DNA of 64,000 nucleotides from Cyclobacteriaceae bacterium (GTDB lineage: Bacteria; Bacteroidota; Bacteroidia; Cytophagales; Cyclobacteriaceae). Position numbers and translations under genes: made by a program. Position 1 is the stretch's first letter; each line of letters starts with the position of its first letter. Below the pieces are notes generated by a model that did no database searches, was not told the DNA's origin, and worked only from the letters and a program-made list of their open reading frames with translations. The stretch spans positions 62,001 to 126,000 of the forward strand of contig JAEUUE010000128.1 of NCBI GenBank assembly GCA_016787605.1, read 5' to 3'. Shown here one piece after another: positions 1 to 64,000 of the stretch.

Positions 1-43
1 TGGGTGGGTAGTGGTTTCTTCAAAATTCCCGGACCAGGAAGTG

Positions 44-85
44 GTAATCGGTGATCGGTAATCGGTGATCAGTAATCGGTCGGTT
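44..85. repeat. Heptamer array A, left arm
   Basis: Five consecutive 7-base units alternate between gtaatcg and gtgatcg/a (starts at 44, 51, 58, 65 and 72), followed by a decayed unit. An inverted partner lies at 576-588. Together the arms enclose the four-helix-bundle gene. This is intergenic as far as can be seen, and is one of eight such arrays in the window. Confidence 0.9.
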
Positions 86-171
86 CAGGTTGCATTTGCC
101 ACAAGAACTTGTCAGGTTTTCCGTACACGCCGAGGTGTGGCGTTTTGTGATTCACGGATTAGTATTGATCC

Positions 172-552
172 ATGAAACACGCGAAATCATTCAAAGATCT
201 GGAGATTTATCAGTTAGCCAGAGAATTGGCAAGGGAGATTTATGGATTGACCAAGGCATTCCCCAAGGAGGAAAAATACTCACTTACCGATCAGGTTCGA
301 AGGTCATCCCGGTCAGTAGGGGCTCAAATTGCCGAGGCTTGGGCTAAGCGGAAATATGAAAAGCACTTCGTCAGCAAGCTCACGGATGCAGACGGCGAGC
401 AATTAGAAACCCAGCACTGGGTGGAATCCGCTCGGGACTGCGAACTTCTTAGCTCGGACCAAACCAACGAGCTGATTGCCAAGTATGAAGTTCTTGGCCG
501 TAAACTGTACAACACAATAGAAAAGGCCCACTTATTCTGCTCCGGCAACTGA
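172..552 (+). CDS. Four-helix-bundle protein, S23/IVP-like family
   Basis: A 126-residue protein that I recognise as the four-helix-bundle family (TIGR02436/PF05635), first known from ORFs in intervening sequences of 23S rRNA and related in fold to the Avd protein of diversity-generating retroelements. Family hallmarks seen are the opening FKDLEIYQLARELA, the central 'QVRRSSRSVGAQIAEAWAKR' and the closing 'YEVLGRKLYNTIEKA'. Length is normal for the family. No 23S rRNA is nearby, so this is a free-standing copy. Its biochemical role is unknown; basic helix-bundle members are thought to bind nucleic acid. It is notable for lying between inverted heptamer-repeat arms (44-85 and 576-588), as if the gene and its arms were one unit. 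It looks more A+T-rich than the next gene. Confidence 0.85.
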   Translation: MKHAKSFKDLEIYQLARELAREIYGLTKAFPKEEKYSLTDQVRRSSRSVGAQIAEAWAKRKYEKHFVSKLTDADGEQLETQHWVESARDCELLSSDQTNELIAKYEVLGRKLYNTIEKAHLFCSGN

Positions 553-575
553 TCTACCCGTCACACTGCACCACA

Positions 576-588
576 GATTACCGATCAC
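576..588. repeat. Heptamer array A, right (inverted) arm
   Basis: gattaccgatcac is the exact reverse complement of bases 51-63 in the left arm. It starts 24 bases after the stop of the four-helix-bundle gene and ends at the -7 element of the next gene. Confidence 0.85.
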
Positions 589-596
589 TATCTTTG
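589..596 (+). promoter_or_regulatory. Bacteroidota -7 promoter element, TATCTTTG
   Basis: An exact match to TAnnTTTG, only 5 bases before the ATG at 602. A start site about 6 bases downstream would give an almost leaderless mRNA. No clear -33 TTTG is visible, and that position is occupied by the heptamer arm. Confidence 0.5.
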
Positions 597-601
597 GCTT
601 C

Positions 602-1180
602 ATGGAGCCCAACGAATTTCACCCCAGAAGTTTGCAGCAATGGCGCGCCTGGCTCAGGGTAAACCATCGGAAGGCAAAGAATATCTGGCTGGTTTTGCAC
701 AAGAAGTCAAGCCCCGGGCCAGGTATTGATTACGTACAAGCCGTAGAGGAGGCCCTTTGCTTCGGGTGGATCGACAGCAAGCCTCAGAAGAAAGATAATC
801 ATACCTATCTGCTCTATTTCGCCGAACGTAAGGCCGGCAGCATCTGGAGTAAGTTGAATAAAGAACGCATCACCCGATTGATCAAAGAAGGCCGGATGAC
901 CTCCTACGGCCTGAAGAAGATCGAGGCGGCCAAAGCGGATGGCACCTGGTCGACACTCGACCCGGTGGACATGCTGCAGGTACCGGAGGACCTGGGTAGA
1001 GCGTTTGCCAAAAACAAAAAGGCATGGAAGAACTTCGAAGCCTTTCCGCCGGGTATCAAGAAACAGCTCGTGTACTGGGTTCTTTCCGCCAAGCGCGCAG
1101 AAACCAGGGCTGCTCGCGTCAAGGAAATCGTGGCGAAGGCGGCACGAAATGAGCGGGCGAATCAGTGGGTGAAAAAATAG
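602..1180 (+). CDS. YdeI/OmpD-associated family protein
   Basis: A 192-residue cytoplasmic protein of the YdeI/Omdp family, sometimes annotated 'bacteriocin protection'. Family marks are the N-terminal 'WLVLHKKSSPGPGIDY', 'EEALCFGWIDS' followed by a basic stretch, and the C-terminal Omdp segment 'YWVLSAKRAETRAARVKEIV'. The molecular function of the family is not established, so the bacteriocin label should not be taken literally. It stands alone on the plus strand and converges with the methyltransferase gene, with one base between the two stops. The ATG at 602 is close behind a good -7 element. Confidence 0.85.
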   Translation: MEPNEFHPRSLQQWRAWLRVNHRKAKNIWLVLHKKSSPGPGIDYVQAVEEALCFGWIDSKPQKKDNHTYLLYFAERKAGSIWSKLNKERITRLIKEGRMTSYGLKKIEAAKADGTWSTLDPVDMLQVPEDLGRAFAKNKKAWKNFEAFPPGIKKQLVYWVLSAKRAETRAARVKEIVAKAARNERANQWVKK

Positions 1181-1181
1181 A

Positions 1182-1922
1182 CTACCGATGCCCGTGAACC
1201 CTGCCCAGGCGCAAAATCAATGGAAATTCGACCGAATACAACGCCGCAGCGTTGATTGATCCTATCCTGTCCACCAATTCAGTCACGGGATTCGCTGCTT
1301 TCTCGTGAATAAACTTTTGTGTGGCCGACCACGTATTCAAATAGCCCTCCAGTTCACCAAGGGTCCACTTAAATCGCATGCGGAACGATGGGGTCGCGAT
1401 TTCCTCGAAGGGAAACTCCATGGTCTTCAACTCATCGTCAATTAGCTTTCTTTCCGGGTCCCAGTACGGGCCGACAATGTGCGTATAAAAATCATGGATA
1501 AGGGGATCGATCTCGGGGGATACCTTTAGCAAGCCATAGACCCACACCGCGATAACCCCTCCGGGTTTAGCCACACGGTTCACTTCCTCGTAGAACGCAG
1601 GCCGGTCGAACCAGTGAATGGCCTGCGCCACGGTCACCAGGTCCACCGATTGATCTGGCAGTTGCGTCGTTTCGCCGGCCACTTCATAGACGATGTTCTC
1701 CTTTCTTACTGCCTCCACCAACTGTTTGGCACTGATGTCGGTAGCCAGCACCTTTCTGAACCTTGTCGCCAACACCTGTGCGGCCTGCCCATTTCCCGTC
1801 CCCGCATCCCAGGCCAGGTCGAATGATTTTACCTGCTTGAAAATAAAATCATACAACTCCTTCGGATAATGCGGCCGAAAGGCGGCATACTGGCGGGCCT
1901 GATCGGAGAATCGGTCTTTCAC
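1182..1922 (-). CDS. Class I SAM-dependent methyltransferase
   Basis: A 246-residue methyltransferase with a type-11-like core. Motif I is 'DAGTGNGQAAQVLA', followed by an acidic strand end near 'VLATDISAKQ' and post-motif 'VDLVTVAQAIHWFD'. The N-terminal 'FSDQARQYAAFRPHYPKELYDF' is common in small-molecule methyltransferases of this group. The substrate cannot be read from the sequence. It is the last gene of the minus-strand operon that starts with the GH127 gene, beginning 5 bases after the rhodanese stop. Confidence 0.88.
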   Translation of the reverse strand: MKDRFSDQARQYAAFRPHYPKELYDFIFKQVKSFDLAWDAGTGNGQAAQVLATRFRKVLATDISAKQLVEAVRKENIVYEVAGETTQLPDQSVDLVTVAQAIHWFDRPAFYEEVNRVAKPGGVIAVWVYGLLKVSPEIDPLIHDFYTHIVGPYWDPERKLIDDELKTMEFPFEEIATPSFRMRFKWTLGELEGYLNTWSATQKFIHEKAANPVTELVDRIGSINAAALYSVEFPLILRLGRVHGHR

Positions 1923-1927
1923 TTCAC

Positions 1928-2479
1928 TTAATAGTACTTACATGCCGGGTCTGTCAACTTGTAGATTCCATCCTTCACAAAATAAACGTTCGGGAATCCC
2001 CATTTCTTGAGATAGTAGGCAGCAAGTGGTGCATCGGTGCCCGTTGAACAATAAAGTATCAACGTCTTCCCCTTCATCGAATTAAGGTCTGCTCTCCTTG
2101 TAAAGAAATCACTGAATGGAAACTTAATGTCCCCCTTCAGGCTTCCGATCATGAGACCACTTGAACGATCAATAGCAAGATATTCAGAGGAACGAATATC
2201 CATCAGGACAACACCCGGATGATCCTTCACGTACTGGCAGATCTCGTGAGGTTCAATGGTGCCCGCGGAAACCAATGACTCCTCTACCAGGGGCATTTCA
2301 CATTGACTGCATATACCCTCTTTGGAGAACCGGAGCGTGTCACAGCCCTGACCACACGGCAAACAGGCATACCGAACGGCTCGGGACTGTTGCGCAAAAG
2401 TCGGAAGAGTACCTGCGACCCCCAGCAGGGATACAATTAGTACGGCAACTTTGAATCCATTCCCCTTCACGAGGCCCAT
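1928..2479 (-). CDS. Secreted rhodanese-like protein with Cys-rich metal-binding motif
   Basis: A rhodanese-like sulfurtransferase domain with the active-site loop 'YCSTGTDA' holding the catalytic Cys. It is preceded by an N-terminal signal peptide (hydrophobic stretch ending in TFAQQ) and a short Cys-rich segment, CLPCGQGC...CSQCEMPL, resembling heavy-metal-binding domains. It is therefore probably periplasmic. A start 27 bases upstream (2506) is possible, but it overlaps the upstream gene by 20 bases. The ATG ending at 2479 gives a compact signal peptide and a normal intergenic step, so I prefer it. Likely roles are sulfur or metal handling; the physiological substrate is unknown. Confidence 0.8.
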   Translation of the reverse strand: MGLVKGNGFKVAVLIVSLLGVAGTLPTFAQQSRAVRYACLPCGQGCDTLRFSKEGICSQCEMPLVEESLVSAGTIEPHEICQYVKDHPGVVLMDIRSSEYLAIDRSSGLMIGSLKGDIKFPFSDFFTRRADLNSMKGKTLILYCSTGTDAPLAAYYLKKWGFPNVYFVKDGIYKLTDPACKYY

Positions 2480-2486
2480 ACGAGTA

Positions 2487-4097
2487 TTACTTTTCATATC
2501 CGACACCCCTCACACACCCTCCTGGCTTCGCCCCGGTGTGCTCCCCCTGACGAATAACCGGCACACCATTCACCAGCACGTGTACCACGCCTTCGGCATA
2601 CTGGTGTGGTTCTTCAAACGTGGCTTTATCACGGATCGTTGCCGGGTCGAATACCACCACATCGGCAAAATGGCCCGGCTTCAAGATCCCTCTCCTCTTC
2701 AACCCCAGGTTCGACGCAGGCAACGACGTCATCTTTCGTATGGCCTCCTCCAGGGTAAACAACTTCTCCTCCCGTGTATACTTGCCGAGGACCCGGGCAA
2801 ACGTTCCGTACGCGCGGGGATGGGCCCCAAGATCGAGAAAGTCCTCCGTCGTAGCCAGCGAGCCCCCATCGGAACCGATGCTCACGTACGGCTGCTTCAA
2901 CATCCTTCGCAGGTTGTCTTCCGACATCAGGAAGTAAAGGGAAGGAACCGACGTTTTGTCGGCCACCACCAGGTCAAGCACCGTCTCATCGGCCGACTTA
3001 CCGTGAAGACGGGCCACTTCATCAAGACGCTTGCCTTTATACAAGGCATTCAGCGAATCCTTCTTGAACCCCAGGATCACCACTTGCTCCGGCGGCGAGT
3101 TCTTGGTCGGGAACCCTCGCTCCATGTCCGCCAGGATTTTCTTTCGAATGACCGGATCAACAAAACGCTTGCGCATCTCGACGGCCGTTCCCTCCTGCGC
3201 CCACGTAGGCACCCTCTCTTTGAGGCCCGTGGCGCTTGCAATGTAGGGGTAAATGTTGGCGGTAATCCGAAGGCCGGCCCTTCGTGCACTGTCGACTTTG
3301 GCCAGCACGGCGTCGATCTTGCTCCAGTTGCGCGCCTGGTTGATCTTGAAATGGTAAATCTCCGCAGGCAAACCGGCGCTGCGGGCTATGGCCATCAATT
3401 CATTTAACGCCTCGAGTATCTTATCGCTCTCGCTGCGGAGGTGTGAAATATACATCCCCTTGTACTCGGCGGCTACCTTGCACAGTTCGATCAGCTCCTC
3501 CGTGGTGGCAAAGGTGGCTGGAGCATAAATCAACGAAGAGCCAACCCCGAGGGCTCCTTGCTGCATGGCTTGCCGCACCAGGCGCTTCATCTGATTGAGT
3601 TCTTCCGTCGTCGGCTTGCGGTTTACTTCCCCCATCACATAAGTCCGCACACTGGTTGCCCCCACAAACGAGGCAAAATTCGTGCTGACGCCCTGCTTCT
3701 CCAGGTGATCGAAGTAACCCCCCAGGGTAGTCCACAGTTTTGATCGCTTGCTGCGCTTCCGGGGCCCCGGGCTTATTCCCTCCCCAAAGACTTCCAGGGT
3801 CACGCCTTGCTTGATATCGCTCATTGACCGTCCGTCCTTAAGCAGCGTACCGTCGGCCCAACTGAGCATGTTGATAAAGCCGGGTGCAATCGCCAAACCA
3901 TTGACTGCCAAAACCTCTTTCGCGCTTGCCGAGGAAAGATCGCCCATGGCGGCTATCGTGTCTTTCCGAATACCGACATCGGCTCGTACCGGCGGACTTC
4001 CCAGTCCGTCATACACCATGCCCCCCCGAAGGATGAGGTCAAACTCTTGCGCGCAAGTAGTCCAGCTGATCAAGAAAAGAAACAACCCGATTCTCAC
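2487..4097 (-). CDS. D-aminoacylase-type amidohydrolase
   Basis: A 536-residue exported amidohydrolase of the N-acyl-D-amino-acid deacylase family. It has a signal peptide (residues 1-16, ending TTCAQ), the urease-fold opening 'LILRGGMVYDGLGSPPV', the mid-domain 'YISHLRSES' and 'EIYHFKINQARNW', and the C-terminal 'GHFADVVVFDPATI' common to the superfamily. Members remove acyl groups from D-amino acids or related peptides, using zinc. Its ATG overlaps the stop of the agmatinase-like gene (ATGA at 4094-4097), suggesting coupled translation. The true substrate is uncertain because the family is broad. Confidence 0.85.
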   Translation of the reverse strand: MRIGLFLFLISWTTCAQEFDLILRGGMVYDGLGSPPVRADVGIRKDTIAAMGDLSSASAKEVLAVNGLAIAPGFINMLSWADGTLLKDGRSMSDIKQGVTLEVFGEGISPGPRKRSKRSKLWTTLGGYFDHLEKQGVSTNFASFVGATSVRTYVMGEVNRKPTTEELNQMKRLVRQAMQQGALGVGSSLIYAPATFATTEELIELCKVAAEYKGMYISHLRSESDKILEALNELMAIARSAGLPAEIYHFKINQARNWSKIDAVLAKVDSARRAGLRITANIYPYIASATGLKERVPTWAQEGTAVEMRKRFVDPVIRKKILADMERGFPTKNSPPEQVVILGFKKDSLNALYKGKRLDEVARLHGKSADETVLDLVVADKTSVPSLYFLMSEDNLRRMLKQPYVSIGSDGGSLATTEDFLDLGAHPRAYGTFARVLGKYTREEKLFTLEEAIRKMTSLPASNLGLKRRGILKPGHFADVVVFDPATIRDKATFEEPHQYAEGVVHVLVNGVPVIRQGEHTGAKPGGCVRGVGYEK

Positions 4098-4894
4098 GAT
4101 GTGCGAAGCAGCAAATCCAGCATTTCTTTGTACAGTTTCCCTGCCAGCATCGCCGTGATGCCGGAAGGATCTCGGGAAGGATTGAATTCCACAAGATCGG
4201 CACCGATGATTCGGCCTTTGAGTCGATGGAGCAAGTGAATGATTTGCCGGGACGTAAATCCCCCGGGTTCGTGGTGGCTCACGCCCGGAGCAAAGGCCGG
4301 GTCGATGGCATCCATATCGAGAGAGAGGTATACCGGGCCATCAAAAGTAAAGACGTGATTGTCGTTCCAGTGCTTCATCTGGATAATCTCTACGCCAAAC
4401 CGTTTCGCCTGCTGGAGCTGGTGCGCATTGAGGGTACGAATGCCGACCTGCACCAGCCGTTGAACCAGCCCCTCTTCCATGATTCGGGCAAACGGGCTGG
4501 CATGGGAATCGGGATTGTCCTCAAAATTATCGTAGAGGTCAGGATGGGCATCGATATGAAGTATCGAAAAATTACCATGGGCGGCCTGGATACCACGAAC
4601 CACCGGGGCCGTTATCGAATGATCGCCGCCCAGGACAAAGAGTTTCGGGTACTGCACCGCGAGTTCATGCACGCGGTTCTTGAGATTTCGGAAGTCCGCC
4701 GGGCTGGCCACCGGCAGGTCGCCAAGATCCGTCCAGCCTGCATCACTGCCGAGATCCCTTCCCGATTCGGCAAACGTGTTGGCCGAGTCAGACCGATAGG
4801 CTTCCCGGATTTTTCCTGGCGCCAGGGCGGGTCCGCGAAGGAACGAACTGTTCGCATCAAACGGGATTCCGGCAACGGCAACCTGGGCACTCAT
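4094..4894 (-). CDS. Agmatinase/formimidoylglutamase-like ureohydrolase
   Basis: A 266-residue member of the arginase/agmatinase superfamily. The binuclear Mn ligands are all present: GGDHS (His92), DAHPD (Asp115, His117, Asp119) and 'SLDMDAIDP' (Asp193, Asp195). The length is slightly short for agmatinase, but no catalytic motif is missing. Members hydrolyse guanidino compounds to release urea, or formiminoglutamate to release formamide; which applies here cannot be told. It overlaps both neighbours by 4 bases (ATGA at 4891-4894 and 4094-4097), so it lies in the middle of a translationally coupled operon. Confidence 0.88.
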   Translation of the reverse strand: MSAQVAVAGIPFDANSSFLRGPALAPGKIREAYRSDSANTFAESGRDLGSDAGWTDLGDLPVASPADFRNLKNRVHELAVQYPKLFVLGGDHSITAPVVRGIQAAHGNFSILHIDAHPDLYDNFEDNPDSHASPFARIMEEGLVQRLVQVGIRTLNAHQLQQAKRFGVEIIQMKHWNDNHVFTFDGPVYLSLDMDAIDPAFAPGVSHHEPGGFTSRQIIHLLHRLKGRIIGADLVEFNPSRDPSGITAMLAGKLYKEMLDLLLRTS

Positions 4895-6939
4895 TTCGCT
4901 ACGGGAAAGGCGGAAATGCGCAAACGGGCTGCCCCCATCGGGATCAGCGTGATGTCGGCTTCGGGCTCTGTCGTCTGCACCGGGCTTTGAGGGAGTTCAG
5001 CACAGAGTCCATACTGATCGATGCTCCATCCCGGGACAGGACGGCCTTTGGATTTCAATTCTATGGGGGCGCCGGCATGCGTGAAAGGAAAATTATCGGC
5101 AGGCCAGGGCTTCTTCACCACGGTGAACGCCTTTTCCAGGTTCGACAGGTCGCCGCTCAGCGCATAATTCCACGGCCCGGCAGGCAGGATTTCGAAAGCC
5201 GGCCACTTGCTCTGATCCACATTGTCCTGCCACTTGGAGTCGTACTGGGCCGTAGCCTTGCTGTCAAGCTTCACGTAATTTTCAGCAATCTTCAGGGAGA
5301 ACGTCAGCGGTCCGTAATTGATGCTTACGCTGTTCTTGTTCTTCTCCCAGGTGCGCGCTGACAATTTCATTGGGAAGGAAAGTGTGATGGCATCGCCATT
5401 TTTCCAACTTCCCTGGATGCGCACAAATTGTCCTGCCATCGGGGTTACAGCAATCTCCTTATTGTTTACGCTCACTTTGGCTTTATCGGCCCAGGCTGGG
5501 ATGCGGAAGTACAGGGGGAACGATGCAGGCCGGGCAAGTTCAACTTTCATCCTTACCTGGTCTTCAAAGGGATAGTGAGTTTGAGTGGTGATCTTCACCT
5601 GCGTCTTATCGCCTACGGTGGCTTTCACTTCACTGTCGGAATAGAAGACGGCCGCCAGTCCGTTGTCGGGCGTGGCCATCCACAGGTTCTCCGCATAGTA
5701 TACCCAGCCACTCGTGTGGTTGTGCTGGCAGCAACGGCTGCTGAAGGGATTCATCATCAGGTAAGGCCCGGGGTTGTCGATACCCGGGTTATGATTCTTG
5801 CTGTCGCTGGCCACCATGTTGGGAGCCACGAGGTATCGCAGCGACCGGTAGTCGGGCATGAAGGCGGCCGGGAAGGTATTGAACGCCACATCCTCGGCGT
5901 TTTCCGCCCAGTACGTATCCCCGGTGATCCGCATCATGATTTCATCCGACGCCATCTGCTCTACCATTCCGCAAGTCTCGACGGCCTGGCGGGGGTCGAT
6001 GAACCCCTTGCGGGAATTTTCATCGCCACCCCACATGCCGCCCGGCACCTGGCCATAGAAATCGCGGATGGTTTTCTGGTTGTTGTAGCTCGCCTGGAGA
6101 TCATCCGGGTTTTTGGATTGCTGGTAGTAAGTGGCCGGCTCCCGGAAGCACTGCGCAATATTTACGTTATGCCAGTTGGGAAGCCATCCATTGAGCCGCC
6201 AGTTGGCCGTGTTGCGGTGCACCTTGTTGGCCAGGTCGAGCAGCCACGGCTCTTTCGTGTGGTTGTAGAGCCAGTAGACACTGTACAGGTTATCTCCCCC
6301 ACGGCTGTTCTCCCAATAGTCTGTTAGAAAATCTGTTTCCGGTATAGTCATCTGCCACTTGAAGTAGCGTGTCATATGAGTAATCACACGAGGGTCGCTG
6401 CTGTACTCGTAGTACGACTGGAGCACAAACAGCATCAGCATCTGCGCCCAGAGGTCGCGCTTGCCGTTCGACTTCCGGATGACATACGGTCCGAAGTCGC
6501 CGTTGTCGCGCTGGCTGTTCAGGGTTCCGTTGATCCAAATCATCGCCTCATCGATCATCTTCTTGTCGTTGAGCACGTAGCCGATGTTGGCATAACCCTT
6601 CAGCCAGTAAGGCATCTCCTCCCAGCCCCAGTCGCCGGTTCCGTCCTTGTTGAGCCAGGCATTGTTTTTCTTGGTCAGCCACGCGCTGATCTCTCCCAGT
6701 TGGCCCGTCAGCCCGTCGCGCTGCAGCTCAAGGCTCTTCAGCAGCCACCCGCCCGGCTTCACGGCACCTACAGGCAACTTCACCAGGTGTTGACCGACCA
6801 GCGGTGCCTGGTTGGTGTGATAATAGGCGTTCATCCTGTCGTTGGCGGGCTTTGGTACCACCGAGGCCTCCCAGGGCTGGGCACAAACCATGTGTGCAAC
6901 AACGATCAGTGTGGCAGCTAGTTTATTTCTCATTGTCAT
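4891..6939 (-). CDS. GH127-like beta-L-arabinofuranosidase
   Basis: An exported glycoside hydrolase of about 682 residues. It opens with a signal peptide (MTMRNKLAATLIVVAHMVCAQ), then 'VGAVKPGGWLLKSLELQRDG', 'LKGYANIGYVLND', 'METCGMVEQM'-like and 'MNPFSSRCCQHNHTSGW', patterns I associate with GH127/DUF1680 enzymes whose active site has a zinc-bound Cys cluster (the CC and upstream Cys here). The open frame extends upstream to 7101, but that part is low-complexity repeat DNA. The ATG ending at 6939, just before the signal peptide, is the likely start. It is the first gene of the operon running down to 1182 and is divergent from the dehydrogenase at 7184. Confidence 0.8.
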   Translation of the reverse strand: MTMRNKLAATLIVVAHMVCAQPWEASVVPKPANDRMNAYYHTNQAPLVGQHLVKLPVGAVKPGGWLLKSLELQRDGLTGQLGEISAWLTKKNNAWLNKDGTGDWGWEEMPYWLKGYANIGYVLNDKKMIDEAMIWINGTLNSQRDNGDFGPYVIRKSNGKRDLWAQMLMLFVLQSYYEYSSDPRVITHMTRYFKWQMTIPETDFLTDYWENSRGGDNLYSVYWLYNHTKEPWLLDLANKVHRNTANWRLNGWLPNWHNVNIAQCFREPATYYQQSKNPDDLQASYNNQKTIRDFYGQVPGGMWGGDENSRKGFIDPRQAVETCGMVEQMASDEIMMRITGDTYWAENAEDVAFNTFPAAFMPDYRSLRYLVAPNMVASDSKNHNPGIDNPGPYLMMNPFSSRCCQHNHTSGWVYYAENLWMATPDNGLAAVFYSDSEVKATVGDKTQVKITTQTHYPFEDQVRMKVELARPASFPLYFRIPAWADKAKVSVNNKEIAVTPMAGQFVRIQGSWKNGDAITLSFPMKLSARTWEKNKNSVSINYGPLTFSLKIAENYVKLDSKATAQYDSKWQDNVDQSKWPAFEILPAGPWNYALSGDLSNLEKAFTVVKKPWPADNFPFTHAGAPIELKSKGRPVPGWSIDQYGLCAELPQSPVQTTEPEADITLIPMGAARLRISAFPVAK

Positions 6940-7026
6940 TTCGGGTATTGGGAAAGCTACAAAGGCGGGGATTAAATTCAAACGGAGAATAGGTCGACTT
7001 TCCCGGCCCATTGAACGAGCGGGTAG

Positions 7027-7094
7027 CCACCGCGGAGTCGCTGAGGTTCGCCAAGGGCTTTGCGCTACTTCGCGTCTTGGCGACTTGGCGGTGG
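7027..7094. repeat. Octamer word array H with dyad arms
   Basis: On the minus strand, 8-base units of the type aagNcgcN repeat from about 7094 downwards. The left end (7027-7046) is an imperfect inverted copy of the right end (7076-7094), sharing ccaccgc and agtcgc blocks and differing at paired bases. It lies between the divergent GH127 and dehydrogenase genes. False open frames run through it on both strands. Confidence 0.75.
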
Positions 7095-7183
7095 TTACCA
7101 TCCCTCCCGTTGAAAATCCACTTGGCTAAAACCAAACCTGCATTTCGAATTTAGCAGTACATTTATAAAGACGTGTTCCACCC

Positions 7184-8641
7184 ATGAAGTACCCGCTGGT
7201 TTCGAATTTCATTAACGGTCAAGCTTCACCATCGTCGTCCAGCAGGATGCTGGATGTCATCTCACCGATCGATGGCACTCCCCTGTCGAAGGTACCGATG
7301 TCGTCGAAGGCAGATCTTGACCAGGCCGTAGCGGCAGCGCAGAAAGCCCTGCCCGGCTGGAGTCGCGCACCCATCAAGGAGCGCGTACAGGTGTTCTTCC
7401 GTTACAAGGTGCTGCTGGAAAAGAACCTGAAAGAACTCTCCGAACTCATCCAGGAAGAAAACGGGAAAACCTATGGCGAAGCCGTCGCTGAGATCGAGAA
7501 GAGCATTGAGCTTACCGAGTTCGCAGCCTCACTGCCCCAGCTGGTCACCGGCGAAGTGCTGGAAGTCAGCTCAGGCGTGGAATGCCGTACAGAGCATGTC
7601 CCTGTGGGCGTGGTGGCTTCCATCGTCCCGTTCAACTTCCCGGCTATGGTTCCCAACTGGACGATTCCCAACGCGCTCGCCCTGGGCAACTGCATGATCA
7701 TTAAGCCGTCGGAGAAGGTTCCGCTTACCCTCGGCCGGTTGGCCTTGTTACTCAAAGAAGCCGGGCTACCTGACGGTGTTTTCAATATCGTCAACGGCGA
7801 CAAAGAGATGGTCGATGCCATTTGCAATCACCCGGGTATCGAAGCGGTCTCCTTTGTCGGATCGACGAAAGTCGCCAAGCTTGTCTACCAGCACGCCACC
7901 CATAACCTCAAGCGGTGCCTTGCGCTCGGCGGAGCCAAGAATCACCTCATCGTGCTCCCCGACGCCATCCCCGTCATGACGGCGCAGAATGTTACTGCTT
8001 CGATGAGCGGATGCGCAGGCCAGCGGTGTATGGCAGCATCGGCCATGGTGGCGGTGGGATCGGTGGACCACATCATTGAAAAAATCTGCGAGGAGGCAAG
8101 AAAAGTGCGCCCCGGGCAGAACCTGGGTGCTGTCATCAGCCGCGAAGCCAAGGAGCGGATTGAACGATACATTACGGAAGCGGAGCAGCAGGGTGCCAAA
8201 ATTCTCGTCGACGGACGGGGTGCTTCCGTTGCCGGTAAAGAGAAAGGGACCTATGTGGGGCCCACCGTGATTGATTTTGTGAAGCCCGACATGGCCGTGG
8301 CCCGGGAAGAGATTTTCGGGCCGGTGATCAGCATTATCCGGGCGCGCACCGTTGACGAAGCGCTCGCCATTGAGAATGCCAATCCGTATGGCAACGCCGC
8401 CTCCGTCTACACCCAAAGCGGTGGCATTGCCCGGTATGTCACCGAACGGGCCAGCGCAGGGATGGTAGGGGTCAATGTGGGTGTCCCTGTTCCCCGCGAA
8501 CCGTTTTCCTTTGGTGGATGGAATGAAAGCCGCTTCGGGGCCGGCGACATCACCGGGAAAAGCTCCATAGGCTTTTGGACCAAACTGAAGAAGACCACAA
8601 CGAAGTGGAATCCGGAATCGGGCATTAACTGGATGAGCTAA
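7184..8641 (+). CDS. mmsA: Methylmalonate-semialdehyde dehydrogenase (CoA-acylating)
   Basis: A 485-residue aldehyde dehydrogenase of the MmsA/IolA type, which oxidises methylmalonate or malonate semialdehyde to propionyl- or acetyl-CoA with NAD+ and CoA. The fold motifs are complete: 'PFNFPAMVPNWTIPNALA', 'VSFVGSTKVAK', and the catalytic Cys282 in 'GCAGQRCMA'. The C-terminal 'MVGVNVGVPVPREPFSFGGW' is strongly MmsA-like. It works in valine, beta-alanine and inositol breakdown. The following aminotransferase gene (8719) fits a beta-alanine or valine pathway, although a 77-base gap filled with repeat arrays separates them. Confidence 0.92.
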   Translation: MKYPLVSNFINGQASPSSSSRMLDVISPIDGTPLSKVPMSSKADLDQAVAAAQKALPGWSRAPIKERVQVFFRYKVLLEKNLKELSELIQEENGKTYGEAVAEIEKSIELTEFAASLPQLVTGEVLEVSSGVECRTEHVPVGVVASIVPFNFPAMVPNWTIPNALALGNCMIIKPSEKVPLTLGRLALLLKEAGLPDGVFNIVNGDKEMVDAICNHPGIEAVSFVGSTKVAKLVYQHATHNLKRCLALGGAKNHLIVLPDAIPVMTAQNVTASMSGCAGQRCMAASAMVAVGSVDHIIEKICEEARKVRPGQNLGAVISREAKERIERYITEAEQQGAKILVDGRGASVAGKEKGTYVGPTVIDFVKPDMAVAREEIFGPVISIIRARTVDEALAIENANPYGNAASVYTQSGGIARYVTERASAGMVGVNVGVPVPREPFSFGGWNESRFGAGDITGKSSIGFWTKLKKTTTKWNPESGINWMS

Positions 8642-8647
8642 CCACTG

Positions 8648-8675
8648 GTTGGATGTTGGGCGTTGGGCATTGGAG
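8648..8675. repeat. Heptamer array B1
   Basis: Four units in register, gttggat, gttgggc, gttgggc and attggag, starting at 8648, 8655, 8662 and 8669. It lies just after the mmsA stop codon. Confidence 0.8.
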
Positions 8676-8685
8676 CAACAAAACT

Positions 8686-8714
8686 TTGAACTGTTGAACA
8701 TTGAACTGTTGAAC
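8686..8714. repeat. Word array B2, 14-base direct repeat
   Basis: ttgaactgttgaac occurs at 8686-8699 and again at 8701-8714, built from ttgaac words spaced 7-8 bases apart. It ends 4 bases before the ATG of the aminotransferase gene, where a ribosome-binding site would lie. Confidence 0.85.
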
Positions 8715-8718
8715 TACT

Positions 8719-10062
8719 ATGAAAACTGAAACACTATCTCCAACAGCATCAATTGTTCAGGAGAACCTGGATCACACCTTGTTCTCCTGGAGCAAGCAAC
8801 GCGGCATCGCCCCGCTCGCCGTAAAGCGAGCCAAGGGCGTGTACTTATACGATTACGACGACAAGCGCTATATCGACTTTTCTTCGGGGTTGATGAACGT
8901 GAATATCGGTCACGGCCACCCCCGCGTGACCGAGGCCGTGGTTCGGCAAATGGAGGAAGTCAGCTATGTCACGCCAAGTTGTGTAACCAAAGTCCGGGGC
9001 GAGCTCGGGGCGCGGCTTGCCGAAATCTGCCCGGGTGACCTGAACCGGGCCTTCTTCACCGTGTGCGGGGCGACGGCCATCGAGAACGGCATCAAACTCG
9101 CCCGGCTCTACACCGGCCGCCATAAGATCATCAGCCGGTACCAATCGTTTCACGGAGCCACCTACGGCGTGATTTCCGCGGGCGGCGACCCAAGGCGGAT
9201 ACCGGTTGACGCCCAGCAGGCACCCAACTTTGTTCATATCGACATCCCGTACCGTTACCGCTGGAACCACAGCGAAGAAAGCATGCTCACCGACTCGCTC
9301 ACGCAGTTGGAGCGCACCATCGCCTTCGAGGGGCCGCAGAACATTGCGGCTATCCTGCTGGAAGGTGAATCCGGCACGTCCGGCTGCCTTCAGTATCCGA
9401 AGGGGTACCTGGCCGGCGTACGGAAATTGTGCGACCAGCATGGCATTCTCCTTCTAATCGACGAAGTGATGAGCGGATTCGGTCGCACGGGGCAGTGGTT
9501 TGGGTTCCAGAATCACGGCGTGGTTCCTGACCTGGTGGCCATGGCCAAAGGACTGACGGCCGGCTACCTTCCTTTCGGCTGCCTGATGGTCACCGAAAAG
9601 ATCGCGGCTAAATTCAATGATGTACCACTCGCCCTCGGGCTCACCTATTCGGCTCATCCTGTATGCTGTGCTGCGGCACTTGAAGTCCTGAAGATCTACG
9701 AGGACGAGAATCTCATCGAAAATACCCGACGCATGGGATCGTACATGGACCAGCAGGCAGCCAGGATGATGGAGCAACACCCCAGCCTCGGCGACTACCG
9801 CAACACCGGCCTGTTGGGATGTTTCGAACTGGTGAAGAACCGGAAGACCAAGGAACCGATGGCGCCTTTCAACGCCAAGCCTGAGGAAATGGCGGTTATG
9901 AACAAAGTGGCCGCACGGATAAAGGATCTGGGGATGTACACGTTTGTCCGGTGGAACTACATCTTTGTCGCCCCGCCGTTGTGCGTTACCCGGGAACAAA
10001 TCGACGAAGGACTGGACATCATCAGCCAGGCGGTTTCTATTGCCGACGAGTCTGCTTCATAG
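8719..10062 (+). CDS. Class III (omega) aminotransferase
   Basis: A 447-residue PLP-dependent aminotransferase of class III. Features are 'IDFSSGLMNVNIGHGHPRV', 'VCGATAIENGIKLAR', 'QSFHGATYGVISAGGD', 'LLIDEVMSGFGRTG' (the Asp that contacts the PLP nitrogen) and the Schiff-base Lys277 in 'MAKGLTAGYLPFG'. Sub-family features fit beta-alanine:pyruvate or similar omega-amino acid transaminases, which produce malonate semialdehyde, a substrate of the upstream dehydrogenase. Substrate assignment is inferred from this pairing only. The ATG directly follows repeat array B2, and no Shine-Dalgarno sequence is visible, as is usual in this phylum. Confidence 0.88.
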   Translation: MKTETLSPTASIVQENLDHTLFSWSKQRGIAPLAVKRAKGVYLYDYDDKRYIDFSSGLMNVNIGHGHPRVTEAVVRQMEEVSYVTPSCVTKVRGELGARLAEICPGDLNRAFFTVCGATAIENGIKLARLYTGRHKIISRYQSFHGATYGVISAGGDPRRIPVDAQQAPNFVHIDIPYRYRWNHSEESMLTDSLTQLERTIAFEGPQNIAAILLEGESGTSGCLQYPKGYLAGVRKLCDQHGILLLIDEVMSGFGRTGQWFGFQNHGVVPDLVAMAKGLTAGYLPFGCLMVTEKIAAKFNDVPLALGLTYSAHPVCCAAALEVLKIYEDENLIENTRRMGSYMDQQAARMMEQHPSLGDYRNTGLLGCFELVKNRKTKEPMAPFNAKPEEMAVMNKVAARIKDLGMYTFVRWNYIFVAPPLCVTREQIDEGLDIISQAVSIADESAS

Positions 10063-10097
10063 CTCAAGTTTTTATTTGCCCCCTTGGGCAAACCCAC

Positions 10098-10105
10098 TAT
10101 CTTCC
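10098..10105 (+). promoter_or_regulatory. -7-like element TATCTTCC
   Basis: A near match to TAnnTTTG, 19 bases before the ATG at 10125. The same variant occurs before the genes at 14999 (TATCTTCG) and 51306 (TATCTTCC). No clear -33 box is visible. Confidence 0.35.
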
Positions 10106-10124
10106 GTCCTTCCGTACTGTTTAA

Positions 10125-10982
10125 ATGGCTTCACCAAAAATCAAGTACCCTCGGCTCTCACCCGAACAATGGGAAAAGGCATGGCAACAACATTGGAGAA
10201 AATCTCAACTCAACTATGAGTTGCCCATCTCCTTCAACCCCAACGCGCTCCAGGAACATGAGTTCCTAAGCCAGCGGAGAACAGCAACCAAGGAAAGAGA
10301 ACGACTTGACCGAATTACCAGGGAGTTCGAAATGGGATTTCGCAAACTCGGTAACCTTGGCCCGGCGGTGACCATCTTTGGATCGGCCCGATTCAAACCT
10401 GAAGAGCGGTACTATGAACTTTCCCGCATGACCGGGAGCGCCTTTGCCAGGGCCGGCTTTACTGTCCTGACCGGGGGTGGTCCTGGCGCCATGGAAGCCG
10501 CCAATCGCGGTGCACACGAGGCCGGAGGCCCAACGTATGGACTCAATATCATCCTCCCCCACGAACAGAAGCCAAATCCCTATGTAAAAGACAGCTTCAA
10601 ATTCAATTACTTCTTTGTCAGGAAGGTGATGCTGGTCAAATACTCCTGCGCCTTCATCGCCATGCCCGGAGGACTGGGGACGCTGGATGAACTCTTTGAA
10701 GCAGCCACGCTGATTCAATGTCAGAAGATCGGACCCTTTCCTTTAATTCTTGTGGGACAAGAGTTTTGGAGCGGCCTGCGTGAATTTGTTGCTTTTATGG
10801 CCAGCCAGGGTGTATTCACTCCAGAGGAAGTGGGGTTCTCCAGGATCGTGGACACCCCGGAAGAGGCGGTTGAATTGGTCCTCTCCAGTTTGCCTTCCAA
10901 TTTCAGGAGACAGTTGAAGCCACTCCCGCCGAAAAGGGCCAGGCAGGCGACAGCGAAAAAGAAGAAGTCAAGGAAGAAATAA
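10125..10982 (+). CDS. LOG family protein (TIGR00730-like nucleotide phosphoribohydrolase)
   Basis: A 285-residue Rossmann-fold protein of the LOG family. The defining motifs are 'GGGPGAMEAANRGA' and 'PGGLGTLDELFEA' (from Pro181), which form the active site that releases a base from a nucleoside 5'-monophosphate. Bacterial members act on purine or pyrimidine monophosphates, and some on cytokinins. An N-terminal stretch of about 75 residues precedes the core, and the C-terminus is a Lys/Arg-rich tail, which could bind nucleic acid or be disordered. The stop is 6 bases before the MBL nuclease gene, so the two are probably cotranscribed. Confidence 0.85.
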   Translation: MASPKIKYPRLSPEQWEKAWQQHWRKSQLNYELPISFNPNALQEHEFLSQRRTATKERERLDRITREFEMGFRKLGNLGPAVTIFGSARFKPEERYYELSRMTGSAFARAGFTVLTGGGPGAMEAANRGAHEAGGPTYGLNIILPHEQKPNPYVKDSFKFNYFFVRKVMLVKYSCAFIAMPGGLGTLDELFEAATLIQCQKIGPFPLILVGQEFWSGLREFVAFMASQGVFTPEEVGFSRIVDTPEEAVELVLSSLPSNFRRQLKPLPPKRARQATAKKKKSRKK

Positions 10983-10988
10983 CGCACA

Positions 10989-12389
10989 ATGAAAATAAAA
11001 ATCCACGGCGCCGCCGGCGGCGAAGTCACCGGGTCTTCCTACCAGATCCAGACCGCGAAATCCAATATTCTTGTCGATGCCGGGATGTTCCAGGGTGGGC
11101 GACAGTCGGAAATCAAGAACAAGCTCCCGAAAGGGGCGCGACCCGACCTTATCGACGCCATCCTGCTCACCCACGGGCATCTTGATCATACCGGGCGGGT
11201 TCCCCTGCTAATTAAGTACGGATTTGACGGACCCATTTACACTACCGAGGAAACCATTGAGTTATCTCAAATCATTCTGCAGGACAGCGCGCGGCTCCAG
11301 GTAGCCGATGCTATTCGGCAAAATAAGCGAGCGTGGCGGAAGCGGGTGAAGATGACGCCGGCCGAACCGCTGTACAACACGGAGCATGTGGAATTCATGA
11401 AGGACCTGACCCGGCCGGTGGAATTGCACCAGTCGGTCAAGATCACGGATGACATTTCCGCGCGATGGATTGAAGCGGGTCACATGCTGGGATCCGGTAG
11501 CATCGAGTTAACGGTTACGGAGCAAGGCCAGAAAAAAATCGTCGTCTTTTCCGGCGACCTCGGCCCCCTTACCTTTCCCCTGCTCCGTCCCTTCGAGCAG
11601 TTCAAGAAAGCCGACCTGGTCCTGCTCGAGTCCACGTATGGAGACCGCGACCACAAACCCTATGATGAGACGGTCCGGGAATTCCAGGAAATCGTCAAAG
11701 AGGCTTATCGCACGAAAGGCAAAATGCTGGTTCCCTCGTTTGCGATCGGACGGACCCAGCAAATCATTTATCACCTGGCGGAAATGTTTCAGCAGAAAAT
11801 CGTGCCGACCTTTCCTGTGTATCTAGACAGCCCCATGGGCTTGAGCGCCTTTGAAGTGTACCGGAACCACCAGGACATGCTCGATGAAGAGTTCCATGAG
11901 CTAAAGCGAAAAGGAGGATTCCCCCTCAGCAAGAAGACTTTTATCCCCAGCGCATCAGCAGAGACCTCGAAGGCCCTTAACGAAGTGAACGGACCCTGCA
12001 TGATCATCGCGGGTGCCGGTATGTGCAACGGCGGGCGTATCCTGCACCATCTCTACCATAACCTGGAAAACCCCGATGCGCATGTCCTCATCGTTGGCTA
12101 TCAATCACAGGGTTCGCTGGGACGAAAACTGGTCGACCGCCTTCCCGACGTCTCGGTCTTCGGCGAGCGCAAGAAGGTGAAGGCCCGCATCCATACCCTG
12201 GGCGGGTTCAGTGCCCACGCCGGTCAGACCGACCTGCTCAAGTGGTTTTCGAGCCTGGCGCCATCCAAACCTCGTGTGGTCATCACGCATGGTGAAGATG
12301 GCCCGAGAAAAGCACTGGCTGAGCAAATCCGAAAAAAACACAAGATTTCAGCCGTCCTGCCGCGGATTGGTGACGCAATAGAGTTGTAA
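10989..12389 (+). CDS. MBL-fold beta-CASP RNA nuclease-like protein
   Basis: A 466-residue metallo-beta-lactamase-fold protein with a beta-CASP insert, the group that includes CPSF-73-like and YsnA-type RNA-processing nucleases. Motif 2 is HGHLDH at residues 62-67, 'VFSGDLG' supplies a metal Asp, and the beta-CASP and C-terminal motifs 'VPSFAIGRTQQIIYHL', 'AGAGMCNGGRI' and 'GGFSAHAGQTD' are in order. It should be a zinc-dependent endo/exonuclease acting on RNA in the cytoplasm. It follows the LOG gene by 6 bases. A perfect 11-bp hairpin begins directly after its stop codon. Confidence 0.9.
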   Translation: MKIKIHGAAGGEVTGSSYQIQTAKSNILVDAGMFQGGRQSEIKNKLPKGARPDLIDAILLTHGHLDHTGRVPLLIKYGFDGPIYTTEETIELSQIILQDSARLQVADAIRQNKRAWRKRVKMTPAEPLYNTEHVEFMKDLTRPVELHQSVKITDDISARWIEAGHMLGSGSIELTVTEQGQKKIVVFSGDLGPLTFPLLRPFEQFKKADLVLLESTYGDRDHKPYDETVREFQEIVKEAYRTKGKMLVPSFAIGRTQQIIYHLAEMFQQKIVPTFPVYLDSPMGLSAFEVYRNHQDMLDEEFHELKRKGGFPLSKKTFIPSASAETSKALNEVNGPCMIIAGAGMCNGGRILHHLYHNLENPDAHVLIVGYQSQGSLGRKLVDRLPDVSVFGERKKVKARIHTLGGFSAHAGQTDLLKWFSSLAPSKPRVVITHGEDGPRKALAEQIRKKHKISAVLPRIGDAIEL

Positions 12390-12390
12390 C

Positions 12391-12420
12391 TTCATGGCCA
12401 GATAACTTCCTGGCCATGAA
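12391..12420 (+). promoter_or_regulatory. Perfect 11-bp hairpin over the next start codon
   Basis: Arms 12391-12401 and 12410-12420 are exact reverse complements with an 8-base loop. The right arm contains the ATG of the following gene (12416). In RNA this would bury the start codon and also close the 3' end of the upstream gene. There is no T-run, so it is not a standard intrinsic terminator. Confidence 0.75.
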
Positions 12421-14506
12421 ACCTGTGCTCGCTTGCCTATTCGTACTGCTTCTCGCCACCACCCAAACGCTGGCCCAGTGGCCTCGGGAAATCACCACCA
12501 AAAACGGCGCGGTCATTTCAGTATACCAACCTCAGCCAGAGTCATTACGCGGCGACAAACTTGATGGCCGGTGCGCCTTTTCTGCGGTCGAAAAGCCTGG
12601 AGCAGAGCCCGTCTTTGGTGTTTTCTGGTACCAGGCCACCCTATCCACCGATCGCGACAGCCGAACGGTCGCCTTGGAGAGCATCAAGATTACAGATATC
12701 AAACTTCCTGGCATCAGCGATGAGCAGGTTATCCTTCGCCTGCGTCAACTGCTGGAAATTGAAATCCCTACGTGGCAACTGACCAGTTCCCTTGACGAAC
12801 TCACCGCAACTATCGAACAAGAGCAAGCCATTGTCAGTGAAAATCTGAAGAATGACCCTCCGCGTATTGTCTATATCGACAAGCCCACCACCCTCGTATT
12901 GATGGACGGCGAACCCAAACTCCAGGAGGATAAGGAACTTAAAATGAAACGCGTGATCAATACACCGTTCCTGATTGTGCAGGCTAAGGAAGACAATCGA
13001 TTCTACCTCAACGGTGGAAAGACCTGGTATGCTTCGGCCGAGATGAAGGATGGATATCAGCCGACCACGAAACTTCCCAAATCGGTAAGCGTACTGGACC
13101 AACAATTGAAAAAGCAACAAACGGAAAAAACTACTGCTCCCGAGGACACCACACCCGAGGCCATCCTGGTGAGTACAGAACCCGCGGAATTGATTCAATC
13201 GAAAGGCACCGCGCAGTTTGCCAGCATTACTGGCACTTCCCTGTTGTATGTTTCCAATTCAAGCGATGACATCTTCAAGAGCATCGACGACAATCAATAC
13301 TACGTGCTGTTGTCAGGCCGCTGGTATGCCGCATCTAAACTGGAAGGCCCATGGAGTTACATCGCCCCGGACAAGCTTCCTGGCGATTTCGCCCGGATTC
13401 CTGCCGGATCCGAGAAAGACAATGTACTATCCAGTGTTGCCGGTACACCCGAAAGTCAAGACGCCATTCACGACGCCCAGGTACCTCAAACCGCAAAAGT
13501 GGACCGGAAGACAGCCACCTGCACCGTCACGTACGACGGGGAACCCAAATTTGAAAGGATCGAAGGCACCTCGCTGGAATTGGCCATGAATACAAGCAGC
13601 ACGGTCATGCGCAGCGGCGCCACCTACTATTGTGTGGACAAAGGAGTTTGGTTTGAGTCCTCCTCGCCGAAAGGCCCGTGGAAAGTCAGCGAATCGCGAC
13701 CGAAAGAAGTGGACAAGATTCCGGCCAGCTCACCAGCGTACAATGTCAAGTATGTATACATCTATGACGCGACGCCAGACATCGTGTACGTCGGCTATAC
13801 CCCGGGCTATATGGGCTGCTATGTATATGGACCTACGGTGGTTTACGGTACGGGTTACTATTACTCACCCTGGTATGGTCCCTACTACTATCCAAGACCT
13901 GTAACTTATGGTTTCAGCATGCACTACAATCCATGGACCGGGTGGAGCATGGGATTTCATTATAGCAGCGGCTGGTTCCACATGAGCATCTATGGCGGAG
14001 GTGGCTACTGGGGCCCGCCCGTCTACCGTCCACCCTATTATCCGCCCTATCGCGGCGGGATGTATGGAGGCAGAGGGCCGACATACATCCACCACGACGG
14101 GGACATCAACATTGACCGCTCCAACAATATTTATAACCGTCGCAATGATGTCTCCACACGGGATGTGCAACGCGGGCAGACCGGAGGCAGGAATCCTGGT
14201 GTATCCACCCGGGATCAACAAACCCGGCCCGGTCAGCAACCCGGAGTCAGCCAGCAGCCGGCCGGCCGGGGGCGCAACGACGTCTATTCTGACCGCAGCG
14301 GCAACGTGTACCAGCGACAGGACAATGGGAACTGGCAGCAGCGGCAAGGCAACCAATGGCAGCAGGCGCAGCAGCAGCCACAAATGGACCGCGACTACCA
14401 GAACCGGCAGCGCAGCGCCCAGCAGAACTCCGGATTCCAGCAGATGAACCGCGGCGGGAACCTGGGCGGCGGCATGCGCGGAGGTGGCGGTGGTCGCCGC
14501 AGGTAA
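12416..14506 (+). CDS. Large secreted Tyr/Gly-rich protein with W-repeat domains
   Basis: A 696-residue exported protein: signal peptide 1-21 (ending TLAQ), then an alpha/beta region with three similar units ending in GPW-type motifs ('YYVLLSGRWYAASKLEGPW', 'YYCVDKGVWFESSSPKGPW' and a weaker copy 'YLNGGKTWYASAEMKDGY'). Next comes a Tyr/Pro/Gly-rich stretch (about 440-560) and a Gln/Asn/Arg-rich tail ending in GGGGRRR. Similar proteins carry vague carbohydrate-binding labels; I know of no tested function. The aromatic-rich part suggests a surface or matrix role. The start codon sits in a perfect hairpin. The last residues overlap a possible upstream start of the next gene. Confidence 0.75.
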   Translation: MKPVLACLFVLLLATTQTLAQWPREITTKNGAVISVYQPQPESLRGDKLDGRCAFSAVEKPGAEPVFGVFWYQATLSTDRDSRTVALESIKITDIKLPGISDEQVILRLRQLLEIEIPTWQLTSSLDELTATIEQEQAIVSENLKNDPPRIVYIDKPTTLVLMDGEPKLQEDKELKMKRVINTPFLIVQAKEDNRFYLNGGKTWYASAEMKDGYQPTTKLPKSVSVLDQQLKKQQTEKTTAPEDTTPEAILVSTEPAELIQSKGTAQFASITGTSLLYVSNSSDDIFKSIDDNQYYVLLSGRWYAASKLEGPWSYIAPDKLPGDFARIPAGSEKDNVLSSVAGTPESQDAIHDAQVPQTAKVDRKTATCTVTYDGEPKFERIEGTSLELAMNTSSTVMRSGATYYCVDKGVWFESSSPKGPWKVSESRPKEVDKIPASSPAYNVKYVYIYDATPDIVYVGYTPGYMGCYVYGPTVVYGTGYYYSPWYGPYYYPRPVTYGFSMHYNPWTGWSMGFHYSSGWFHMSIYGGGGYWGPPVYRPPYYPPYRGGMYGGRGPTYIHHDGDINIDRSNNIYNRRNDVSTRDVQRGQTGGRNPGVSTRDQQTRPGQQPGVSQQPAGRGRNDVYSDRSGNVYQRQDNGNWQQRQGNQWQQAQQQPQMDRDYQNRQRSAQQNSGFQQMNRGGNLGGGMRGGGGGRRR

Positions 14507-14522
14507 ACCAAGCCAACATCCG

Positions 14523-14948
14523 ATGGCCGATATCCTTCATCAATTTCGGATACAAGTATCCGCCAGGCGGGTATATGACGCCTTCTGTTCTCCGGCTGAC
14601 CTGAACAACTGGTGGCCCGCCCAATCCTCCGGGAAACCGCAAACCGGGGAAATCTACACCTTATGGTTTGGGCCGGAATACGACTGGCGCGCCAAAGTCA
14701 TTATAGCGGACCCCGGAAAGCATTTCACCTGGAAAATGACGCAGGCGATGGACGACTGGATGGGAACGGAAGTAGGAATTCAACTGACTGAAGACAAAGC
14801 GGGTACGATCGTCGATTTTTCACACAAAGGATGGCCGGAAGCGAACGCGCACTTTCGGATCAGCAACTACTGCTGGGGATACCTGCTGGCCGGGCTCAAA
14901 AACTATGTCGAGCGCGGCATTGTCATTCCCTTTGAGAAGCGAAACTAA
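14523..14948 (+). CDS. SRPBCC (AHSA1-like) domain protein
   Basis: A 141-residue small-ligand-binding fold of the START/AHSA1 type. Marks are 'IQVSARRVYDAFCSPADLNNWW' near the N-terminus, 'FTWKMTQAMDDWMGTEVGIQL', and a long C-terminal helix 'YCWGYLLAGLKNYVERG'. The frame is open back to 14484 inside the previous gene, but the ATG at 14523, 16 bases after that gene's stop, gives the normal domain start. Ligand and role are unknown. A G+C-rich palindrome (near 14560-14572) lies inside the coding region. Confidence 0.82.
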   Translation: MADILHQFRIQVSARRVYDAFCSPADLNNWWPAQSSGKPQTGEIYTLWFGPEYDWRAKVIIADPGKHFTWKMTQAMDDWMGTEVGIQLTEDKAGTIVDFSHKGWPEANAHFRISNYCWGYLLAGLKNYVERGIVIPFEKRN

Positions 14949-14971
14949 CCCAGGGGTTTCCGTTTCCTTAT

Positions 14972-14979
14972 TATCTTCG
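14972..14979 (+). promoter_or_regulatory. -7-like element TATCTTCG
   Basis: One mismatch from TAnnTTTG, ending 19 bases before the ATG at 14999. Confidence 0.35.
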
Positions 14980-14998
14980 CTGCTACTTCGTCAATTTC

Positions 14999-15520
14999 AT
15001 GCGCATCCTGTTGTTTATCCACCTGCTTCTGGTGGTCATACCCGTATACAGCCAAAATAAGGAGCACGTAGCCTCCTCAGACTTCTTTACGATTACCGGG
15101 GCTGTTGAACAGGAGCAGGTCGTCCGAATCTCCGATCTTCAAAAGCTTCCGTCGACCACGCTGGAAGACGTGGTGATTACCAATCACCTGGGTGAACCGC
15201 GTGGAACGGCGAAGGGCCTCAAGGGAGTCAAGGTCAAGGACGTTCTGGCCACAGCAGCCATCCGCTCCGAAAGCCCCAAAATGCTAAGTGAATTCTACCT
15301 GACGTTCGTCGCCACCGACGGATATTTGGTAGTGTTCTCCTGGAATGAACTTTTTAATTCCCCAGCGGGGGACCACTGTTACCTGATCACCGAACGCGAC
15401 GGTAAGGCGCTGGCTGAAATGCCCGACCGGATACTTGTAATTACGACCACCGACTTTCGCACAGGGCGGCGTCACATCAAAGGGCTAGAGAAGATTGTAG
15501 TCGCACGAGCGGCCCGGTGA
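14999..15520 (+). CDS. Secreted molybdopterin-oxidoreductase-fold (SUOX-like) protein
   Basis: A 173-residue exported protein with signal peptide 1-18 (ending VYSQ). The rest, 'FTITGAVEQEQVVRISDLQKLP', 'KGLKGVKVKDVLATAAI', 'FVATDGYLVVFSWNELF' and 'RILVITTTDFRTGRRHIKGLEKIVV', follows the sulfite-oxidase-like fold. It is shorter than true enzymes, and I see no conserved Cys to hold the molybdenum cofactor. It is therefore probably a non-catalytic relative used as a binding module. No functional partner is evident nearby. Confidence 0.6.
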   Translation: MRILLFIHLLLVVIPVYSQNKEHVASSDFFTITGAVEQEQVVRISDLQKLPSTTLEDVVITNHLGEPRGTAKGLKGVKVKDVLATAAIRSESPKMLSEFYLTFVATDGYLVVFSWNELFNSPAGDHCYLITERDGKALAEMPDRILVITTTDFRTGRRHIKGLEKIVVARAAR

Positions 15521-15563
15521 TGAATACCGAAAGTGCTGCAGGGCGACGCATCTACTCCTACGC

Positions 15564-15720
15564 TTACCGGGGTTTATTCAAGAAAGTTCCGATGGTGGTG
15601 TCGGTGTAATACTCCATCGAATAGGCCGGCGAGGCCTCCTTTACAAAAAATGTCAGGAATTCCAGACCGTGCAGGATGACCCTTTCAAGCAATTCATCAT
15701 CTAATTTGCCGGGAAAGACA
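15564..15720 (-). pseudogene. Possible minus-strand gene remnant
   Basis: The minus-strand frame reads FPGKLDDELLERVILHGLEF and continues to NKPR before a stop at 15564. It has an amphipathic, protein-like composition unlike the shadow sequence upstream in the same frame, which overlaps the plus-strand gene at 15726. It could be the tail of a decayed gene. No start codon of its own is apparent. If it is not coding, 15521-15725 holds nothing I can identify. Confidence 0.2.
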
Positions 15721-15725
15721 AAGTC

Positions 15726-16220
15726 ATGGAACCAGATGAAGGAAAACTGGACGTCAGATCCCTTCCTCTCTACAGGAAGGGTAAAGAAATCTATGAAGTC
15801 GTGCGGCATATCGGAACGTTGATCCCGGAAGACAACGAGTACCTGCAGGACATAAAGTCCCATATGCTTGGCGATGCGGCCTTGCTGACCGTCAAGATTG
15901 CCGGGGCGGAAGGTGTTGAGCTATACGACATCAAAATGGAGGCTGCCACGATTATACGAAAAGCGGCCCGGGATCTTATGGTCACCAATCACTCCCTTGA
16001 AATGTTCGGATTTAAGGAAGTACAATACTTTCAGATTGTGAGGGACCTCATCGAAGAGTACCGGCTTCTCTTTATCGATTGGGTGGCCGGCTTTGACCAA
16101 TGGAACTACATCATCGACCGGTGGGGGCTATTTAATCCGCCGGGCGTGAGTCCCTTTGACAAAGATCCGGATGACGACATCCCATTTAATCCGCAAGATT
16201 TTCTTGACAGTCTGGACTAA
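15726..16220 (+). CDS. Conserved helical protein, possibly related to four-helix-bundle family
   Basis: A 164-residue, mostly helical cytoplasmic protein: 'LPLYRKGKEIYEVVRHIGTL', then 'LLTVKIAGAEGVELYDIKME', 'IIRKAARDLMVTNHSLEMFG' and 'FDQWNYIIDRWGLFNPPG', with an acidic C-terminal tail. The layout (short strand, 'LYRKGKEIYEVV', three further helices) echoes the S23/IVP-like protein at 172, but identity is low and the relation is only a suggestion. I believe it is a conserved hypothetical of Cytophagales; its function is unknown. Its stop overlaps the stop of the convergent endonuclease/phosphatase gene by 4 bases. Confidence 0.65.
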   Translation: MEPDEGKLDVRSLPLYRKGKEIYEVVRHIGTLIPEDNEYLQDIKSHMLGDAALLTVKIAGAEGVELYDIKMEAATIIRKAARDLMVTNHSLEMFGFKEVQYFQIVRDLIEEYRLLFIDWVAGFDQWNYIIDRWGLFNPPGVSPFDKDPDDDIPFNPQDFLDSLD

Positions 16221-17059
16221 CGGCGCTCCGAAGAAGGGCGCAGATCCACCACTATGGGAAAATGATCAGAGGGATACCTGCCCTCCCGCATTTCCACGAG
16301 CAGCGCATACCGTTCAACCTGAAACTCAGGAGAAACAAAGACATGGTCGATAAGACTCTCCGCCGGCTTAGTGGAATCGAAAGCGTTGAAACTGCCGGGC
16401 TGAGGCAGCGTGACCTGGGCTGCAGATAGGCGGGCATCCTTTAGTTTACTCTTGAGAATCCCTACGGGTTCGCTTTCAGGCGTTGCGTTGAAGTCACCCA
16501 AGAGGATCACGGGGTGGCCCGCCTTGTTCATCTGCTTCATCTTTCCAAGCAACAACTCCGCACTCCTCTTTCTTGCTTCCGCACCCACATGATCGAAGTG
16601 CGTGTTCAGGACCAGGTAAGGCTGACCGGTATTCCGGTCTTTCAGACGAACATAGGTGCAGATCCGCCGGATGGCCGCGTCCCAACCCTTGGACATCTTC
16701 TCCGGCGTTTCTGAAAGCCAGAAGATCCCTGATTCGGTCATCTCAAAGCGCTCTATTCTGAAGAAGATGATAGTAGACTCTCCCGTTCCGTTCTCATCCC
16801 TACCCCGCCCGGCGCGGCCATAGGCGGGCAGTTCCGCCGCCAGGTACTCGACCTGTGAGGGCAGGCTTTCCTGGACACCGAGAATATCCGCATCAACCGA
16901 GCGTACCTGGGCCACAAGGAAGTCCTTCCGGTATGGCCAGCTATTGGGTCCGTCCGACGGGTTGTCGTAACGGATATTGTACGACATGACGCGAAGGGGC
17001 TGGGCGAAAGAGGTCATCAGGACAAAGCTTAGGAGCAGCCCAGGGAGGAAACGGAGCAT
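16217..17059 (-). CDS. Secreted endonuclease/exonuclease/phosphatase family protein
   Basis: A 280-residue exported member of the EEP superfamily. A signal peptide (MLRFLPGLLLSFVLMTSFAQ) is followed by 'LRVMSYNIRYDNPSDGPNSW', 'ILGVQESLPSQ' (metal Glu), 'VLNTHFDHVG', 'ILLGDFNATPES' and the final 'PSDHFPIVVDL', the complete EEP motif set including catalytic Asp-His. Members cleave phosphodiesters or phosphomonoesters of nucleic acids, lipids or inositol phosphates. The open frame continues upstream through the tRNA-Arg region, but only the ATG ending at 17059 makes sense with the signal peptide. Confidence 0.88.
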   Translation of the reverse strand: MLRFLPGLLLSFVLMTSFAQPLRVMSYNIRYDNPSDGPNSWPYRKDFLVAQVRSVDADILGVQESLPSQVEYLAAELPAYGRAGRGRDENGTGESTIIFFRIERFEMTESGIFWLSETPEKMSKGWDAAIRRICTYVRLKDRNTGQPYLVLNTHFDHVGAEARKRSAELLLGKMKQMNKAGHPVILLGDFNATPESEPVGILKSKLKDARLSAAQVTLPQPGSFNAFDSTKPAESLIDHVFVSPEFQVERYALLVEMREGRYPSDHFPIVVDLRPSSERR

Positions 17060-17118
17060 ACCACGAATATAGAAAGATGCAGGCTCCCCTTGGGCAGATC
17101 GGGAAAGGCACTTTTGAC

Positions 17119-17126
17119 TATATTTG
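17119..17126 (+). promoter_or_regulatory. -7 promoter element TATATTTG of the tRNA-Arg locus
   Basis: An exact match to TAnnTTTG. The predicted transcript starts near 17133, at a self-complementary hairpin (cccggg at 17134-17139 and 17145-17150), and runs through the tRNA remnant and the intact tRNA. Confidence 0.6.
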
Positions 17127-17166
17127 CACCCTCCCCGGGTGACGCCCGGGCATTTTGGCACCATTT

Positions 17167-17238
17167 GGCTCCGTATTTCAATGGATAGAATTTCACCCCG
17201 ACATGATCTGGGTAGGTTTTTAAATTGACGCCGGACAA
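17167..17238 (+). pseudogene. Decayed tRNA-Arg copy (upstream)
   Basis: The 5' part, ggctccg then tatttcaatggatagaattt, matches the intact tRNA at 17243 almost base for base through the D arm. The rest has drifted, but still shows ccga at the anticodon position, gtaggtt in the T arm and ccggac near the end. Spacing to the next copy is 76 bases. The anticodon and T stems do not pair. Confidence 0.65.
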
Positions 17239-17242
17239 TTTT

Positions 17243-17314
17243 GGTCCCGTATTTCAATGGATAGAATTTGAGATTCCGATTCTCAAGATGTAGGTTCGAT
17301 TCCTACCGGGACTA
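17243..17314 (+). tRNA. tRNA-Arg (anticodon CCG)
   Basis: A 72-base cloverleaf without encoded CCA. The acceptor is ggtcccg/cgggact (a G-U pair at 1:72), the D arm is short (tttc/gaat, three pairs), the anticodon stem tgaga/tctca encloses loop ttccgat with anticodon CCG, the variable region has four bases, and the T arm is gtagg-ttcgatt-cctac. It would read CGG codons. It is the only intact member of a three-copy tandem array. Confidence 0.88.
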
Positions 17315-17317
17315 CTA

Positions 17318-17376
17318 CAATGGAAGCGCTAGTCGGGGCGATTCTGAAGATGCAGGTTCGATTCCTGCCGGGGCTA
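17318..17376 (+). pseudogene. Truncated tRNA-Arg copy (downstream)
   Basis: It aligns with the intact tRNA from the D loop (caatgga) onward. The last 41 bases (17340-17380) match 17278-17318 with four differences, two of them a paired T-stem change (gtagg/cctac to gcagg/cctgc). The acceptor 5' strand and the anticodon stem are missing or unpaired. Confidence 0.75.
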
Positions 17377-17514
17377 CTACCCAAGAATAGCGCAGTTTGA
17401 CCTGTAACGGGTTTCTTTTGCGGGCGATAGCCGCTGTTGTCCGGGCGAATCCGCCGCTTTAGCTTTGTACCTATCCTGACTTCCCGGGTCACGATCGCAT
17501 CAACCTGATCATTC

Positions 17515-18546
17515 ATGAAAGCCTGGCAGCTTCATCGGGTATTGGATCTTTCCGTTGAGAAGAATTCTTTGGTTTTGACCGACCTTCCGGCACCTCGTCC
17601 CGATGCTCATGAACTGCTCATCCGCATTTCCTGCTGCGGCGTGTGCCACACCGAACTGGATGAAATCGAAGGACGAACTCCTCCGCCGAAGTACCCGATA
17701 GTTCCCGGTCACCAGGTGATCGGCCGGGTGGAAGCTTTGGGAGAAAGGGTTTCGAACTTCTCCGTAGGAGACCGCGTGGGTGTTGCCTGGCTTTTTTCGT
17801 CCTGTGGTGTTTGCGAATACTGCCTCAGCGGGCGGGAAAATCTCTGTCCTCAATTCCGGGCTACCGGTCGCGATGCCGATGGAGGCTATGCGGAGTACAT
17901 GGTCGCCCCGGCCGCTTCGGTGTGCCTGATCCCGGGCGAGTTTGAAGACGTGGAAGCAGCACCCCTGCTTTGCGCCGGGGCCATAGGTTACCGCTCGTTG
18001 AAGCTGGCCAACGTGCAAGATGGACAGACGCTTGGGCTGACGGGGTTCGGGGCATCGGCACACCTGGTGCTGAAAATGTCAAAGTCCCTTTATCCGAATA
18101 GTGAAATCATCGTCTTTGCCCGCAGTGCCGAGGAACAGCAGTTCGCCCGATCATTAGGCGCGGCCTGGGCCGGCGATACCCAATCCCTGCCGCCTTATCC
18201 CGCGCATGCGATCATCGACACCACGCCCGCCTGGAGGCCGGTGGTGGAAGCACTTGCCCACCTCCGCCCGGGAGGACGACTGGTGATCAATGCCATCCGG
18301 AAGGAGCCGAACGACAGAGAAATTCTCACCACACTGGACTACCCTTCTCACCTCTGGATGGAAAAGGAAATCAAGAGTGTAGCCAACATCACCGCCGCCG
18401 ATGTTCGAGAATTCCTGGACTTGGCCGCCAGGGCTTCGATACGACCCAAGACCGAGGTCTATTCATTTGAAGAGGCCAACCAGGCCCTGTGGGATCTCAA
18501 GAACAAGCATATCCTGGGCGCCAAAGTGCTCCGGATCACTCCATAA
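17515..18546 (+). CDS. Zinc-dependent alcohol dehydrogenase (MDR family)
   Basis: A 343-residue medium-chain dehydrogenase. The catalytic zinc site is 'CCGVCHTELDE' with 'VPGHQVIGRVEALG', and the structural zinc site is 'SCGVCEYCLSGRENLC'. The cofactor domain has 'GLTGFGASAHLVLKM' where GxGxxG is expected. This looks like the zinc-binding alcohol dehydrogenase subgroup (TIGR02822-like), which I associate with low-oxygen regulons in other bacteria. It oxidises or reduces small alcohols and aldehydes with NAD(P). It stands directly upstream of the receiver-CRP regulator; a TGAC-N4-GTCA dyad follows its stop codon by 8 bases. Confidence 0.88.
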   Translation: MKAWQLHRVLDLSVEKNSLVLTDLPAPRPDAHELLIRISCCGVCHTELDEIEGRTPPPKYPIVPGHQVIGRVEALGERVSNFSVGDRVGVAWLFSSCGVCEYCLSGRENLCPQFRATGRDADGGYAEYMVAPAASVCLIPGEFEDVEAAPLLCAGAIGYRSLKLANVQDGQTLGLTGFGASAHLVLKMSKSLYPNSEIIVFARSAEEQQFARSLGAAWAGDTQSLPPYPAHAIIDTTPAWRPVVEALAHLRPGGRLVINAIRKEPNDREILTTLDYPSHLWMEKEIKSVANITAADVREFLDLAARASIRPKTEVYSFEEANQALWDLKNKHILGAKVLRITP

Positions 18547-18553
18547 AGGCCCT

Positions 18554-18567
18554 CTGACTTATGTCAG
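18554..18567. promoter_or_regulatory. FNR/CRP-like dyad 1, ctgacttatgtcag
   Basis: TGAC-N4-GTCA at 18555-18566, 120 bases upstream of the regulator gene at 18686. The symmetry extends to 10-base arms with one mismatch, so a transcript hairpin after the alcohol dehydrogenase gene is an alternative reading. No T-run follows. Confidence 0.5.
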
Positions 18568-18685
18568 AAGGCTCCCTGACCCCGCTCATTCCATAGCTGG
18601 AGGCTGGTTTCTAGGTTGCTTACCCATCCGAGTCAGTACCGGATGATTTCGTATTCGGGTGGGTAAAAACCAAAAAAGGACCGTC

Positions 18686-19744
18686 ATGAGTGCCCATATC
18701 CTTGTTATCGAAGACAATCCCGAAATGCTGGAAAACATCACCAGCATCCTCCAATTGGCGCAATACCGTGTTACCGCTGCCAGGAACGGCAAAGAAGGCG
18801 TGAAGCTTGCCCAGCAACTGCGACCCGACCTCATTCTCTGCGATATCATGATGCCGGAACTGGACGGTTATGGCGTTCTTCATATCCTTCATTCGGAGCC
18901 GGAAACGGCACTTCTCCCCTTTGTGTTTATCACAGCCAAGGCCGACAAGAAAGACCTGCGCCATGGCATGAACCTGGGGGCAGACGACTATCTCACCAAG
19001 CCCTTTGAAAGCACCGATTTGCTCAAAATGGTTGAGGTGCGGCTGAAGAAGAAGGCGATGATGGAGACGCAGGCCAATACCCCTGAAGAGGTCAGCGAGT
19101 TCTTCAGCAAAACGCGGGAAATCAAGGATTTTCAAAAGCTCTCCGAAAACCGCCCGGTGAGGAACTTCCGGAAGAAAGACATCATCTTCATGGAAGGGCA
19201 GACACCCAACGACCTGTATTTCATCGAGAAGGGAAAAGTGAAGACCTACAAGGTCAATGAGGAAGGCAAAGAACTGATTACCGGCATCTACAAGGACGGT
19301 GACTTTCTTGGGTACCTGCCCTTGCTGGAAGAAACGGCCAGTCATGAAAGTGCCGAAGCCCTGGAGCCTTGCCGCATCATGCTTATCCCCAAAGGCGATT
19401 TTCTCAAACTGATTTACAGCAGCAAGGATGTCGCCCACAAGTTCATCAAGATGCTCTCCAACAACCTGGAAGAAGTGGAGAACCGCCTGGTTAACATTGC
19501 CTATCAATCCGTTCGCCAGCGGGTGGCCGGGGCCCTGATCAACATCGGCAAACAGTTCAACGGCACAGGTAAAGACGAACTGATCACGGTGTCGCGCCGC
19601 GACATGGCCAACCTCGTGGGTACGGCCACCGAATCACTCAACCGGACCCTTTCTGATTTCAAAGACGAAGGCCTGATTGAAATCCATCATGAGGGTATTC
19701 GCATCGCCAACAAAGCCAAGTTGGAAAAGTTGATCAGAGGGTAA
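18686..19744 (+). CDS. Receiver-CRP/FNR fusion transcription regulator
   Basis: A 352-residue protein. A CheY-like receiver (1-120) has phospho-acceptor Asp53 in 'LCDIMMPELDG' and Lys105 in LTKPF, both intact. A linker leads to a cyclic-nucleotide-binding/CRP barrel (about 145-260, 'PNDLYFIEKGKVKTYKVNEEG') and a C-terminal CRP-type winged helix with recognition helix 'GTATESLNRTLSDFKDEG', which keeps the Glu...Arg pair of FNR/CRP proteins. No Cys cluster for an Fe-S centre is seen, so the signal probably comes through phosphorylation. The ATG at 18686 follows an A-rich aaaaaagga. The likely partner is the PAS kinase at 20228. Confidence 0.92.
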   Translation: MSAHILVIEDNPEMLENITSILQLAQYRVTAARNGKEGVKLAQQLRPDLILCDIMMPELDGYGVLHILHSEPETALLPFVFITAKADKKDLRHGMNLGADDYLTKPFESTDLLKMVEVRLKKKAMMETQANTPEEVSEFFSKTREIKDFQKLSENRPVRNFRKKDIIFMEGQTPNDLYFIEKGKVKTYKVNEEGKELITGIYKDGDFLGYLPLLEETASHESAEALEPCRIMLIPKGDFLKLIYSSKDVAHKFIKMLSNNLEEVENRLVNIAYQSVRQRVAGALINIGKQFNGTGKDELITVSRRDMANLVGTATESLNRTLSDFKDEGLIEIHHEGIRIANKAKLEKLIRG

Positions 19745-19825
19745 TTCCCGAAACCATACGTCGGCATCAACCCCAGGCAAAGGTTTGCCTCCCTTCCTCA
19801 CGCTTCGTGAAATCGAATAAAAGCA

Positions 19826-19858
19826 AAAGGGCAAGGAACCGTAGTAGTCTTGCCCTTT
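19826..19858 (+). terminator. Intrinsic-terminator-like hairpin after the regulator gene
   Basis: aaagggcaag (19826-19835) pairs perfectly with cttgcccttt (19849-19858) across a 13-base loop. Only a short pyrimidine tract follows, so termination may be partial. It starts 82 bases after the regulator's stop. Confidence 0.6.
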
Positions 19859-20068
19859 CCGATCCTGTTCCTTCCGTGCTTTTTGCAGCCTTCAGGATGC
19901 AGCGATCATATTACCGGTTAACAACTTTCCTTGGTTCTGGAGGCAATTTTTGTTTTGCTTTTCGACTCTCGGCAGTTTCCATGCAGGCATGTATTCTGAC
20001 CTGTCTACCAGACCGGACCAGCCGTAACGATAACGATATAAAGGTAATGGATGAACCGGGGCAAAGTC

Positions 20069-20084
20069 GATGACACCGGTCATC
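20069..20084. promoter_or_regulatory. FNR/CRP-like dyad 2, gatgac-N4-gtcatc
   Basis: Six-base inverted arms with a 4-base centre, TGAC at 20071-20074 and GTCA at 20079-20082. It is 145 bases upstream of the kinase gene and 91 bases from dyad 3. Confidence 0.5.
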
Positions 20085-20159
20085 AGAGCAAAAAACATTG
20101 GTCCGGGGTCCATCCGGCCTGCAGCGGGCCCAAAAACCTGAAAATCACCCACCTGGCTG

Positions 20160-20175
20160 GCTGACAATTGTCAGC
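20160..20175. promoter_or_regulatory. FNR/CRP-like dyad 3, perfect palindrome gctgacaattgtcagc
   Basis: A perfect 16-base palindrome containing TGAC-aatt-GTCA. Its centre (20167.5) is about 42-45 bases upstream of the start site expected from the -7-like element at 20198-20205. This is the classic class II activator position. Confidence 0.6.
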
Positions 20176-20197
20176 AAGCCCGTCATGGCAAACCTCC

Positions 20198-20205
20198 TAC
20201 TTTCG
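20198..20205 (+). promoter_or_regulatory. -7-like element TACTTTCG of the PAS kinase gene
   Basis: One mismatch from TAnnTTTG, 22 bases before the ATG at 20228. There is no -33 TTTG, as expected for an activator-dependent promoter with dyad 3 in that place. Confidence 0.4.
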
Positions 20206-20227
20206 CGCTTAGTCTTCGCCTATTCTC

Positions 20228-22486
20228 ATGTCCACCAAGACCAGGAGGAAACCCGCCCCGCTGAATGACCCTGCAGGGATTGCCGCGCTGAAGTCCGAAA
20301 CCAGGGCGGTCAGAAACCTGCTGGACGCCCTGTTTGAAACGGAGGAGGTAGGTATCGCCCTGGTCAATAGTGCCGGCAATTTTGTGAGAATCAACAAAGG
20401 GTTAAGCCGCCTCCTGGGGTATCCAAACGAGGCGCTGGCCGGGCAGCCCTTCTCCAAGATCATCGAATTCCGGCGACCCCGGAAGTCTGCCCGCCGTCCC
20501 AAACTCGAGTCCGGAGAATACCGGATCGTATCCCGCAACGGGCAGATCACTGACGTGATCATTGACAACACCCCCTACACCGATACGGACGGACGAGCTT
20601 GCACCATCAAGACCATCCGGGATATCTCGAAAGAAAAAGAACTGAACGAAATGGTACTGGGAGCATCAAGTTCCCTGAACATCGGAGGTATCGAATACAA
20701 CCAATTGACCGGGGAGATCACCTGGACGGAAGCCACGGCACGAATCCTGGAAGTATCCACACGCACCAAGCCCAGCCTCGCCATGCTGGGACGGTTTATC
20801 GATTTTCGCGAGCGGGTTAAAATCCAGGCCGCCGTACGCCAACTCCAATCCACCCTGGCCGATGTAGAGGTGGAATTCAGTCTCCACACGCGTACGCGCA
20901 AGACGCGGTGGATACACTTGCGAATGCATCCGATCCTGGTCAAACGGAAGCTGGCAGGCATCCGGGGTACGGTGCTGGACGTCACCCGCAGCCGCCTGGC
21001 CGCCCTGGAAATTGAACGGCTTTCCTGGGTGGCGAGGCATACCCAAAGTGTGGTCATCATCGCCGATAAGCACGACCGGATCGAATGGGTTAACGAGAGC
21101 TTTACGCGACTCCTCGGATACAGCCTCGACTCCGTCAAGGGGAAAGTACCCGGGTTGGTTCTTCGTGGTCCGCTAACCGACAAAAAAGTGCTCCGGCGCA
21201 TCATGGACCAGGTCCGCACCTTCAAGCCGGTGAGCGGCATTCTCCAGCTTTACTCCCGGGAAGGCAACCCAATATGGTTCAACATTGATGTCGCCCCGAT
21301 CTACATGGAAGACGAGCCGCAGTATTTTGTAGGCATCCTGACCGACCTGAGCGAGCTGATGCGCGCCCAGGAGTTCCAAAAAAACCAGGAAGCACTCGAA
21401 CAGCGCCAGAAGCTCCTGCAGGCGATCGCCAGCAATTTCCCCGGTGGACTCATCGGCGTGCTCAACAAGAATCTACAATACGTCTTTGTAGGCGGGAGTG
21501 AGATCCAGAAGCTGGGGTACACCACCCAGGACTGGGTTGGACACGCCCTTTTCGACAAGGTATCCGAAGAAGCGAACGCCTTCGCTGTTCCTTATCTCAA
21601 CCGTGTCTTCCAGGGGGAATCGGTCCAGTTTGAAACCCGCATCAAGCAAAGCACTTACCTCGTTTCCGCCGTCCCCATGATCCCTGATGGGAAATACATC
21701 AACCGGGCTCTCGTGGTCATCCAGAACATTACCGAACGGAAGCAGGCCGAAGAAGAGATCCTGCGTGCCCTCACCAAGCAGCGCGAGCTGAACGAAATGA
21801 AATCGAAATTTGTGACCATCGCCTCCCATGAATTTCGCACGCCCCTGGGTACGATTCTTTCTTCCGCTGACCTTGCCTATCAATATCACGGGCTGGGCGA
21901 TGAAGAGAACACGGCCAAACATATCAACCGGGTCAAGTCGTCCGTCAAACAACTGACCGAGATTCTGAACGAATTTCTCCAGTTGGGCAAAATCGAAGAG
22001 GGGGCATTTCAGCCCTCTCCGACCGAATTCTCTCTCTCGGAATGCTGCGAGGCCCTGATGGAAGAAATGAACACGCTTAAGAAACAAGGGCAAGAAATCA
22101 TTTACACCCACGAAGGCAACCAGGATATTGTCGTGCTGGACCGCCAGCACACGAGGAATATCCTCGTCAACCTCCTTTCCAACGCCATCAAGTATTCCCC
22201 TCCCGGCAAACGCATTTGGGTCAAAGCCTTCGCCAACAAGGACCATGTAGAATTCCAGGTAAAGGACGAGGGTATCGGCATTGCCGAGGAGGAAAAGGCA
22301 CAGATCTACGATGCCTTCTTCCGCGCCCATAATGCATCAAACATCCAGGGAACGGGGTTGGGCCTGAATATCGTACAACGATACATCAAGCTGATGAAAG
22401 GCACCATCTCCATGGAAAGTGAACTGAACAAGGGGTCTACCTTTACCGTCCGGATCCCCCAGATCAAGCCCGTCAAATCCGCCTGA
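20228..22486 (+). CDS. Soluble multi-PAS sensor histidine kinase
   Basis: A 752-residue kinase without membrane segments, so it senses an internal signal. There are about four PAS-type modules: '[20 protein letters not shown]', a divergent second one, '[20 protein letters not shown]' and '[20 protein letters not shown]'. A HisKA domain follows with phospho-acceptor His534 in '[13 protein letters not shown]', and a HATPase with N box '[15 protein letters not shown]', '[12 protein letters not shown]' and '[13 protein letters not shown]'. Ligands of the PAS domains cannot be told (heme, flavin or none). It is probably the kinase for the receiver-CRP protein upstream. It ends at a terminator shared with the convergent BON gene. 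Confidence 0.92.
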
Positions 22487-22491
22487 AAAGA

Positions 22492-22517
22492 GAAAGGCGG
22501 AATTTCTCCCGCCTTTC
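22492..22517. terminator. Bidirectional terminator-like hairpin
   Basis: gaaaggcgg (22492-22500) and ccgcctttc (22509-22517) are perfect complements around an 8-base loop, between the convergent kinase and BON genes. The inner aaag/cttt ends give short T-rich flanks on each strand. Confidence 0.6.
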
Positions 22518-22536
22518 CAAACAAACCCCTACCAAA

Positions 22537-23217
22537 CTAGATCGGCCCGTCGCCCTCAACGGTGAGTTGGTTATCCACCGATCGGACGCCGGGTGACGAC
22601 CATGCGATTCGGGAGGCTTCCAGGCTTTCGGCCCAAGACTTCACCTTCCCCCGCAGGATCACTTCATCGCCGGAGACGAGCAAGCCGATTCGCAACGAAT
22701 CGACCAGCGCACTTCGACCCAGCGCTTCGGCAATCCTGCTCCGAATATTTTCAATTCCCAATGTCTTTACCTGGATGGCGATTCCATTGGTCACCCCGCG
22801 CACACCAGCCAGTTGCCCGGCTTCCCGCTCGGCCACCTCCCGCTGATAGTCCCAGGTCACCGTACCCCCCAGAAACACCCAGCCATTGTCCACCGTGGAC
22901 ACCACTGAGGTGCCGGCCAGTGAACTATTCCACGAGAGCACAACCTGGAGGGCTTCTTCCAACTCCGGGTCGCTCCTGATTTCTTCCGGCCTGGGAATCA
23001 CCTCAAGGTCATTGATCGCGCGCCTCACCCCTTGTAGCCGGAGAACCGCTTCCTCGGCCGCCACCTTCTGGGCATACGAATGGACCTGCCCGGACAAGGT
23101 CACTATGCCTTCGTTGGCAAGCACGGCGGCCCCTGTATACACCTCAGATACTTTGGGATCAAACCGGAGTTCCTCCAAAACCTGCCGCTGCAAATCAGCA
23201 TCCATCTTCATCATCAT
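22537..23217 (-). CDS. Protein with three BON domains
   Basis: Three BON modules (bacterial OsmY and nodulation) of about 65 residues are seen: 'TGAAVLANEGIVTLSGQVHS', 'VVSTVDNGWVFLGGTVTWDY' and 'IGLLVSGDEVILRGKVKSWA', each with the central Gly-containing beta turn. BON domains bind membranes or other envelope parts, often under stress. The frame is open to 23352, but the ATG cluster at 23203-23217 (MMMKM) directly before the first module is the likely start. No signal peptide is then present, so it would be cytoplasmic. It is the last gene of the minus-strand block from the LolA-like gene. Confidence 0.82.
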   Translation of the reverse strand: MMMKMDADLQRQVLEELRFDPKVSEVYTGAAVLANEGIVTLSGQVHSYAQKVAAEEAVLRLQGVRRAINDLEVIPRPEEIRSDPELEEALQVVLSWNSSLAGTSVVSTVDNGWVFLGGTVTWDYQREVAEREAGQLAGVRGVTNGIAIQVKTLGIENIRSRIAEALGRSALVDSLRIGLLVSGDEVILRGKVKSWAESLEASRIAWSSPGVRSVDNQLTVEGDGPI

Positions 23218-23381
23218 CGTCCGCCCTTGCGCAACCATCGGGTACTCAAAAAGACAATTCAAACTTACCAGCCGTTGCGAGGGTAGCTCGATGATCGATA
23301 TCATGAACTCAAAAGATTGTTGTTGGCCCGGGACGCCGCGAATTTGCTCCAAGCGTCAACCCGGACAGCCTGGAGGCGCGA

Positions 23382-24548
23382 CTAGAAACTCCACTTGAAC
23401 CGGATGAAGCCCCGATAGACTACGGGCTCGATCTTTTTTTGCTGTTCGGCATAGAAACCTTGCCAGAAGACATCCACGTCGATGTTGGTTCCGAGGTTGT
23501 ATCGCAGCGACGGCAGCGCAATGACCAGGTTGGTTCCCGGCGAATAGATCAGGGTCAGGTTGGCAGAAAGCAAGGGCGTGATCTCCTTTCCCACCGTCAA
23601 TACGGTGTTATACTTCGTGGGCATCAGGCTGCGCGGAGAGAGCTGGAAATTGTAAAGCCCCCAGTTGTCGATCGGATCGCTGTACCCGGCGCTGTTCAGC
23701 AGGAATCCTGCATTGACGTACCAGCCTTTCGAAAACATGTAATCCGCCTCCACCGCCAGGTTCACCAGGGCCGCCGTGTCGGAGTGAGCCGCAAAATACT
23801 GGGCCTCGCCTTTGAAGCCCGCTTCACCGATGCTGCCCGACCAGCCGAAGCCTGCGGTGGCCACCTGCTGATACACGCCTGCCATGAACTGAAAATCATA
23901 ATTCCACCGGTTGGTCGTATACCGCACCGAAGCCACACTCTTATAGTCGGCCTCGGCCGCAGCCCCCGCCACCTCCAGGTTGGAAAAATCGCTCAGGTGG
24001 AAAATTACCTTGGCGGCGTCGCGCCCCGGTCGTTCTTCGTAATCAAAGTCCAGAAAGTTGTAGGTATTGAAGATGTCATTCGGATTCCAAAGCGTCGCGA
24101 TGCCCCAGTTGATGCGCTGCCTGCCCAGGCGAGTCTCCCAGCGCTGCCCCCGGTATTCCAGCCACAGGCGATCTACCGTGGTATGCATCACCGCTGACGC
24201 GGTTTCAAACCAGACCCACTGCAGGTTGACTGCCTCGTTGCGGTTTCGCAATGCCTCCGGAAAATTGGGAGTCAGCTGCACTTCCTGGCCCCAGAACAGC
24301 CGTGTACGGAATTCCGCGGCGGCGGAGAACCGCGCCGATGGGTTGAACCGGAAATTCAGGCGGTTGTGAAGCATGTTCCCCGTCACAAGGCTGTCGGGGT
24401 TCTGGCCATAGGTCAGCGATTGCATGTCTTTAAGGTAGCCTCGCACTTCCCAAGTGGGGATTGTTTGTGCAGAATCGGGTGTTTGCGCCCCTGACACCCC
24501 GAGCGTCATCAGAAACACAACGAAAACGATGATTCGCCCCCGCCCCAT
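23382..24548 (-). CDS. Outer-membrane beta-barrel protein of the exporter operon
   Basis: A 388-residue exported protein. A signal peptide (ending VSGAQ) is followed by alternating aromatic beta-strand pattern and a C-terminal 'YRGFIRFKWSF' ending in Phe, as in outer-membrane barrels. Internal phrases such as 'LWLEYRGQRWETRLGRQRINW' and 'WNPNDIFNTYNFLDFDYEERPG' recall DUF1302-type porin-like proteins that sit beside LolA-like proteins and transporters in other bacteria. It is encoded 5 bases downstream of the ABC ATPase, so it probably works with that exporter as its outer-membrane part. Confidence 0.75.
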   Translation of the reverse strand: MGRGRIIVFVVFLMTLGVSGAQTPDSAQTIPTWEVRGYLKDMQSLTYGQNPDSLVTGNMLHNRLNFRFNPSARFSAAAEFRTRLFWGQEVQLTPNFPEALRNRNEAVNLQWVWFETASAVMHTTVDRLWLEYRGQRWETRLGRQRINWGIATLWNPNDIFNTYNFLDFDYEERPGRDAAKVIFHLSDFSNLEVAGAAAEADYKSVASVRYTTNRWNYDFQFMAGVYQQVATAGFGWSGSIGEAGFKGEAQYFAAHSDTAALVNLAVEADYMFSKGWYVNAGFLLNSAGYSDPIDNWGLYNFQLSPRSLMPTKYNTVLTVGKEITPLLSANLTLIYSPGTNLVIALPSLRYNLGTNIDVDVFWQGFYAEQQKKIEPVVYRGFIRFKWSF

Positions 24549-24553
24549 AATGA

Positions 24554-25261
24554 TTAGTGTTGCATCGAAGTCTCCACTCGTGCAGTATCGGAATGAACCT
24601 GGCCGTCGACCAGGGTGATGACACGGCGGGCGCGCTCGATCACGCGGGCATCGTGCGTGGAGAAGATGAAGGTGATATTCTCCTCCTGGTTGAGCAACGC
24701 CATGATGTCGAGCAGGTTGGACGCCGACTTGGAGTCGAGGTTGGCGGTGGGCTCGTCGGCAAGAACAAACTTCGGCTTCGACGCCAAAGCCCTGGCCACG
24801 GCGACGCGCTGCTGCTGTCCGCCCGAAAGTTTGGAAGGCCTCTCGTTCATCTTGTCCGCCAGTCCGATCTGTTCAAAAAGACTTCGCACCCGCTCATCCA
24901 CTTCCTTTTTGTTCTTATGCTGCAACTGCATGATCAATTCCACATTCTCCTTTGCCGTGAGTACCGGGATGAGGTTGAAAGACTGGAAAACAAACCCGAT
25001 GTTACGAAGCCGGAAGTTGATCAATTGATTGGGTGAAAGACGGGTGATATCCACGCCATCGATGAGAATGGATCCTGAATCAGGGCGATCGAGCCCGCCG
25101 ATGAGATTCAACAGCGTCGTCTTACCCGAGCCGGACGGGCCTACCAGCGCGGTAAACTCCCCTCGCTCCAGGTGAAGATGCACATGATTGACCGCAATTA
25201 CCGGGATGGTCTCCGGGTTGAAGATTCGGCTGATATCGTGGGCGTCAATGACAGTGTCCAT
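24554..25261 (-). CDS. ABC transporter ATP-binding protein (LolD/MacB-like)
   Basis: A 235-residue ATPase with Walker A 'GPSGSGKTT', Q-loop 'FVFQSFNLIPVLTAKENVEL', signature 'LSGGQQQRVAVARALA' and Walker B 'FVLADEPTANLD' with H-loop 'FIFSTHDARV'. The LolD/MacB subfamily works with FtsX-type permeases to move lipoproteins, peptides or lipids out of the inner membrane rather than import solutes. It lies 11 bases after the second permease gene and 5 bases before the barrel gene. Confidence 0.93.
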   Translation of the reverse strand: MDTVIDAHDISRIFNPETIPVIAVNHVHLHLERGEFTALVGPSGSGKTTLLNLIGGLDRPDSGSILIDGVDITRLSPNQLINFRLRNIGFVFQSFNLIPVLTAKENVELIMQLQHKNKKEVDERVRSLFEQIGLADKMNERPSKLSGGQQQRVAVARALASKPKFVLADEPTANLDSKSASNLLDIMALLNQEENITFIFSTHDARVIERARRVITLVDGQVHSDTARVETSMQH

Positions 25262-25272
25262 AGCATTCCAGT

Positions 25273-26487
25273 TTACAGACGAAGGGCATCCGCGGGCTGC
25301 AGTTTGATGGCGCGGAGAGACGGAAACAAGGCGGAGACCAGAGCGGTACAGGCCACAATGGCCATTACCACCGGGATGCTGCGCCAGGGAAACTCGGGGT
25401 AGATCATGCTGCTGAACCCAAAGCCGGACATGGCTGCCCCGGAGAACGACGAGATGTCGATGCCCGCCTTTGAAAAATGGCCGACCGTCAGCCAGGTGAC
25501 CAGGAAACCGACGGGTACGCCGACCACCGTAAGCAAAATAGTTTCGGTCAGGATGAGATTGAATACCTTCGGTCGGTTCATACCCAACGCGGTGAGCATC
25601 CCGATCTCATGGGTCCGCTCCAGGACAGCCATGAGCATGGTGTTGATGATTCCGAAGGCCAGCGCGATCATGATGATGACAATAATGATGTAGGAAAACT
25701 GGTCGACGGAAGTCACCATATAGTCGGTCTCCGGCGAATTCTCCTTCCAGGTCATAACCTTCTGCCCGGGAAACAGTCCCTGAACCACCTGCTTTGCCGA
25801 TTCCACCTCCTTGTCACTGTTCAGGATGATGGCGACTTCATGGCCGCCGTGGCCGATGGCCAGGTATTCATTCAGCGTGTGGTGGTTTACATACACCTGC
25901 AATTCGTCAAGGGGGGTATTGTCGGTCTTGTAGATGCCTGTTACCCGGAAAGCCCCGGCGGTAATGTTTTGATCGCGATCCGTGAAGGTAAGCACCACCT
26001 TGCTCCCCAATTTGAGCTTCATCTTCTCGGCCAACTTTCGCCCCACCAGCAGAGCGTTCCGTTTGGCCGGGTCGAGGTTTATCCCCTCCACCACTTTGTC
26101 TCCAAGGCGGGAAACCTGATTCTCTTCGCCGGGCAGGACCCCAAAAATCTGCACCCCGGCGCTGCCTGTCGCGGTGGACAGCATGGCCTGGGTGACAGAA
26201 CGCCAGGCCGTAAAACGGACAGAGGGGACTCCGGAAAGGCGCTGCAACAGGCTGTCCCGGTCTCCCAGCAAGAAGGCAGGATCATAGTCATCCTTGAACC
26301 TGGGGTGATGAATCTGCAAATGAGCCACCTCCCTGTCGATGACCGTGCGGACCCGGGCCCGAAGCATGCCCTCATAGAGTGCGAGGACAAAGATTCCGGC
26401 AAAGAGCCCAAGTGCCACCGACGACATGATCAGCAGGCTTCGAACCTTGTTTCTCCAGATGTTTCGCCAGGCCAGTATGAAGTTCAT
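25273..26487 (-). CDS. FtsX-type ABC permease, second copy
   Basis: A 404-residue permease: an N-terminal membrane helix ('NKVRSLLIMSSVALGLFAGI'), a periplasmic MacB-like domain of about 200 residues, then three C-terminal helices including 'FSYIIIVIIMIALAFGIINT' and the FtsX segment 'LERTHEIGMLTALGMNRPKV'. It pairs with the copy at 26492 to form a heterodimer around the shared ATPase. Four bases separate the genes. Confidence 0.9.
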   Translation of the reverse strand: MNFILAWRNIWRNKVRSLLIMSSVALGLFAGIFVLALYEGMLRARVRTVIDREVAHLQIHHPRFKDDYDPAFLLGDRDSLLQRLSGVPSVRFTAWRSVTQAMLSTATGSAGVQIFGVLPGEENQVSRLGDKVVEGINLDPAKRNALLVGRKLAEKMKLKLGSKVVLTFTDRDQNITAGAFRVTGIYKTDNTPLDELQVYVNHHTLNEYLAIGHGGHEVAIILNSDKEVESAKQVVQGLFPGQKVMTWKENSPETDYMVTSVDQFSYIIIVIIMIALAFGIINTMLMAVLERTHEIGMLTALGMNRPKVFNLILTETILLTVVGVPVGFLVTWLTVGHFSKAGIDISSFSGAAMSGFGFSSMIYPEFPWRSIPVVMAIVACTALVSALFPSLRAIKLQPADALRL

Positions 26488-26491
26488 CGTT

Positions 26492-27709
26492 TTACTTTTT
26501 CATGGCTTCAACCGGGTCCAGCTGGGCAATGCGCACAATGGGATACAAAGACAAGAGCAGGCCTACGCCCAGCACCACCAGGCCCTGGTTGATGAAAATT
26601 CCCGGATCGAGCGTGGCCGGGAAGATCGGTTCAAACCCGAATTCCTCATACACATCACCGACCTCGCCGGTGAAGCGAATCGGATGCTCGGTAAGCCAGT
26701 ACACCACCGGGAAACTCGCCAGCAGGCCCAGCCCGCAGCCCGTGAGGACCGTAGCCACCGACTCGACAATCATAAGTTGCATCAGTTTGAACTTCTTCAT
26801 CCCGATGGCCACCAACATCCCCATCTCGTATTTTCGTTCGATCATCATCATGAGCAGCGTGCCCAGGATGCCCAGGCCGACAAGGACGTAGAGGATCCCC
26901 TGAATAATAAGCATGCTTCCCTGATCGGTTTCGATGTGCTGAACCATTTCCGGCATCATCTCCTCCCAGGTGATCATCGTCAGGTCCGTACCGACGCTTG
27001 CCTGCAGGGAGGATTCCGCTTCGCCCAACCGATCCGGATCGTTCAATCCCAATACATAGCTGGTCAGGCGCTGTTCTGCGCTGTACAATCGCTGTGCTTC
27101 CTGCAGGGAGAGAAACAGGAACTGGTTGTTCAGATCCGGCGAACCAAACTTCAAGACTCCCTGGATCGCGTACTTCCCTGCTGCTGTCGCGCCCTGGTAG
27201 CCTTGTCCTAACAATACAAGTGTATCGTTCACGTTCACCCGCAATCGCTCGGCGAGTCCCTCGCCCATCAGCACGCCCCGGTCGCCATCGCCCAGGTACT
27301 TTCCGGCAATCACCTTCGCTGAAAGCCGGGTAATCTGATCCTCCTGTTCAGGGCGAATCCCTACCACCATGCATCCCTTTGTCAGTTCCTCGGATGAAGC
27401 CAGGGCGAAGGACTCCAAACGGGGAGCCACGGCCGTTACGTTCCGATTGCCCCGAATAATATCTTCCAGGGTATCCGACTGTTGAAAGGTGTTGTCGAGG
27501 ATACGCTCATCCCAATACTCGCGGTGTTGGACCTGCAGGTACCCGCTATAAAAGCTGACCACGTTCCTGACCATGTTGTCGAATACACCCTTCTGAAGAC
27601 TGCTGGTCACCACGGTAAGCAGCACCGCAAAGAAGATGGACGCCATCGCAATGATGGTCCGGTGGCGGTTACGCCACATATTCTTCCAGGCGAGCTTGAG
27701 CAGCCACAT
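26492..27709 (-). CDS. FtsX-type ABC permease, first copy
   Basis: A 405-residue permease with the same plan as its neighbour: first helix 'RTIIAMASIFFAVLLTVVTS', periplasmic domain, and C-terminal 'MIERKYEMGMLVAIGMKKFK' FtsX core with three helices. The two copies are clearly diverged, so they are partners rather than a recent duplication. It starts one base after the LolA-like gene's stop. Confidence 0.9.
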   Translation of the reverse strand: MWLLKLAWKNMWRNRHRTIIAMASIFFAVLLTVVTSSLQKGVFDNMVRNVVSFYSGYLQVQHREYWDERILDNTFQQSDTLEDIIRGNRNVTAVAPRLESFALASSEELTKGCMVVGIRPEQEDQITRLSAKVIAGKYLGDGDRGVLMGEGLAERLRVNVNDTLVLLGQGYQGATAAGKYAIQGVLKFGSPDLNNQFLFLSLQEAQRLYSAEQRLTSYVLGLNDPDRLGEAESSLQASVGTDLTMITWEEMMPEMVQHIETDQGSMLIIQGILYVLVGLGILGTLLMMMIERKYEMGMLVAIGMKKFKLMQLMIVESVATVLTGCGLGLLASFPVVYWLTEHPIRFTGEVGDVYEEFGFEPIFPATLDPGIFINQGLVVLGVGLLLSLYPIVRIAQLDPVEAMKK

Positions 27710-27710
27710 A

Positions 27711-28454
27711 TCACTTCAGGTTACGCATGCGGTCCATCGTGAAGAAGTTATCCGGGATTGGCCTGTTGAACTGAATGCGGGTATAAATGATTTCTGTCTT
27801 TTGGTTCTTCTTGTCGGAGGGAATCATCTCCAGGCGGGTAGGGATCAGCCGTCCGTCCATCATTTTGATGTCGTAGGCATTCATCACGTTGACTTCCACC
27901 CCCTCGTCGTCGTAAAACCGGGAGTGCAGTTGCAAGTAATCCTTCTTGTCAATACAGACGATGATCTTGCCCCATACTACCGCGGCCTCAGGCTTGGGTA
28001 CCATTTCAATCACATAACTCAATCGCCCTGCCACCGTCGTGTCGCCGAGAAGGCGGTGATCGTAGTCCTCGACAATGGAAGACTCCTTTACCAGGTCATC
28101 ATTGGTGAAATCCGTTCCCATCCACGATTGCGTCATCATGGAGGGCGGCAGTTTGATCGACCGCTCAAGCGTGGGCAGCCAGTTCCACACCTCTTTCTTC
28201 CGCTTCAGAAAAACGGTGCCCTTGTCCTTGGCCGGTGTCAGGATCAGGATCATGGCATACTGGTTGCCCGACATCCACGTGCGCACGGACATCTCTCTCG
28301 ACCAGGTGGGTCGCGTGGTCCGGATGATCAGTTCGGATTCCGATGTTTTGCCTCGCATGGTCTCGTCCGAACGCCTGACAATATCCGTGGCAGACTGGCC
28401 AACGGCAGACCCCAGGGTGACCGGAAGCAGTAAAAATGCAAGCAACACCCTCAT
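27711..28454 (-). CDS. LolA-like outer membrane lipoprotein-sorting protein
   Basis: A 247-residue periplasmic protein with a signal peptide (ending GSAVGQ). The half-barrel pattern 'ATDIVRRSDETMRGKTSESE' ... 'LIIRTTRPTWSREMSVRTWM' ... 'YVIEMVPKPEAAVVWGKIIV' ... 'IYTRIQFNRPIPDNFFTMD' matches the COG2834/DUF4292-like group of lipid or lipoprotein carriers. It is the first gene of the operon with two FtsX permeases, ATPase and barrel, which would give a complete path from inner to outer membrane. The cargo is unknown. A TGAC-N4-GTCA dyad lies 77 bases upstream. Confidence 0.85.
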   Translation of the reverse strand: MRVLLAFLLLPVTLGSAVGQSATDIVRRSDETMRGKTSESELIIRTTRPTWSREMSVRTWMSGNQYAMILILTPAKDKGTVFLKRKKEVWNWLPTLERSIKLPPSMMTQSWMGTDFTNDDLVKESSIVEDYDHRLLGDTTVAGRLSYVIEMVPKPEAAVVWGKIIVCIDKKDYLQLHSRFYDDEGVEVNVMNAYDIKMMDGRLIPTRLEMIPSDKKNQKTEIIYTRIQFNRPIPDNFFTMDRMRNLK

Positions 28455-28477
28455 GACAATTCTTTACAGGACGAGTT

Positions 28478-28485
28478 TCAATATA
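28478..28485 (-). promoter_or_regulatory. -7-like element TATATTGA of the LolA-like operon
   Basis: Reads TATATTGA on the minus strand, 24 bases before the ATG ending at 28454; two mismatches from TAnnTTTG. The upstream dyad at 28531-28542 would then be centred about 66 bases before the start site. Confidence 0.3.
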
Positions 28486-28530
28486 AGGGGCCCAATACCT
28501 TCATTCACTGAGTGGCATCACAAACCCCTG

Positions 28531-28542
28531 TGACAAAGGTCA
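28531..28542. promoter_or_regulatory. FNR/CRP-like dyad 4, tgacaaaggtca
   Basis: TGAC-N4-GTCA between the P-type ATPase stop and the LolA-like gene start. The flanking bases do not extend the symmetry. It is the fourth copy of this pattern in the locus. Confidence 0.5.
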
Positions 28543-28639
28543 GCCGGATTTCCAGCCACTCAAACCCTGAAATATCTTACCTAAAAGGCCTTTCCCGGCC
28601 ACAAACACCAAACTAAATATATGACCTCGCTGAACTCTC

Positions 28640-31363
28640 CTATCTACGCGAAGGCTGCCCTCCCTGGATGCTTTTTCCATTCGATTTCACGGCACGGACG
28701 AGGGTGCGGAAAGCCGTAGGGAGGACGGAGAACCCGAGGATGATGGCCCAAATCTCCGCATCCATGATGGGAACGGTGGTGAACAATTTATTCAGCCAGG
28801 GGGAATAGATGATGGCCAGGATCATGAGGACCGTAAATACGAAAAATGATTTCAACAGGATGTTGGGTCTCCTGAACTTCTCCAATAGGTTGCCTTCCCT
28901 CAGGATGAATACGTATAACTGGGGTGACAGCAGGCTGATGGAAAACGAAACAGTCCCTGCGATCAGCATGGCTTCATCTTTTGAAGTTCCATTGGACAGG
29001 AGAATGTGATAACTGAGGATATAGCCCGCCGTGATGGACAACCCAAAGACGATTCCGTCGATAATCATCATAGCCCGCTGCCGGGTTGAAATGATCGGTT
29101 CTGCAAGTGTGATGGGGCGACGCTTCATGATATTCTGGTCGGCAGCATCCGTGCTTACGCCGACTCCCGGAAGAGTTTCCATCACCATATTCGACCACAG
29201 CAACTGCAAGGGCAACAGGGGAACCGGGTACCCGAGCAGAGGTGTGACGAGCACCGCCACTACCTTCCCGAGGTTGTTCGTAATCAAGTACCGGATAAGT
29301 TTCTGGAGGTTACGGTATACCCGGCGCCCTTCTTCGACCGCCTTGAGGATGACGAAGAAATTATCATCGGTAAGAATAATATTCGCGGCTTCTTGAGCCA
29401 CCTGGGCTCCCGAGCGGCCCATGGCAATGCCCACATCCGCTTTCTTCAAGGCTGGTGCATCATTGACACCATCGCCCGTCATGGCCACAATGTGACCGCG
29501 TGAGCGCAACTTCTCGACAATCTTCAGCTTGTCGAGCGGGGCCACACGGCTATAGACGCGAATATCTTCGACCGCTCTGCCAAACTCCTCATCGGTCAAT
29601 GCCTGGAGGTCTTTGCCCTCAATGGCCTGGCTTTCCGCGGTGGCAATACCCACGCTTTCCGCAATGGAGTACCCCGTCTTCTTGCTGTCGCCCGTAATCA
29701 TCACGACATCGATATGGGCATCCTTGGCCTCCTGGATCATCTGCTTCACCTCGTCCTTCGGCGGATCATAGATCGCTGCGGCTGCCTGGAAGGTGAAGCC
29801 GGAAAGGCGGTTCACATCAATTGACTTAAGATCCCCCACATCGGTACTCTTTGCAAAACCGATGAGGCGAAAGCCCTTCTCCGAACGTGTCGCGAGCTCG
29901 CGCTGAATTCGATGACGACTATGGTCATTAAGGGGATGCTTTTTCCCGTCTTCCAGGTAGGAATCACTGAACTCCATCAGCTTACTTGGCGCACCTTTGA
30001 TGAGGATTTCCCGTGAACCGTTGGGGTTTCTGACCAGGATCGCCGAAAACATGAGGTCGGAGGAAAACGGGATCGTATCCAGGATTTCAATGCCGTTGAA
30101 TTGCTCCGGGCGGTATCCATTGAGAATGGACGCTTTGATCAGGGCTATTTCTGTCGGGTCGCCCACTTCATTGACAACGATTCCGTCCTTTTCGATCACC
30201 TGGGCGGTAGAGCACTTCACGGAAGTCAGGAATATATCGTGCAATACTGAAGACTTCCCCTCTGCGATCATTTTGAATATGTCCGACATCACGTAGAAGT
30301 CTTTTCCGAAAAAGTACTCCTTTACAGTCATGTCGTGCTTCGTGATGGTTCCGGTCTTGTCGGTGCAGAGAAAATCGACATTTCCGAGGGTCTCCACGGA
30401 GGAGAGCTTCTTCACAATCACAGAACTCTTCACCAGCCGCTCCATGGCCAAGGAGAGGGAAATAGTCATTGACGCCGGTAATCCTTCCGGGAAGACGGCC
30501 ACGAGGATACTGATGGCCAGGAGGACCGTATGCCCCATGTCATTTGGGTTAAGGAGATAACCCGTGACAAACACCAGGATAAGGGAGGCAAAGGCGAGAA
30601 CGACCAGCATCTTGATTTCGCGCCCCATCTTCTTCTGAAGCGGCGTTTGCACCGCCTTCGCAGCCTGAATATTGGCTGCGATCTTGCCGATCTCCGTGTA
30701 GCTGCCCGTGTTTACCACCAGCGCTTTTCCATGGCCATTGAGCAGCTTGCTGCCGGCAAAAACCATGTTTTTCATCTCATACAGTTCCTTGACGGGCGCC
30801 CCGAACGTCTGGTTGTTCTTCTGAACGGGCTTGCTCTCACCGGTAAGATGGGCCTCATCCGTCAGCAAGCTTGTAGCCTCAAGCAACCGCGCGTCAGCGG
30901 GAATAATATCGCCGGATTCAAAGAGGACTACATCACCCGGTACCAGGAATTTGGAAGCGATCACCTGATGCACGCCGCCCCGGATCACCCGGCACTGCGG
31001 AGATAACATCTTCTTCAGCTCATCCGCCGCCTTTTCGGCCTTACCTTCCTGGATCAGGCTAATGATCGTATTGATGATCACCACACCCACGATAGCGAAG
31101 GCCTGGTGCGCCTCATTAATAATAAAGTAGGAAAGAAGAGAGGCGATGATCAAGATCACCATCATGGGCTCAACAAGCGCCTCCAGGATCTTGCGGAATA
31201 TGGACTTCTTATGCTCCTTGGCGAATTCATTCAGGCCAAACAGTTTCCCGCGCCGGTCCGCATCGTCCTGGGCCAGGCCTTCTGCGGTGGTGTTGAATAG
31301 CCGAAACAGTTCCTCGATGGATTGAGAGGTAACCTTTGATATATCCGCCCTACGGGATTCCAT
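28640..31363 (-). CDS. P-type cation-transporting ATPase, Ca2+-ATPase-like
   Basis: A 907-residue P2-type ATPase. An N-terminal cation-ATPase segment is followed by paired helices, the TM4 motif 'VAVFPEGLPASM', phosphorylation Asp335 in 'CTDKTGTITKHDM', nucleotide-binding 'KGAPSKLM', hinge 'MTGDGVNDAPALKKADVGIAM' and six C-terminal helices. The P-E-G-L-P ion site is like that of calcium pumps, so Ca2+ (or Mn2+) export is likely. The frame starts at 31423, but the ATG ending at 31363 gives the usual N-terminus (ESRRADISKV) and leaves room for the promoter. Confidence 0.9.
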   Translation of the reverse strand: MESRRADISKVTSQSIEELFRLFNTTAEGLAQDDADRRGKLFGLNEFAKEHKKSIFRKILEALVEPMMVILIIASLLSYFIINEAHQAFAIVGVVIINTIISLIQEGKAEKAADELKKMLSPQCRVIRGGVHQVIASKFLVPGDVVLFESGDIIPADARLLEATSLLTDEAHLTGESKPVQKNNQTFGAPVKELYEMKNMVFAGSKLLNGHGKALVVNTGSYTEIGKIAANIQAAKAVQTPLQKKMGREIKMLVVLAFASLILVFVTGYLLNPNDMGHTVLLAISILVAVFPEGLPASMTISLSLAMERLVKSSVIVKKLSSVETLGNVDFLCTDKTGTITKHDMTVKEYFFGKDFYVMSDIFKMIAEGKSSVLHDIFLTSVKCSTAQVIEKDGIVVNEVGDPTEIALIKASILNGYRPEQFNGIEILDTIPFSSDLMFSAILVRNPNGSREILIKGAPSKLMEFSDSYLEDGKKHPLNDHSRHRIQRELATRSEKGFRLIGFAKSTDVGDLKSIDVNRLSGFTFQAAAAIYDPPKDEVKQMIQEAKDAHIDVVMITGDSKKTGYSIAESVGIATAESQAIEGKDLQALTDEEFGRAVEDIRVYSRVAPLDKLKIVEKLRSRGHIVAMTGDGVNDAPALKKADVGIAMGRSGAQVAQEAANIILTDDNFFVILKAVEEGRRVYRNLQKLIRYLITNNLGKVVAVLVTPLLGYPVPLLPLQLLWSNMVMETLPGVGVSTDAADQNIMKRRPITLAEPIISTRQRAMMIIDGIVFGLSITAGYILSYHILLSNGTSKDEAMLIAGTVSFSISLLSPQLYVFILREGNLLEKFRRPNILLKSFFVFTVLMILAIIYSPWLNKLFTTVPIMDAEIWAIILGFSVLPTAFRTLVRAVKSNGKSIQGGQPSRR

Positions 31364-31386
31364 GTCGGTCAATTCTTGGTGATGTT

Positions 31387-31412
31387 GTATCGGTGGTGTA
31401 AGATACCGATAC
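31387..31412. promoter_or_regulatory. Dyad gtatcggt-N10-accgatac upstream of the ATPase
   Basis: Perfect 8-base inverted arms (31387-31394 and 31405-31412), starting at the downstream end of the ATPase -7 element. It would be in the first bases of the mRNA, as an operator or a leader hairpin. Confidence 0.5.
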
Positions 31413-31419
31413 AAACTTA
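31412..31419 (-). promoter_or_regulatory. -7 promoter element TAAGTTTG of the ATPase gene
   Basis: An exact TAnnTTTG match on the minus strand, 49 bases before the ATG ending at 31363. No -33 TTTG is obvious. Confidence 0.55.
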
Positions 31420-31446
31420 TCAATTGATCAGAGCGTCTGCTGTTTC

Positions 31447-32511
31447 TTAGCTCAAAATCTTAGTCAATGTCCGCCTCACGTTTCCTCCCATGATTTTTGT
31501 CACCTCTTCACCGGTAAGGCCCTTATTCTTAAGTCCGGCAGCCCAGGCAGGCAGCTGAGTATAGGAGCTGAATACCGGTTTGAAATTGCCGTCCATATCC
31601 GTGCCAAGACCTACATGATCAACCCCAGCCACCTCCACCAGGCGGATGGTGTTCTCAATAAAGTCGTCAAAACTTGTACAATATCCGCTGGGCCACGCAC
31701 CTATCACGCCGCCGGTTTTGGCCACCAGGCGGGCATGCTCCACGGTAATCGTTCGGGCTGCCAAGGGCCTGTTTTCATCGGTTCGCAACAGCGTGTGAGA
31801 CAGGATGATCGGTGCTGAGGTCAAGGAGACCACGTCACGCACGGTGTCAAAGGAAGCATGCGCCACATCGATGACCATTCCCAACTGATTCATCCGGCGA
31901 ACGACTGACTTTCCTTTCTCCGACAGCCCTTGGTGTTGTGCATCCGAGGTCTGAAGGTCGCCAAGCACATTGGGGGCGTAATGCACCAATTGCACCGACC
32001 GGACACCATCGGCATAGAGCATCTCCAGCCGCCCGGCATCCCCATCCAGAAACTCGCCGCCTTCGCACGCCAGAAAGGCAGCCACTTTCTTGTCCTTGAA
32101 GGCACGGTCAAGATCGGCCGTCCGGGTTGCCCATGAGGCGGGAACGGTGGTCATCAATTCCTTCAAAATACCCAGCTGGCGGCTGTACTCCTTCATGGCT
32201 TCTCCTGCTCCGTACCCGCCCTTCGGCTTAATCCCTGTCGGCGTGACTTCGAGCAGGGGGCCGTCGGCGACGAGGCTGAAGAAGGCACCGGAAAGTCCGC
32301 CTTCGTTCATGCCCGATACGGTCTTCAGGATGGCCCCATCCCCGGGATACTGGGGTGATCCTTTATAGAAGAACGCACCGGGATGCGCGTGGAGATCAAA
32401 AGAGAGGTAATTCTGTTGTAACAAGCCTGCCTGCAGGAGCTCACTGGCTGACAGCGATAAACCCGCTGTGGCCAGCAGGCTGTTGCGGATGAAGCGCCGG
32501 CGTGTAACCAT
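31447..32511 (-). CDS. Membrane dipeptidase (peptidase M19), Tat-exported
   Basis: A 354-residue zinc dipeptidase of the renal-dipeptidase family. The N-terminus 'MVTRRRFIRNSLLATAGLSL' carries a twin-arginine motif (RRRFI), so it is exported folded. Zinc-site and family motifs are 'DLHAHPGAFF', 'ACEGGEFLDG', 'IDVAHASFDTV', 'ILSHTLLRTDENRPLAARTI' and 'VDHVGLGTDMDG'. It hydrolyses dipeptides, including D-residue ones. Its start is 2 bases after the RidA gene stop, so they are cotranscribed. Confidence 0.9.
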   Translation of the reverse strand: MVTRRRFIRNSLLATAGLSLSASELLQAGLLQQNYLSFDLHAHPGAFFYKGSPQYPGDGAILKTVSGMNEGGLSGAFFSLVADGPLLEVTPTGIKPKGGYGAGEAMKEYSRQLGILKELMTTVPASWATRTADLDRAFKDKKVAAFLACEGGEFLDGDAGRLEMLYADGVRSVQLVHYAPNVLGDLQTSDAQHQGLSEKGKSVVRRMNQLGMVIDVAHASFDTVRDVVSLTSAPIILSHTLLRTDENRPLAARTITVEHARLVAKTGGVIGAWPSGYCTSFDDFIENTIRLVEVAGVDHVGLGTDMDGNFKPVFSSYTQLPAWAAGLKNKGLTGEEVTKIMGGNVRRTLTKILS

Positions 32512-32513
32512 GG

Positions 32514-32954
32514 TTACTTCTTTATGGCGATAGCCTCAATTTCCACCAGCCAATCAGGAGAGGCCAGGGCCTGGACTCCAACGAGCGTACTGGCTGGCGG
32601 GTGATCGGCAGAGAGGTAGTTCTTACGAACATCCCGGATGACCCCAAGGTCATCGGGTTTGAAGTTGACCACGTAGGTATTCATCTTCACCACGTCGCTG
32701 AAGGACAGGCCTGCCGCTTTCAGGCAGGTCGCCAGATTTTCATACACCCGGGTGACCTGAGCCCGGAGGTCTCCCTTGCCCACCACTTCTCCCTTCTCGT
32801 TGGCCGCCACCTGTCCGGAGATATAGACCGTATTTCCCGCCACGACCACATGCGTATAGCTTGACGGCTTGATCAGGCCTTCCGGCTGAATGAACTGCTG
32901 GGCGCCCGCGGAAATTCCGGAGAGCAAAAAGAAAAGTGCCACTAGAATTTTCAT
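32514..32954 (-). CDS. Exported RidA-family protein
   Basis: A 146-residue RidA/YjgF-family protein with a signal peptide (ending GAQQ), so probably periplasmic rather than the usual cytosolic enamine deaminase. The family signature 'ASTLVGVQALASPDWLVEIE' is present, as is 'YISGQVAANEKGEVVGKGDL'. The usual catalytic Arg sits in this signature in true RidA; here the position reads V-G-V, so deaminase activity is doubtful. It precedes the M19 dipeptidase in one operon. Confidence 0.85.
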   Translation of the reverse strand: MKILVALFFLLSGISAGAQQFIQPEGLIKPSSYTHVVVAGNTVYISGQVAANEKGEVVGKGDLRAQVTRVYENLATCLKAAGLSFSDVVKMNTYVVNFKPDDLGVIRDVRKNYLSADHPPASTLVGVQALASPDWLVEIEAIAIKK

Positions 32955-32992
32955 ATTCTCATTTGTTTGTTTCGTGCCGAATTGACAGGCTA

Positions 32993-34138
32993 TCAGTCGT
33001 GATACACGTCCACGTGATTCACCGGGATCAGGTTGACATTGAATTTGCGCACAATCATGTTCATGATCGGATCATTCACCACTTTCATCCTGATTCGGTT
33101 CGTTTGATCCTTGTCATACCCCATCAACATCTGGTCAGTCAGGCCGAGGTGCTTCACCGCATAAAAGAACCCGGCGATCACATAAGGACCAAAAGGCGTA
33201 CTGGGGATGTCGAAGGAACTTCCTGACATGTTGAACACCGTGTTCGGCATATACTGCCCGGTGCTCTTGATTCCCTTCAGTTTGAGGTAATACTCGGCCG
33301 CATGCAGGCGCGACGACTGCCGGGGATCACTCATGCACAAGAGGCCCGCGAGGGGCTTTTGCTTTTCGGACTGGGCGATCAGCAATTCGCGCTTCGTCCG
33401 CTCATTTTCGGAATGCTCCCTCACGTACTTCTGCACGTCATCCCAGAAGGGCACCTCCGGCTCGCCGTCATCCACGCGGATCATGCTGTGAATGGAGTAA
33501 TCCATAATGCCGCACGTGATTTTCAGATCGAGGATCTTCAGTTCAGAATCGCCGGCGATCGCCTTTTCGAGCAGGGTGCGCTGGTGACGCGGGTGCGTGC
33601 GCAGCAGGTCGATACTGAAGATCCAGTCACCGGCCAGGTAGCCATCATACGCATAATGATAATGGAGAAGTTCCTTGATGCGCGTGTCGTTGTCGATGAC
33701 CACCTTCCTTCCGCCCAACTCCATTGTAGGCTTTTCCTCCACGATCATTTGCTCAATTTCGACACCCACCGTCGAGGCGTGGAGCATCCCGCAATTGAGC
33801 GGTGAGTTGGGGACCACGTGCAGGTCATGCACATGGCTGATGTATTCGTCGTTGGAGTCCTCCGTCAGGTGGGCGTGGGTCTGGATATGCACAAAATAGG
33901 TGAGCGGTTTGAGGTCCGTCACATTGCGCTCGGCCTGCTCAATAGTCCGCTTGATGTCCATGACCACGTCGGGCGTTACGAAGGAGCCTGCTGCCCGAAC
34001 CACGTGGTATTCGATGTCTATCCCCTTTTTTGCATACTGATCAGTCACCACCCGTATGGCATCCAACTGAACCTGGCTGAGGTCGCGCGCATCCGCACAA
34101 CCAATGAGAATGTGAACCTGCTTTTCCTTGATGGTCAT
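32993..34138 (-). CDS. Carbonic-anhydrase-like protein of unknown function
   Basis: A 381-residue cytoplasmic protein I cannot place in a named family. The N-terminal half has beta-carbonic-anhydrase-like signposts in order: CADAR (Cys14-x-Asp16-x-Arg18), 'VVRAAGSF' (residues 46-53) and NCGM (Cys116). The His expected three residues before Cys116 is a Pro. Several other His lie at 84-119. The second half has a similar 'LLCMSDPRQ' (Cys268, Asp271, Arg273). It may be an internally duplicated or two-domain relative with altered metal ligands. It is upstream of RidA and M19 genes by 38 bases, perhaps in the same operon. Confidence 0.6.
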   Translation of the reverse strand: MTIKEKQVHILIGCADARDLSQVQLDAIRVVTDQYAKKGIDIEYHVVRAAGSFVTPDVVMDIKRTIEQAERNVTDLKPLTYFVHIQTHAHLTEDSNDEYISHVHDLHVVPNSPLNCGMLHASTVGVEIEQMIVEEKPTMELGGRKVVIDNDTRIKELLHYHYAYDGYLAGDWIFSIDLLRTHPRHQRTLLEKAIAGDSELKILDLKITCGIMDYSIHSMIRVDDGEPEVPFWDDVQKYVREHSENERTKRELLIAQSEKQKPLAGLLCMSDPRQSSRLHAAEYYLKLKGIKSTGQYMPNTVFNMSGSSFDIPSTPFGPYVIAGFFYAVKHLGLTDQMLMGYDKDQTNRIRMKVVNDPIMNMIVRKFNVNLIPVNHVDVYHD

Positions 34139-34219
34139 GAATGGTATAGTTAATCGTTTACGCGTAAGGCCTGGCGTATGACTTGCGCCCTGCCGCTAAA
34201 AATAGCACATTCGTCCTAA

Positions 34220-34942
34220 ATGAATCCGCACCACGGCGAGTTGCTGAAAGATATCCGGAAAAAGGGCGGCAAGCCGGTTCATGATCCGTTTCTACAAAAC
34301 TACCTGGGCAATCCTCACCCCATCTACAAGGTCAAATCGGCTGATCTTCGGAAGATCGCCCGGTCATGGATAGCGGGTCATCGCGACATGCCCGCAGGCA
34401 AGTTTGTCCACGTCATTCAAAGCCTGGTGCAAGGAAAGTCGTGCACCGAAAAGTTGATGGCCGGACTTTTGCTGGACACCTCAAGGAAGTCGCAACGAGA
34501 GTTCGATCCGGCCTGGCTGGATCGCTGGCTCAATCACCTCGTGGGCTGGGTGGAAGTGGATACGCTTTGCACCGGCCGCTACCCGGAGACGGAAGTCCCC
34601 CGGCAATGGGGAAAGTTCACGAGGATACTCAACCGGCTGGCCAAGAGCGACAATATCAACAAGCGCCGCGCCTCGCTGGTCCTGCTGTGCTCGCCGCTGC
34701 GAAAAGCCGCAGACCCGCGCCTGCTTGGCCAGGCGCTGAAGACCGTCCGCCGCCTTAGCCCGGAGAAAGATGTACTGATTACCAAGGCTGTTTCGTGGGT
34801 CCTCCGCAGCGCCGCGGTACACCACCCCGGGGAGGTCAGGAAATATGTAACTTTAAACAGAGAAGACCTTCCGTCCATTGCGGTGCGGGAGACGCTGACC
34901 AAGATTTCAACGGGAAAGAAAACCAAACGCAAGAAGACATGA
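34220..34942 (+). CDS. AlkD-like DNA alkylation repair protein
   Basis: A 240-residue all-helical protein of the AlkD/HEAT-like DNA glycosylase family: 'NPHPIYKVKSADLRKIARSW', 'LLLDTSRKSQREFDPAWLDR' region, 'VGWVEVDTLC' (equivalent to the W-D pair of AlkD that handles the lesion) and 'KAVSWVLRSAAVHHPGEVRK'. The C-terminus is Lys-rich (KKTKRKKT), fitting DNA binding. Members excise N3- and N7-alkylated bases. Its stop overlaps the start of the next lipoprotein gene (ATGA at 34939-34942). Confidence 0.85.
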   Translation: MNPHHGELLKDIRKKGGKPVHDPFLQNYLGNPHPIYKVKSADLRKIARSWIAGHRDMPAGKFVHVIQSLVQGKSCTEKLMAGLLLDTSRKSQREFDPAWLDRWLNHLVGWVEVDTLCTGRYPETEVPRQWGKFTRILNRLAKSDNINKRRASLVLLCSPLRKAADPRLLGQALKTVRRLSPEKDVLITKAVSWVLRSAAVHHPGEVRKYVTLNREDLPSIAVRETLTKISTGKKTKRKKT

Positions 34943-35466
34943 GCCGGTATCCCCTGCTGTGTATGGTCCTGTTACTCTGGATCTCCTGCACACCCAAGAA
35001 GACAGAAACCACTGCACCCCCTGCCGATTCCACCGCGATCGACAGCGTGCTGGCTACAACACCTGCCCCTGCCCTGCTCGCCTTTGCCCCGGTCGACGGC
35101 TACACGGCCGCCAAAGGACTGGAGACACCGGACTCTGTCACCTATTCCCTCCTCAACAGCCCGGAAGACCTGCAGCGACAGTTTGCGGCCGCCGGTACCG
35201 CCTCCGCGCCCGACTTCATCATCAACTACGTCATCGGCGTCGCCTGCCAGTCTACAACCCGCAGCACGACCATTACTATGGATAAGGTTATTACGGGAGA
35301 GAACACCCTTGACGTCTACCTGAATATTTCGCGGGGAGCCGAAGGGAAGCAGCGCATGAAGCCCGTTCAAATCTTCGCCATCGAAAAGCGCGAAGGATAC
35401 CCGGTGATGCAGTTCTACGTGAACGGGAAGAAAGACAAGGCCCTCGTACTCGTGGGGAACCCTTAA
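34939..35466 (+). CDS. Putative lipoprotein of unknown function
   Basis: A 175-residue protein with an N-terminal lipoprotein signal (LLLWISC, Cys17 as lipid anchor), a Thr/Ala/Pro-rich linker and a compact domain 'PDFIINYVIGVACQSTTRST' ... 'TLDVYLNISRGAEGKQRMKP' ... 'YPVMQFYVNGKKDKALVLVG'. The domain looks like a small beta-sandwich; I do not recognise the family. The start overlaps the AlkD-like stop, suggesting coupled translation. A longer frame back to 34795 is a shadow of the repair gene. Confidence 0.75.
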   Translation: MSRYPLLCMVLLLWISCTPKKTETTAPPADSTAIDSVLATTPAPALLAFAPVDGYTAAKGLETPDSVTYSLLNSPEDLQRQFAAAGTASAPDFIINYVIGVACQSTTRSTTITMDKVITGENTLDVYLNISRGAEGKQRMKPVQIFAIEKREGYPVMQFYVNGKKDKALVLVGNP

Positions 35467-35467
35467 T

Positions 35468-35525
35468 CAATTGACAACAGAAAAATGGCAATTGACAATA
35501 GACTTGTCAATGTGATCGTTGACAG
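35468..35525. repeat. Word array C with 7-bp hairpin
   Basis: caattgacaa occurs at 35468-35477 and 35489-35498, 21 bases (three 7-base steps) apart. attgaca (35491-35497) and tgtcaat (35505-35511) form a perfect inverted pair, and ttgacag follows at 35519-35525. It lies between convergent genes and could serve as a terminator. Confidence 0.75.
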
Positions 35526-35543
35526 AAAGATGATGCTCCGAAT

Positions 35544-37850
35544 TTAGACTTTCACGGTCGCCTGCCGGGGTTCAAGGACAACCGATTTCCCATTCATCAC
35601 GATTTCGATCGGCTCGCCCGATTCCAGGATGGTTTCTGTCTTGTCACGATTTACCTTCACCCGGACCACGCGGTCGCGGAACTCGAGCCGGAATGAGTAT
35701 GAAGTCCAGTGATCGGGCATGAACGGTGCGAAATGCAGCTTGCCATCACGGACCCGCATCCCTCCAAAGCCCTTTACCACGCTCATCCAGGTTCCCGCCA
35801 TGGAGGTAATGTGACAGCCATCGTCGGTATCGTGGTTGTAGTCGTCGAGGTCGAGGCGCGACGTCCGGAGGTACATTTCATAAGCCTTCTCCGTATAGCC
35901 CAACCGGCTCGCCAGGATCACGTGCACACAGGGTGAGAGCGACGACTCATGCACCGTCATCGGTTCATAGAAATCAAAATTCCGGCGGATCGACTCCAGG
36001 TCGAATTCATCTTCAAAGAAGTAAAGGCCCTGCAGCACGTCGGCCTGCTTGATGAAACACGAGCGAAGGATGCGGTCCCAGCTCCACTTCTCGTTCAGGG
36101 GCCGGTCTTCGGGCCTGAGATCCTTGACGGCGATCAATTCCTTGTCGAGGAAACCGTCCTGCTGGAGAAATACCCCGCGTTCCCGGTCTTCCGGGAAGTA
36201 CATCTTGGCAATGATGTCATTCCACCGGGTCCTTTCTTCGTGTTCGCGAAAACGGGTAACGGAAAGAATCCGGTCAAAGGCGGCCGGGTCACGTCGCTTG
36301 ACCCAATCCGCCACCTGTTGGGTGTACTTCATCGTCCACACCGCCAGGCGATTGGTGTACCAGTTGTTGTTGACGTTGTTTTCATACTCGTTCGGTCCGG
36401 TGACGCCGAGCATTACATACTGCTGGCGGGCGGCCGACCAGTTCACGCGCTGCGACCAGAACCGGGAGATGGCGATCAGGACTTCCAGCCCGTACTGCAC
36501 CAGGTAGTTTTCGTCTCCCGTATAGCGCACATAGTCGTAAATCGCGTAGGCGATGGCGCCGTTGCGGTGAATCTCTTCAAAGGTGATTTCCCATTCATTG
36601 TGGCATTCCTCGCCATTCATCGTCACCATGGGATACAGTGCTGCCCCGTCTTTAAAGCCCAGCTTGGCCGCATTCTCAATGGCCTTTGGCAGATGCTTGT
36701 AGCGATACACGAGCAGGTTGCGCGCGACCGAAGGATCGGAGGTCCCCAGATAGAACGGCAGGCAATAGGCTTCCGTATCCCAGTAGGTGCTGCCGCCATA
36801 TTTCTCGCCGGTAAAGCCCTTGGGACCGATGTTCAGCCTGGAGTCTTTTCCGGTATAAGTCTGCATGAGCTGGAAGATGTTGAACCGGATACCTTGCTGC
36901 GCCGCCACATCTCCCTCAATGGTGATGTCGCATAGCTCCCAGGTGTGCGCCCAGACGGCCTGGTGGGCGTTGAACAAGGCATCGAAACCCGCAAGGCGCG
37001 CGGCCTGAAGTTTCTCCCCGCCAATCTTCATCATCCTGTCCTTCGGATGATTTTCCGAAGAGAGTATGACGCCGTACTTGAAAATAGTCAGTTCCTCGCC
37101 TTCGGTGAGCACCACCTCCACCACGTTATCCGCATACTTCGGTCTCGCGTTTGCGGTCACTTTTCCGGTCACCGGTTTGCCGCCGGCCTGCAGGGCATAG
37201 GTCATTCCCGTACACACGTGAAAGTTCGTCTTGCGAGTCTGTGCGGTGACCAAAGCCGCGCCCTCCCTGGCTTCCTGGCTGACCTCTTCCCAGAACTTCT
37301 CCTGGTAATTGGAGTCCTGGTTGACCACATCGGCGTCAATATCGAGCCGGATCGTGGCGGGGGCCGAGAAATTAACAGGTGTCAGACGATATCGGATCGC
37401 ACCTACTTCACCCGCATCCATGGAGCAAAAGCGGGTGGCTTCAACCCGGACCGTCTTTCCATCGGGATAGGAAGCAGTGAAGGAGCGGTTCAGCGTTCCG
37501 CGCTTCATATCAAGCACACGCCGAAACTCCGACACTTTACAGGCGGCAAGGTCCAGCACGTCACCCTGAACCTTGATATGAATACCAATCCAGCTTGGGG
37601 CATTCAGCACTTTGGCAAAATATTCCGGGTAGCCGTTCTTCCACCAGCCTACGCGGGTCTTATCGGGATAGTATACCCCCGCCACATAGCTGCCCTGGTG
37701 CGTATCGCCGGAGTAATCTTCTTCAAAGGTGCCCCGTTGCCCCATCCTTCCGTTGCCGAGACTGAAAATACTCTCGGATACCCTGTTCAAGGAAGGATCA
37801 AATCCCTCTTCGATGATTTCCCAGGGATGATGTTTGATATAATTCTTCAT
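35544..37850 (-). CDS. Glycoside hydrolase family 65 phosphorylase (maltose/kojibiose/trehalose type)
   Basis: A 768-residue GH65 enzyme with the normal length and domain order: beta-sandwich N-terminus ('SIFSLGNGRMGQRGTFEEDY'), (alpha/alpha)6 barrel with 'YGGSTYWDTEAYCLPFYLG', 'MNGEECHNEWEITFEEIHRN' and the catalytic Glu in 'GVTGPNEYENNVNNNWYTN', and a C-terminal jelly roll. It phosphorolyses an alpha-linked diglucoside to beta-glucose 1-phosphate and glucose. No signal peptide, so it acts in the cytosol. The beta-phosphoglucomutase gene just upstream is the normal partner. Confidence 0.93.
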   Translation of the reverse strand: MKNYIKHHPWEIIEEGFDPSLNRVSESIFSLGNGRMGQRGTFEEDYSGDTHQGSYVAGVYYPDKTRVGWWKNGYPEYFAKVLNAPSWIGIHIKVQGDVLDLAACKVSEFRRVLDMKRGTLNRSFTASYPDGKTVRVEATRFCSMDAGEVGAIRYRLTPVNFSAPATIRLDIDADVVNQDSNYQEKFWEEVSQEAREGAALVTAQTRKTNFHVCTGMTYALQAGGKPVTGKVTANARPKYADNVVEVVLTEGEELTIFKYGVILSSENHPKDRMMKIGGEKLQAARLAGFDALFNAHQAVWAHTWELCDITIEGDVAAQQGIRFNIFQLMQTYTGKDSRLNIGPKGFTGEKYGGSTYWDTEAYCLPFYLGTSDPSVARNLLVYRYKHLPKAIENAAKLGFKDGAALYPMVTMNGEECHNEWEITFEEIHRNGAIAYAIYDYVRYTGDENYLVQYGLEVLIAISRFWSQRVNWSAARQQYVMLGVTGPNEYENNVNNNWYTNRLAVWTMKYTQQVADWVKRRDPAAFDRILSVTRFREHEERTRWNDIIAKMYFPEDRERGVFLQQDGFLDKELIAVKDLRPEDRPLNEKWSWDRILRSCFIKQADVLQGLYFFEDEFDLESIRRNFDFYEPMTVHESSLSPCVHVILASRLGYTEKAYEMYLRTSRLDLDDYNHDTDDGCHITSMAGTWMSVVKGFGGMRVRDGKLHFAPFMPDHWTSYSFRLEFRDRVVRVKVNRDKTETILESGEPIEIVMNGKSVVLEPRQATVKV

Positions 37851-37877
37851 AACTGAACTCCAAACACGAAGTACGAT

Positions 37878-38522
37878 CTATAGTTTATCCAGCCATTCTG
37901 CTTTGAAATCACCGGTGCGCGCCACGACCTGGTTGGCTTTCCCGAGTTGCTTCGGCGATCCGATGCCCACCGATTTCATTCCTGCCCTGATGGCTGCCTC
38001 CACGCCCGCTTCGGCATCTTCGAAGACGACGCATTCTGACGGCTTCGCCTTGAGTTTTGAGGCCGCAAGAAGGAAGACCTCCGGATCCGGTTTGCTGTTC
38101 TTGATCATGTTGCCATCCACGACGGCGTCAAACAGGCTGGCGATACCCACCCGGTCGAGCACCGTGCCGGCATTTTTGCTGCTGGAGGCCAGGCCCAGGC
38201 GATATCCTTTCTTGCGCAGTTCGACGAGGAGTTCCCGAACACCCGGAAAGATGTCCTCGGGCTTCATGGCGTTGATGTAGTCGACAAACCAGGCGTTTTT
38301 GCGGGCGGCCATTTCCTCTTTGGCTCGCGCATCGTATGTCCGCGTGCCCAGGCTCAGGAGGATGTCCAGCGACTCCATCCGGCTGACACCCTTGAGGCGT
38401 TCGTTGTCGGTTTCCGTGAAGGTAATGCCCAGCTCTTTTGCGAGTCGTTGCCAGGCCAGGTAGTGAAATTTGGCGGTATCGACGATAACGCCGTCAAGGT
38501 CAAAGATGCACGTAGTGATCAA
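37878..38522 (-). CDS. pgmB: Beta-phosphoglucomutase
   Basis: A 214-residue HAD-superfamily mutase. The nucleophile and acid/base are Asp8 and Asp10 in 'FDLDGVIVDTAKFHY', motif II is 'LASSSKN', and motif III/IV are 'KPDPEVFLLAA' and 'VVFEDAEAGVEAA'. The cap domain has 'LKGVSRMESLDILL', the loop typical of beta-PGM. It converts beta-glucose 1-phosphate to glucose 6-phosphate, completing the pathway begun by the GH65 phosphorylase 27 bases downstream. Confidence 0.93.
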   Translation of the reverse strand: MITTCIFDLDGVIVDTAKFHYLAWQRLAKELGITFTETDNERLKGVSRMESLDILLSLGTRTYDARAKEEMAARKNAWFVDYINAMKPEDIFPGVRELLVELRKKGYRLGLASSSKNAGTVLDRVGIASLFDAVVDGNMIKNSKPDPEVFLLAASKLKAKPSECVVFEDAEAGVEAAIRAGMKSVGIGSPKQLGKANQVVARTGDFKAEWLDKL

Positions 38523-38721
38523 GGTGCGGTGTCTAAGGGGACAACAAGTTAGCGCCGGATGGGCCTACCTTGAACAGTTCCGGCCGAGATAAGTACCGCA
38601 AACGATTTATCGGGATTAGAACGAGGCATTTTTTGGCAACGTTCCCCGGAGGGAAGAACACCAAAAGAGATTGTCGCCGTCTAAGCCGGCCAACCCGAGA
38701 TGCTGAACCAGCGGGTTGGCG

Positions 38722-38741
38722 GGCGAAGGGCCGCCTTCGCC
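38722..38741. repeat. G+C-rich palindromic element, likely end of the tmRNA transcript
   Basis: ggcgaag and cttcgcc pair perfectly around a 6-base loop. The sequence continues into a ccgcc...ggcgg hairpin reaching the tmRNA 3' end. This looks like a common short palindromic repeat of environmental genomes. Read from the minus strand, it follows the tmRNA gene, so it may help 3' end formation. Confidence 0.5.
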
Positions 38742-38760
38742 AAGGCTACGGCGGCCGCTG

Positions 38761-39151
38761 TGGAGCTGCAGGGAATCGAACCCTGGTCCAGAGAAGATGA
38801 ACGTGTACGTTCTACATGCTTAGTCGCCTTTGATTGTCGGGAGAGGCAAGGCAGGCTACCGCCTAAACTTCCCCGTAGTCGCTGTTTCTCGACACCGCCG
38901 CGCGACACGACGGGGCCCAGTTCTGCTGAACGACACCGCGTTCCGGCCTCCGCAAAACAGAAAGACCGGGCGATGATGGCCTCCCCGGATCTTATCCGGG
39001 GACAAGCAAATCCAACCTTAGGTCAGATTACGCAGCCATGGCGTAGGTATTCTCGCCACGTAGATTTCGAGAGCAGGGGTCAAAGCTCTACCCTCACGAG
39101 CTTGCATGCTGGCATACACCCTCACACATCCTGTCAATACCGGTCAGCCCC
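38761..39151 (-). ncRNA. ssrA: Transfer-messenger RNA (tmRNA)
   Basis: A 391-base tmRNA. The ends form an alanine-type acceptor, ggggctg at the 5' end (39145-39151) with cagctcc at the 3' end (38762-38768), including the G3-U70 pair needed by alanyl-tRNA synthetase; the T arm reads ggttcgattcc. CCA is not encoded. The tag frame (39028-39057) reads GENTYAMAA then TAA, with GGC as resume codon; the AMAA ending is like that of other Cytophagales. It rescues stalled ribosomes with SmpB. Confidence 0.95.
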
Positions 39152-39160
39152 AATGAAGGA

Positions 39161-39186
39161 ACAGTGGTCAGTAAACAGTGGTCAGT
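39161..39186. repeat. Word array D in the tmRNA leader
   Basis: acagtggtcagt occurs at 39161-39172 and 39175-39186, a 14-base (2 x 7) period. It lies between the tmRNA promoter and the mature 5' end, so it is transcribed as part of the precursor leader. Confidence 0.8.
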
Positions 39187-39204
39187 TTATTGCCAATGAG
39201 GAGA

Positions 39205-39212
39205 CAAAGGTA
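39205..39212 (-). promoter_or_regulatory. tmRNA promoter, -7 TACCTTTG with -33 TTTG
   Basis: On the minus strand, TACCTTTG is preceded after 17 bases by TTTG (39230-39233), the two-part Bacteroidota promoter. It lies 53 bases upstream of the mature tmRNA 5' end. Confidence 0.7.
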
Positions 39213-39239
39213 AGTCAAAAAAAGTTCCCCAAACCCCCG

Positions 39240-40241
39240 TCAGCGGGAAGCCTCTATCGCCACCTTCTCTTCCAGCCCAGCACGCTCAATCACCAGGTAG
39301 TCTTTCTTCGATATAGACTGACGGGTGATCATCTCGGCGAGGAAACCGGTGAGAAAGAGCTGCACGCCCAGGATCACCGCCACCAGCGCCAGGTAAAAGA
39401 TGGGCTGGTCAGTAACATCGCGCTTCAGGGGAATTCTTGAAAAGTATACGCTGTCGAGCTTGTCCCAGAGAATCTTCGCTGTAAAAAAGAAGCCGGCCAG
39501 GAACGACACGAGCCCCCAGCTGCCGAAGAAGTGCATGGGGCGGCGTGCGAAGCGGCCCACAAACGTAATGGTAAGCAAGTCAAGGAAGCCTCGCACGAAG
39601 CGCTCCCAGCCGAATTTGCTCACCCCGTACTTGCGCTCGCGGTGTTCCACCACTTTTTCCCCGATCCGGGTAAACCCGGCCCACTTGGCCAGCACCGGGA
39701 TATAGCGGTGCATTTCGCCGTACACGGTGATACTCTTGACCACTACCCGTGAATACGCCTTGAGACCACAATTGAAATCATGCAGCCGGATACCTGAAAT
39801 GCGACGGGTGACAGCATTGAAAAAGCGGGAAGGCAGCGTCTTGGAAATCGGGTCGTGGCGCTTCCTCTTCCATCCTGATACCAGGTGGAAGCCATCCTCG
39901 CGGATCATCTTGTACAATCCTGGGATTTCGTCCGGGCTGTCCTGGAGGTCGGCGTCCATCGTGATGACTACTTCCCCCTGGGCTGCCCGGAACCCGGTGT
40001 GCAGCGCGGCCGACTTGCCGAAGTTGCGGTTGAACCGGATGGCCTTGAAGGAAGGATTCGACTCATGGAGCGCCAGCATGGCATCCCAGGTGCGATCCGT
40101 ACTGCCATCGTCGATGAAGATGACTTCGTAGGTATACCCGTTCGCCTTCATGACGCGGTCGATCCACGCCCCGAGTTCAGGAATGGACTGCTCTTCGTCT
40201 TTGGCCGGAATGATGACCGATATGTCGGCGTTCCGGCTCAA
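39240..40241 (-). CDS. Glycosyltransferase family 2, polyisoprenyl-phosphate sugar synthase type
   Basis: A 333-residue GT2 enzyme of the DPM/GtrB group: 'ISVIIPAKDEEQSIPELGAW', 'VIFIDDGSTDRTWDAML', the metal-binding 'ITMDADLQDSPDEIPGLY' and 'NCGLKAYSRVVVKSI'. Two C-terminal membrane segments ('SWGLVSFLAGFFFTAKILW' and 'IFYLALVAVILGVQLFLTGF') anchor it. It should transfer a sugar from a nucleotide donor to a polyprenyl phosphate. The start overlaps the DUF4199 gene stop by 4 bases. Confidence 0.9.
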   Translation of the reverse strand: MSRNADISVIIPAKDEEQSIPELGAWIDRVMKANGYTYEVIFIDDGSTDRTWDAMLALHESNPSFKAIRFNRNFGKSAALHTGFRAAQGEVVITMDADLQDSPDEIPGLYKMIREDGFHLVSGWKRKRHDPISKTLPSRFFNAVTRRISGIRLHDFNCGLKAYSRVVVKSITVYGEMHRYIPVLAKWAGFTRIGEKVVEHRERKYGVSKFGWERFVRGFLDLLTITFVGRFARRPMHFFGSWGLVSFLAGFFFTAKILWDKLDSVYFSRIPLKRDVTDQPIFYLALVAVILGVQLFLTGFLAEMITRQSISKKDYLVIERAGLEEKVAIEASR

Positions 40242-40771
40242 ATGGCGGGCTGAGGATTATTCTTCTGGGTGAAGATGGTGAGCACCACCCCGCAGAGCAT
40301 GTCAAAAAACATGGCACCCAGGAATCCAAAGGCGGCCATCATCTCCGGGGTCATGAAAGCGCCGGCTATGTTCATTGACTGTTCGATCTGCTCATCCGAC
40401 ATCCCGCGCTGTGCCATTTCATCCATTTGTTGCTGCTTGATGGTCTCCACAAATGAGCCGTCAATAAACTTGATATAGATGTAGAAGAACACAATGTAGA
40501 TCACCGTAGAAATAAGGGAAAACCAGAACGTGATGCCAATTCCCTGGCCATAGGACATAAAGCCGTCACCATTATCCAGGAAGTACTTCTGCGCCAGGTA
40601 GAGCACAATCAGGAATACAGGGATACCGAGCCAGCGGCCGATACCGGAGGTCATATCCATGCCGGCTACCGTCATGCCAACAAACATGACAATCGAAATC
40701 ACGGCCATGATCACACCGTACCGCGTTCCGGCCGAACGGGTGGTTACTGAGGGAGCTGCTGATTCTTCCAT
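40238..40771 (-). CDS. DUF4199 membrane protein, copy 1
   Basis: A 177-residue protein with four predicted membrane helices ('GVIMAVISIVMFVGMTVAG', 'WLGIPVFLIVLYLAQKYFL', 'ITFWFSLISTVIYIVFFYIY' and a C-terminal one) and a Met/Gln-rich loop, 'IKQQQMDEMAQRGMSDEQIE'. It matches the DUF4199 pattern common in Bacteroidota; function unknown. It is translationally coupled to the GT2 gene (ATGA overlap at 40238-40241), so a role with polyprenyl-linked sugars is possible. Confidence 0.82.
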   Translation of the reverse strand: MEESAAPSVTTRSAGTRYGVIMAVISIVMFVGMTVAGMDMTSGIGRWLGIPVFLIVLYLAQKYFLDNGDGFMSYGQGIGITFWFSLISTVIYIVFFYIYIKFIDGSFVETIKQQQMDEMAQRGMSDEQIEQSMNIAGAFMTPEMMAAFGFLGAMFFDMLCGVVLTIFTQKNNPQPAI

Positions 40772-40875
40772 AAGTGAAGGGTTTGGGTTTATGAATGAAA
40801 CATGTAGGTAGGTGAAAGGCTCCTAAAATTACAGTCTTTGATGAGAATACCCAAGGTCGCCCCGGATGTGTCCGT

Positions 40876-41418
40876 TCACCCCGCCACAGGGGTTCTGCGC
40901 TGAATTACGGTAACGATCAGGCTAATAAAGAAACTGATGATAAAGGTTTGAAAGAAGTAACGTCCGGCCATGAAATACTTGTCGGCCTTCTGCAGTTCAG
41001 CAAGGCTTTGCTCGAAGGTCGCCTTCCCGATCCGCTCAATATCCTCTGCGGTAAACGATTTGGTCTGCTCCGTGGCCTGGGCAATGAAGCTGGTCACAAA
41101 CTTGTCCTCCAGGGTGGCAAACACCAGGATCCCACACCAGCAAATAGCGGCACACAGGACGGTAACCAGGAATGAAGTGACCATGCCTTGGGCAAAGTAC
41201 AAGGCACCCGACTGGTAGTAGTCCCGGAGCTCTTTTAGACCGAAGAACAGCATCAGGCCCAGCACTGGAACACGGGGATCAAGAAAAGGGTTGACCAGGA
41301 ACGGGTGCTTGTCCATGTAAAACATCGACACCACAAATCCCATCACCAGGATGCCGGATAATGCCCCGTAACGAAGTGCGACTCGGAGGATCGGGGACTC
41401 GAGAACCTTATTCCACAT
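40876..41418 (-). CDS. DUF4199 membrane protein, copy 2
   Basis: A 180-residue, four-helix membrane protein similar in plan to the copy at 40238: 'YGALSGILVMGFVVSMFYMD', 'VPVLGLMLFFGLKELRDYYQ' (the DUF4199 motif), 'GMVTSFLVTVLCAAICWCGI' and 'YFFQTFIISFFISLIVTVIQ'. The two copies are diverged paralogues 104 bases apart. Its start overlaps the end of the dihydroorotase-like gene by 11 bases. Confidence 0.82.
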   Translation of the reverse strand: MWNKVLESPILRVALRYGALSGILVMGFVVSMFYMDKHPFLVNPFLDPRVPVLGLMLFFGLKELRDYYQSGALYFAQGMVTSFLVTVLCAAICWCGILVFATLEDKFVTSFIAQATEQTKSFTAEDIERIGKATFEQSLAELQKADKYFMAGRYFFQTFIISFFISLIVTVIQRRTPVAG

Positions 41419-42673
41419 GGATGGACTGCCTTCCGTTGTTAAATACTGCCGCCACCCGGCCCTTCACCGGCTTGCCCCACCACGGTGAGTTGACCGACTT
41501 CGACCAGTTCGTTGCTGCATCCAGGGTCCATACGGCGTTGGGATCGAATAGCGTCAGGTCAGCATCCGCCCCGACTTCCACGGACGGCTGGGACAACCCG
41601 AGAACCCTTCGTGGTGCGGTGGTCACACACTCCACTAATACTTCCCAGTCCAATTGTTCCGATAAAGAAACCAGGTTTGAAGCGAAGGTCTGGAGGTTGA
41701 TCATTCCGAAATCTGCCTGGTCGAACTCCAGGCTCTTGGATTCTGCATCCTGTGGCAAATGTCCCGAACTGATCACCTCAATGGTGCCATCGGCGATCCC
41801 TTTGATCAGCGCGGTATTGTCGGATTTTTCGCGCAGGGGTGGGTTTACTTTATAGTTGGTGTCGAAATCAGCCAGGAGGCTGTCATCGAGCAGTGCCTGG
41901 TAGCCCGTGACATCACAGGTAACCGGAAGGCCTTTCTTCTTTGCGGCCCGGATGAGATCAATGCTTTTTGCCGTAGACAGCCGCGCGGCATGAAGGCGAC
42001 CACCGGCATACCGGAGCAGGTCCAGGTTGCGGCTCAACGCCAGGCTCTCCGCAATGGCAGGCATGCCCTTCAAGCCCAGCATCGTACTGTTTACGCCCTC
42101 ATGCATCTGCCCGAACATGTTCAGCCAGGTGTCTTCCGGGTGGTCCACCAGGACACCATTGAACTTTTGGGTATACTGAAGGGCCTTGAGAAAAATATCC
42201 GTATGCCAGATCGTCTTGAGTCCGTCGCTGAATCCGACAGCCCCGGCCTCGCGGAGATCGATCATCTCCGTCAATTCTTCTCCCTTGTTATTCCGGGTAA
42301 CGGAAGCCAGCGGATAGACCTGGACCAGGCGAGCCGGATTCCCGCTCCTCAGGTAGCTGACTTCGTTCTTGGTCTGCACGCTTGGGCTGGTATTGGGCAG
42401 GGTGGCCAGCCCGGTAAACCCGCCCGCCTCCGCCGCCCTTGCCAGCGAAGCCAGGTCCTCTTCCTGCTCATGACCCGGGTCGCCCACATAGGTACCCAGG
42501 TCGAACCAACCGGCGGAGAGGATCATCCCCTTGGCAGGAATAGTCTTGTCGGCCGAAAAATTCTTGTCTCCTACCTCGGCGATTCGGCCATTATGGATGA
42601 GTACGTTTTTTACTTTCTTGTGAAACGGCGAACCCGCAGCGAGGATCTTGGCGGATTGGAGGAGAATCTTCAT
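41408..42673 (-). CDS. Dihydroorotase-like protein lacking metal ligands
   Basis: A 421-residue cyclic amidohydrolase of the dihydroorotase type. The fold is clear: 'AGWFDLGTYVGDPGHEQEED', 'ATLPNTSPSVQTKNEVSYL', 'AIAESLALSRNLDLLRYAG', 'GRLHAARLSTAKSIDLI' and 'LFDPNAVWTLDA'. The His-x-His pair expected at residues 60 and 62 is Gly and Tyr, and the TDHAPH motif reads 'SSGHLPQD'. Similar loss is, to my knowledge, common in Bacteroidota proteins annotated PyrC. It may be a non-catalytic partner of aspartate carbamoyltransferase or act on another ligand. Confidence 0.85.
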   Translation of the reverse strand: MKILLQSAKILAAGSPFHKKVKNVLIHNGRIAEVGDKNFSADKTIPAKGMILSAGWFDLGTYVGDPGHEQEEDLASLARAAEAGGFTGLATLPNTSPSVQTKNEVSYLRSGNPARLVQVYPLASVTRNNKGEELTEMIDLREAGAVGFSDGLKTIWHTDIFLKALQYTQKFNGVLVDHPEDTWLNMFGQMHEGVNSTMLGLKGMPAIAESLALSRNLDLLRYAGGRLHAARLSTAKSIDLIRAAKKKGLPVTCDVTGYQALLDDSLLADFDTNYKVNPPLREKSDNTALIKGIADGTIEVISSGHLPQDAESKSLEFDQADFGMINLQTFASNLVSLSEQLDWEVLVECVTTAPRRVLGLSQPSVEVGADADLTLFDPNAVWTLDAATNWSKSVNSPWWGKPVKGRVAAVFNNGRQSIHVE

Positions 42674-42684
42674 TCAGGGGCTGC

Positions 42685-44655
42685 TTACTTCATGAACCGG
42701 ATGAGCAACACTTCGGCAAGGAGGAAGAGCAAGGCCAGGGCCAGGGCGTACTTCCACAATTGCCGCCCCAAATATCTTTCTTTTATCTCGTTCGTGAAAG
42801 AACCTTGCGCCGCCGGCTGAAAAATTGAAATGTTGTTTCCGCCGCCCAGCAGGCTTTTTACCTCTTCCGCCGTCCATTGATCGAGCAGCGACTCGCGCTT
42901 GTCCATGTCAAAGGCAATGAGCCCCAGCGTGTCGGAGCGGATATGGGCTGTATAGAAACCGGGCTCGACGGAGAACCGGGGGATTTCGAGGATCACCCGG
43001 TCCCCGTTACGCCGTTGGCTGGGCACGATCTCCTGCTTGCCGGTCAACATCACCGGGGTTTCTCCGGCCAGGCTGTCCATTTGCAGCGTCGCCAGCCGCT
43101 CCGTCAATAAATAGTAAGGCTTCTGACTCACGCGGTGGCCGGACGCTGCCATGCGGTACATCACCGGCACAAAGAGGGCGTGGTTCTGAAAATCCGACCA
43201 GGTGTTCTCGAGCGGGGCAGCCATCACATAGGTGCTGCCCGTCCGCGAAAGGAATGGCGTCCCGTCCTTGAAGCTCAGCAGTGCAGACCGATCACTGCCC
43301 CAGGAAATCAAAGGTTTGGCGCGGGGCATCGACAGGGCGGCGGTTTGCTCTTCAAAGACATTCTCAAAGAACGGGTTCTGGAAATCGGGCTTGTCCAACT
43401 CCTGCATTACCCCGTTGTCGACTTTGGTGATCGGCAGGTTGCCGGCCAGCGAACGCCAACCGATGCCAGTGCCGGAAGAAGAGGGGATGATGAATACCGT
43501 ACCCTGGCTTAGCTGGTATTCCCTGACCGCCGCCGAAAGACCAGCGTCCGGGTTGTCGACCCCATGGAGTATCACCAGGTCGGCCTGGCTGAGAATGCCG
43601 AGATCGACGTTCCCAGGGGAGAAAGACCGAAAGGAAAAGAGGTCGCTGTTCCCGAAGACTTTCGCGATAAAGCCACTTCCGTTACCCACTTCAACGATGC
43701 GGATTTTGCTGGACAGATTCAACGTGAGATAAAACAGGTTATCAAAACTGACCGGGAAATCCGTAAAGCTCAGTTCGAGCCGATTCATACCCTGAAGTCC
43801 CTGCGCAAGGTCAAACTTCACGGTAGCCACCTCGTTGGGTTGCAAGTCCACCGACGCCGCACCCGACTGCACCTGGTTAATGGTCAGTTTCACAACGAGA
43901 CCTTCCCTGACCTTAACACCGTTGTTGCGGATGCGCACGTGCAGGGTGTTGGGCTGCCCGCTCACCATGAACGGATCCTCGAGGAATACCGAGTCGACAA
44001 AAACATTGGAGGCGTTTTCAATCGGGAGTGAAACCAGGTGGATACTGTGGACGGAGTCTGCCGCGGCACCTTCCAGTGCCAGCGTCGACTTCTGAAAGTC
44101 GGAAATCCAGAACAGCTCGTTGTCTTCTTCCTGGGTCCGGTCGCGGATTTCCGCGTAGGTCCTTGACAAGGGCGATAGTCGGACCTGCGTGAGCAGGTCA
44201 AGGAGTTCCGACTTCGCCTTGTAGGAATTGGAATATGGGGCGAAGTCGTTGGTCAGCAGTTTGTACCTCGTGTCAGCCGGAAACAATTCGACTACCTCCC
44301 GCGCAAAACTCAGCCCGGCGTCCAAGGCGCGCGTCTGGTCGCCGACCCCTGAGGTCATGCTGTACGAATTGTCAATGTAAAGAGTCACTTCCCGGCCCGG
44401 GGTAATCTGCTCGGTGGCCGGCAGGAAGGGTTGGGCGAACGCCAAGACCAGGAAGGCGAGAAACAGCAGCCTGGACGCCAGGATAAGATACTGCTTGAGT
44501 TTGCGCTTTTGGGTCGTCTCCTGCTTGACTTGCTGCAGGAGGCGGGTGTTGGAGAACAGGATGCGGGTGGTCTTGCGGAAGTTGAAGAGGTGGATGATGA
44601 CCGGGATGGCCAACACCGCCAGGGCCCAGAGAAACAGCGGGTACGCAAAACTCAT
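42685..44655 (-). CDS. BatA-domain membrane protein
   Basis: A 656-residue inner-membrane protein. The N-terminal BatA/TIGR02226 segment, 'MSFAYPLFLWALAVLAIPVI' with the 'IHLFNFRKTTRILFSNTRLL' turn, is followed by a second helix, a VWA-like region ('REVTLYIDNSYSMTSGVG', MIDAS-like DxSxS replaced by D-N-S-Y-S), a large soluble part and a C-terminal helix. BatA-like proteins accompany MoxR ATPases and aerotolerance operons, but no MoxR gene is here. It lies 11 bases upstream of the dihydroorotase-like gene and probably heads that operon. Confidence 0.85.
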   Translation of the reverse strand: MSFAYPLFLWALAVLAIPVIIHLFNFRKTTRILFSNTRLLQQVKQETTQKRKLKQYLILASRLLFLAFLVLAFAQPFLPATEQITPGREVTLYIDNSYSMTSGVGDQTRALDAGLSFAREVVELFPADTRYKLLTNDFAPYSNSYKAKSELLDLLTQVRLSPLSRTYAEIRDRTQEEDNELFWISDFQKSTLALEGAAADSVHSIHLVSLPIENASNVFVDSVFLEDPFMVSGQPNTLHVRIRNNGVKVREGLVVKLTINQVQSGAASVDLQPNEVATVKFDLAQGLQGMNRLELSFTDFPVSFDNLFYLTLNLSSKIRIVEVGNGSGFIAKVFGNSDLFSFRSFSPGNVDLGILSQADLVILHGVDNPDAGLSAAVREYQLSQGTVFIIPSSSGTGIGWRSLAGNLPITKVDNGVMQELDKPDFQNPFFENVFEEQTAALSMPRAKPLISWGSDRSALLSFKDGTPFLSRTGSTYVMAAPLENTWSDFQNHALFVPVMYRMAASGHRVSQKPYYLLTERLATLQMDSLAGETPVMLTGKQEIVPSQRRNGDRVILEIPRFSVEPGFYTAHIRSDTLGLIAFDMDKRESLLDQWTAEEVKSLLGGGNNISIFQPAAQGSFTNEIKERYLGRQLWKYALALALLFLLAEVLLIRFMK

Positions 44656-44768
44656 GGGCTAAAGCTAATTTGCCTGCCCGCCATATCCAAAACACTATTG
44701 GGTTAGAAGTCTCCCCTCTTTATCTGAAGAAAATTCCTCTCGTCGAACGGCAGGCGGGAAAATTCGGC

Positions 44769-44853
44769 CATTTGAAAATTTGAAAATGGAGTGCCTTTGT
44801 CAAAAGGGCTTAAATCCCCGTCGCTGCGCACTGCATTTTCAAATCTTCAAATT
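44769..44853. repeat. Word array E, long imperfect dyad
   Basis: The left arm (from 44769) has tttgaaaa words, and the right arm (44833-44853) has their reverse complement, ttttcaaa, with about two mismatches over 20 bases; a gtgc/gcac pair lies inside. It occupies the gap between the SSB and BatA-like genes and probably forms a hairpin in RNA from either strand. Confidence 0.75.
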
Positions 44854-44867
44854 AGCTCATTGTCAAA

Positions 44868-45209
44868 TTACTCCTTCGGTTTCCCGCCGAGCATCAGCAT
44901 GTCGTTCACATTGACCTCGGTGATGTACTTCTTCTCCCCCTTGCCCGACTCATAGGCGCGGTGGATAAGTTTGCCTTCCACGCAGACTTCATTCCCCTTC
45001 TTGAGGTACTTGGCCGCCACATCGGCCAGCTTGCCCCAGATGATAACATTGTGCCATTGGGTGTCTTCCACCTTCTCCCCTTTGGCATTCTTGTAGGAGT
45101 CGGTGGTTGCAATCGAGAAGGAGGCCTTCTTCGATTTGTCAAACACCTTGACCTCCGGGTCCTTGCCCAGGCGGCCAATCAGCGTGACGCTGTTTCGTAA
45201 ACTTTTCAT
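44868..45209 (-). CDS. ssb: Single-stranded DNA-binding protein
   Basis: A 113-residue OB-fold SSB: 'SVTLIGRLGKDPEVKVFDKS', 'SFSIATTDSYKNAKGEKVED', 'TQWHNVIIWGKLADVAAKYL', 'KKGNEVCVEGKLIHRAYES' and the final strand. The usual acidic C-terminal tail ending in DDxPF is absent; it stops at 'LMLGGKPKE'. It is therefore a short SSB, perhaps a secondary paralogue that does not recruit the standard partners. Confidence 0.93.
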   Translation of the reverse strand: MKSLRNSVTLIGRLGKDPEVKVFDKSKKASFSIATTDSYKNAKGEKVEDTQWHNVIIWGKLADVAAKYLKKGNEVCVEGKLIHRAYESGKGEKKYITEVNVNDMLMLGGKPKE

Positions 45210-45397
45210 AAAACATTTTTTTGGTTGATGTAACGAGGCGGGTCACTTGCCCGCGGAACAAACCTGCAAAACTCGGTCTGACCCACCCGTTTATAAACGA
45301 TTACTTACGGCTCCAATCGGCTGCACCAAAAAATCGTCAGGTTTTCCGTCACGACCAGGAGGGGGTACCCACCCGATCGATCGCGTATTTTCATCCC

Positions 45398-45763
45398 ATG
45401 AACACCAGGACCTGCCAGGAGTGCGGCTCTCCGCTTCAGGGCCGCACTGACAAGCGCTTCTGCTCTGACCAATGCCGGAGCACTCACAATAACCGCCGCA
45501 ACAGCGAGCCGAACCAGTACGTTCGCGAAGTCAATGCCGTGCTTCGGAAAAACCGCCGCATCCTCGATGGCCTTAATCCCGGCGGGCGAATCAAGGTTCC
45601 TGCCTACCGGCTCAAGGAACAAGGGTTTGACTTCCGCTATCATACCTCCACCGCCCAGGTCAAGGAAGGGTCGGTGTGCTATTTCTGCTATGACCAGGGG
45701 TATGTGCCGCTGGACAATAAATACTATCTGTTGGTGCTGAAAGAACCAAAAACCGAAGGTTAA
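45398..45763 (+). CDS. Small zinc-ribbon protein of unknown function
   Basis: A 121-residue protein opening with a treble-clef-like zinc motif, 'CQECGSPLQGRTDKRFCSDQ' then CR (two CxxC/CxxxC pairs), followed by a helix 'QYVREVNAVLRKNRRILDGL' and a small beta domain 'CYFCYDQGYVPLDNKYYLLV'. This arrangement is, I believe, a conserved hypothetical family of Bacteroidota. The frame is open upstream to 45221, but the ATG at 45398 immediately before the zinc motif is the natural start. Nucleic-acid binding is plausible but unproven. Confidence 0.8.
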   Translation: MNTRTCQECGSPLQGRTDKRFCSDQCRSTHNNRRNSEPNQYVREVNAVLRKNRRILDGLNPGGRIKVPAYRLKEQGFDFRYHTSTAQVKEGSVCYFCYDQGYVPLDNKYYLLVLKEPKTEG

Positions 45764-45812
45764 GCTTGGGCGCTCATCCGGTACTTGTCTTTATAATTGC
45801 TAACTTTATTCA

Positions 45813-46289
45813 GTGAACCTTTGGTCGGCGATATTCCGGTCCTTGGCCCTTAGCACCTTAATGGTTGGTGCTTGTTCCTCTCCATCCGACCCCACGCCAC
45901 CCTATGCAGCCCTTCAGCTCGTACTCAATGAGAAACAAGCTCAGTGGGATAGTCTTCATGCCAATCACTATTCCTTTGATTTTGAGTATAAACAGATATT
46001 CTCACATCTGGAAGGCCTTACCTTTACCGTTGAAGTACAAAGCGACTCCATCATTTCCATCCTGAACCACGCGACAAACCAAATGGAAGACCCATCCGCG
46101 TGGCCCACTATTCCCACCATCAATGAAATGTTTAAATTAGTTCAGAATGCGATTGACAGGAATTATTACAAGATCTCAGTAAAGTTCAACTCGACGAGCG
46201 GATATCCGGAGATGATTGGGTTCGACCCGGAAAAACAGATGGCTGATGACGAATATGGCATGACAGCAGGCAACCTCGTGATCCACTAA
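45813..46289 (+). CDS. DUF6174-like lipoprotein
   Basis: A 158-residue lipoprotein beginning at a GTG codon. The signal 'LALSTLMVGAC' ends in a lipobox Cys21. The mature domain has 'QWDSLHANHYSFDFEY', 'VEVQSDSIISILNHATN' and the ending 'GYPEMIGFDPEKQMADDEYG', the DUF6174 pattern as I know it. A downstream ATG (45861) would remove most of the signal, so GTG is preferred. It appears more A+T-rich than its neighbours, hinting at later arrival. Function unknown. Confidence 0.72.
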   Translation: MNLWSAIFRSLALSTLMVGACSSPSDPTPPYAALQLVLNEKQAQWDSLHANHYSFDFEYKQIFSHLEGLTFTVEVQSDSIISILNHATNQMEDPSAWPTIPTINEMFKLVQNAIDRNYYKISVKFNSTSGYPEMIGFDPEKQMADDEYGMTAGNLVIH

Positions 46290-46339
46290 CCAAAGTCCAC
46301 GCCCAGTATTGAGGGCAAGGTATTTCCGCCTGTCTTCTC

Positions 46340-46347
46340 TATATTTC
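46340..46347 (+). promoter_or_regulatory. -7-like element TATATTTC
   Basis: One mismatch from TAnnTTTG, 16 bases before the ATG of the SDR gene at 46364. Confidence 0.4.
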
Positions 46348-46363
46348 AAGACACTTTACCGCC

Positions 46364-47101
46364 ATGAACTTCTGGACCCTTCAGGGCAAGAAAGCCCTCA
46401 TCACTGGTGGCACCAAAGGCATCGGCAAGGCCATTGTGGATGAGTTTGTCGGGCTGGGCGCCGAAGTCATCGCCGTTGCCCGCGACCTCAGCCTGGCCGA
46501 GAAAAACCCGAGCGCACAATACCTGGAAGGCGACATCACCGATCCCACCTTCCGGCAGCAATTGCTCTACAAAACCAAGCTGGACTGGGGGATGCTCCAC
46601 GTGCTGGTCAACAATGTGGGGACTAACGTCCGGAAGAAATTCACGGAATATGCCGAAGAGGAATACCGGAGCCTGTTTGAAACCAACCTGTTCGCCATGA
46701 CGGAACTGACGCGTGCCGCCCATGAACTCCTGGTTAAATCAGGCAATGCAAGCGTCATCAACATCGCCTCCGTGGCCGGCTCAGTAGACGTACAAAGCGG
46801 GCCACCCTATGGGATGACCAAAGCCGCTATTATCCAGCTGGGAAGGCACCTGGCCGTAGAGTGGGCTCCCGTGATCCGCGTCAATACCGTTTCTCCCTGG
46901 TATATCCGCACCCCGCTGACAGAGCCCGTCCTCTCCCAGCCCGACCGCCTGGAGCGTATACTCAGCCGAACCCCGATGGGCCGCGTGGGCAAACCTGAAG
47001 AAGTAGCAGGCCTCGTCGCTTTCCTGGCCATGGACCAGGCGGGCTACATCACGGGGCAAAATATCCTGGTCGATGGCGGCATGACGTGTAAAGGCTTATG
47101 A
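46364..47101 (+). CDS. Short-chain dehydrogenase/reductase, tropinone-reductase-like
   Basis: A 245-residue SDR with cofactor motif '[15 protein letters not shown]', the 'NNVGTN' strand (classical NNAG variant), catalytic Ser in 'NIASVAGS' and Tyr-x-x-x-Lys in '[20 protein letters not shown]', and C-terminal '[19 protein letters not shown]'. The sequence resembles tropinone-reductase-like enzymes; the substrate is not predictable. Its stop overlaps the M1 peptidase start (ATGA at 47098-47101). Confidence 0.92.
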
Positions 47102-49641
47102 AGACACTGGGAATCGTTCTGGCGGCGGTGCTCCTGGTCACCTGCGCTCCGAAAAAACCTGTCGCTACGGGCATACCGCTGGAACTGGCCGTTGCGCGGA
47201 AGAACGCCATCCGAGACGTGACCTATGATCTTCATTTTGATATTCCTGCTGAACGGTCGGACAGCATTGGTGGCGAGATCACCATTCAATTCTCATGGAC
47301 CGGAAAACCCTTCGACCTTCAACTCGATTTCCAGCCCGAAGGCAAACAGGTTCACTTCCTGTCCGTCAACGGGGAGCGTCACGAGGTGATTTATGAAAAT
47401 GAACACCTCTTGCTGCATGCCGGCGACCTGAAGGCTCCGACGAATTCCATCACCCTTCATTTCACCGCAGGGGAAGCCGCCCTGAACCGGAACGACGATT
47501 ATTTGTACACCCTTTTTGTACCCAGCCGCGCGTCAACCTGCTTTCCCGTCTTCGACCAGCCGGATCTCAAGGCCACCTTCCGCCTCACATTGACGATACC
47601 CTCGGCGTGGAAGGCGCTGTCCAACGGCAAAGAAGAATCGGTCACGGCTGAAGGCGATCGAAAAACCATCCGCTTTGCAGCTACGCGCCCGACCAGCCCC
47701 TACCAGTTTGCCTTCACGGCCGGCAACTTCCGTTCCGCAACAGACCCGGTTTCCGGTATGACCATGCTTTACCGGGAAACAGACTCGGCAAAAGTATCCC
47801 GGAACGTCAGCCGGATCTTTGAACTCCACCGGGAATCGTTGGAATGGCTGAAGCAATATACCGGCATCCCCTATCCTTTCGACAAATTTGACTTTGCCCT
47901 GATGCCCGCCTTCCAGTTTGGAGGCATGGAACATCCCGGCGCCATCTTCTACCGGGAGAGCAGCCTGTTCCTGGAACCCTCGGCCACCATCAACGAAGAA
48001 TTAAGGAGAGCCAGCCTGATCGCCCACGAAACGGCGCACATGTGGTTTGGCAACCTCGTGACCATGCAGTGGTTCAATGATGTGTGGCTCAAAGAGGTGT
48101 TCGCCAACTTCATGGCCGCCAAAATGGTGAGCCCATCCTTTCCGGCCGTCGATCATGACTTGCGCTTTCTGATGGCCCACTATCCCTCCGCTTATGAAAT
48201 CGACCGGAGCGCCGGGGCACATCCCATTCAACAACCGCTCGACAACCTGCGCAATGCCGGCAGCGTTTACGGGGCTATCATTTATCAAAAGGCTCCCATC
48301 ATGATGCGCAACCTGGAAGCCTGGATGGGTCCGGATAACTTTCAACAGGGGCTGCGCGATTACCTGCGTGACTTCTCCTACGGCAACGCGACCTGGGATG
48401 ACCTCGTGGCAAAATTGAGCCCATACGCCAAGGAAGACCTCGGCCTGTGGAACCAGGCGTGGATCAAGACCGGGGGCATGCCCGAAATCGACATCACCCG
48501 GAGCGAGGACGGCAAGTACTTTCTCCAGATCACCAACGACAGCCTGCAAACTGCCTGGCCACAGGCTGTGGTTTACAGGATACAGTCGAAATACATCGAC
48601 AAGTTGCAGACCGTAACTTTCCGGACCTCCAACCGTGCACTGCTTTCCAAATGGGTGGAGCCCGGGATCGTGTTCACGCCCAACTACGACGGTCGCGGGT
48701 ATGGCTACTTTCATGCCGACACGGAAGTGCTGCAGGCTACCTGGCGTACTGAAAAGGCGGCGGTGACCCGGGCCGCCGTTTGGATGACGCTCTGGGAATC
48801 CTTCCTTCGCGAACCCATTTCACCCATCTCCTTCTCCCAGGAAATCATGGAAGCCATAGCCCGGGAGAAAGACCCGCTGCTCCTCGAATACCTGACCGAC
48901 AAACTGGACCGGGTGTTCTGGCAATTTCTTACTCCCGCCGACCGTTCGCTGATGGCCCAGGGAATCGAAGACAAGTTGCTGGAGCGCCTAACCGTTGAAA
49001 GGGACAATTCCTGCAAGCGCGCGCTGTTCTCCGTTTTTCGTTCCCTCGCCAGTTCTCCCGACGGAGTAAGCACACTCAAGCGGCTCTGGACCAAGGAAAT
49101 CACGCTGGGCATGGAACTCAACGAGCGCGATTACATCCAACTGGCTTATGCCCTTGCGCTGCGCCAGGCGGAGGGCTCTGAACGGATCCTTGACGAACAA
49201 CTTTCCCGCCTGAGCAATCCAGACCGCAAGGCAGAATTTTCCTTTGTGCGATCTGCGCTGGCTGCCGATCCTGCCGCGCGTGATGCGTTCTTCGCCAGCC
49301 TCAAGGATAAGAAGAACCGGGCCCGCGAGCCTTGGGTGTTGGAGGCTGTCCGGTACCTGCATCATCCCCTGCGCTCAGAAACGTCAGAGCGCTACCTGCC
49401 GGAGAGCCTTGAACTGCTGGGAGAAATCCAGCGCACCGGCGACATTTTCTTTCCGAAAGGCTGGCTTGATGCTACGCTGGGCTACTACCGCACCCCTACG
49501 GCAGCGGCGGCGGTCCGGACCTACCTCGATCAGCACAAGGATCTGCGCCAGGATCTGCGCAACAAGTTGATGCAGTCCTCAGACATGTTGTTCCGCGCAG
49601 CCCACCGGCACGAAAAATTCCCGGAGGCCACCAGCCATTGA
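47098..49641 (+). CDS. M1 family aminopeptidase, lipoprotein
   Basis: An 847-residue zinc aminopeptidase. A short lipoprotein-type signal ('LAAVLLVTC') anchors it in the envelope. The exopeptidase motif is GGMEHPGA (GxMEN-like), and the zinc site is HETAH from His310, followed by the third ligand in 'WLKEVFANF'. A C-terminal ERAP1-like helical domain completes the usual length. It removes N-terminal residues from peptides outside the inner membrane. It is coupled to the SDR gene by an ATGA overlap, an odd partner functionally. Confidence 0.92.
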
Positions 49642-49736
49642 TTGGACGCTGACCGACAACCCGGCGATATATTCTGCGTATGCAGGATAAGAAGCACCCA
49701 TTGGCTCCTCCCGTCAAGTGGGGTAATCAAGAAACA

Positions 49737-50606
49737 ATGAAACGATTGCTGATTGTCTTGCTGGCTGGGTGTGCCTCCGTGGCGTTTGCCCAGGAATCCC
49801 TTCTGGTAACACCCGAATGGCTGAATGAACACAAATCCGACAACGATCTTGTGATCGTACAGCCCAACTACCTGAAGTACGATTACGATGCCGGGCACAT
49901 CGAAGGAGCCCGCTACCTGTGGCCTCCGGCCTTATCTCCCGACTCCCCGGAAGGAAGCCTCAATGCCCCGACCAGCCAGGCGGCGACCGAACTGCTTGGA
50001 TCACTTGGTATTACCCGCAACAGCCGCATCGTGCTCTGTCATGTGCGCAATGAAGTGAGCCAGACGGCACGAGTATTTGTCGTACTGGAACAGCTGGGGA
50101 TGAAAGGCAAGGTGTTCTTCCTCAACGGAGGGCTGGAGGCCTGGAAGAAGGCCGGCTTCCCCGTAACCAAAGAAGCACCGGTAATAAAGCCTGCCCGGTT
50201 TGAAGTCTCTGTAACTCCCCTTTTGGTTGACAAAGAATATGTGAAGAAGAACCTCAACGCCACAGGCACACTTATCGTAGATGCCCGCATGAAGAATTAT
50301 TATGATGGTGAGCCGGCGGGACAGCCCCGCGACGGTCACATCAGTGGAGCAAAGAACATTCCTTACACCGAAATGCTCGATCCCGCCACCTATGTGTTTA
50401 AGCCCGCGGATCAACTGAAGAAATACTTTGAACCCGTGGCCACTCCCGACAAAGAACTCGTGGCCTATTGCTTCATCGGCCAGACGGCGAGTGTTGTGTA
50501 CATGGCCGGTCGCATCCTGGGCTACAACATGAAAGTCTACGACGGTTCCATCCAGGAATGGAGCCGCATTCCCGACCTTCCGATGGAGAAGACGGAAAAA
50601 AAGTAG
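49737..50606 (+). CDS. Exported two-domain sulfurtransferase
   Basis: A 289-residue protein with two rhodanese domains, like thiosulfate or 3-mercaptopyruvate sulfurtransferases. A signal peptide (ending VAFAQ) is followed by an inactive first domain ('RIVLCHVRNEVSQTARVFVV', where the Cys loop is altered) and a second domain with catalytic Cys245 in 'VAYCFIGQTASV'. 'KNLNATGTLIVDARMKNYYD' matches the second-domain start. The frame is open to 49680, but the ATG at 49737 opens the signal peptide. The periplasmic acceptor is unknown. Confidence 0.88.
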   Translation: MKRLLIVLLAGCASVAFAQESLLVTPEWLNEHKSDNDLVIVQPNYLKYDYDAGHIEGARYLWPPALSPDSPEGSLNAPTSQAATELLGSLGITRNSRIVLCHVRNEVSQTARVFVVLEQLGMKGKVFFLNGGLEAWKKAGFPVTKEAPVIKPARFEVSVTPLLVDKEYVKKNLNATGTLIVDARMKNYYDGEPAGQPRDGHISGAKNIPYTEMLDPATYVFKPADQLKKYFEPVATPDKELVAYCFIGQTASVVYMAGRILGYNMKVYDGSIQEWSRIPDLPMEKTEKK

Positions 50607-50821
50607 GCCCTCCTGATTCTTGCTGACGTTAACATATTCTTAATCGCCATGCGCGATGATTTGTAACATCTTTGACCCATTTTGCGTTACCAATACAGTC
50701 TTGATTTCCTTTCCGCCGTACATTTTTCAACGAAGCAAAAAGTTGACGGCGAAACGCGAAGAAAGCCAAACAAAATGGCGGCGCGAGAGGGGAAACATCA
50801 GAAAATTTGGGAACGATAAGC

Positions 50822-51145
50822 ATGAGCTGGATTACGCTATATATATCAGGAAAGACGGACTTTCGCCAGGAGGTGCGGCGCAAGCTGGAACATTCCTCCA
50901 TTCCGCACATGCCGGGGTACATGGAAACCAACCCCGGGCAGGAGCCGGCCGACCTCTATTGGCTCGATGGAACCGTATCGATTAAGAAACTGAAGGCGCA
51001 GATCGGCTCAAAGTTGATCTGGAAACACCGGCTACGCTTCTATACCTCGCTGGAGGATTTCATGGCCTCCCGCCAGGCCCCCGCCGAAACCGGCTTTACC
51101 GCCCGTGAACGCGAGATGATCACCGAAATGCGGGCGGCATCATAA
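50822..51145 (+). CDS. Small conserved protein of unknown function
   Basis: A 107-residue cytoplasmic protein: 'MSWITLYISGKTDFRQEVRR', 'KLEHSSIPHMPGYMET', 'LYWLDGTVSIKKLKAQIGSK', then 'RLRFYTSLEDFMASRQ'. The mix of an N-terminal strand with a Gly-Lys loop and two helices suggests a small alpha/beta fold. I do not recognise a family. The ATG at 50822 is preferred over 50807 because the MSWITLYISG strand begins there. It is followed by word array F. Confidence 0.6.
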   Translation: MSWITLYISGKTDFRQEVRRKLEHSSIPHMPGYMETNPGQEPADLYWLDGTVSIKKLKAQIGSKLIWKHRLRFYTSLEDFMASRQAPAETGFTAREREMITEMRAAS

Positions 51146-51180
51146 CATTCCATTGGAAGAATAATGGTCTCGGAGAACCG

Positions 51181-51262
51181 AAAAATGTAAAATGTAAAAC
51201 AGCAAAATGTAGAAGTGAGGAGCACCACTTTTACATTTTACATTGCCTATTTTACATTTTGC
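51181..51262. repeat. Heptamer array F, nested dyads
   Basis: aaaatgt words step by 7 bases (51182, 51189) and recur at 51204. A perfect 16-base inverted pair lies at 51184-51199 and 51229-51244, and a second 10-base pair at 51202-51211 and 51253-51262. It sits between the gene ending at 51145 and the small gene at 51306. Confidence 0.9.
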
Positions 51263-51284
51263 GGTTTCATGAGGGAAGATTAAT

Positions 51285-51292
51285 TATCTTCC
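51285..51292 (+). promoter_or_regulatory. -7-like element TATCTTCC
   Basis: The same variant as at 10098; it ends 13 bases before the ATG at 51306. Confidence 0.35.
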
Positions 51293-51305
51293 CTTTTCCT
51301 TATCC

Positions 51306-51548
51306 ATGCCCCCAGACCTTACCCGAAACATTCTCACTGCCTTGCTGGCCGAAAACCGGCCCGAGGCCATGGTGAACGCCGTGAGGGTCGCCGGCTCTGC
51401 CCTGACATACGAGCAGGTCTTTCAAGCCGTGATGGAAATGGAAAACAGGAATTATATCAAACTGGTTTACTGTCAATTTCCAGCGGTCATCAATGTCCAA
51501 CTGACACTCGTTGGAAAAGACGCAGCCGATAAACTCTCCACTCCATGA
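51306..51548 (+). CDS. Small protein, winged-helix-like, unknown
   Basis: An 80-residue protein: 'DLTRNILTALLAENRPEAMV', 'SALTYEQVFQAVMEMENRNY' and 'VQLTLVGKDAADKLSTP' suggest three helices and a beta wing. The family is not recognised. It is coupled to the M20 hydrolase by an ATGA overlap (51545-51548). A -7-like element precedes it, so it likely heads the operon. Confidence 0.65.
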   Translation: MPPDLTRNILTALLAENRPEAMVNAVRVAGSALTYEQVFQAVMEMENRNYIKLVYCQFPAVINVQLTLVGKDAADKLSTP

Positions 51549-52828
51549 GAATACTTGTCGTGGTCTTTGCTTTGTACTCACTGGTCACCGTGGCCCAACC
51601 ACAACCCCGCGGGAATCCCAAACGGATGGAACAGCGCATCCTCAAGCTGGGTACGTTTGGCGCCAACCCGCAAGGCGGCGTCAGCCGTGTGGCTTACAGC
51701 GATGCCGACCTGGCCGGACGGGCTTACGTCATGAACCTGATGAAAGCAGCAGGGCTGGACGTTTCCGTCGACGCCGCCGGCAACATCATCGGCAAACGGA
51801 AAGGAACGGATCCTTCCCTCCCGGTGATTGCCTTCGGGTCGCATATCGACAGCGTACCCGGTGGTGGCAACTACGATGGCGACGTGGGGTCGCTCGGAGC
51901 CATCGAATGCATCGAACTGATGAACGAGCACAAGATCACCACCCGGCATCCGCTCGAAGTGATCATCTTCCAGAATGAAGAAGGGGGCCTGATCGGAAGC
52001 GAGGCGCTGTGCGGAATCCTTCCGTCCGCCTCTCTCGACCTGGTCACACACAGCGGCAAGACCATCCGGCAGGGCATTGCCGATATTGGCGGCAACGTAG
52101 CACAGCTCTCCACTGCAGCCAAACCAAAAGGGTACTATCATGCTTTCCTCGAACTTCATATTGAGCAGGGTGGCATCCTCGATCAGAAGGAAATCAACAT
52201 CGGGGTCGTCGAAGGGATTGTCGGGATCAACCAATGGAGAGTAACCATCACTGGCAAGGCCAACCACGCCGGCACCACACCTATGGATCAACGGCAGGAC
52301 GCCATGGTGGCCGCGGCCAAACTCACGGTGGCCGTGAACAAGGCCGCCACTTCCGTTGCCGGCCGCCAGGTGGCCACGGTGGGACAAATGCATCCGGAAC
52401 CGGGCGCGCCCAATGTGATCCCCGGGAAGGTGACGATGTCGATCGAGATTCGCGACCTCTCCCATGAAAAAATCCTGTCGGTCTTCGACGCCATCCGTGA
52501 ACAGGGTGCTGCCATCGAGAAAGAAACCGGCACCACGATCACTTACGAACTGACGAACGAAAACCTGCCGGCGCCAACCGACAAACGCATCCAGGAGATG
52601 GTGAGTGCGGCGGCAAAATCGCTGGGCTTTTCATCCCTGGTGATGCCGAGCGGAGCCGGGCACGATGCGCAGGATATGGCCACCCTGGCCCCCACCGGGA
52701 TGATCTTCGTCCCCAGCAAGAACGGGGTCAGTCATGCACCCGATGAATACACCTCACCCGAAGACATGGCAAACGGCGTCAGCGTATTGCTTCAAACCGT
52801 TCTGAATATTGACAAAACAAAATTCTAA
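51545..52828 (+). CDS. Exported M20-type amidase/hydrolase, N-carbamoyl-amino-acid hydrolase-like
   Basis: A 427-residue metallohydrolase of the allantoate amidohydrolase/N-carbamoyl-L-amino acid hydrolase group. A signal peptide (ending TVAQ) precedes 'FGSHIDSVPGGGNYDGDVGS' (first metal His and bridging Asp), 'FQNEEGGLIGSEA', 'LELHIEQGGILD', the dimer-domain 'GKANHAGTTPMDQRQDAMVA' and 'PSGAGHDAQDMA' with the last His. Export argues against a role in intracellular pyrimidine breakdown. The substrate is unknown. It lies 9 bases before the serine hydrolase gene. Confidence 0.88.
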   Translation: MRILVVVFALYSLVTVAQPQPRGNPKRMEQRILKLGTFGANPQGGVSRVAYSDADLAGRAYVMNLMKAAGLDVSVDAAGNIIGKRKGTDPSLPVIAFGSHIDSVPGGGNYDGDVGSLGAIECIELMNEHKITTRHPLEVIIFQNEEGGLIGSEALCGILPSASLDLVTHSGKTIRQGIADIGGNVAQLSTAAKPKGYYHAFLELHIEQGGILDQKEINIGVVEGIVGINQWRVTITGKANHAGTTPMDQRQDAMVAAAKLTVAVNKAATSVAGRQVATVGQMHPEPGAPNVIPGKVTMSIEIRDLSHEKILSVFDAIREQGAAIEKETGTTITYELTNENLPAPTDKRIQEMVSAAAKSLGFSSLVMPSGAGHDAQDMATLAPTGMIFVPSKNGVSHAPDEYTSPEDMANGVSVLLQTVLNIDKTKF

Positions 52829-52837
52829 TTCAATAGC

Positions 52838-54094
52838 ATGAAATACCTCCTCTCCTTCCTCCTGTGCCTATCCGCCTGGTGGGCTGTCGCACAATCGTTC
52901 GCGCCAGGGAAACCCGCGGAAAACGGACTTTCAGTCGACCGGCTTAATCGCATCGACCAACTGGTCACTGATCACGTGGACAAAAAGCGGGTAAACGGGG
53001 CGGTCGTCATGGTCGTACGCAACGGAAAGGTGGTCTACCACAAAGCCTTTGGGTACAGCGATGTCGAGAAACAGACGGCGATGAAAAAGGACGACATTTT
53101 CCGCATCGCCTCTCAAACCAAAGCCATCACGTCGCTGGCCGTGATGATGCTCTTTGAAGAAGGAAAGTTCCTTCTTGACGACCCGGTGTCGCGTTACATT
53201 CCGGAATTCAAGAACCCGAAGGTGCTGGGCACGGTGAACTGGGCCGATACCAGCTATACAACGCAGCCAGCCAAGGGCGAGATCACCATCCGCCAGTTGC
53301 TGACGCACACGTCGGGCATCGACTACGCCTCCATTGGCAGCCAGGAGTTCAAGGCCATTTACGCCAAAGCGGGCATCCCCAGTGGCATCGGCACAAACAA
53401 TGTCGTCCTTGCCGACAAGATGAAGAAGCTTGGCGGGATGCCGTTGAAGCATCCACCAGGTGAAGCTTTTACCTATGGATTGAATACCGATGTGCTGGGC
53501 TACCTGGTGGAAGTGCTATCAGGCATGTCGCTTGACCAGTTCTTCCGGACACGTATTTTCCAGCCACTGGGGATGACCGACACCTACTTCTATCTGCCCA
53601 AGGAGAAGCACGCACGCCTCGTGCCCTTGTATCAAGTGACCGACGACAAGCTCTCAAAGGTCTCCAATAAGGTTTTCGACAACATCGATCTCAACTACCC
53701 GACCATGGCCGGCACGTATTACTCCGGAGGTGCGGGGCTAAGTTCCACCACGGAAGACTACGCCAAATTTTTGCAGTTGTTCATCAACAAGGGTGAATTC
53801 AACGGAATACGTCTTCTGAGCCGAAAGACTGTAGAACTGATGCTGACCAATCAGACGAAGCCGCCCATCACCGAGCAGGTTGGGCTGGGCTTCGGGCTGG
53901 AAACCAATATGAACGATTACCAGTCCATCTACTCCCTGGGTACCTTCAGCTGGGGCGGGGCCTTCAGTACGAATTACTGGGCCGACCCCAAGGAGAAGAT
54001 GGTATGCCTGGTCTATACGAACCTCATGGCGTCACCGTATCGCAACATGAATGAAAAGGTCAAAACACTGATCTACCAGGCCATCGTGGATTAG
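52838..54094 (+). CDS. Serine hydrolase, class C beta-lactamase-like
   Basis: A 418-residue exported protein: signal peptide 1-19 (ending VAQ), catalytic Ser92-x-x-Lys95 in 'IASQTKAITS', Tyr-x-Asn in 'FTYGLNTDVLG', and the third motif probably near 'FSWGGAFSTNYW' (HxG/KTG equivalent as WGG). It belongs to the beta-lactamase-like esterase/D-peptidase group; it should not be read as an antibiotic-resistance gene. Likely in one operon with the M20 hydrolase. Confidence 0.9.
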   Translation: MKYLLSFLLCLSAWWAVAQSFAPGKPAENGLSVDRLNRIDQLVTDHVDKKRVNGAVVMVVRNGKVVYHKAFGYSDVEKQTAMKKDDIFRIASQTKAITSLAVMMLFEEGKFLLDDPVSRYIPEFKNPKVLGTVNWADTSYTTQPAKGEITIRQLLTHTSGIDYASIGSQEFKAIYAKAGIPSGIGTNNVVLADKMKKLGGMPLKHPPGEAFTYGLNTDVLGYLVEVLSGMSLDQFFRTRIFQPLGMTDTYFYLPKEKHARLVPLYQVTDDKLSKVSNKVFDNIDLNYPTMAGTYYSGGAGLSSTTEDYAKFLQLFINKGEFNGIRLLSRKTVELMLTNQTKPPITEQVGLGFGLETNMNDYQSIYSLGTFSWGGAFSTNYWADPKEKMVCLVYTNLMASPYRNMNEKVKTLIYQAIVD

Positions 54095-54114
54095 ACCTTT
54101 TGTAGCTTTACCGT

Positions 54115-55026
54115 ATGGGACATGACCATGGACATACCCACGGCCCACGCATCCTGACCGGGGTCAGCACGGCCTTCTCCATCGGCATTTGGCTCAACTT
54201 CCTGTTTGTTGTCGTGGAGGCCGTGGTGGGCTTCCGCATCCAGTCCATGTCGCTGCTGTCGGATGCCGCCCACAACCTGGCCGACGTCGGCACGCTCGTG
54301 CTGTCGCTGGTGGCCTTCCGCCTGCTCAAGGTCAAGGCCAACGAACACTATACCTACGGCTACCGCAAAACCTCGATCCTCGTCGCGCTCTTCAACTCGG
54401 TCATCCTCCTGGTTTCCATCGGGGCGATTGCCTTTGAGGCCGTCCAGAAGGCGCTGTACCCGCAGCCGCTGCCGGGATCTACGATCGCCATCGTGGCGGG
54501 CATCGGCGTACTGGTCAACGGGACCACGGCCTTCTTCTTCCTGCGTGAAAAAGACAAAGACATCAACATCAAGAGCGCCTACCTGCACCTGCTGAGCGAT
54601 ACGCTGGTGTCCGCAGCGATTGTGGCGGGAGGCATCGCTATCGTCTATACGGGCTGGTATTGGGTCGACAGCGCCCTCAGCCTCCTGGTGGTCGGTGTTA
54701 TCCTCGTGAGCACCTGGCGGCTGCTGCGCGAAAGCCTCAAACTCTCACTGGACGGAGTGCCCAACAATATCTCGGTGAAGGACATTACCGAACGTGCGCT
54801 GCGATACGACGGCGTGGTGGGCCTTCACCATGTGCACATCTGGGCCTTGAGTTCCACCGAAAATGCCCTCACCGCCCACCTGGTGCTCTGCAAGGATGTA
54901 TCCCACGACCGCGAACGAACGATCAAGGAACAGTTCCGGCACGAACTGCTGCATCAGCAGATCCAGCATATCACGCTGGAGACGGAGTGGGAAAACGAGC
55001 CCTGCGAAGCAGAGGACTGTCCATAG
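54115..55026 (+). CDS. Cation diffusion facilitator (CDF) transporter
   Basis: A 303-residue CDF-family exporter of Zn2+/Co2+/Cd2+. A His-rich N-terminus (MGHDHGHTHG) precedes six membrane helices, with metal-site 'SLLSDAAHNLADVGTLVLSL' in TM2 and 'LHLLSDTLVSAAIVAGGIAI' in TM5. The C-terminal cytoplasmic domain has 'HHVHIWALSSTENALTAHLV'. All transport-site residues (Asp, His, Asp) are present. The ATG follows the serine hydrolase stop by 20 bases. It converges on the ABC permease gene across array G. Confidence 0.93.
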   Translation: MGHDHGHTHGPRILTGVSTAFSIGIWLNFLFVVVEAVVGFRIQSMSLLSDAAHNLADVGTLVLSLVAFRLLKVKANEHYTYGYRKTSILVALFNSVILLVSIGAIAFEAVQKALYPQPLPGSTIAIVAGIGVLVNGTTAFFFLREKDKDINIKSAYLHLLSDTLVSAAIVAGGIAIVYTGWYWVDSALSLLVVGVILVSTWRLLRESLKLSLDGVPNNISVKDITERALRYDGVVGLHHVHIWALSSTENALTAHLVLCKDVSHDRERTIKEQFRHELLHQQIQHITLETEWENEPCEAEDCP

Positions 55027-55170
55027 TCCATGGTCGATAGACGATAGACGCTTAGGCTTGAATTTTATGCGAGATAGTGGTTCCCCTTCAGAGGCAAGGG
55101 GCGGGGAAAATAACCGTCAATGAAACCAAAGCCACGGACCATGGACCATTGACCATCGGCTATCGACCAC
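55019..55170. repeat. Heptamer array G, large dyad
   Basis: The left arm has five 7-base units (gtccata, gtccatg, gtcgata, gacgata, gacgctt at 55019-55053), and the right arm has five (ggaccat, ggaccat, tgaccat, cggctat, cgaccac at 55136-55170). An 18-base part of the arms is inverted with about two mismatches. The 82-base centre has no ORF. The left arm starts inside the last codons of the CDF gene and the right arm ends against the permease stop. Confidence 0.9.
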
Positions 55171-55974
55171 TCAAATATCGGACTTCTTCAGTTTGAGATA
55201 GGCGAAGTAGTTGAACAGGAAGGCCCAGGCCAGGGCGATCATTACGGATTCGATGGTGACGTAGTCGCGGATCTCCTGGAAGGCGTAGCGCGCAAATGGC
55301 ATTGGCACCAGGTTCATGATCGACTCCAGGGGGAAAAACTGGATGAGGTTCGGAACGTATTGGTCAATGTTTTCCTTGATGATCAGCTCAATCAGGTAGG
55401 AATTCAGCAGCAGGATAATGGTAAGACCTGAACGCTGGATAAAAATGCCCAGCATCAGCGCGAACGAAAGGAAAGCGAAGACTTCCAGGAAATAGGCGGG
55501 GTAGAATTCCAGGCCGGTGAGGCCATAGGGAAAGTCCAGCTGCGGGGAGTAAATGAGACCTGTCACCGTGGCAATCAGCAGCACCATCACCATGCTCAGG
55601 GCGGCCAGCACGAAGTTGGTCATCACCTTCGAAATGAGGAACTGCTCCCGGCTGAGGCCGTCGATGATGTTCTGGCGCACCGTGCGGTAGGTGAACTCAT
55701 TGGTGATGGAGATCACGGTCATGATGGCCAGGCCCATCTTCAGCAGGCCGCCGCTCCAGGCGAGGTTCTGCCAGATGTCGGGGAAATGGTAAAGCGGGAT
55801 GCGGGTGATGTTGATGCTCTGCCCGAATCCTTCGATCGTGCGGGCCAGCCATTTCAGGAACTCCATGCCCGAGGCGGCGCCCATGCAGAGCGTAAAGAAG
55901 TACAACCCCACGATGATCCAGAACGTGCGGTAGTCGAGGAGTTTCTTCAGGTCAACCTTTAGCAAGTGCAGCAT
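55171..55974 (-). CDS. ABC-2 type transporter permease
   Basis: A 267-residue permease with six predicted helices, starting 'LLKVDLKKLLDYRTFWIIVG' and including 'MVMVLLIATVTGLIY', 'FLEVFAFLSFALMLGIFI' and a C-terminal 'VMIALAWAFLFNYFAYLKLK'. It pairs with the ATPase gene upstream, which it overlaps by 23 bases. ABC-2 exporters of this size often move peptides or lipids; the cargo is not known. Confidence 0.87.
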   Translation of the reverse strand: MLHLLKVDLKKLLDYRTFWIIVGLYFFTLCMGAASGMEFLKWLARTIEGFGQSINITRIPLYHFPDIWQNLAWSGGLLKMGLAIMTVISITNEFTYRTVRQNIIDGLSREQFLISKVMTNFVLAALSMVMVLLIATVTGLIYSPQLDFPYGLTGLEFYPAYFLEVFAFLSFALMLGIFIQRSGLTIILLLNSYLIELIIKENIDQYVPNLIQFFPLESIMNLVPMPFARYAFQEIRDYVTIESVMIALAWAFLFNYFAYLKLKKSDI

Positions 55975-56866
55975 GATCGGCTTCGGCTAGAATTTCCAAA
56001 AATTGTTTTTCGAGGCTCTTCTTCTGGGTTACCAGGTGGCTGGCCACAATGCCCTTCTCGAAGAGGTAGCGGTTCAGCTCCAGGCTGTGAAAGCCCTCCT
56101 TCATCTTGACCACATAATGTCCGCCTTCCTTTCGGACGGCCGCGGCACCCGGGAACGCCTCAAGGATGATCGGCAGGTCATCGTGAAAGGCCATCAGCTC
56201 CACGGTTTCTTCACCCTTGCCCACGTCATCCACCGGACCGGTGTAGACCATGTTTCCTTTGCGAAGGATGGCAAAATGAGTGCATACCTTCTGCACCTCA
56301 TCCAGGAGATGGCTCGCCAGGATGATTGTCTTCCCATCATTGGCAATTCGCTTGATGATCTCGCGGATTTCAGCAATACCCATCGGGTCGAGGCCGTTGG
56401 TCGGCTCGTCGAGGATCAGCACGACGGGATCGTTAAGCAAGGCCGACGCGATGGCCAGGCGCTGCTTCATACCCAACGAGTACGTACGGTATTTATCGTT
56501 GCGGCGGGGCGTCAGTTCCACCAGGTCCAGCACCTTCGGAATATTGGCCGCCGGGGCCTCCTTGATCAGCGCCATCAGCTCCAGGTTCTTCTGGCCGCTG
56601 AGGTACGGGTAGAAAATCGGGTGTTCCAGCACGGCGCCGATCTTCTTGCGCAGGTGGTGCGTAGGCGGCTCGCCGAACCAGGTAAAGTTTCCAGCAGTGG
56701 GGTTGGTCACGCCCATGAGCATGCCCAGCGTCGTGGTCTTGCCGCTGCCGTTGGGGCCCAGCATGCCAAAGACCTGGCCGCGCTTGACTTCGAGGTTGAG
56801 CTGATTGACAGCGCAGAGCCGGCCAAAGTTCTTGGTGAGCTCGTGGGTGGTGAGGACGGTTTCCAA
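55952..56866 (-). CDS. ABC transporter ATP-binding protein (ABC-2 exporter)
   Basis: A 304-residue ATPase with Walker A 'GPNGSGKTTTLGMLMG', signature 'YSLGMKQRLAIASALL' (LSGGQ variant), Walker B 'VLILDEPTNGLDP' and H-loop 'ILASHLLDEVQ', plus a C-terminal extension of about 90 residues typical of drug/bacitracin-type exporters. It starts 11 bases after the DUF4252 gene, so it may be the distal part of the sigma-factor operon. Confidence 0.92.
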   Translation of the reverse strand: METVLTTHELTKNFGRLCAVNQLNLEVKRGQVFGMLGPNGSGKTTTLGMLMGVTNPTAGNFTWFGEPPTHHLRKKIGAVLEHPIFYPYLSGQKNLELMALIKEAPAANIPKVLDLVELTPRRNDKYRTYSLGMKQRLAIASALLNDPVVLILDEPTNGLDPMGIAEIREIIKRIANDGKTIILASHLLDEVQKVCTHFAILRKGNMVYTGPVDDVGKGEETVELMAFHDDLPIILEAFPGAAAVRKEGGHYVVKMKEGFHSLELNRYLFEKGIVASHLVTQKKSLEKQFLEILAEADHAALAKG

Positions 56867-56877
56867 GGAATGTGCGG

Positions 56878-57429
56878 TTAATCCACTTTGACTTTCTTCT
56901 TCTTCGCGCGTACGGAATCGCTTTCGCGGTCGGTGAAATGCTTGATCCGCTCGCCAATATCGGTACTTCCGTCAATGGTATTGAACAGGGCACCGGCCTT
57001 GCTTACATCGATGGTGCCGACGATATCGAGCACATACAAGCTGGATGAATCATTAACCAATACCACGGTACCCGGCTTCTTCCCTTTTTCATCGCGCAGG
57101 TACACATCAAAATTGCGGCCATCGATTCGGCTGGTGACGATCGGCTCAAACGACTCCTTCTGGTATTCGGCTACCAGCGCCCGGTATTCCCGCGGGCCCA
57201 GCCGTCCGTTGTCCTTGCTCACCAGGAGAAATTTCATTTTCTCGATGTTCTTGATGAGCTGATCGAATTCTTCGTTTTCCTTCTGGTTGAGCATACGCAG
57301 GGTGTTCTTGTAGAAGAACAACGTCAGCGATCCTTCATACTTCTCTTCGAGGGCCAGGGTCGTCTTGCTCTGCGCCTGGGCGAAAGAGGCGGCCACGATC
57401 CATAACAGCAAAATTCCGGTTCTTTTCAT
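56878..57429 (-). CDS. DUF4252 protein, copy 2
   Basis: A 183-residue exported protein: signal peptide 1-20 (ending SFAQAQ), then 'IKNIEKMKFLLVSKDNGRLG', 'YQKESFEPIVTSRIDGRNFD' and 'VVLVNDSSSLYVLDIVGTID', the DUF4252 pattern. A Lys-rich C-terminus follows (RAKKKKVKVD). Function unknown; the family often accompanies ECF sigma/anti-sigma pairs in Bacteroidota. It lies beyond an intrinsic terminator from copy 1, so it may be less expressed. Confidence 0.85.
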   Translation of the reverse strand: MKRTGILLLWIVAASFAQAQSKTTLALEEKYEGSLTLFFYKNTLRMLNQKENEEFDQLIKNIEKMKFLLVSKDNGRLGPREYRALVAEYQKESFEPIVTSRIDGRNFDVYLRDEKGKKPGTVVLVNDSSSLYVLDIVGTIDVSKAGALFNTIDGSTDIGERIKHFTDRESDSVRAKKKKVKVD

Positions 57430-57443
57430 GCTTGTCGCTGGTT

Positions 57444-57481
57444 AAAAAACGAAGTTCCCCGCGAAGGGTTTCGCAGGGAAC
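57444..57481 (-). terminator. Intrinsic terminator between the two DUF4252 genes
   Basis: A 12-bp stem with one mismatch (57454-57465 with 57470-57481, loop of 4) is followed on the minus strand by a four-base spacer and six T's (57444-57449). It would stop or thin transcription coming from the sigma-factor genes before DUF4252 copy 2 and the ABC genes. Confidence 0.75.
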
Positions 57482-57497
57482 CTCGGATTCATGAAGA

Positions 57498-58043
57498 CTA
57501 TTCCTCGTCGTTTTTCTTTTCTTCCTTGTTGCCCTTCTCCATCTTGTGGAGTTGTTCCAGGCCGTCGATGCTCATCTTGCTTCCGATACGGCTGACTTTT
57601 TTCAGGTCGATTTCGCCGAAGAGGCTCAGCATCTTGAAGTCGTCGTTGCCCGCCGCAATCATGAGCAATTCGCTGATCTTGCCGCCCGATTCCTTGATGA
57701 GGAACTTCATGTCCTGGTCCTTGTCGCGGACGAACATCAACTCCTCGTAGTCTTTGGGAACCACCGACAAGGCTTCCTTGTACAGTTCACGGGAGTCGCG
57801 GGCCTGGTCTTTGGCAATGATTCTCAGCCCCTTGATTTTGCTGATGGCATCCAGGATTTCCTTGTCCTCGGGTTTCTCCACTTCCATGTTGGTAAACAGG
57901 CCGAACATTTTGCTGCTCACCGTCACCTGCGTGAAGTCGGGGTTGTCCTGGTACTTATTGAAGAACTTCGTCACGGCGTCGTTCTGCGCACTGGCTGCGA
58001 TAGCCCCCAACATCATCACTACGCCCATCATTAACTTTTTCAT
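57498..58043 (-). CDS. DUF4252 protein, copy 1
   Basis: A 181-residue exported protein with a signal peptide (MKKLMMGVVMMLGAIAASAQ), then 'FTQVTVSSKMFGLFTNMEVE', 'YEELMFVRDKDQDMKFLIKE' and 'ISELLMIAAGNDDFKMLSLF', the DUF4252 core, and an acidic-basic tail (EKGNKEEKKNDEE). The frame reaches 58103, but the ATG ending at 58043 starts the signal peptide. It is followed by a strong terminator. A paralogue is the next gene. Confidence 0.87.
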   Translation of the reverse strand: MKKLMMGVVMMLGAIAASAQNDAVTKFFNKYQDNPDFTQVTVSSKMFGLFTNMEVEKPEDKEILDAISKIKGLRIIAKDQARDSRELYKEALSVVPKDYEELMFVRDKDQDMKFLIKESGGKISELLMIAAGNDDFKMLSLFGEIDLKKVSRIGSKMSIDGLEQLHKMEKGNKEEKKNDEE

Positions 58044-58099
58044 ATCGCTTGGATTATCGTTTCGGTTTTTGTTTTCTTTTTCCTGTTTAGTCGCTCTGG

Positions 58100-58621
58100 T
58101 CAAATATTTATTCTGTCACTGTCGCTTTTCATCTGAATCTTCTTCTCCGCTTCATTCAGCATCTGCATTTTGCTGGCCTCCTTCTTGGCCTTGCCAAACG
58201 AGTTGGAGATCATCTGAAGGGCCCGCTTGGTCTCCTCGAAGGCCAGCTGCGGATCGGTATACGTGTCCTGCGCTTCCTTGGGATAACTCTTGCGGATCTC
58301 CTGGCGGATGAGGAAGGTTGCCGCCACCACCACGGCGATACCCGCCGCAATCCTTGCCATGTTCCCCCATCCGATCATCGTCACCAGCTTTCCCCCTTGA
58401 CGCGCCTTGAGTCGCTTTGTTACAGCGCCGTCAAAATTTTCTGCCAGCGTCTTGTTTTTCTCCGCCTGGAAGAACGTGAAGAGATCAGCCGCCGCCTTCA
58501 ATTGCGGGGGCACCTGGCCCTGGGCGAAGTACGCACGAAGACGATCCTCCTCTTCCAGCGTAGTTTCGGTCTGCCAGTACTTCTCAAGCAGTTGTTCTAC
58601 TTCATGCAAGTCCATACGCAT
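58100..58621 (-). CDS. Probable anti-sigma factor, single-pass membrane protein
   Basis: A 173-residue protein with a soluble N-terminal half ('VEQLLEKYWQTETTLEEEDR', 'RAYFAQGQVPPQLKAAADLF'), one membrane helix at about 86-104 ('MARIAAGIAVVVAATFLI') and a helical periplasmic part rich in Lys/Glu. The position right after an ECF sigma gene, overlapping it by 20 bases, and this topology indicate an anti-sigma role. No ZAS zinc motif is seen. Confidence 0.75.
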   Translation of the reverse strand: MRMDLHEVEQLLEKYWQTETTLEEEDRLRAYFAQGQVPPQLKAAADLFTFFQAEKNKTLAENFDGAVTKRLKARQGGKLVTMIGWGNMARIAAGIAVVVAATFLIRQEIRKSYPKEAQDTYTDPQLAFEETKRALQMISNSFGKAKKEASKMQMLNEAEKKIQMKSDSDRINI

Positions 58622-59117
58622 CCATTTTTAACAGTTTCTCCCTCACCGCATTTCTTGCCCTGAACAAGTTCACCTTTACCTGGCTCATGTCAATTTCCAG
58701 GATTTCACAAATTTCGTTGTAGCTGTACCCTTCAATATCGCGGAGGTGCATCACCTGCCGCTGTTTGTCGGGCAATTCAGCCATTAATTCTGCTATTCGC
58801 TTCATACGTTCACCCAGTTCGGTCGCTTCGGCCGGTGTCAGGCTCTGATGGGTCAGGTGCATCCCCTTCTCCAGCGAGTCAGTCGGGCGGCGTTGCTGCT
58901 GCCGGAGCCGGTCGAGGGAAAGGTTCTTCGTGATCCGCATGCACCAAGCCTCCAGGTTCTGTACCTGGTCGAGTTGGTCGCGGCCGCTCCACACCTTGAT
59001 CATCACTTCCTGGACGACGTCCTTGGCCTCTTCGTTGTTTCCCAGAAGCCGGAAGGCGAAGCGGTAAAGCTTGTTCTTCACAGGAAAAACCATGTTCTGA
59101 AAAGCTTCCAAGGTCAT
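58602..59117 (-). CDS. ECF-type RNA polymerase sigma factor
   Basis: A 171-residue ECF sigma: region 2 'YRFAFRLLGNNEEAKDVVQE' with 'WCMRITKNLSLDRLRQQQRR', a linker, and region 4 'LPDKQRQVMHLRDIEGYSYN' with 'EICEILEIDMSQVKVNLFRA'. It directs polymerase to a small set of promoters, likely including its own operon (anti-sigma, two DUF4252 genes, perhaps the ABC exporter). The ATG ending at 59117 gives the normal length. Confidence 0.93.
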   Translation of the reverse strand: MTLEAFQNMVFPVKNKLYRFAFRLLGNNEEAKDVVQEVMIKVWSGRDQLDQVQNLEAWCMRITKNLSLDRLRQQQRRPTDSLEKGMHLTHQSLTPAEATELGERMKRIAELMAELPDKQRQVMHLRDIEGYSYNEICEILEIDMSQVKVNLFRARNAVREKLLKMDAYGLA

Positions 59118-59255
59118 CGATTACAGGAGCTAGACGGTGAGGAAGGGGCTTTGTTACAGGGAATGCGAAAATACGCACTCTGCCGCCAATTCAGGGCAAA
59201 ATGACCTATTTTTAGTCGGAAGGAACTCCCTCCCCCCGCGCTTGGTTTACAGCCT

Positions 59256-60080
59256 ATGGCCTCACTCCACGACCTCAAAAACCTCGCTGACGACCTGCCA
59301 GGACGCGGCACCCGTATGCCGGCATTCTTTATTGGACACGGTTCGCCGATGAATGGCATTGAAGATAATGCCTTCAGCCGCAGCTGGGCGGACCTGGGCC
59401 GAACCCTTCCCGAGCCCGCGGCCGTATTGTGCATCTCCGCCCACTGGCTGACGGACGGTACCCATGTGACGGCAATGGAACAACCCCGTACCATCCACGA
59501 CTTCTACGGCTTCCCCCAGGAACTCTTCAATGTCCGCTACCCGGCACCCGGAAGCCCCGCGCTAGCCCGGGAGACTGCTGCGGCCATCACGCGAACAAAA
59601 GTCGGCCTGGATCACGAATGGGGCCTCGACCATGGCACCTGGTCGGTGGTGAAGCAGATGTACCCCGAAGCCAGGATCCCTGTACTCCAACTTAGCATTG
59701 ACTACGCCAAGCCTGCCTCCTATCACTATGGTCTCGCCGAGGAGCTCGGTGTATTGCGCAACAAGGGGGTACTGATCATCGGCAGCGGCAACATGGTGCA
59801 CAACCTCCGCATGCTCAACTGGCGGCAGCCCGAAAGCGGCTACGATTGGGCCGAAGAGATGAATGCGAAGTTCAAGACAATGATTGAAGCCCGGCAGGAC
59901 GACAAGTTGTTGGACTATCACCAGCTTGGCCCTTCGGCGAAACTAGCCATACCGACGCCCGATCACTACTTCCCGCTGATGTATGCCCTGGGGCTCCGCG
60001 GACCTTCGGAATCCGTCGCCTTTTTCAATGACCATCTCTCCATGGGCAGTGTGTCGATGACTTCGGTCAAGATATTCTGA
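59256..60080 (+). CDS. ygiD: 4,5-DOPA dioxygenase-like extradiol dioxygenase
   Basis: A 274-residue class III extradiol ring-cleaving dioxygenase of the DODA/YgiD type. Iron or zinc ligands are expected in 'FFIGHGSPMNGIED', 'ISAHWLTDGTHVTAM' and 'DHEWGLDHGTWSVVKQMYPE', all present. 'RTIHDFYGFPQELFNVRYPA' is a strong family mark. It would cleave catechol-type rings; the natural substrate in bacteria is uncertain. It is divergent from the sigma operon. Confidence 0.92.
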   Translation: MASLHDLKNLADDLPGRGTRMPAFFIGHGSPMNGIEDNAFSRSWADLGRTLPEPAAVLCISAHWLTDGTHVTAMEQPRTIHDFYGFPQELFNVRYPAPGSPALARETAAAITRTKVGLDHEWGLDHGTWSVVKQMYPEARIPVLQLSIDYAKPASYHYGLAEELGVLRNKGVLIIGSGNMVHNLRMLNWRQPESGYDWAEEMNAKFKTMIEARQDDKLLDYHQLGPSAKLAIPTPDHYFPLMYALGLRGPSESVAFFNDHLSMGSVSMTSVKIF

Positions 60081-60103
60081 GCGGACGGCCGTACCTTCAT
60101 CCC

Positions 60104-60334
60104 ATGGACGAACAAGAAAAGATCATCATTTTCGCCGCCTTCGATACGGTGATCCAGGCGAACCTGGCCAAGACGAAACTGGACGCCTACGGTATTCCCT
60201 GCTTTCTGACGGAAGAAAATTTCACCAACCTGTATCCGCTCCGCAACGACATTTTCCCGGGCGTGCGGCTTCACCTCTTCGAAAAAGACCGTGAGCGGGC
60301 CGAAGAAATCCTGAAAGAAGAATCAGGTTCCTGA
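60104..60334 (+). CDS. DUF2007 small protein
   Basis: A 76-residue protein of the DUF2007 (putative signal-transducing) family: 'IIFAAFDTVIQANLAKTKLD', 'AYGIPCFLTEENFTNLYPLR' and 'GVRLHLFEKDRERAEEILKE'. It has a ferredoxin-like small alpha/beta fold in known relatives. Its role is unknown. It is 23 bases after the dioxygenase stop. Confidence 0.87.
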   Translation: MDEQEKIIIFAAFDTVIQANLAKTKLDAYGIPCFLTEENFTNLYPLRNDIFPGVRLHLFEKDRERAEEILKEESGS

Positions 60335-60345
60335 CCTGGGGCTGG

Positions 60346-62337
60346 CTATTTCCAGAATCCGAATCCGTAAGACGCGTAGAGCGACTTGGCGTCATACAAG
60401 TGACCACCCTTCATGGTGAACTCCACCTTGCGGATGTCGGAAATGTTTTTCACGGGGTTCCCTTCTACGAGAATAAGGTTGGCTTTCTTGCCCACCTCCA
60501 CGCTGCCCAGTTCTCCTTCTTTCCCGGCCACGCGGGCCGATTGAATCGTAGCTTTCTGGAGGACTTCCTTGTTGGGCACTCCTGCCTTGGCATACAGCTC
60601 CAGTTCGCGATGCAGCGCAAAGCCCGGGAAATCGTCAGTGCCCGGGAGGAATGGAATTCCGTTGGCGTGTAGCACCTTGAGCATCTTCAGCATGTTGTCA
60701 AATGATTGCTTGTACTCCGCCTCATGTCCTTTCATGGTAGGAAGTCCGCCGGTATACAGGCTGCGACGAAATTCCGGGGGGAGCATGTTCAGTGTCGTTT
60801 CGTATCCCGCGGCCAGTTTGCCCGGCTCGTTAGTGAACATCGATTCGAAGATGGCCATCGTGGGGTCCACCACTACCTTCTTGTCCTTGAGCAGCTTTAC
60901 AAATCGCTTTACCTCCGGGCCGTTTACGTTGATGTTCCTGGCGCGCTCGGCTACCTTGATGAACCGCCCCATGGAGCGCGTGTCGACGGTATCGCCCATG
61001 AAGTTGAGCATGATCATATTCATGTGAATGATCTCATCATACCCATCGTTGACGGCCCGTTCGGCGGTCATGAACGAGGGAATGTGACCCACCACCTTAA
61101 GACCCCGGCGATGCGCTTCGGCGGCCAGCGGCTTGACCCACTCTACCGGGATGGAGCTGTAAAGCTTGATCTGCTGGTAGCCGTTGTCGGCGTAGTAGTT
61201 CACCGCCGCCATGCCTTCCTCCAGCGTTTTCACGATCTTTCCTGTAGGACCGGCATAGGGGCCGGCAAAATCGATGAACCCGGACATCACGGAAATGTCC
61301 GGACCGAGAAGGATGTCGGTATCAACTTTCTTCCTCATATCGGGAAGATTAAGCTCATTGGCCATGTCCTTGATGTTGGTTACCCCACCGGCCAGGTGGT
61401 AGAGTCCTTGTGCCATGCCATAGTGAGCATGGTTGTCCCACAGGCCAGGCATCAGCATCTTGCCCTGCCCGGCCACCTCACGGGCTCCGGCCGGAATTTT
61501 CACGCTCTTTGCTTTACCGACCTGGGTGATCTTTCCACCCTCCACCACCACGGTCTGATCCGCGAGCACTTTACCACTCTTGGAGTCAAACACATTCACG
61601 TGCGTGAAGGCTACTGAAATTTCATTGCGATGGGTAAGCTGGTCTTCCTGGATGGCGAAATACTCTTCCTCAATCCGGTCCTGCAGTTTCTTCAGTTCAG
61701 GGATGAGAAACTCATAACCCAGTTTGATGGTTGACATCCATCCGGACAGGGAGGCGAAAAACGCCTTATTGGGTGTCACCCACACATAGGAGGGCGGCCC
61801 GCCAAATCCTGAAAACGCATACAGCTCCAACTCCTCTTCAAAGGTGTTGACCAGCGCCTTGTGACTCTTGACATGGGTCGCCTTCAGTTTGCCGGACGGA
61901 AGCATATCCATCTCATGAACGTGTCCCTTCTGTCTGAGCAACTGCTTCAGGGTCCACTCGATCTCGCCCGGTACGCCTTCCAGCGGAGAGTAGATCACCG
62001 GGCCGGTCACGTTCCGTTGCTCATTCTCCACTTTGTTCTTCCACTTGGCCACACCATCCTTCAGCTCATAGACCTCATCCACAGGGCCTTTGTAATAATC
62101 CACACCTGTAATTCTCCGGGACACCACCTGTCCGTTTTCCAGTTGAAGATCCACCTGCAGCTTCGGGCCACGACCCCGGTCATTGTATTCATACCGGTAA
62201 TGGATTTTGCCCTGGCCGTCTGACCAGGTGATCTGCTTGCCGGCAATTTTGCCTGCTGATATAATCACAAAGCGCGTGGTGTCCGTTGCGAATGCCGCGG
62301 TCGAGATGACCAGGAGAATGAGGGTAAGCCTTTTCAT
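60346..62337 (-). CDS. Exported amidohydrolase
   Basis: A 663-residue exported protein with signal peptide (ending TAAFAT). An N-terminal extension of about 240 residues, partly beta-rich ('TWSDGQGKIHYRYEYNDRGR'), precedes an amidohydrolase domain with metal motif 'PGLWDNHAHYGMAQGLYHLA', 'KVVGHIPSFMTAERAVNDGY', 'FLPGTDDFPGFALHRELELY' and 'KKANLILVEGNPVKNISDIR'. The HxH and downstream His/Asp are intact, so it is probably active on an imide, amide or peptide. Starts 26 bases after the OmpA gene stop. Confidence 0.88.
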   Translation of the reverse strand: MKRLTLILLVISTAAFATDTTRFVIISAGKIAGKQITWSDGQGKIHYRYEYNDRGRGPKLQVDLQLENGQVVSRRITGVDYYKGPVDEVYELKDGVAKWKNKVENEQRNVTGPVIYSPLEGVPGEIEWTLKQLLRQKGHVHEMDMLPSGKLKATHVKSHKALVNTFEEELELYAFSGFGGPPSYVWVTPNKAFFASLSGWMSTIKLGYEFLIPELKKLQDRIEEEYFAIQEDQLTHRNEISVAFTHVNVFDSKSGKVLADQTVVVEGGKITQVGKAKSVKIPAGAREVAGQGKMLMPGLWDNHAHYGMAQGLYHLAGGVTNIKDMANELNLPDMRKKVDTDILLGPDISVMSGFIDFAGPYAGPTGKIVKTLEEGMAAVNYYADNGYQQIKLYSSIPVEWVKPLAAEAHRRGLKVVGHIPSFMTAERAVNDGYDEIIHMNMIMLNFMGDTVDTRSMGRFIKVAERARNINVNGPEVKRFVKLLKDKKVVVDPTMAIFESMFTNEPGKLAAGYETTLNMLPPEFRRSLYTGGLPTMKGHEAEYKQSFDNMLKMLKVLHANGIPFLPGTDDFPGFALHRELELYAKAGVPNKEVLQKATIQSARVAGKEGELGSVEVGKKANLILVEGNPVKNISDIRKVEFTMKGGHLYDAKSLYASYGFGFWK

Positions 62338-62363
62338 AAGGGAACGATCTTGTTTAGTGGGGT

Positions 62364-64000
62364 TTATTTCTTCAGCACGGTGAACTCCACCCGGCGGTTG
62401 TTGGCCTGTCCTTCCGGCGTGTCGTTGGTGTCTATGGGCTTGGATTCGCCGTAGCCTCTGGCCGTGAGCCGCACGGCATCGATGCCCTGGCTAACGAGGT
62501 AATCGACTACTGCCTGCGAACGGCCCTGGGAGAGGGTATTATTGTACTCATCGGTTCCTTTGCTGTCCGTGTGGCCCGCGATTTCGATCTCCACCGTGGG
62601 GTTGGACTGCAGGAAATCCACCACCTTATTGAGCTCCACGAAAGACTCGGGCTTAAGAGTGGTTTTGTTGAAGTCAAAGTAAATGTTCTTCAACCGCACC
62701 GTGAGACCCACCTCAATAGGGGCGAGGTAAAGGTCCTTGCTCACGGGTGAAGCATCTTCGCTGTCGAAATTTAGACTGTCTGTAGCCGGGAGATACCCCT
62801 CCGCGGAAGCGGTGAGCACATACCACCCCAGCTTGCCGACCTCCAGGGAGAATTTTCCACCTTCGGCGGCCACCGAGTAGGTGCTCTTCCTGTCCGGGCG
62901 GAGCGTGAAGTCCACTTTGGCGCTCAGCAAGTCGTTGGTCTTCTTGTTGAAGACTGACCCGGCAATCATCAACTTTTTCGCGATGGGTGTGAGGTAAACA
63001 TCAGCCACGAGGGTGGTGTCGCCGCCCAGGGCCGGCACCGTGATCGCGATCTCCTTCGGCTGATAGCCCGAGGCGCTCGCGCTTACCGAATACTCATTCG
63101 TCTCGGGGATTCTCGTTTCGTACTTGCCCGTTGCAGGCGTCTTCAGGCTTACGGGTTTGAGATCTTTCACGGTTACCGTTACGCTTGAAGCAATGGGTTG
63201 ATTTGTCTTTTCATCGTATACTGTACCTGCCACCATGACTTTGATGTCCTTGGGAACCAGCACGAAGATGTCCAGGTTACCTCCGTCAATGCGGCTGTTG
63301 GAGCGTGCGGTGTACACATTGCCATTGGAGTCCATGGAAAAGTAATCGTCTGCAGCCGCGGTATTCACCGGTTTACCCAAATTGACAACATCCGACCAGT
63401 TGTTCCACGAATCGTCGAGCCGGGTGGTTTTATAGATGTCGGCCCCACCCTGCCTTCCGGCTCCGAGCCGGTCACTGGCAAAGTAGAGCGTCTTATTGTC
63501 GGGGCCAATAAACGGGGCGAACTCATCGGTGTTGTTGCTGAATTTCAACTTTACCGGCCTTGACCAGCTTCCTCCTTCTTCATGAGAAACATACAGATCG
63601 CTCTTGACGGCCCCGGCTATCTCGGAAAAGTAAAGAACGAGATGCTTACGATCCTGGGAGATTGTAGCCCCGTTGAATCGACCCTTTGCCATGGACTCGA
63701 AGTCTTTGATCTTCAATTCCGTCCACGCTCCGCCGGAGCTTACCAGGGAGAAGCCCACTTCATTCTTCGAGCGGCCTCCCCGAACCAACAACGTGCCGTC
63801 CGCCAAAACCTGGAACACCTGGTTGGCCTTGTTTTGGTTGAAGGGCGATCCCAGGTGCTGAGGGGCAGACCAGACACCCTTCTCATCTCGCGTCGACGTC
63901 CAAATATCCTGGGAGCCTTGCGTACCGTAGGTGTTGGAAGGATGGCCCACGACGAAGAAGTACAACTTCTTTCCGTCGGGTGAAATCACGGGGGCGGCAT
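62364..64000 (-). CDS. OmpA-family protein with PD40 and CarboxypepD_reg repeats (5' end missing)
   Basis: At least 545 residues, the N-terminus lying beyond the window. The frame continues open through 64000. Domains in order: WD40/PD40-like propeller blades ('SQDIWTSTRDEKGVWSAPQH', 'SPDGKKLYFF', 'DNKTLYFASDRLGAGRQGGA'), three carboxypeptidase-regulatory-like beta modules ('AGTVYDEKTNQPIASSVTVT', 'AGSVFNKKTNDLLSAKVDFT'), and a C-terminal OmpA peptidoglycan-binding domain, 'IYFDFNKTTLKPESFVELNK' to 'GHTDSKGTDEYNNTLSQGRS' and NNRRVEF. It likely anchors the outer membrane to the wall. Confidence 0.9.
   Translation of the reverse strand, partial: AAPVISPDGKKLYFFVVGHPSNTYGTQGSQDIWTSTRDEKGVWSAPQHLGSPFNQNKANQVFQVLADGTLLVRGGRSKNEVGFSLVSSGGAWTELKIKDFESMAKGRFNGATISQDRKHLVLYFSEIAGAVKSDLYVSHEEGGSWSRPVKLKFSNNTDEFAPFIGPDNKTLYFASDRLGAGRQGGADIYKTTRLDDSWNNWSDVVNLGKPVNTAAADDYFSMDSNGNVYTARSNSRIDGGNLDIFVLVPKDIKVMVAGTVYDEKTNQPIASSVTVTVKDLKPVSLKTPATGKYETRIPETNEYSVSASASGYQPKEIAITVPALGGDTTLVADVYLTPIAKKLMIAGSVFNKKTNDLLSAKVDFTLRPDRKSTYSVAAEGGKFSLEVGKLGWYVLTASAEGYLPATDSLNFDSEDASPVSKDLYLAPIEVGLTVRLKNIYFDFNKTTLKPESFVELNKVVDFLQSNPTVEIEIAGHTDSKGTDEYNNTLSQGRSQAVVDYLVSQGIDAVRLTARGYGESKPIDTNDTPEGQANNRRVEFTVLKK

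Follow-up and report, generated by a model that had tools for sequence, protein, structure and literature searches.

Intergenic heptamer arrays in a Cyclobacteriaceae genome as candidate arms of small IVP-encoding insertion elements

Intergenic DNA of this Cyclobacteriaceae bacterium carries arrays of near-identical 7-base words, and we conclude that these are probably the arms, or the remnants of arms, of small IVS-type insertion elements located outside rRNA, with arrays that lack an IVP gene being their derivatives. The window, meaning the whole stretch of 64,000 nucleotides that was analysed (contig JAEUUE010000128.1, positions 62,001 to 126,000), had been credited in a preliminary description with eight word arrays, A to H, and the sequences of all eight are indeed present where they had been placed. 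That description missed the gene that locus A encloses.

Locus A lies in extra DNA (1-601, plus strand) that fills the gap from the stop codon of an ABC-F ATPase gene, just before the window, to an OmdA-like gene at 602. Its left arm (43-80, plus strand) consists of five heptamers, GGTAATC/GGTGATC, in 14-mer alternation (lag-7 score 19, lag-14 score 22), and its right arm, CACAGATTACCGATCAC (572-588, plus strand), is short at about 2.4 heptamers, without a lag-7 array of its own. Positions 51-67 pair with the right arm at 94% complementarity over 17 nt, with the arms 504 nt apart. Between them lies an ORF (172-552, plus strand, 126 aa) for a four-helix-bundle '23S rRNA intervening sequence protein' (IVP, or S23p), which matches PF05635 above cut-off (E 1e-31), the bAvd-like PF22296 below cut-off (1.2e-8) and the PDB entries 2gsc (1e-7) and 2rld (8e-6). 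Locus A thus has the make-up of an IVS, with an IVP/S23p-encoding ORF inside complementary terminal arms, and its position between the ABC-F and OmdA-like genes means that it is IVS-like rather than a 23S IVS. The gap measures 604 nt here and 6 nt in a congener (G014) whose flanking genes are identical in kind (L205 versus L206; ABC-F 86% identical over 297 aa, OmdA 54% over 192 aa). Between relatives the whole unit is thus present or absent at one site, as a transposable element would be, through either gain or loss. The flanks of A are too diverged to define exact ends, and no target-site duplication or transposition was seen.

Inverted arms recur around other IVP genes. All four IVP genes of the genome are flanked by inverted arms with heptamer arrays, scoring 14.8, 24.6, 25.8 and 41.0; the 99th percentile among 554 other sampled genes, whose flanks were narrower, is 12.8. 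Similarly, arms scoring at least 13 surround 24 of 32 IVP loci from congeners and the order, our own included (34 relative loci less L077 and L082). For named genomes the median arm score was 17.4 (n=77) versus 9.6 for 135 control genes at the same loci (p 5e-25); 65 of the 77 exceeded the control 95th percentile, 12 failed it and only 17 exceeded the 99th (from 80 loci, L099 and L171 were dropped for too short a flank and L164 for want of a right flank). IVP copies on cyanobacterial plasmids scored above their own nulls in 15 of the 16 fetched. The IVP loci are not independent, since 53 of 113 occupy one operon slot. Across 61 arm pairs the match fraction was 0.65-0.69 at lags 7, 14 and 21 and 0.18-0.37 at other lags, and lag 7 was the best lag in 43 of 49 long left arms. 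The words vary between loci yet remain complementary within each arm pair. Uniqueness of the pairs at the operon slot was rejected, with an element's own right arm ranking first in just 10 of 52 cases, a low rank that arises because relatives share words. Phage carriage was sought with one IVP protein, which found no match at 1e-5 among 50,697 phage records.

The 7-base period itself is not a product of chance, which lag spectra and shuffles together rule out. We found 22 intergenic lag-7 segments in an unbiased 616 kb of the genome picked without regard to any word (733 kb including six tiles chosen for GTCCAT), versus a total of 1 in ten shuffles of 77 kb of intergenic DNA. In the same 616 kb, lag 14 gave 20 intergenic segments and each remaining lag from 4 to 16 gave 0-3; coding DNA of the genome sample yielded 4 lag-7 segments. 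For the sampled tiles, genes were delimited with a custom hexamer ORF caller rather than a curated annotation; for example, the caller has the gene left of H start at 6891, and the longest ORF starts at 7101. Within the window, with matches scored +1 and mismatches -1, the lag-7 segments that reach at least 12 are 43-80 in A, 8648-8673 in B, 51173-51199 in F, and 55019-55050 and 55132-55165 in the two arms of G; five Markov shuffles of the window gave none. The excess therefore survives the genome-wide scan that the preliminary description had itself proposed for refuting it, and its picture of genome-wide, non-random intergenic arrays with many words and inverted arms is borne out. As tandem 7-base units in intergenic DNA beyond chance, the arrays belong with the heptameric SSRs, STRRs and LSSRs. 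Cyanobacterial STRRs are heptameric simple sequence repeats, and the LSSRs of Mrazek 2007 reportedly are as well.

Individual loci are less uniform than first described. A 7-base step holds at A, B, F and G: B (8648-8714) comprises two abutting direct arrays, GTTGGGC with step 7 and TTGAAC with mixed steps of 7 and 8 (lag-7 score 13, lag-15 score 16); F (51173-51267, plus strand) has AAAATGT heptamers in a hairpin with 16-nt perfect core arms and a 29-nt loop (lag-7 scores 12 and 10, hairpin score 16); and G (55019-55169) has GTCCATR heptamers with an inverted second arm (lag-7 scores 17 and 17). The period is 8 in the inverted arms of H (7027-7094, word ACTTGGCG; TRF period 8, 3 copies; lag-8 score 12) and of E (44769-44853, minus strand, word ATTTGAAA), which lies upstream of a BatA-like gene. 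D (39160-39186) is two copies of the 14-mer AACAGTGGTCAGTA, and C (35468-35525), TTGACAA heptamers with a partial inverted arm right after a stop codon, is weak at a lag-7 score of 9; B, C, D, G and H carry no strand assignment. Of the five clear sets of inverted arms originally claimed, those of E, F and G can be seen by eye and those of A score 14.8, and among the IVP-less loci of the window only F reaches a score of at least 13. No IVP gene occurs in loci B to H.

Relatives differ at several of these sites. The first word of G provides the stop codon (55024-55026) of a CDF transporter gene (54115-55026), which in relatives G006 and G021 ends elsewhere, without an array. At C the array is absent 3′ of all six congeneric GH65 genes examined, and their downstream gene differs, making a site comparison impossible. 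Upstream of the BatA-like gene at E, arrays are present in one congener, built of other words, and absent from four more; conservation at E is confined to the BatA side.

Each locus had been thought to have a word of its own. There are indeed many words, and the model of a single dispersed repeat family is rejected, in agreement with the preliminary description. Words nonetheless recur, forming a shared vocabulary rather than a set strictly private to loci. Across the genome there are 20 occurrences of GTCCATNGTCCAT, spread over 15 places, and none of its reversed control. A tested 552 kb outside the window contains word A 26 times (reversed control, 3) and words E and B2 three times each (controls, 0); words B1, C, D, F, G and H stayed at or near control level in that 552 kb, from which tiles rich in the G word were left out. 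Same-word clustering along the genome was not found in unbiased tiles (p 0.45); with tiles selected for a single word, p was 0.004. Across 110 elements, similarity of the arm words goes with relatedness of the IVP proteins (Mantel rho 0.31, p 0.001), a signal carried by pairs more than 60% identical, many of them orthologous. The preliminary description implied unrelated loci, each the work of some word-maker, which is only partly right: the vocabulary proves to be shared, and the arrays have a physical partner in the IVP gene.

IVP-less hairpins next to IVP elements provide a further connection. We surveyed one operon in our genome and 29 congeners, leaving L247 and L249 out of the word statistics as near-duplicates. 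Nineteen genomes had an IVP in exactly one gap; the neighbouring gap was at least 60 nt in 17, and in all 17 it held a hairpin above 20 shuffles, compared with 2 of 8 operon genomes without an IVP there (Fisher p 0.002). Words of the IVP gap and the neighbouring gap are more alike within genomes than between them (mean similarity 18.2 versus 11.1, permutation p 5e-5, 15 genomes), and in 12 of the 17 one-IVP genomes the IVP-less hairpin shares its word with the adjacent element at a score of at least 15. Our own copy of the operon has no IVP and a single heptamer arm.

These observations suggest a scheme in which a complete element would consist of an IVP (S23p) gene between two complementary heptamer arms, spanning about 400-640 nt in the operon that we surveyed and occupying the space that follows a stop codon. 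Hairpins and lone arms without IVP may be elements whose IVP core was lost, or short copies placed by an IVP element nearby, and the seven IVP-less loci of the window (B to H) would share this origin. The arms would pair at the DNA level, as a cruciform or single-strand hairpin, and not as sense RNA. The 7-base step could come from handling of the arms by IVP or by repair that IVP recruits, and copying from arm to arm would preserve complementarity while the word drifts, giving distinct words at distinct loci. In this scheme movement of the element, the heptamer-building step and the action of IVP on the arms are all inferred. It counts against the scheme that most arrays of our genome are single: among 38 arrays, 6 of those with two neighbours form hairpins scoring at least 13.

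If arrays came from ordinary slippage during replication, and the footprint of the polymerase favoured a step of 7, any inverted arms, those of IVP included, would grow them; we regard this as an improbable account of the whole. The footprint idea is cited in passages of PMC4692102, and some direct arrays do look slippage-grown, such as that at L056, with about 40 units. Arrays also far outnumber IVP genes, with an IVP gene in one of the eight window loci and four IVP genes against dozens of arrays in the genome. Among 19 genomes (G053, with 4 kb only, was left out) array density correlates weakly with IVP count (Spearman 0.33, p 0.17), which weakens any simple dependence of density on IVP number; the difference between zero-or-one-IVP and IVP-rich genomes (p 0.045) is driven by three genomes, and four of ten IVP-rich genomes (39-80 kb each) have no arrays at all. 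Slippage alone, however, gives neither inverted complementary arms around one gene family as against control genes nor same-word IVP-less hairpins in the gap adjoining an IVP element, and genomes with no or one IVP gene have lag-7 counts close to those of shuffles (4 seen in 9 genomes).

Arms might instead be RNA devices, that is, transcript stem-loops acting as terminators, processing or stability elements or protein-binding sites and selected operon by operon, which we consider quite unlikely. The arrays had been described as lying between genes, which is nearly right: 23 of 46 abut 3′ gene ends in our genome where 10.9 were expected, and 15 of those 23 overlap the ORF end, often beginning within the stop codon as G does. 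Such positions fit the element scheme. They would also suit RNA elements, as would the left arms being C-poor and the right arms G-poor when read in the IVP sense. Portions of the literature report that Xanthomonas heptamer repeats near stop codons are mostly transcribed and that RNase III cuts a 23S IVS stem. RNA pairing should leave an excess of G-U over A-C mismatches, and 85 arm pairs have 78 sense G-U versus 79 A-C (32 versus 27 loci), a test of limited power, given that the alignment of repeat arms can go wrong. Finally, movement of the hairpins by a REPIN/RAYT or IS200-like Y1 transposase, or by a reverse transcriptase, with IVP as a passenger, is very improbable: the genome has one clear and three weak Y1_Tnp matches, yet the arms have no fixed palindromic end in common, each strong arm set having its own word, and the lack of any RVT_1 match at E 0.001 speaks against DGR- or intron-type mobilisation by the genome's own reverse transcriptase.

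Insertion elements with IVP-bearing cores, the reading that we favour, have a close counterpart in the 23S IVS of Coxiella burnetii. Passages of PMC4990558 describe an IVS of about 430 nt whose terminal inverted stem has an S23p ORF in its loop, with three tandem heptamers and one degenerate before the S23p start, in copy numbers that vary by strain, and propose the IVS as a transposition remnant or mobile element. The elements here are alike in having an IVP/S23p ORF within an inverted stem and heptamers before the ORF. They differ in lying between protein genes and occurring in several copies, in the long arrays that one side or both sides bear, and in having derivatives that lack IVP. Heptameric SSRs are described in parts of PMC4692102 (GGGAATC in Xanthomonas, GGGGA(T/C)T in Nostoc, with 70 and 75 inverted pairs in two Xanthomonas genomes) and of PMC4679880 (TAACTGA in Beggiatoaceae). 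They resemble our arrays in their unit of 7, intergenic position near or overlapping stop codons, degenerate units, inverted pairs, and length and sequence variation among close relatives. The relevant passages name no associated gene, in contrast to the IVP gene here, and a word search of both papers finds none of the terms IVP, four-helix or S23. Earlier work had described heptamer repeats as well as the heptamers of one 23S IVS; in the open-access literature we found no paper that joins heptamer repeats with IVP elements. MITEs and REPINs are likewise short, gene-less inverted-repeat elements beside a gene-bearing relative, but they differ from the arrays, whose ends are locus-specific heptamer words rather than a fixed sequence and for which no transposase was identified. 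Avd of diversity-generating retroelements is a homologous four-helix bundle, PF05635 being the model that catches Avd-like proteins (passages of PMC10053308), and this genome, with no RVT_1 reverse transcriptase at E 0.001, does not have the make-up of a DGR.

IVP is a very common orphan family. To our knowledge its structures have been solved and its function is not known, and heptameric repeats, known for decades from bacteria that are not related to one another, lack an accepted origin. The explanations offered in the literature consulted are polymerase slippage, regulation and horizontal transfer. Arrays as ends or leftovers of IVP elements would be a candidate source for this long-known, unexplained class of bacterial repeats. 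A bolder proposal, which we put forward tentatively and think somewhat less likely than not to hold in full, is that IVP is the core protein of a widespread class of transposase-free mobile elements whose ends are of their own making. It would recognise or shape hairpin DNA in 7-base steps, hence the lineage-specific word; hairpin-templated copying would keep the arms identical, IVP-less hairpins would be seeded in adjacent stop-codon gaps, and 23S rRNA IVSs would be one phenomenon with the heptameric STRRs found in cyanobacteria, Xanthomonas, Beggiatoaceae and Bacteroidota. If the link is true, each side would explain the other: the repeats would have IVP as their protein partner, and IVP would have the repeats as its ends or substrate. 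The residence of IVP in operon gaps would then be a plain reason why it is met as a 'CRISPR-linked' or operon-linked gene. The link would also provide a testable prediction for the IVP family, and would raise the question of what lets a protein set a 7-base period in DNA while leaving the sequence itself free.

All eight intergenic arrays of repeat words in the window (loci A to H) were found where the preliminary description had placed them, and its claim of a 7- or 8-base period held in part: by lag scan A, B, F and G have period 7 and E and H period 8, but D is a doubled 14-mer and C is weak, with no segments in five shuffles of the window. The window is C134:62001-126000 of an assembly of 3.98 Mb in 191 contigs, from which 733 kb including the window were sampled; six tiles picked for GTCCAT hits were excluded from the statistics, leaving 616 kb. 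Within the intergenic DNA of these 616 kb, stretches whose bases match those seven positions on (lag-7 segments) numbered 22 and lag-14 segments 20, with 0-3 at each remaining lag from 4 to 16. Comparison with shuffles, named beforehand as the refuting test, upheld a non-random period 7 (22 lag-7 segments against 1 in total in ten shuffles; 77 kb intergenic). At lower thresholds the sample contained 52 arrays. The idea that each locus has its own word survives partially, as words drift within arrays but also recur between them; genome-wide, GTCCATNGTCCAT was matched 20 times across 15 places and its reversed control 0 times. One array (L056:15627-15906) comprises about 40 CTCGGTG-type units (280 nt), much longer than most others sampled. 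GTCCAT arrays lie at or near the ends of three contigs (C61, C68 and C93), so such arrays may interrupt assembly and be undercounted.

The open reading frame at 172-552, enclosed by the locus A arms, encodes a 23S rRNA intervening sequence protein, or IVP (PF05635, 23S_rRNA_IVP, E 1e-31), which matches the solved structures 2gsc and 2rld. Four PF05635 genes are present in this genome and none in 14 control genomes, and all four are bracketed by arms that are inverted, complementary and associated with heptamer arrays, suggesting that the arrays are arms or derivatives of small IVP-gene elements. The locus A arms are 17 nt at 94% complementarity, the right arm being short and without an array of its own; those of the other three are 40 nt at 83%, 46 nt at 76% and 85 nt at 76%. 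Arm scores for the four were 14.8, 24.6, 25.8 and 41.0 (with 500- and 600-nt flanks, for which shuffled nulls gave about 10), and the 99th percentile for 554 other sampled genes, taken with narrower flanks of 250 nt, was 12.8; only 2 of the 554 had heptamer arms scoring at least 14. A second IVP element (L063, C134:59713), just outside the window, flanks the opposite side of locus A's ABC-F gene, and its words GGTCACC/GGTAACC are related to locus A's GGTAATC/GGTGATC.

Three copies from this genome (L061, L062 and L064) share a motif close to TTGTCAGGTTTTCCG, located between the left arm and the IVP start. Complementary heptamer arrays also flank a 1.4-kb non-IVP gene (L057:6650-8086; score 22.8), which may have been caught between two elements. 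The gene left of H (4891-6891) is spanned by a 20-nt inverted pair, CCACCGCCAAGTCGCCAAGA / TCTTGGCGACCTGCCGGTGG (score 15.6), with one arm within H and the other within the coding region of the next gene.

PF05635 was present in 49 of 58 relatives (own genome included), in up to 15 copies, and arms scored at least 13 at 24 of the 32 loci with enough flank, the own four included. A scan of named genomes gave 578 loci, of which the best 80 were kept and 77 scored. Among these 77, the median arm score was 17.4 vs 9.6 for 135 control genes from the same loci (p 5e-25); 65 exceeded the control 95th percentile and 17 the 99th, which is as high as 21.7 because two control genes have strong arms. The 61 loci scoring at least 13 had base matches of 0.65-0.69 at lags 7, 14 and 21 and 0.18-0.37 at remaining lags from 2 to 20; the best lag of 49 long left arms was 7 in 43, 8 in 5 and 9 in 1. 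C made up 6.8% of left arms against 27.7% of right arms, and G 27.6% against 7.4%. Hosts in the scan of named genomes ranged over Bacteroidota, Ignavibacteria, Planctomycetota, Fibrobacter, Desulfobacteria and a purple sulfur gammaproteobacterium. Across 110 elements, the more identical two IVPs were, the more similar their arms (Mantel rho 0.31, p 0.001), mostly above 60% identity, where many pairs are orthologous. The IVP arms of two congeners recur unchanged in MAGs named Flammeovirgaceae bacterium (L080 = L100; L076 = L117).

IVP genes also occurred in 34 plasmid records, 28 of them cyanobacterial. Arms beat every null draw at 15 of 16 cyanobacterial plasmid loci fetched (median 23.1 vs 9.4), and 13 of the 16 had a lag-7 segment of at least 10 on one or both sides. 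In three such plasmids (L361, L366 and L368) an IVP gene with heptamer arms lies inside a CRISPR-cas operon (cas6-IVP-cas4 twice, cas10-IVP-cmr3), which may be why an excerpt of PMC10910872 lists IVP among CRISPR-linked genes.

The genes flanking locus A, 604 nt apart here, are 6 nt apart in congener G014 (stop, GTACGG, start). At site E the word differs from that of G014, with a single conserved flank; at site C no orthologous site was obtained among the relatives compared. A sizeable fraction of the Bacteroidota IVP genes with high scores occupies two gaps of one HAD - thiolase - acyl-CoA dehydrogenase operon (L065-L173, L235-L264), filled by IVP subfamilies that differ between genomes; one slot is common to 53 of 113 IVP loci, which counts against their independence. 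Both gaps were compared in 30 genomes (own plus 29 congeners) cut out of 58 searched. An IVP gene lay before thiolase in 14, after it in 11, in both in 3 and in neither in 8. Nineteen genomes had exactly one, and in 17 of these the other gap was at least 60 nt; that IVP-less gap contained a hairpin above 20 shuffles in 17/17 vs 2/8 genomes without IVP there (Fisher p 0.002, close relatives among them not being independent). Words of the two gaps were more similar within than between genomes (mean 17.5 vs 11.2, 21 genomes, p 5e-5; 18.2 vs 11.1, p 5e-5, when near-duplicates were dropped and only one-IVP genomes, 15 in all, were compared), and 12 of the 17 one-IVP genomes shared a word between gaps (score at least 15). 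Where two IVP genes of different subfamilies are present (L246 and L250), the words differ, and each resembles those of related IVP genes elsewhere. The own operon has no IVP and a single heptamer arm, TTGTCTACTGCCTATTGTCAATTGTCAA, which we read as a relic.

Several results count against the IVP-element reading. Only one of the eight window loci contains an IVP gene, arrays far outnumber IVP genes in this genome, and its arrays are mostly single, with 6 hairpins scoring at least 13. Array density followed IVP count weakly across 19 genomes (Spearman 0.33, p 0.17), a group test (p 0.045) being driven by G037, G054 and G055, and same-word clustering along the genome was not seen in unbiased tiles (p 0.45).

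Heptamer repeats as such are known. In passages of PMC4990558, tandem heptamers lie upstream of the S23p ORF in one 23S intervening sequence; searches of an open-access library turned up no paper that connects IVP genes with heptamer repeats as a class. Both neighbours are known for 38 arrays; of the 46 gene 3′ ends next to these, 23 lay within 5 nt (expected 10.9, p 1.6e-4), the array overlapping the ORF in 15 of the 23, vs 1 of 30 5′ ends (expected 4.2). At locus G the CDF gene takes its stop codon from the first word; in G006 and G021 that gene terminates at a different stop with no array after it. This geometry is that of the Xanthomonas and Nostoc heptamers in sections of PMC4692102, where heptamers on the sense strand are close to stop codons or overlap them and those on the antisense strand lie just upstream of ORFs.

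Mismatches of 85 arm pairs showed no sense G-U preference (78 G-U vs 79 A-C); nothing therefore indicates selection on a sense RNA stem, and hairpins at the DNA level are therefore our preferred reading. No RVT_1 gene was found in the genome. A helper transposase may serve the elements, as Y1_Tnp has one clear match there and three weak ones. If the arrays are arms or derivatives of IVP-gene elements, IVP, or repair around it, would have DNA-level hairpins as its substrate, and arm-to-arm copying would hold one word in both arms.
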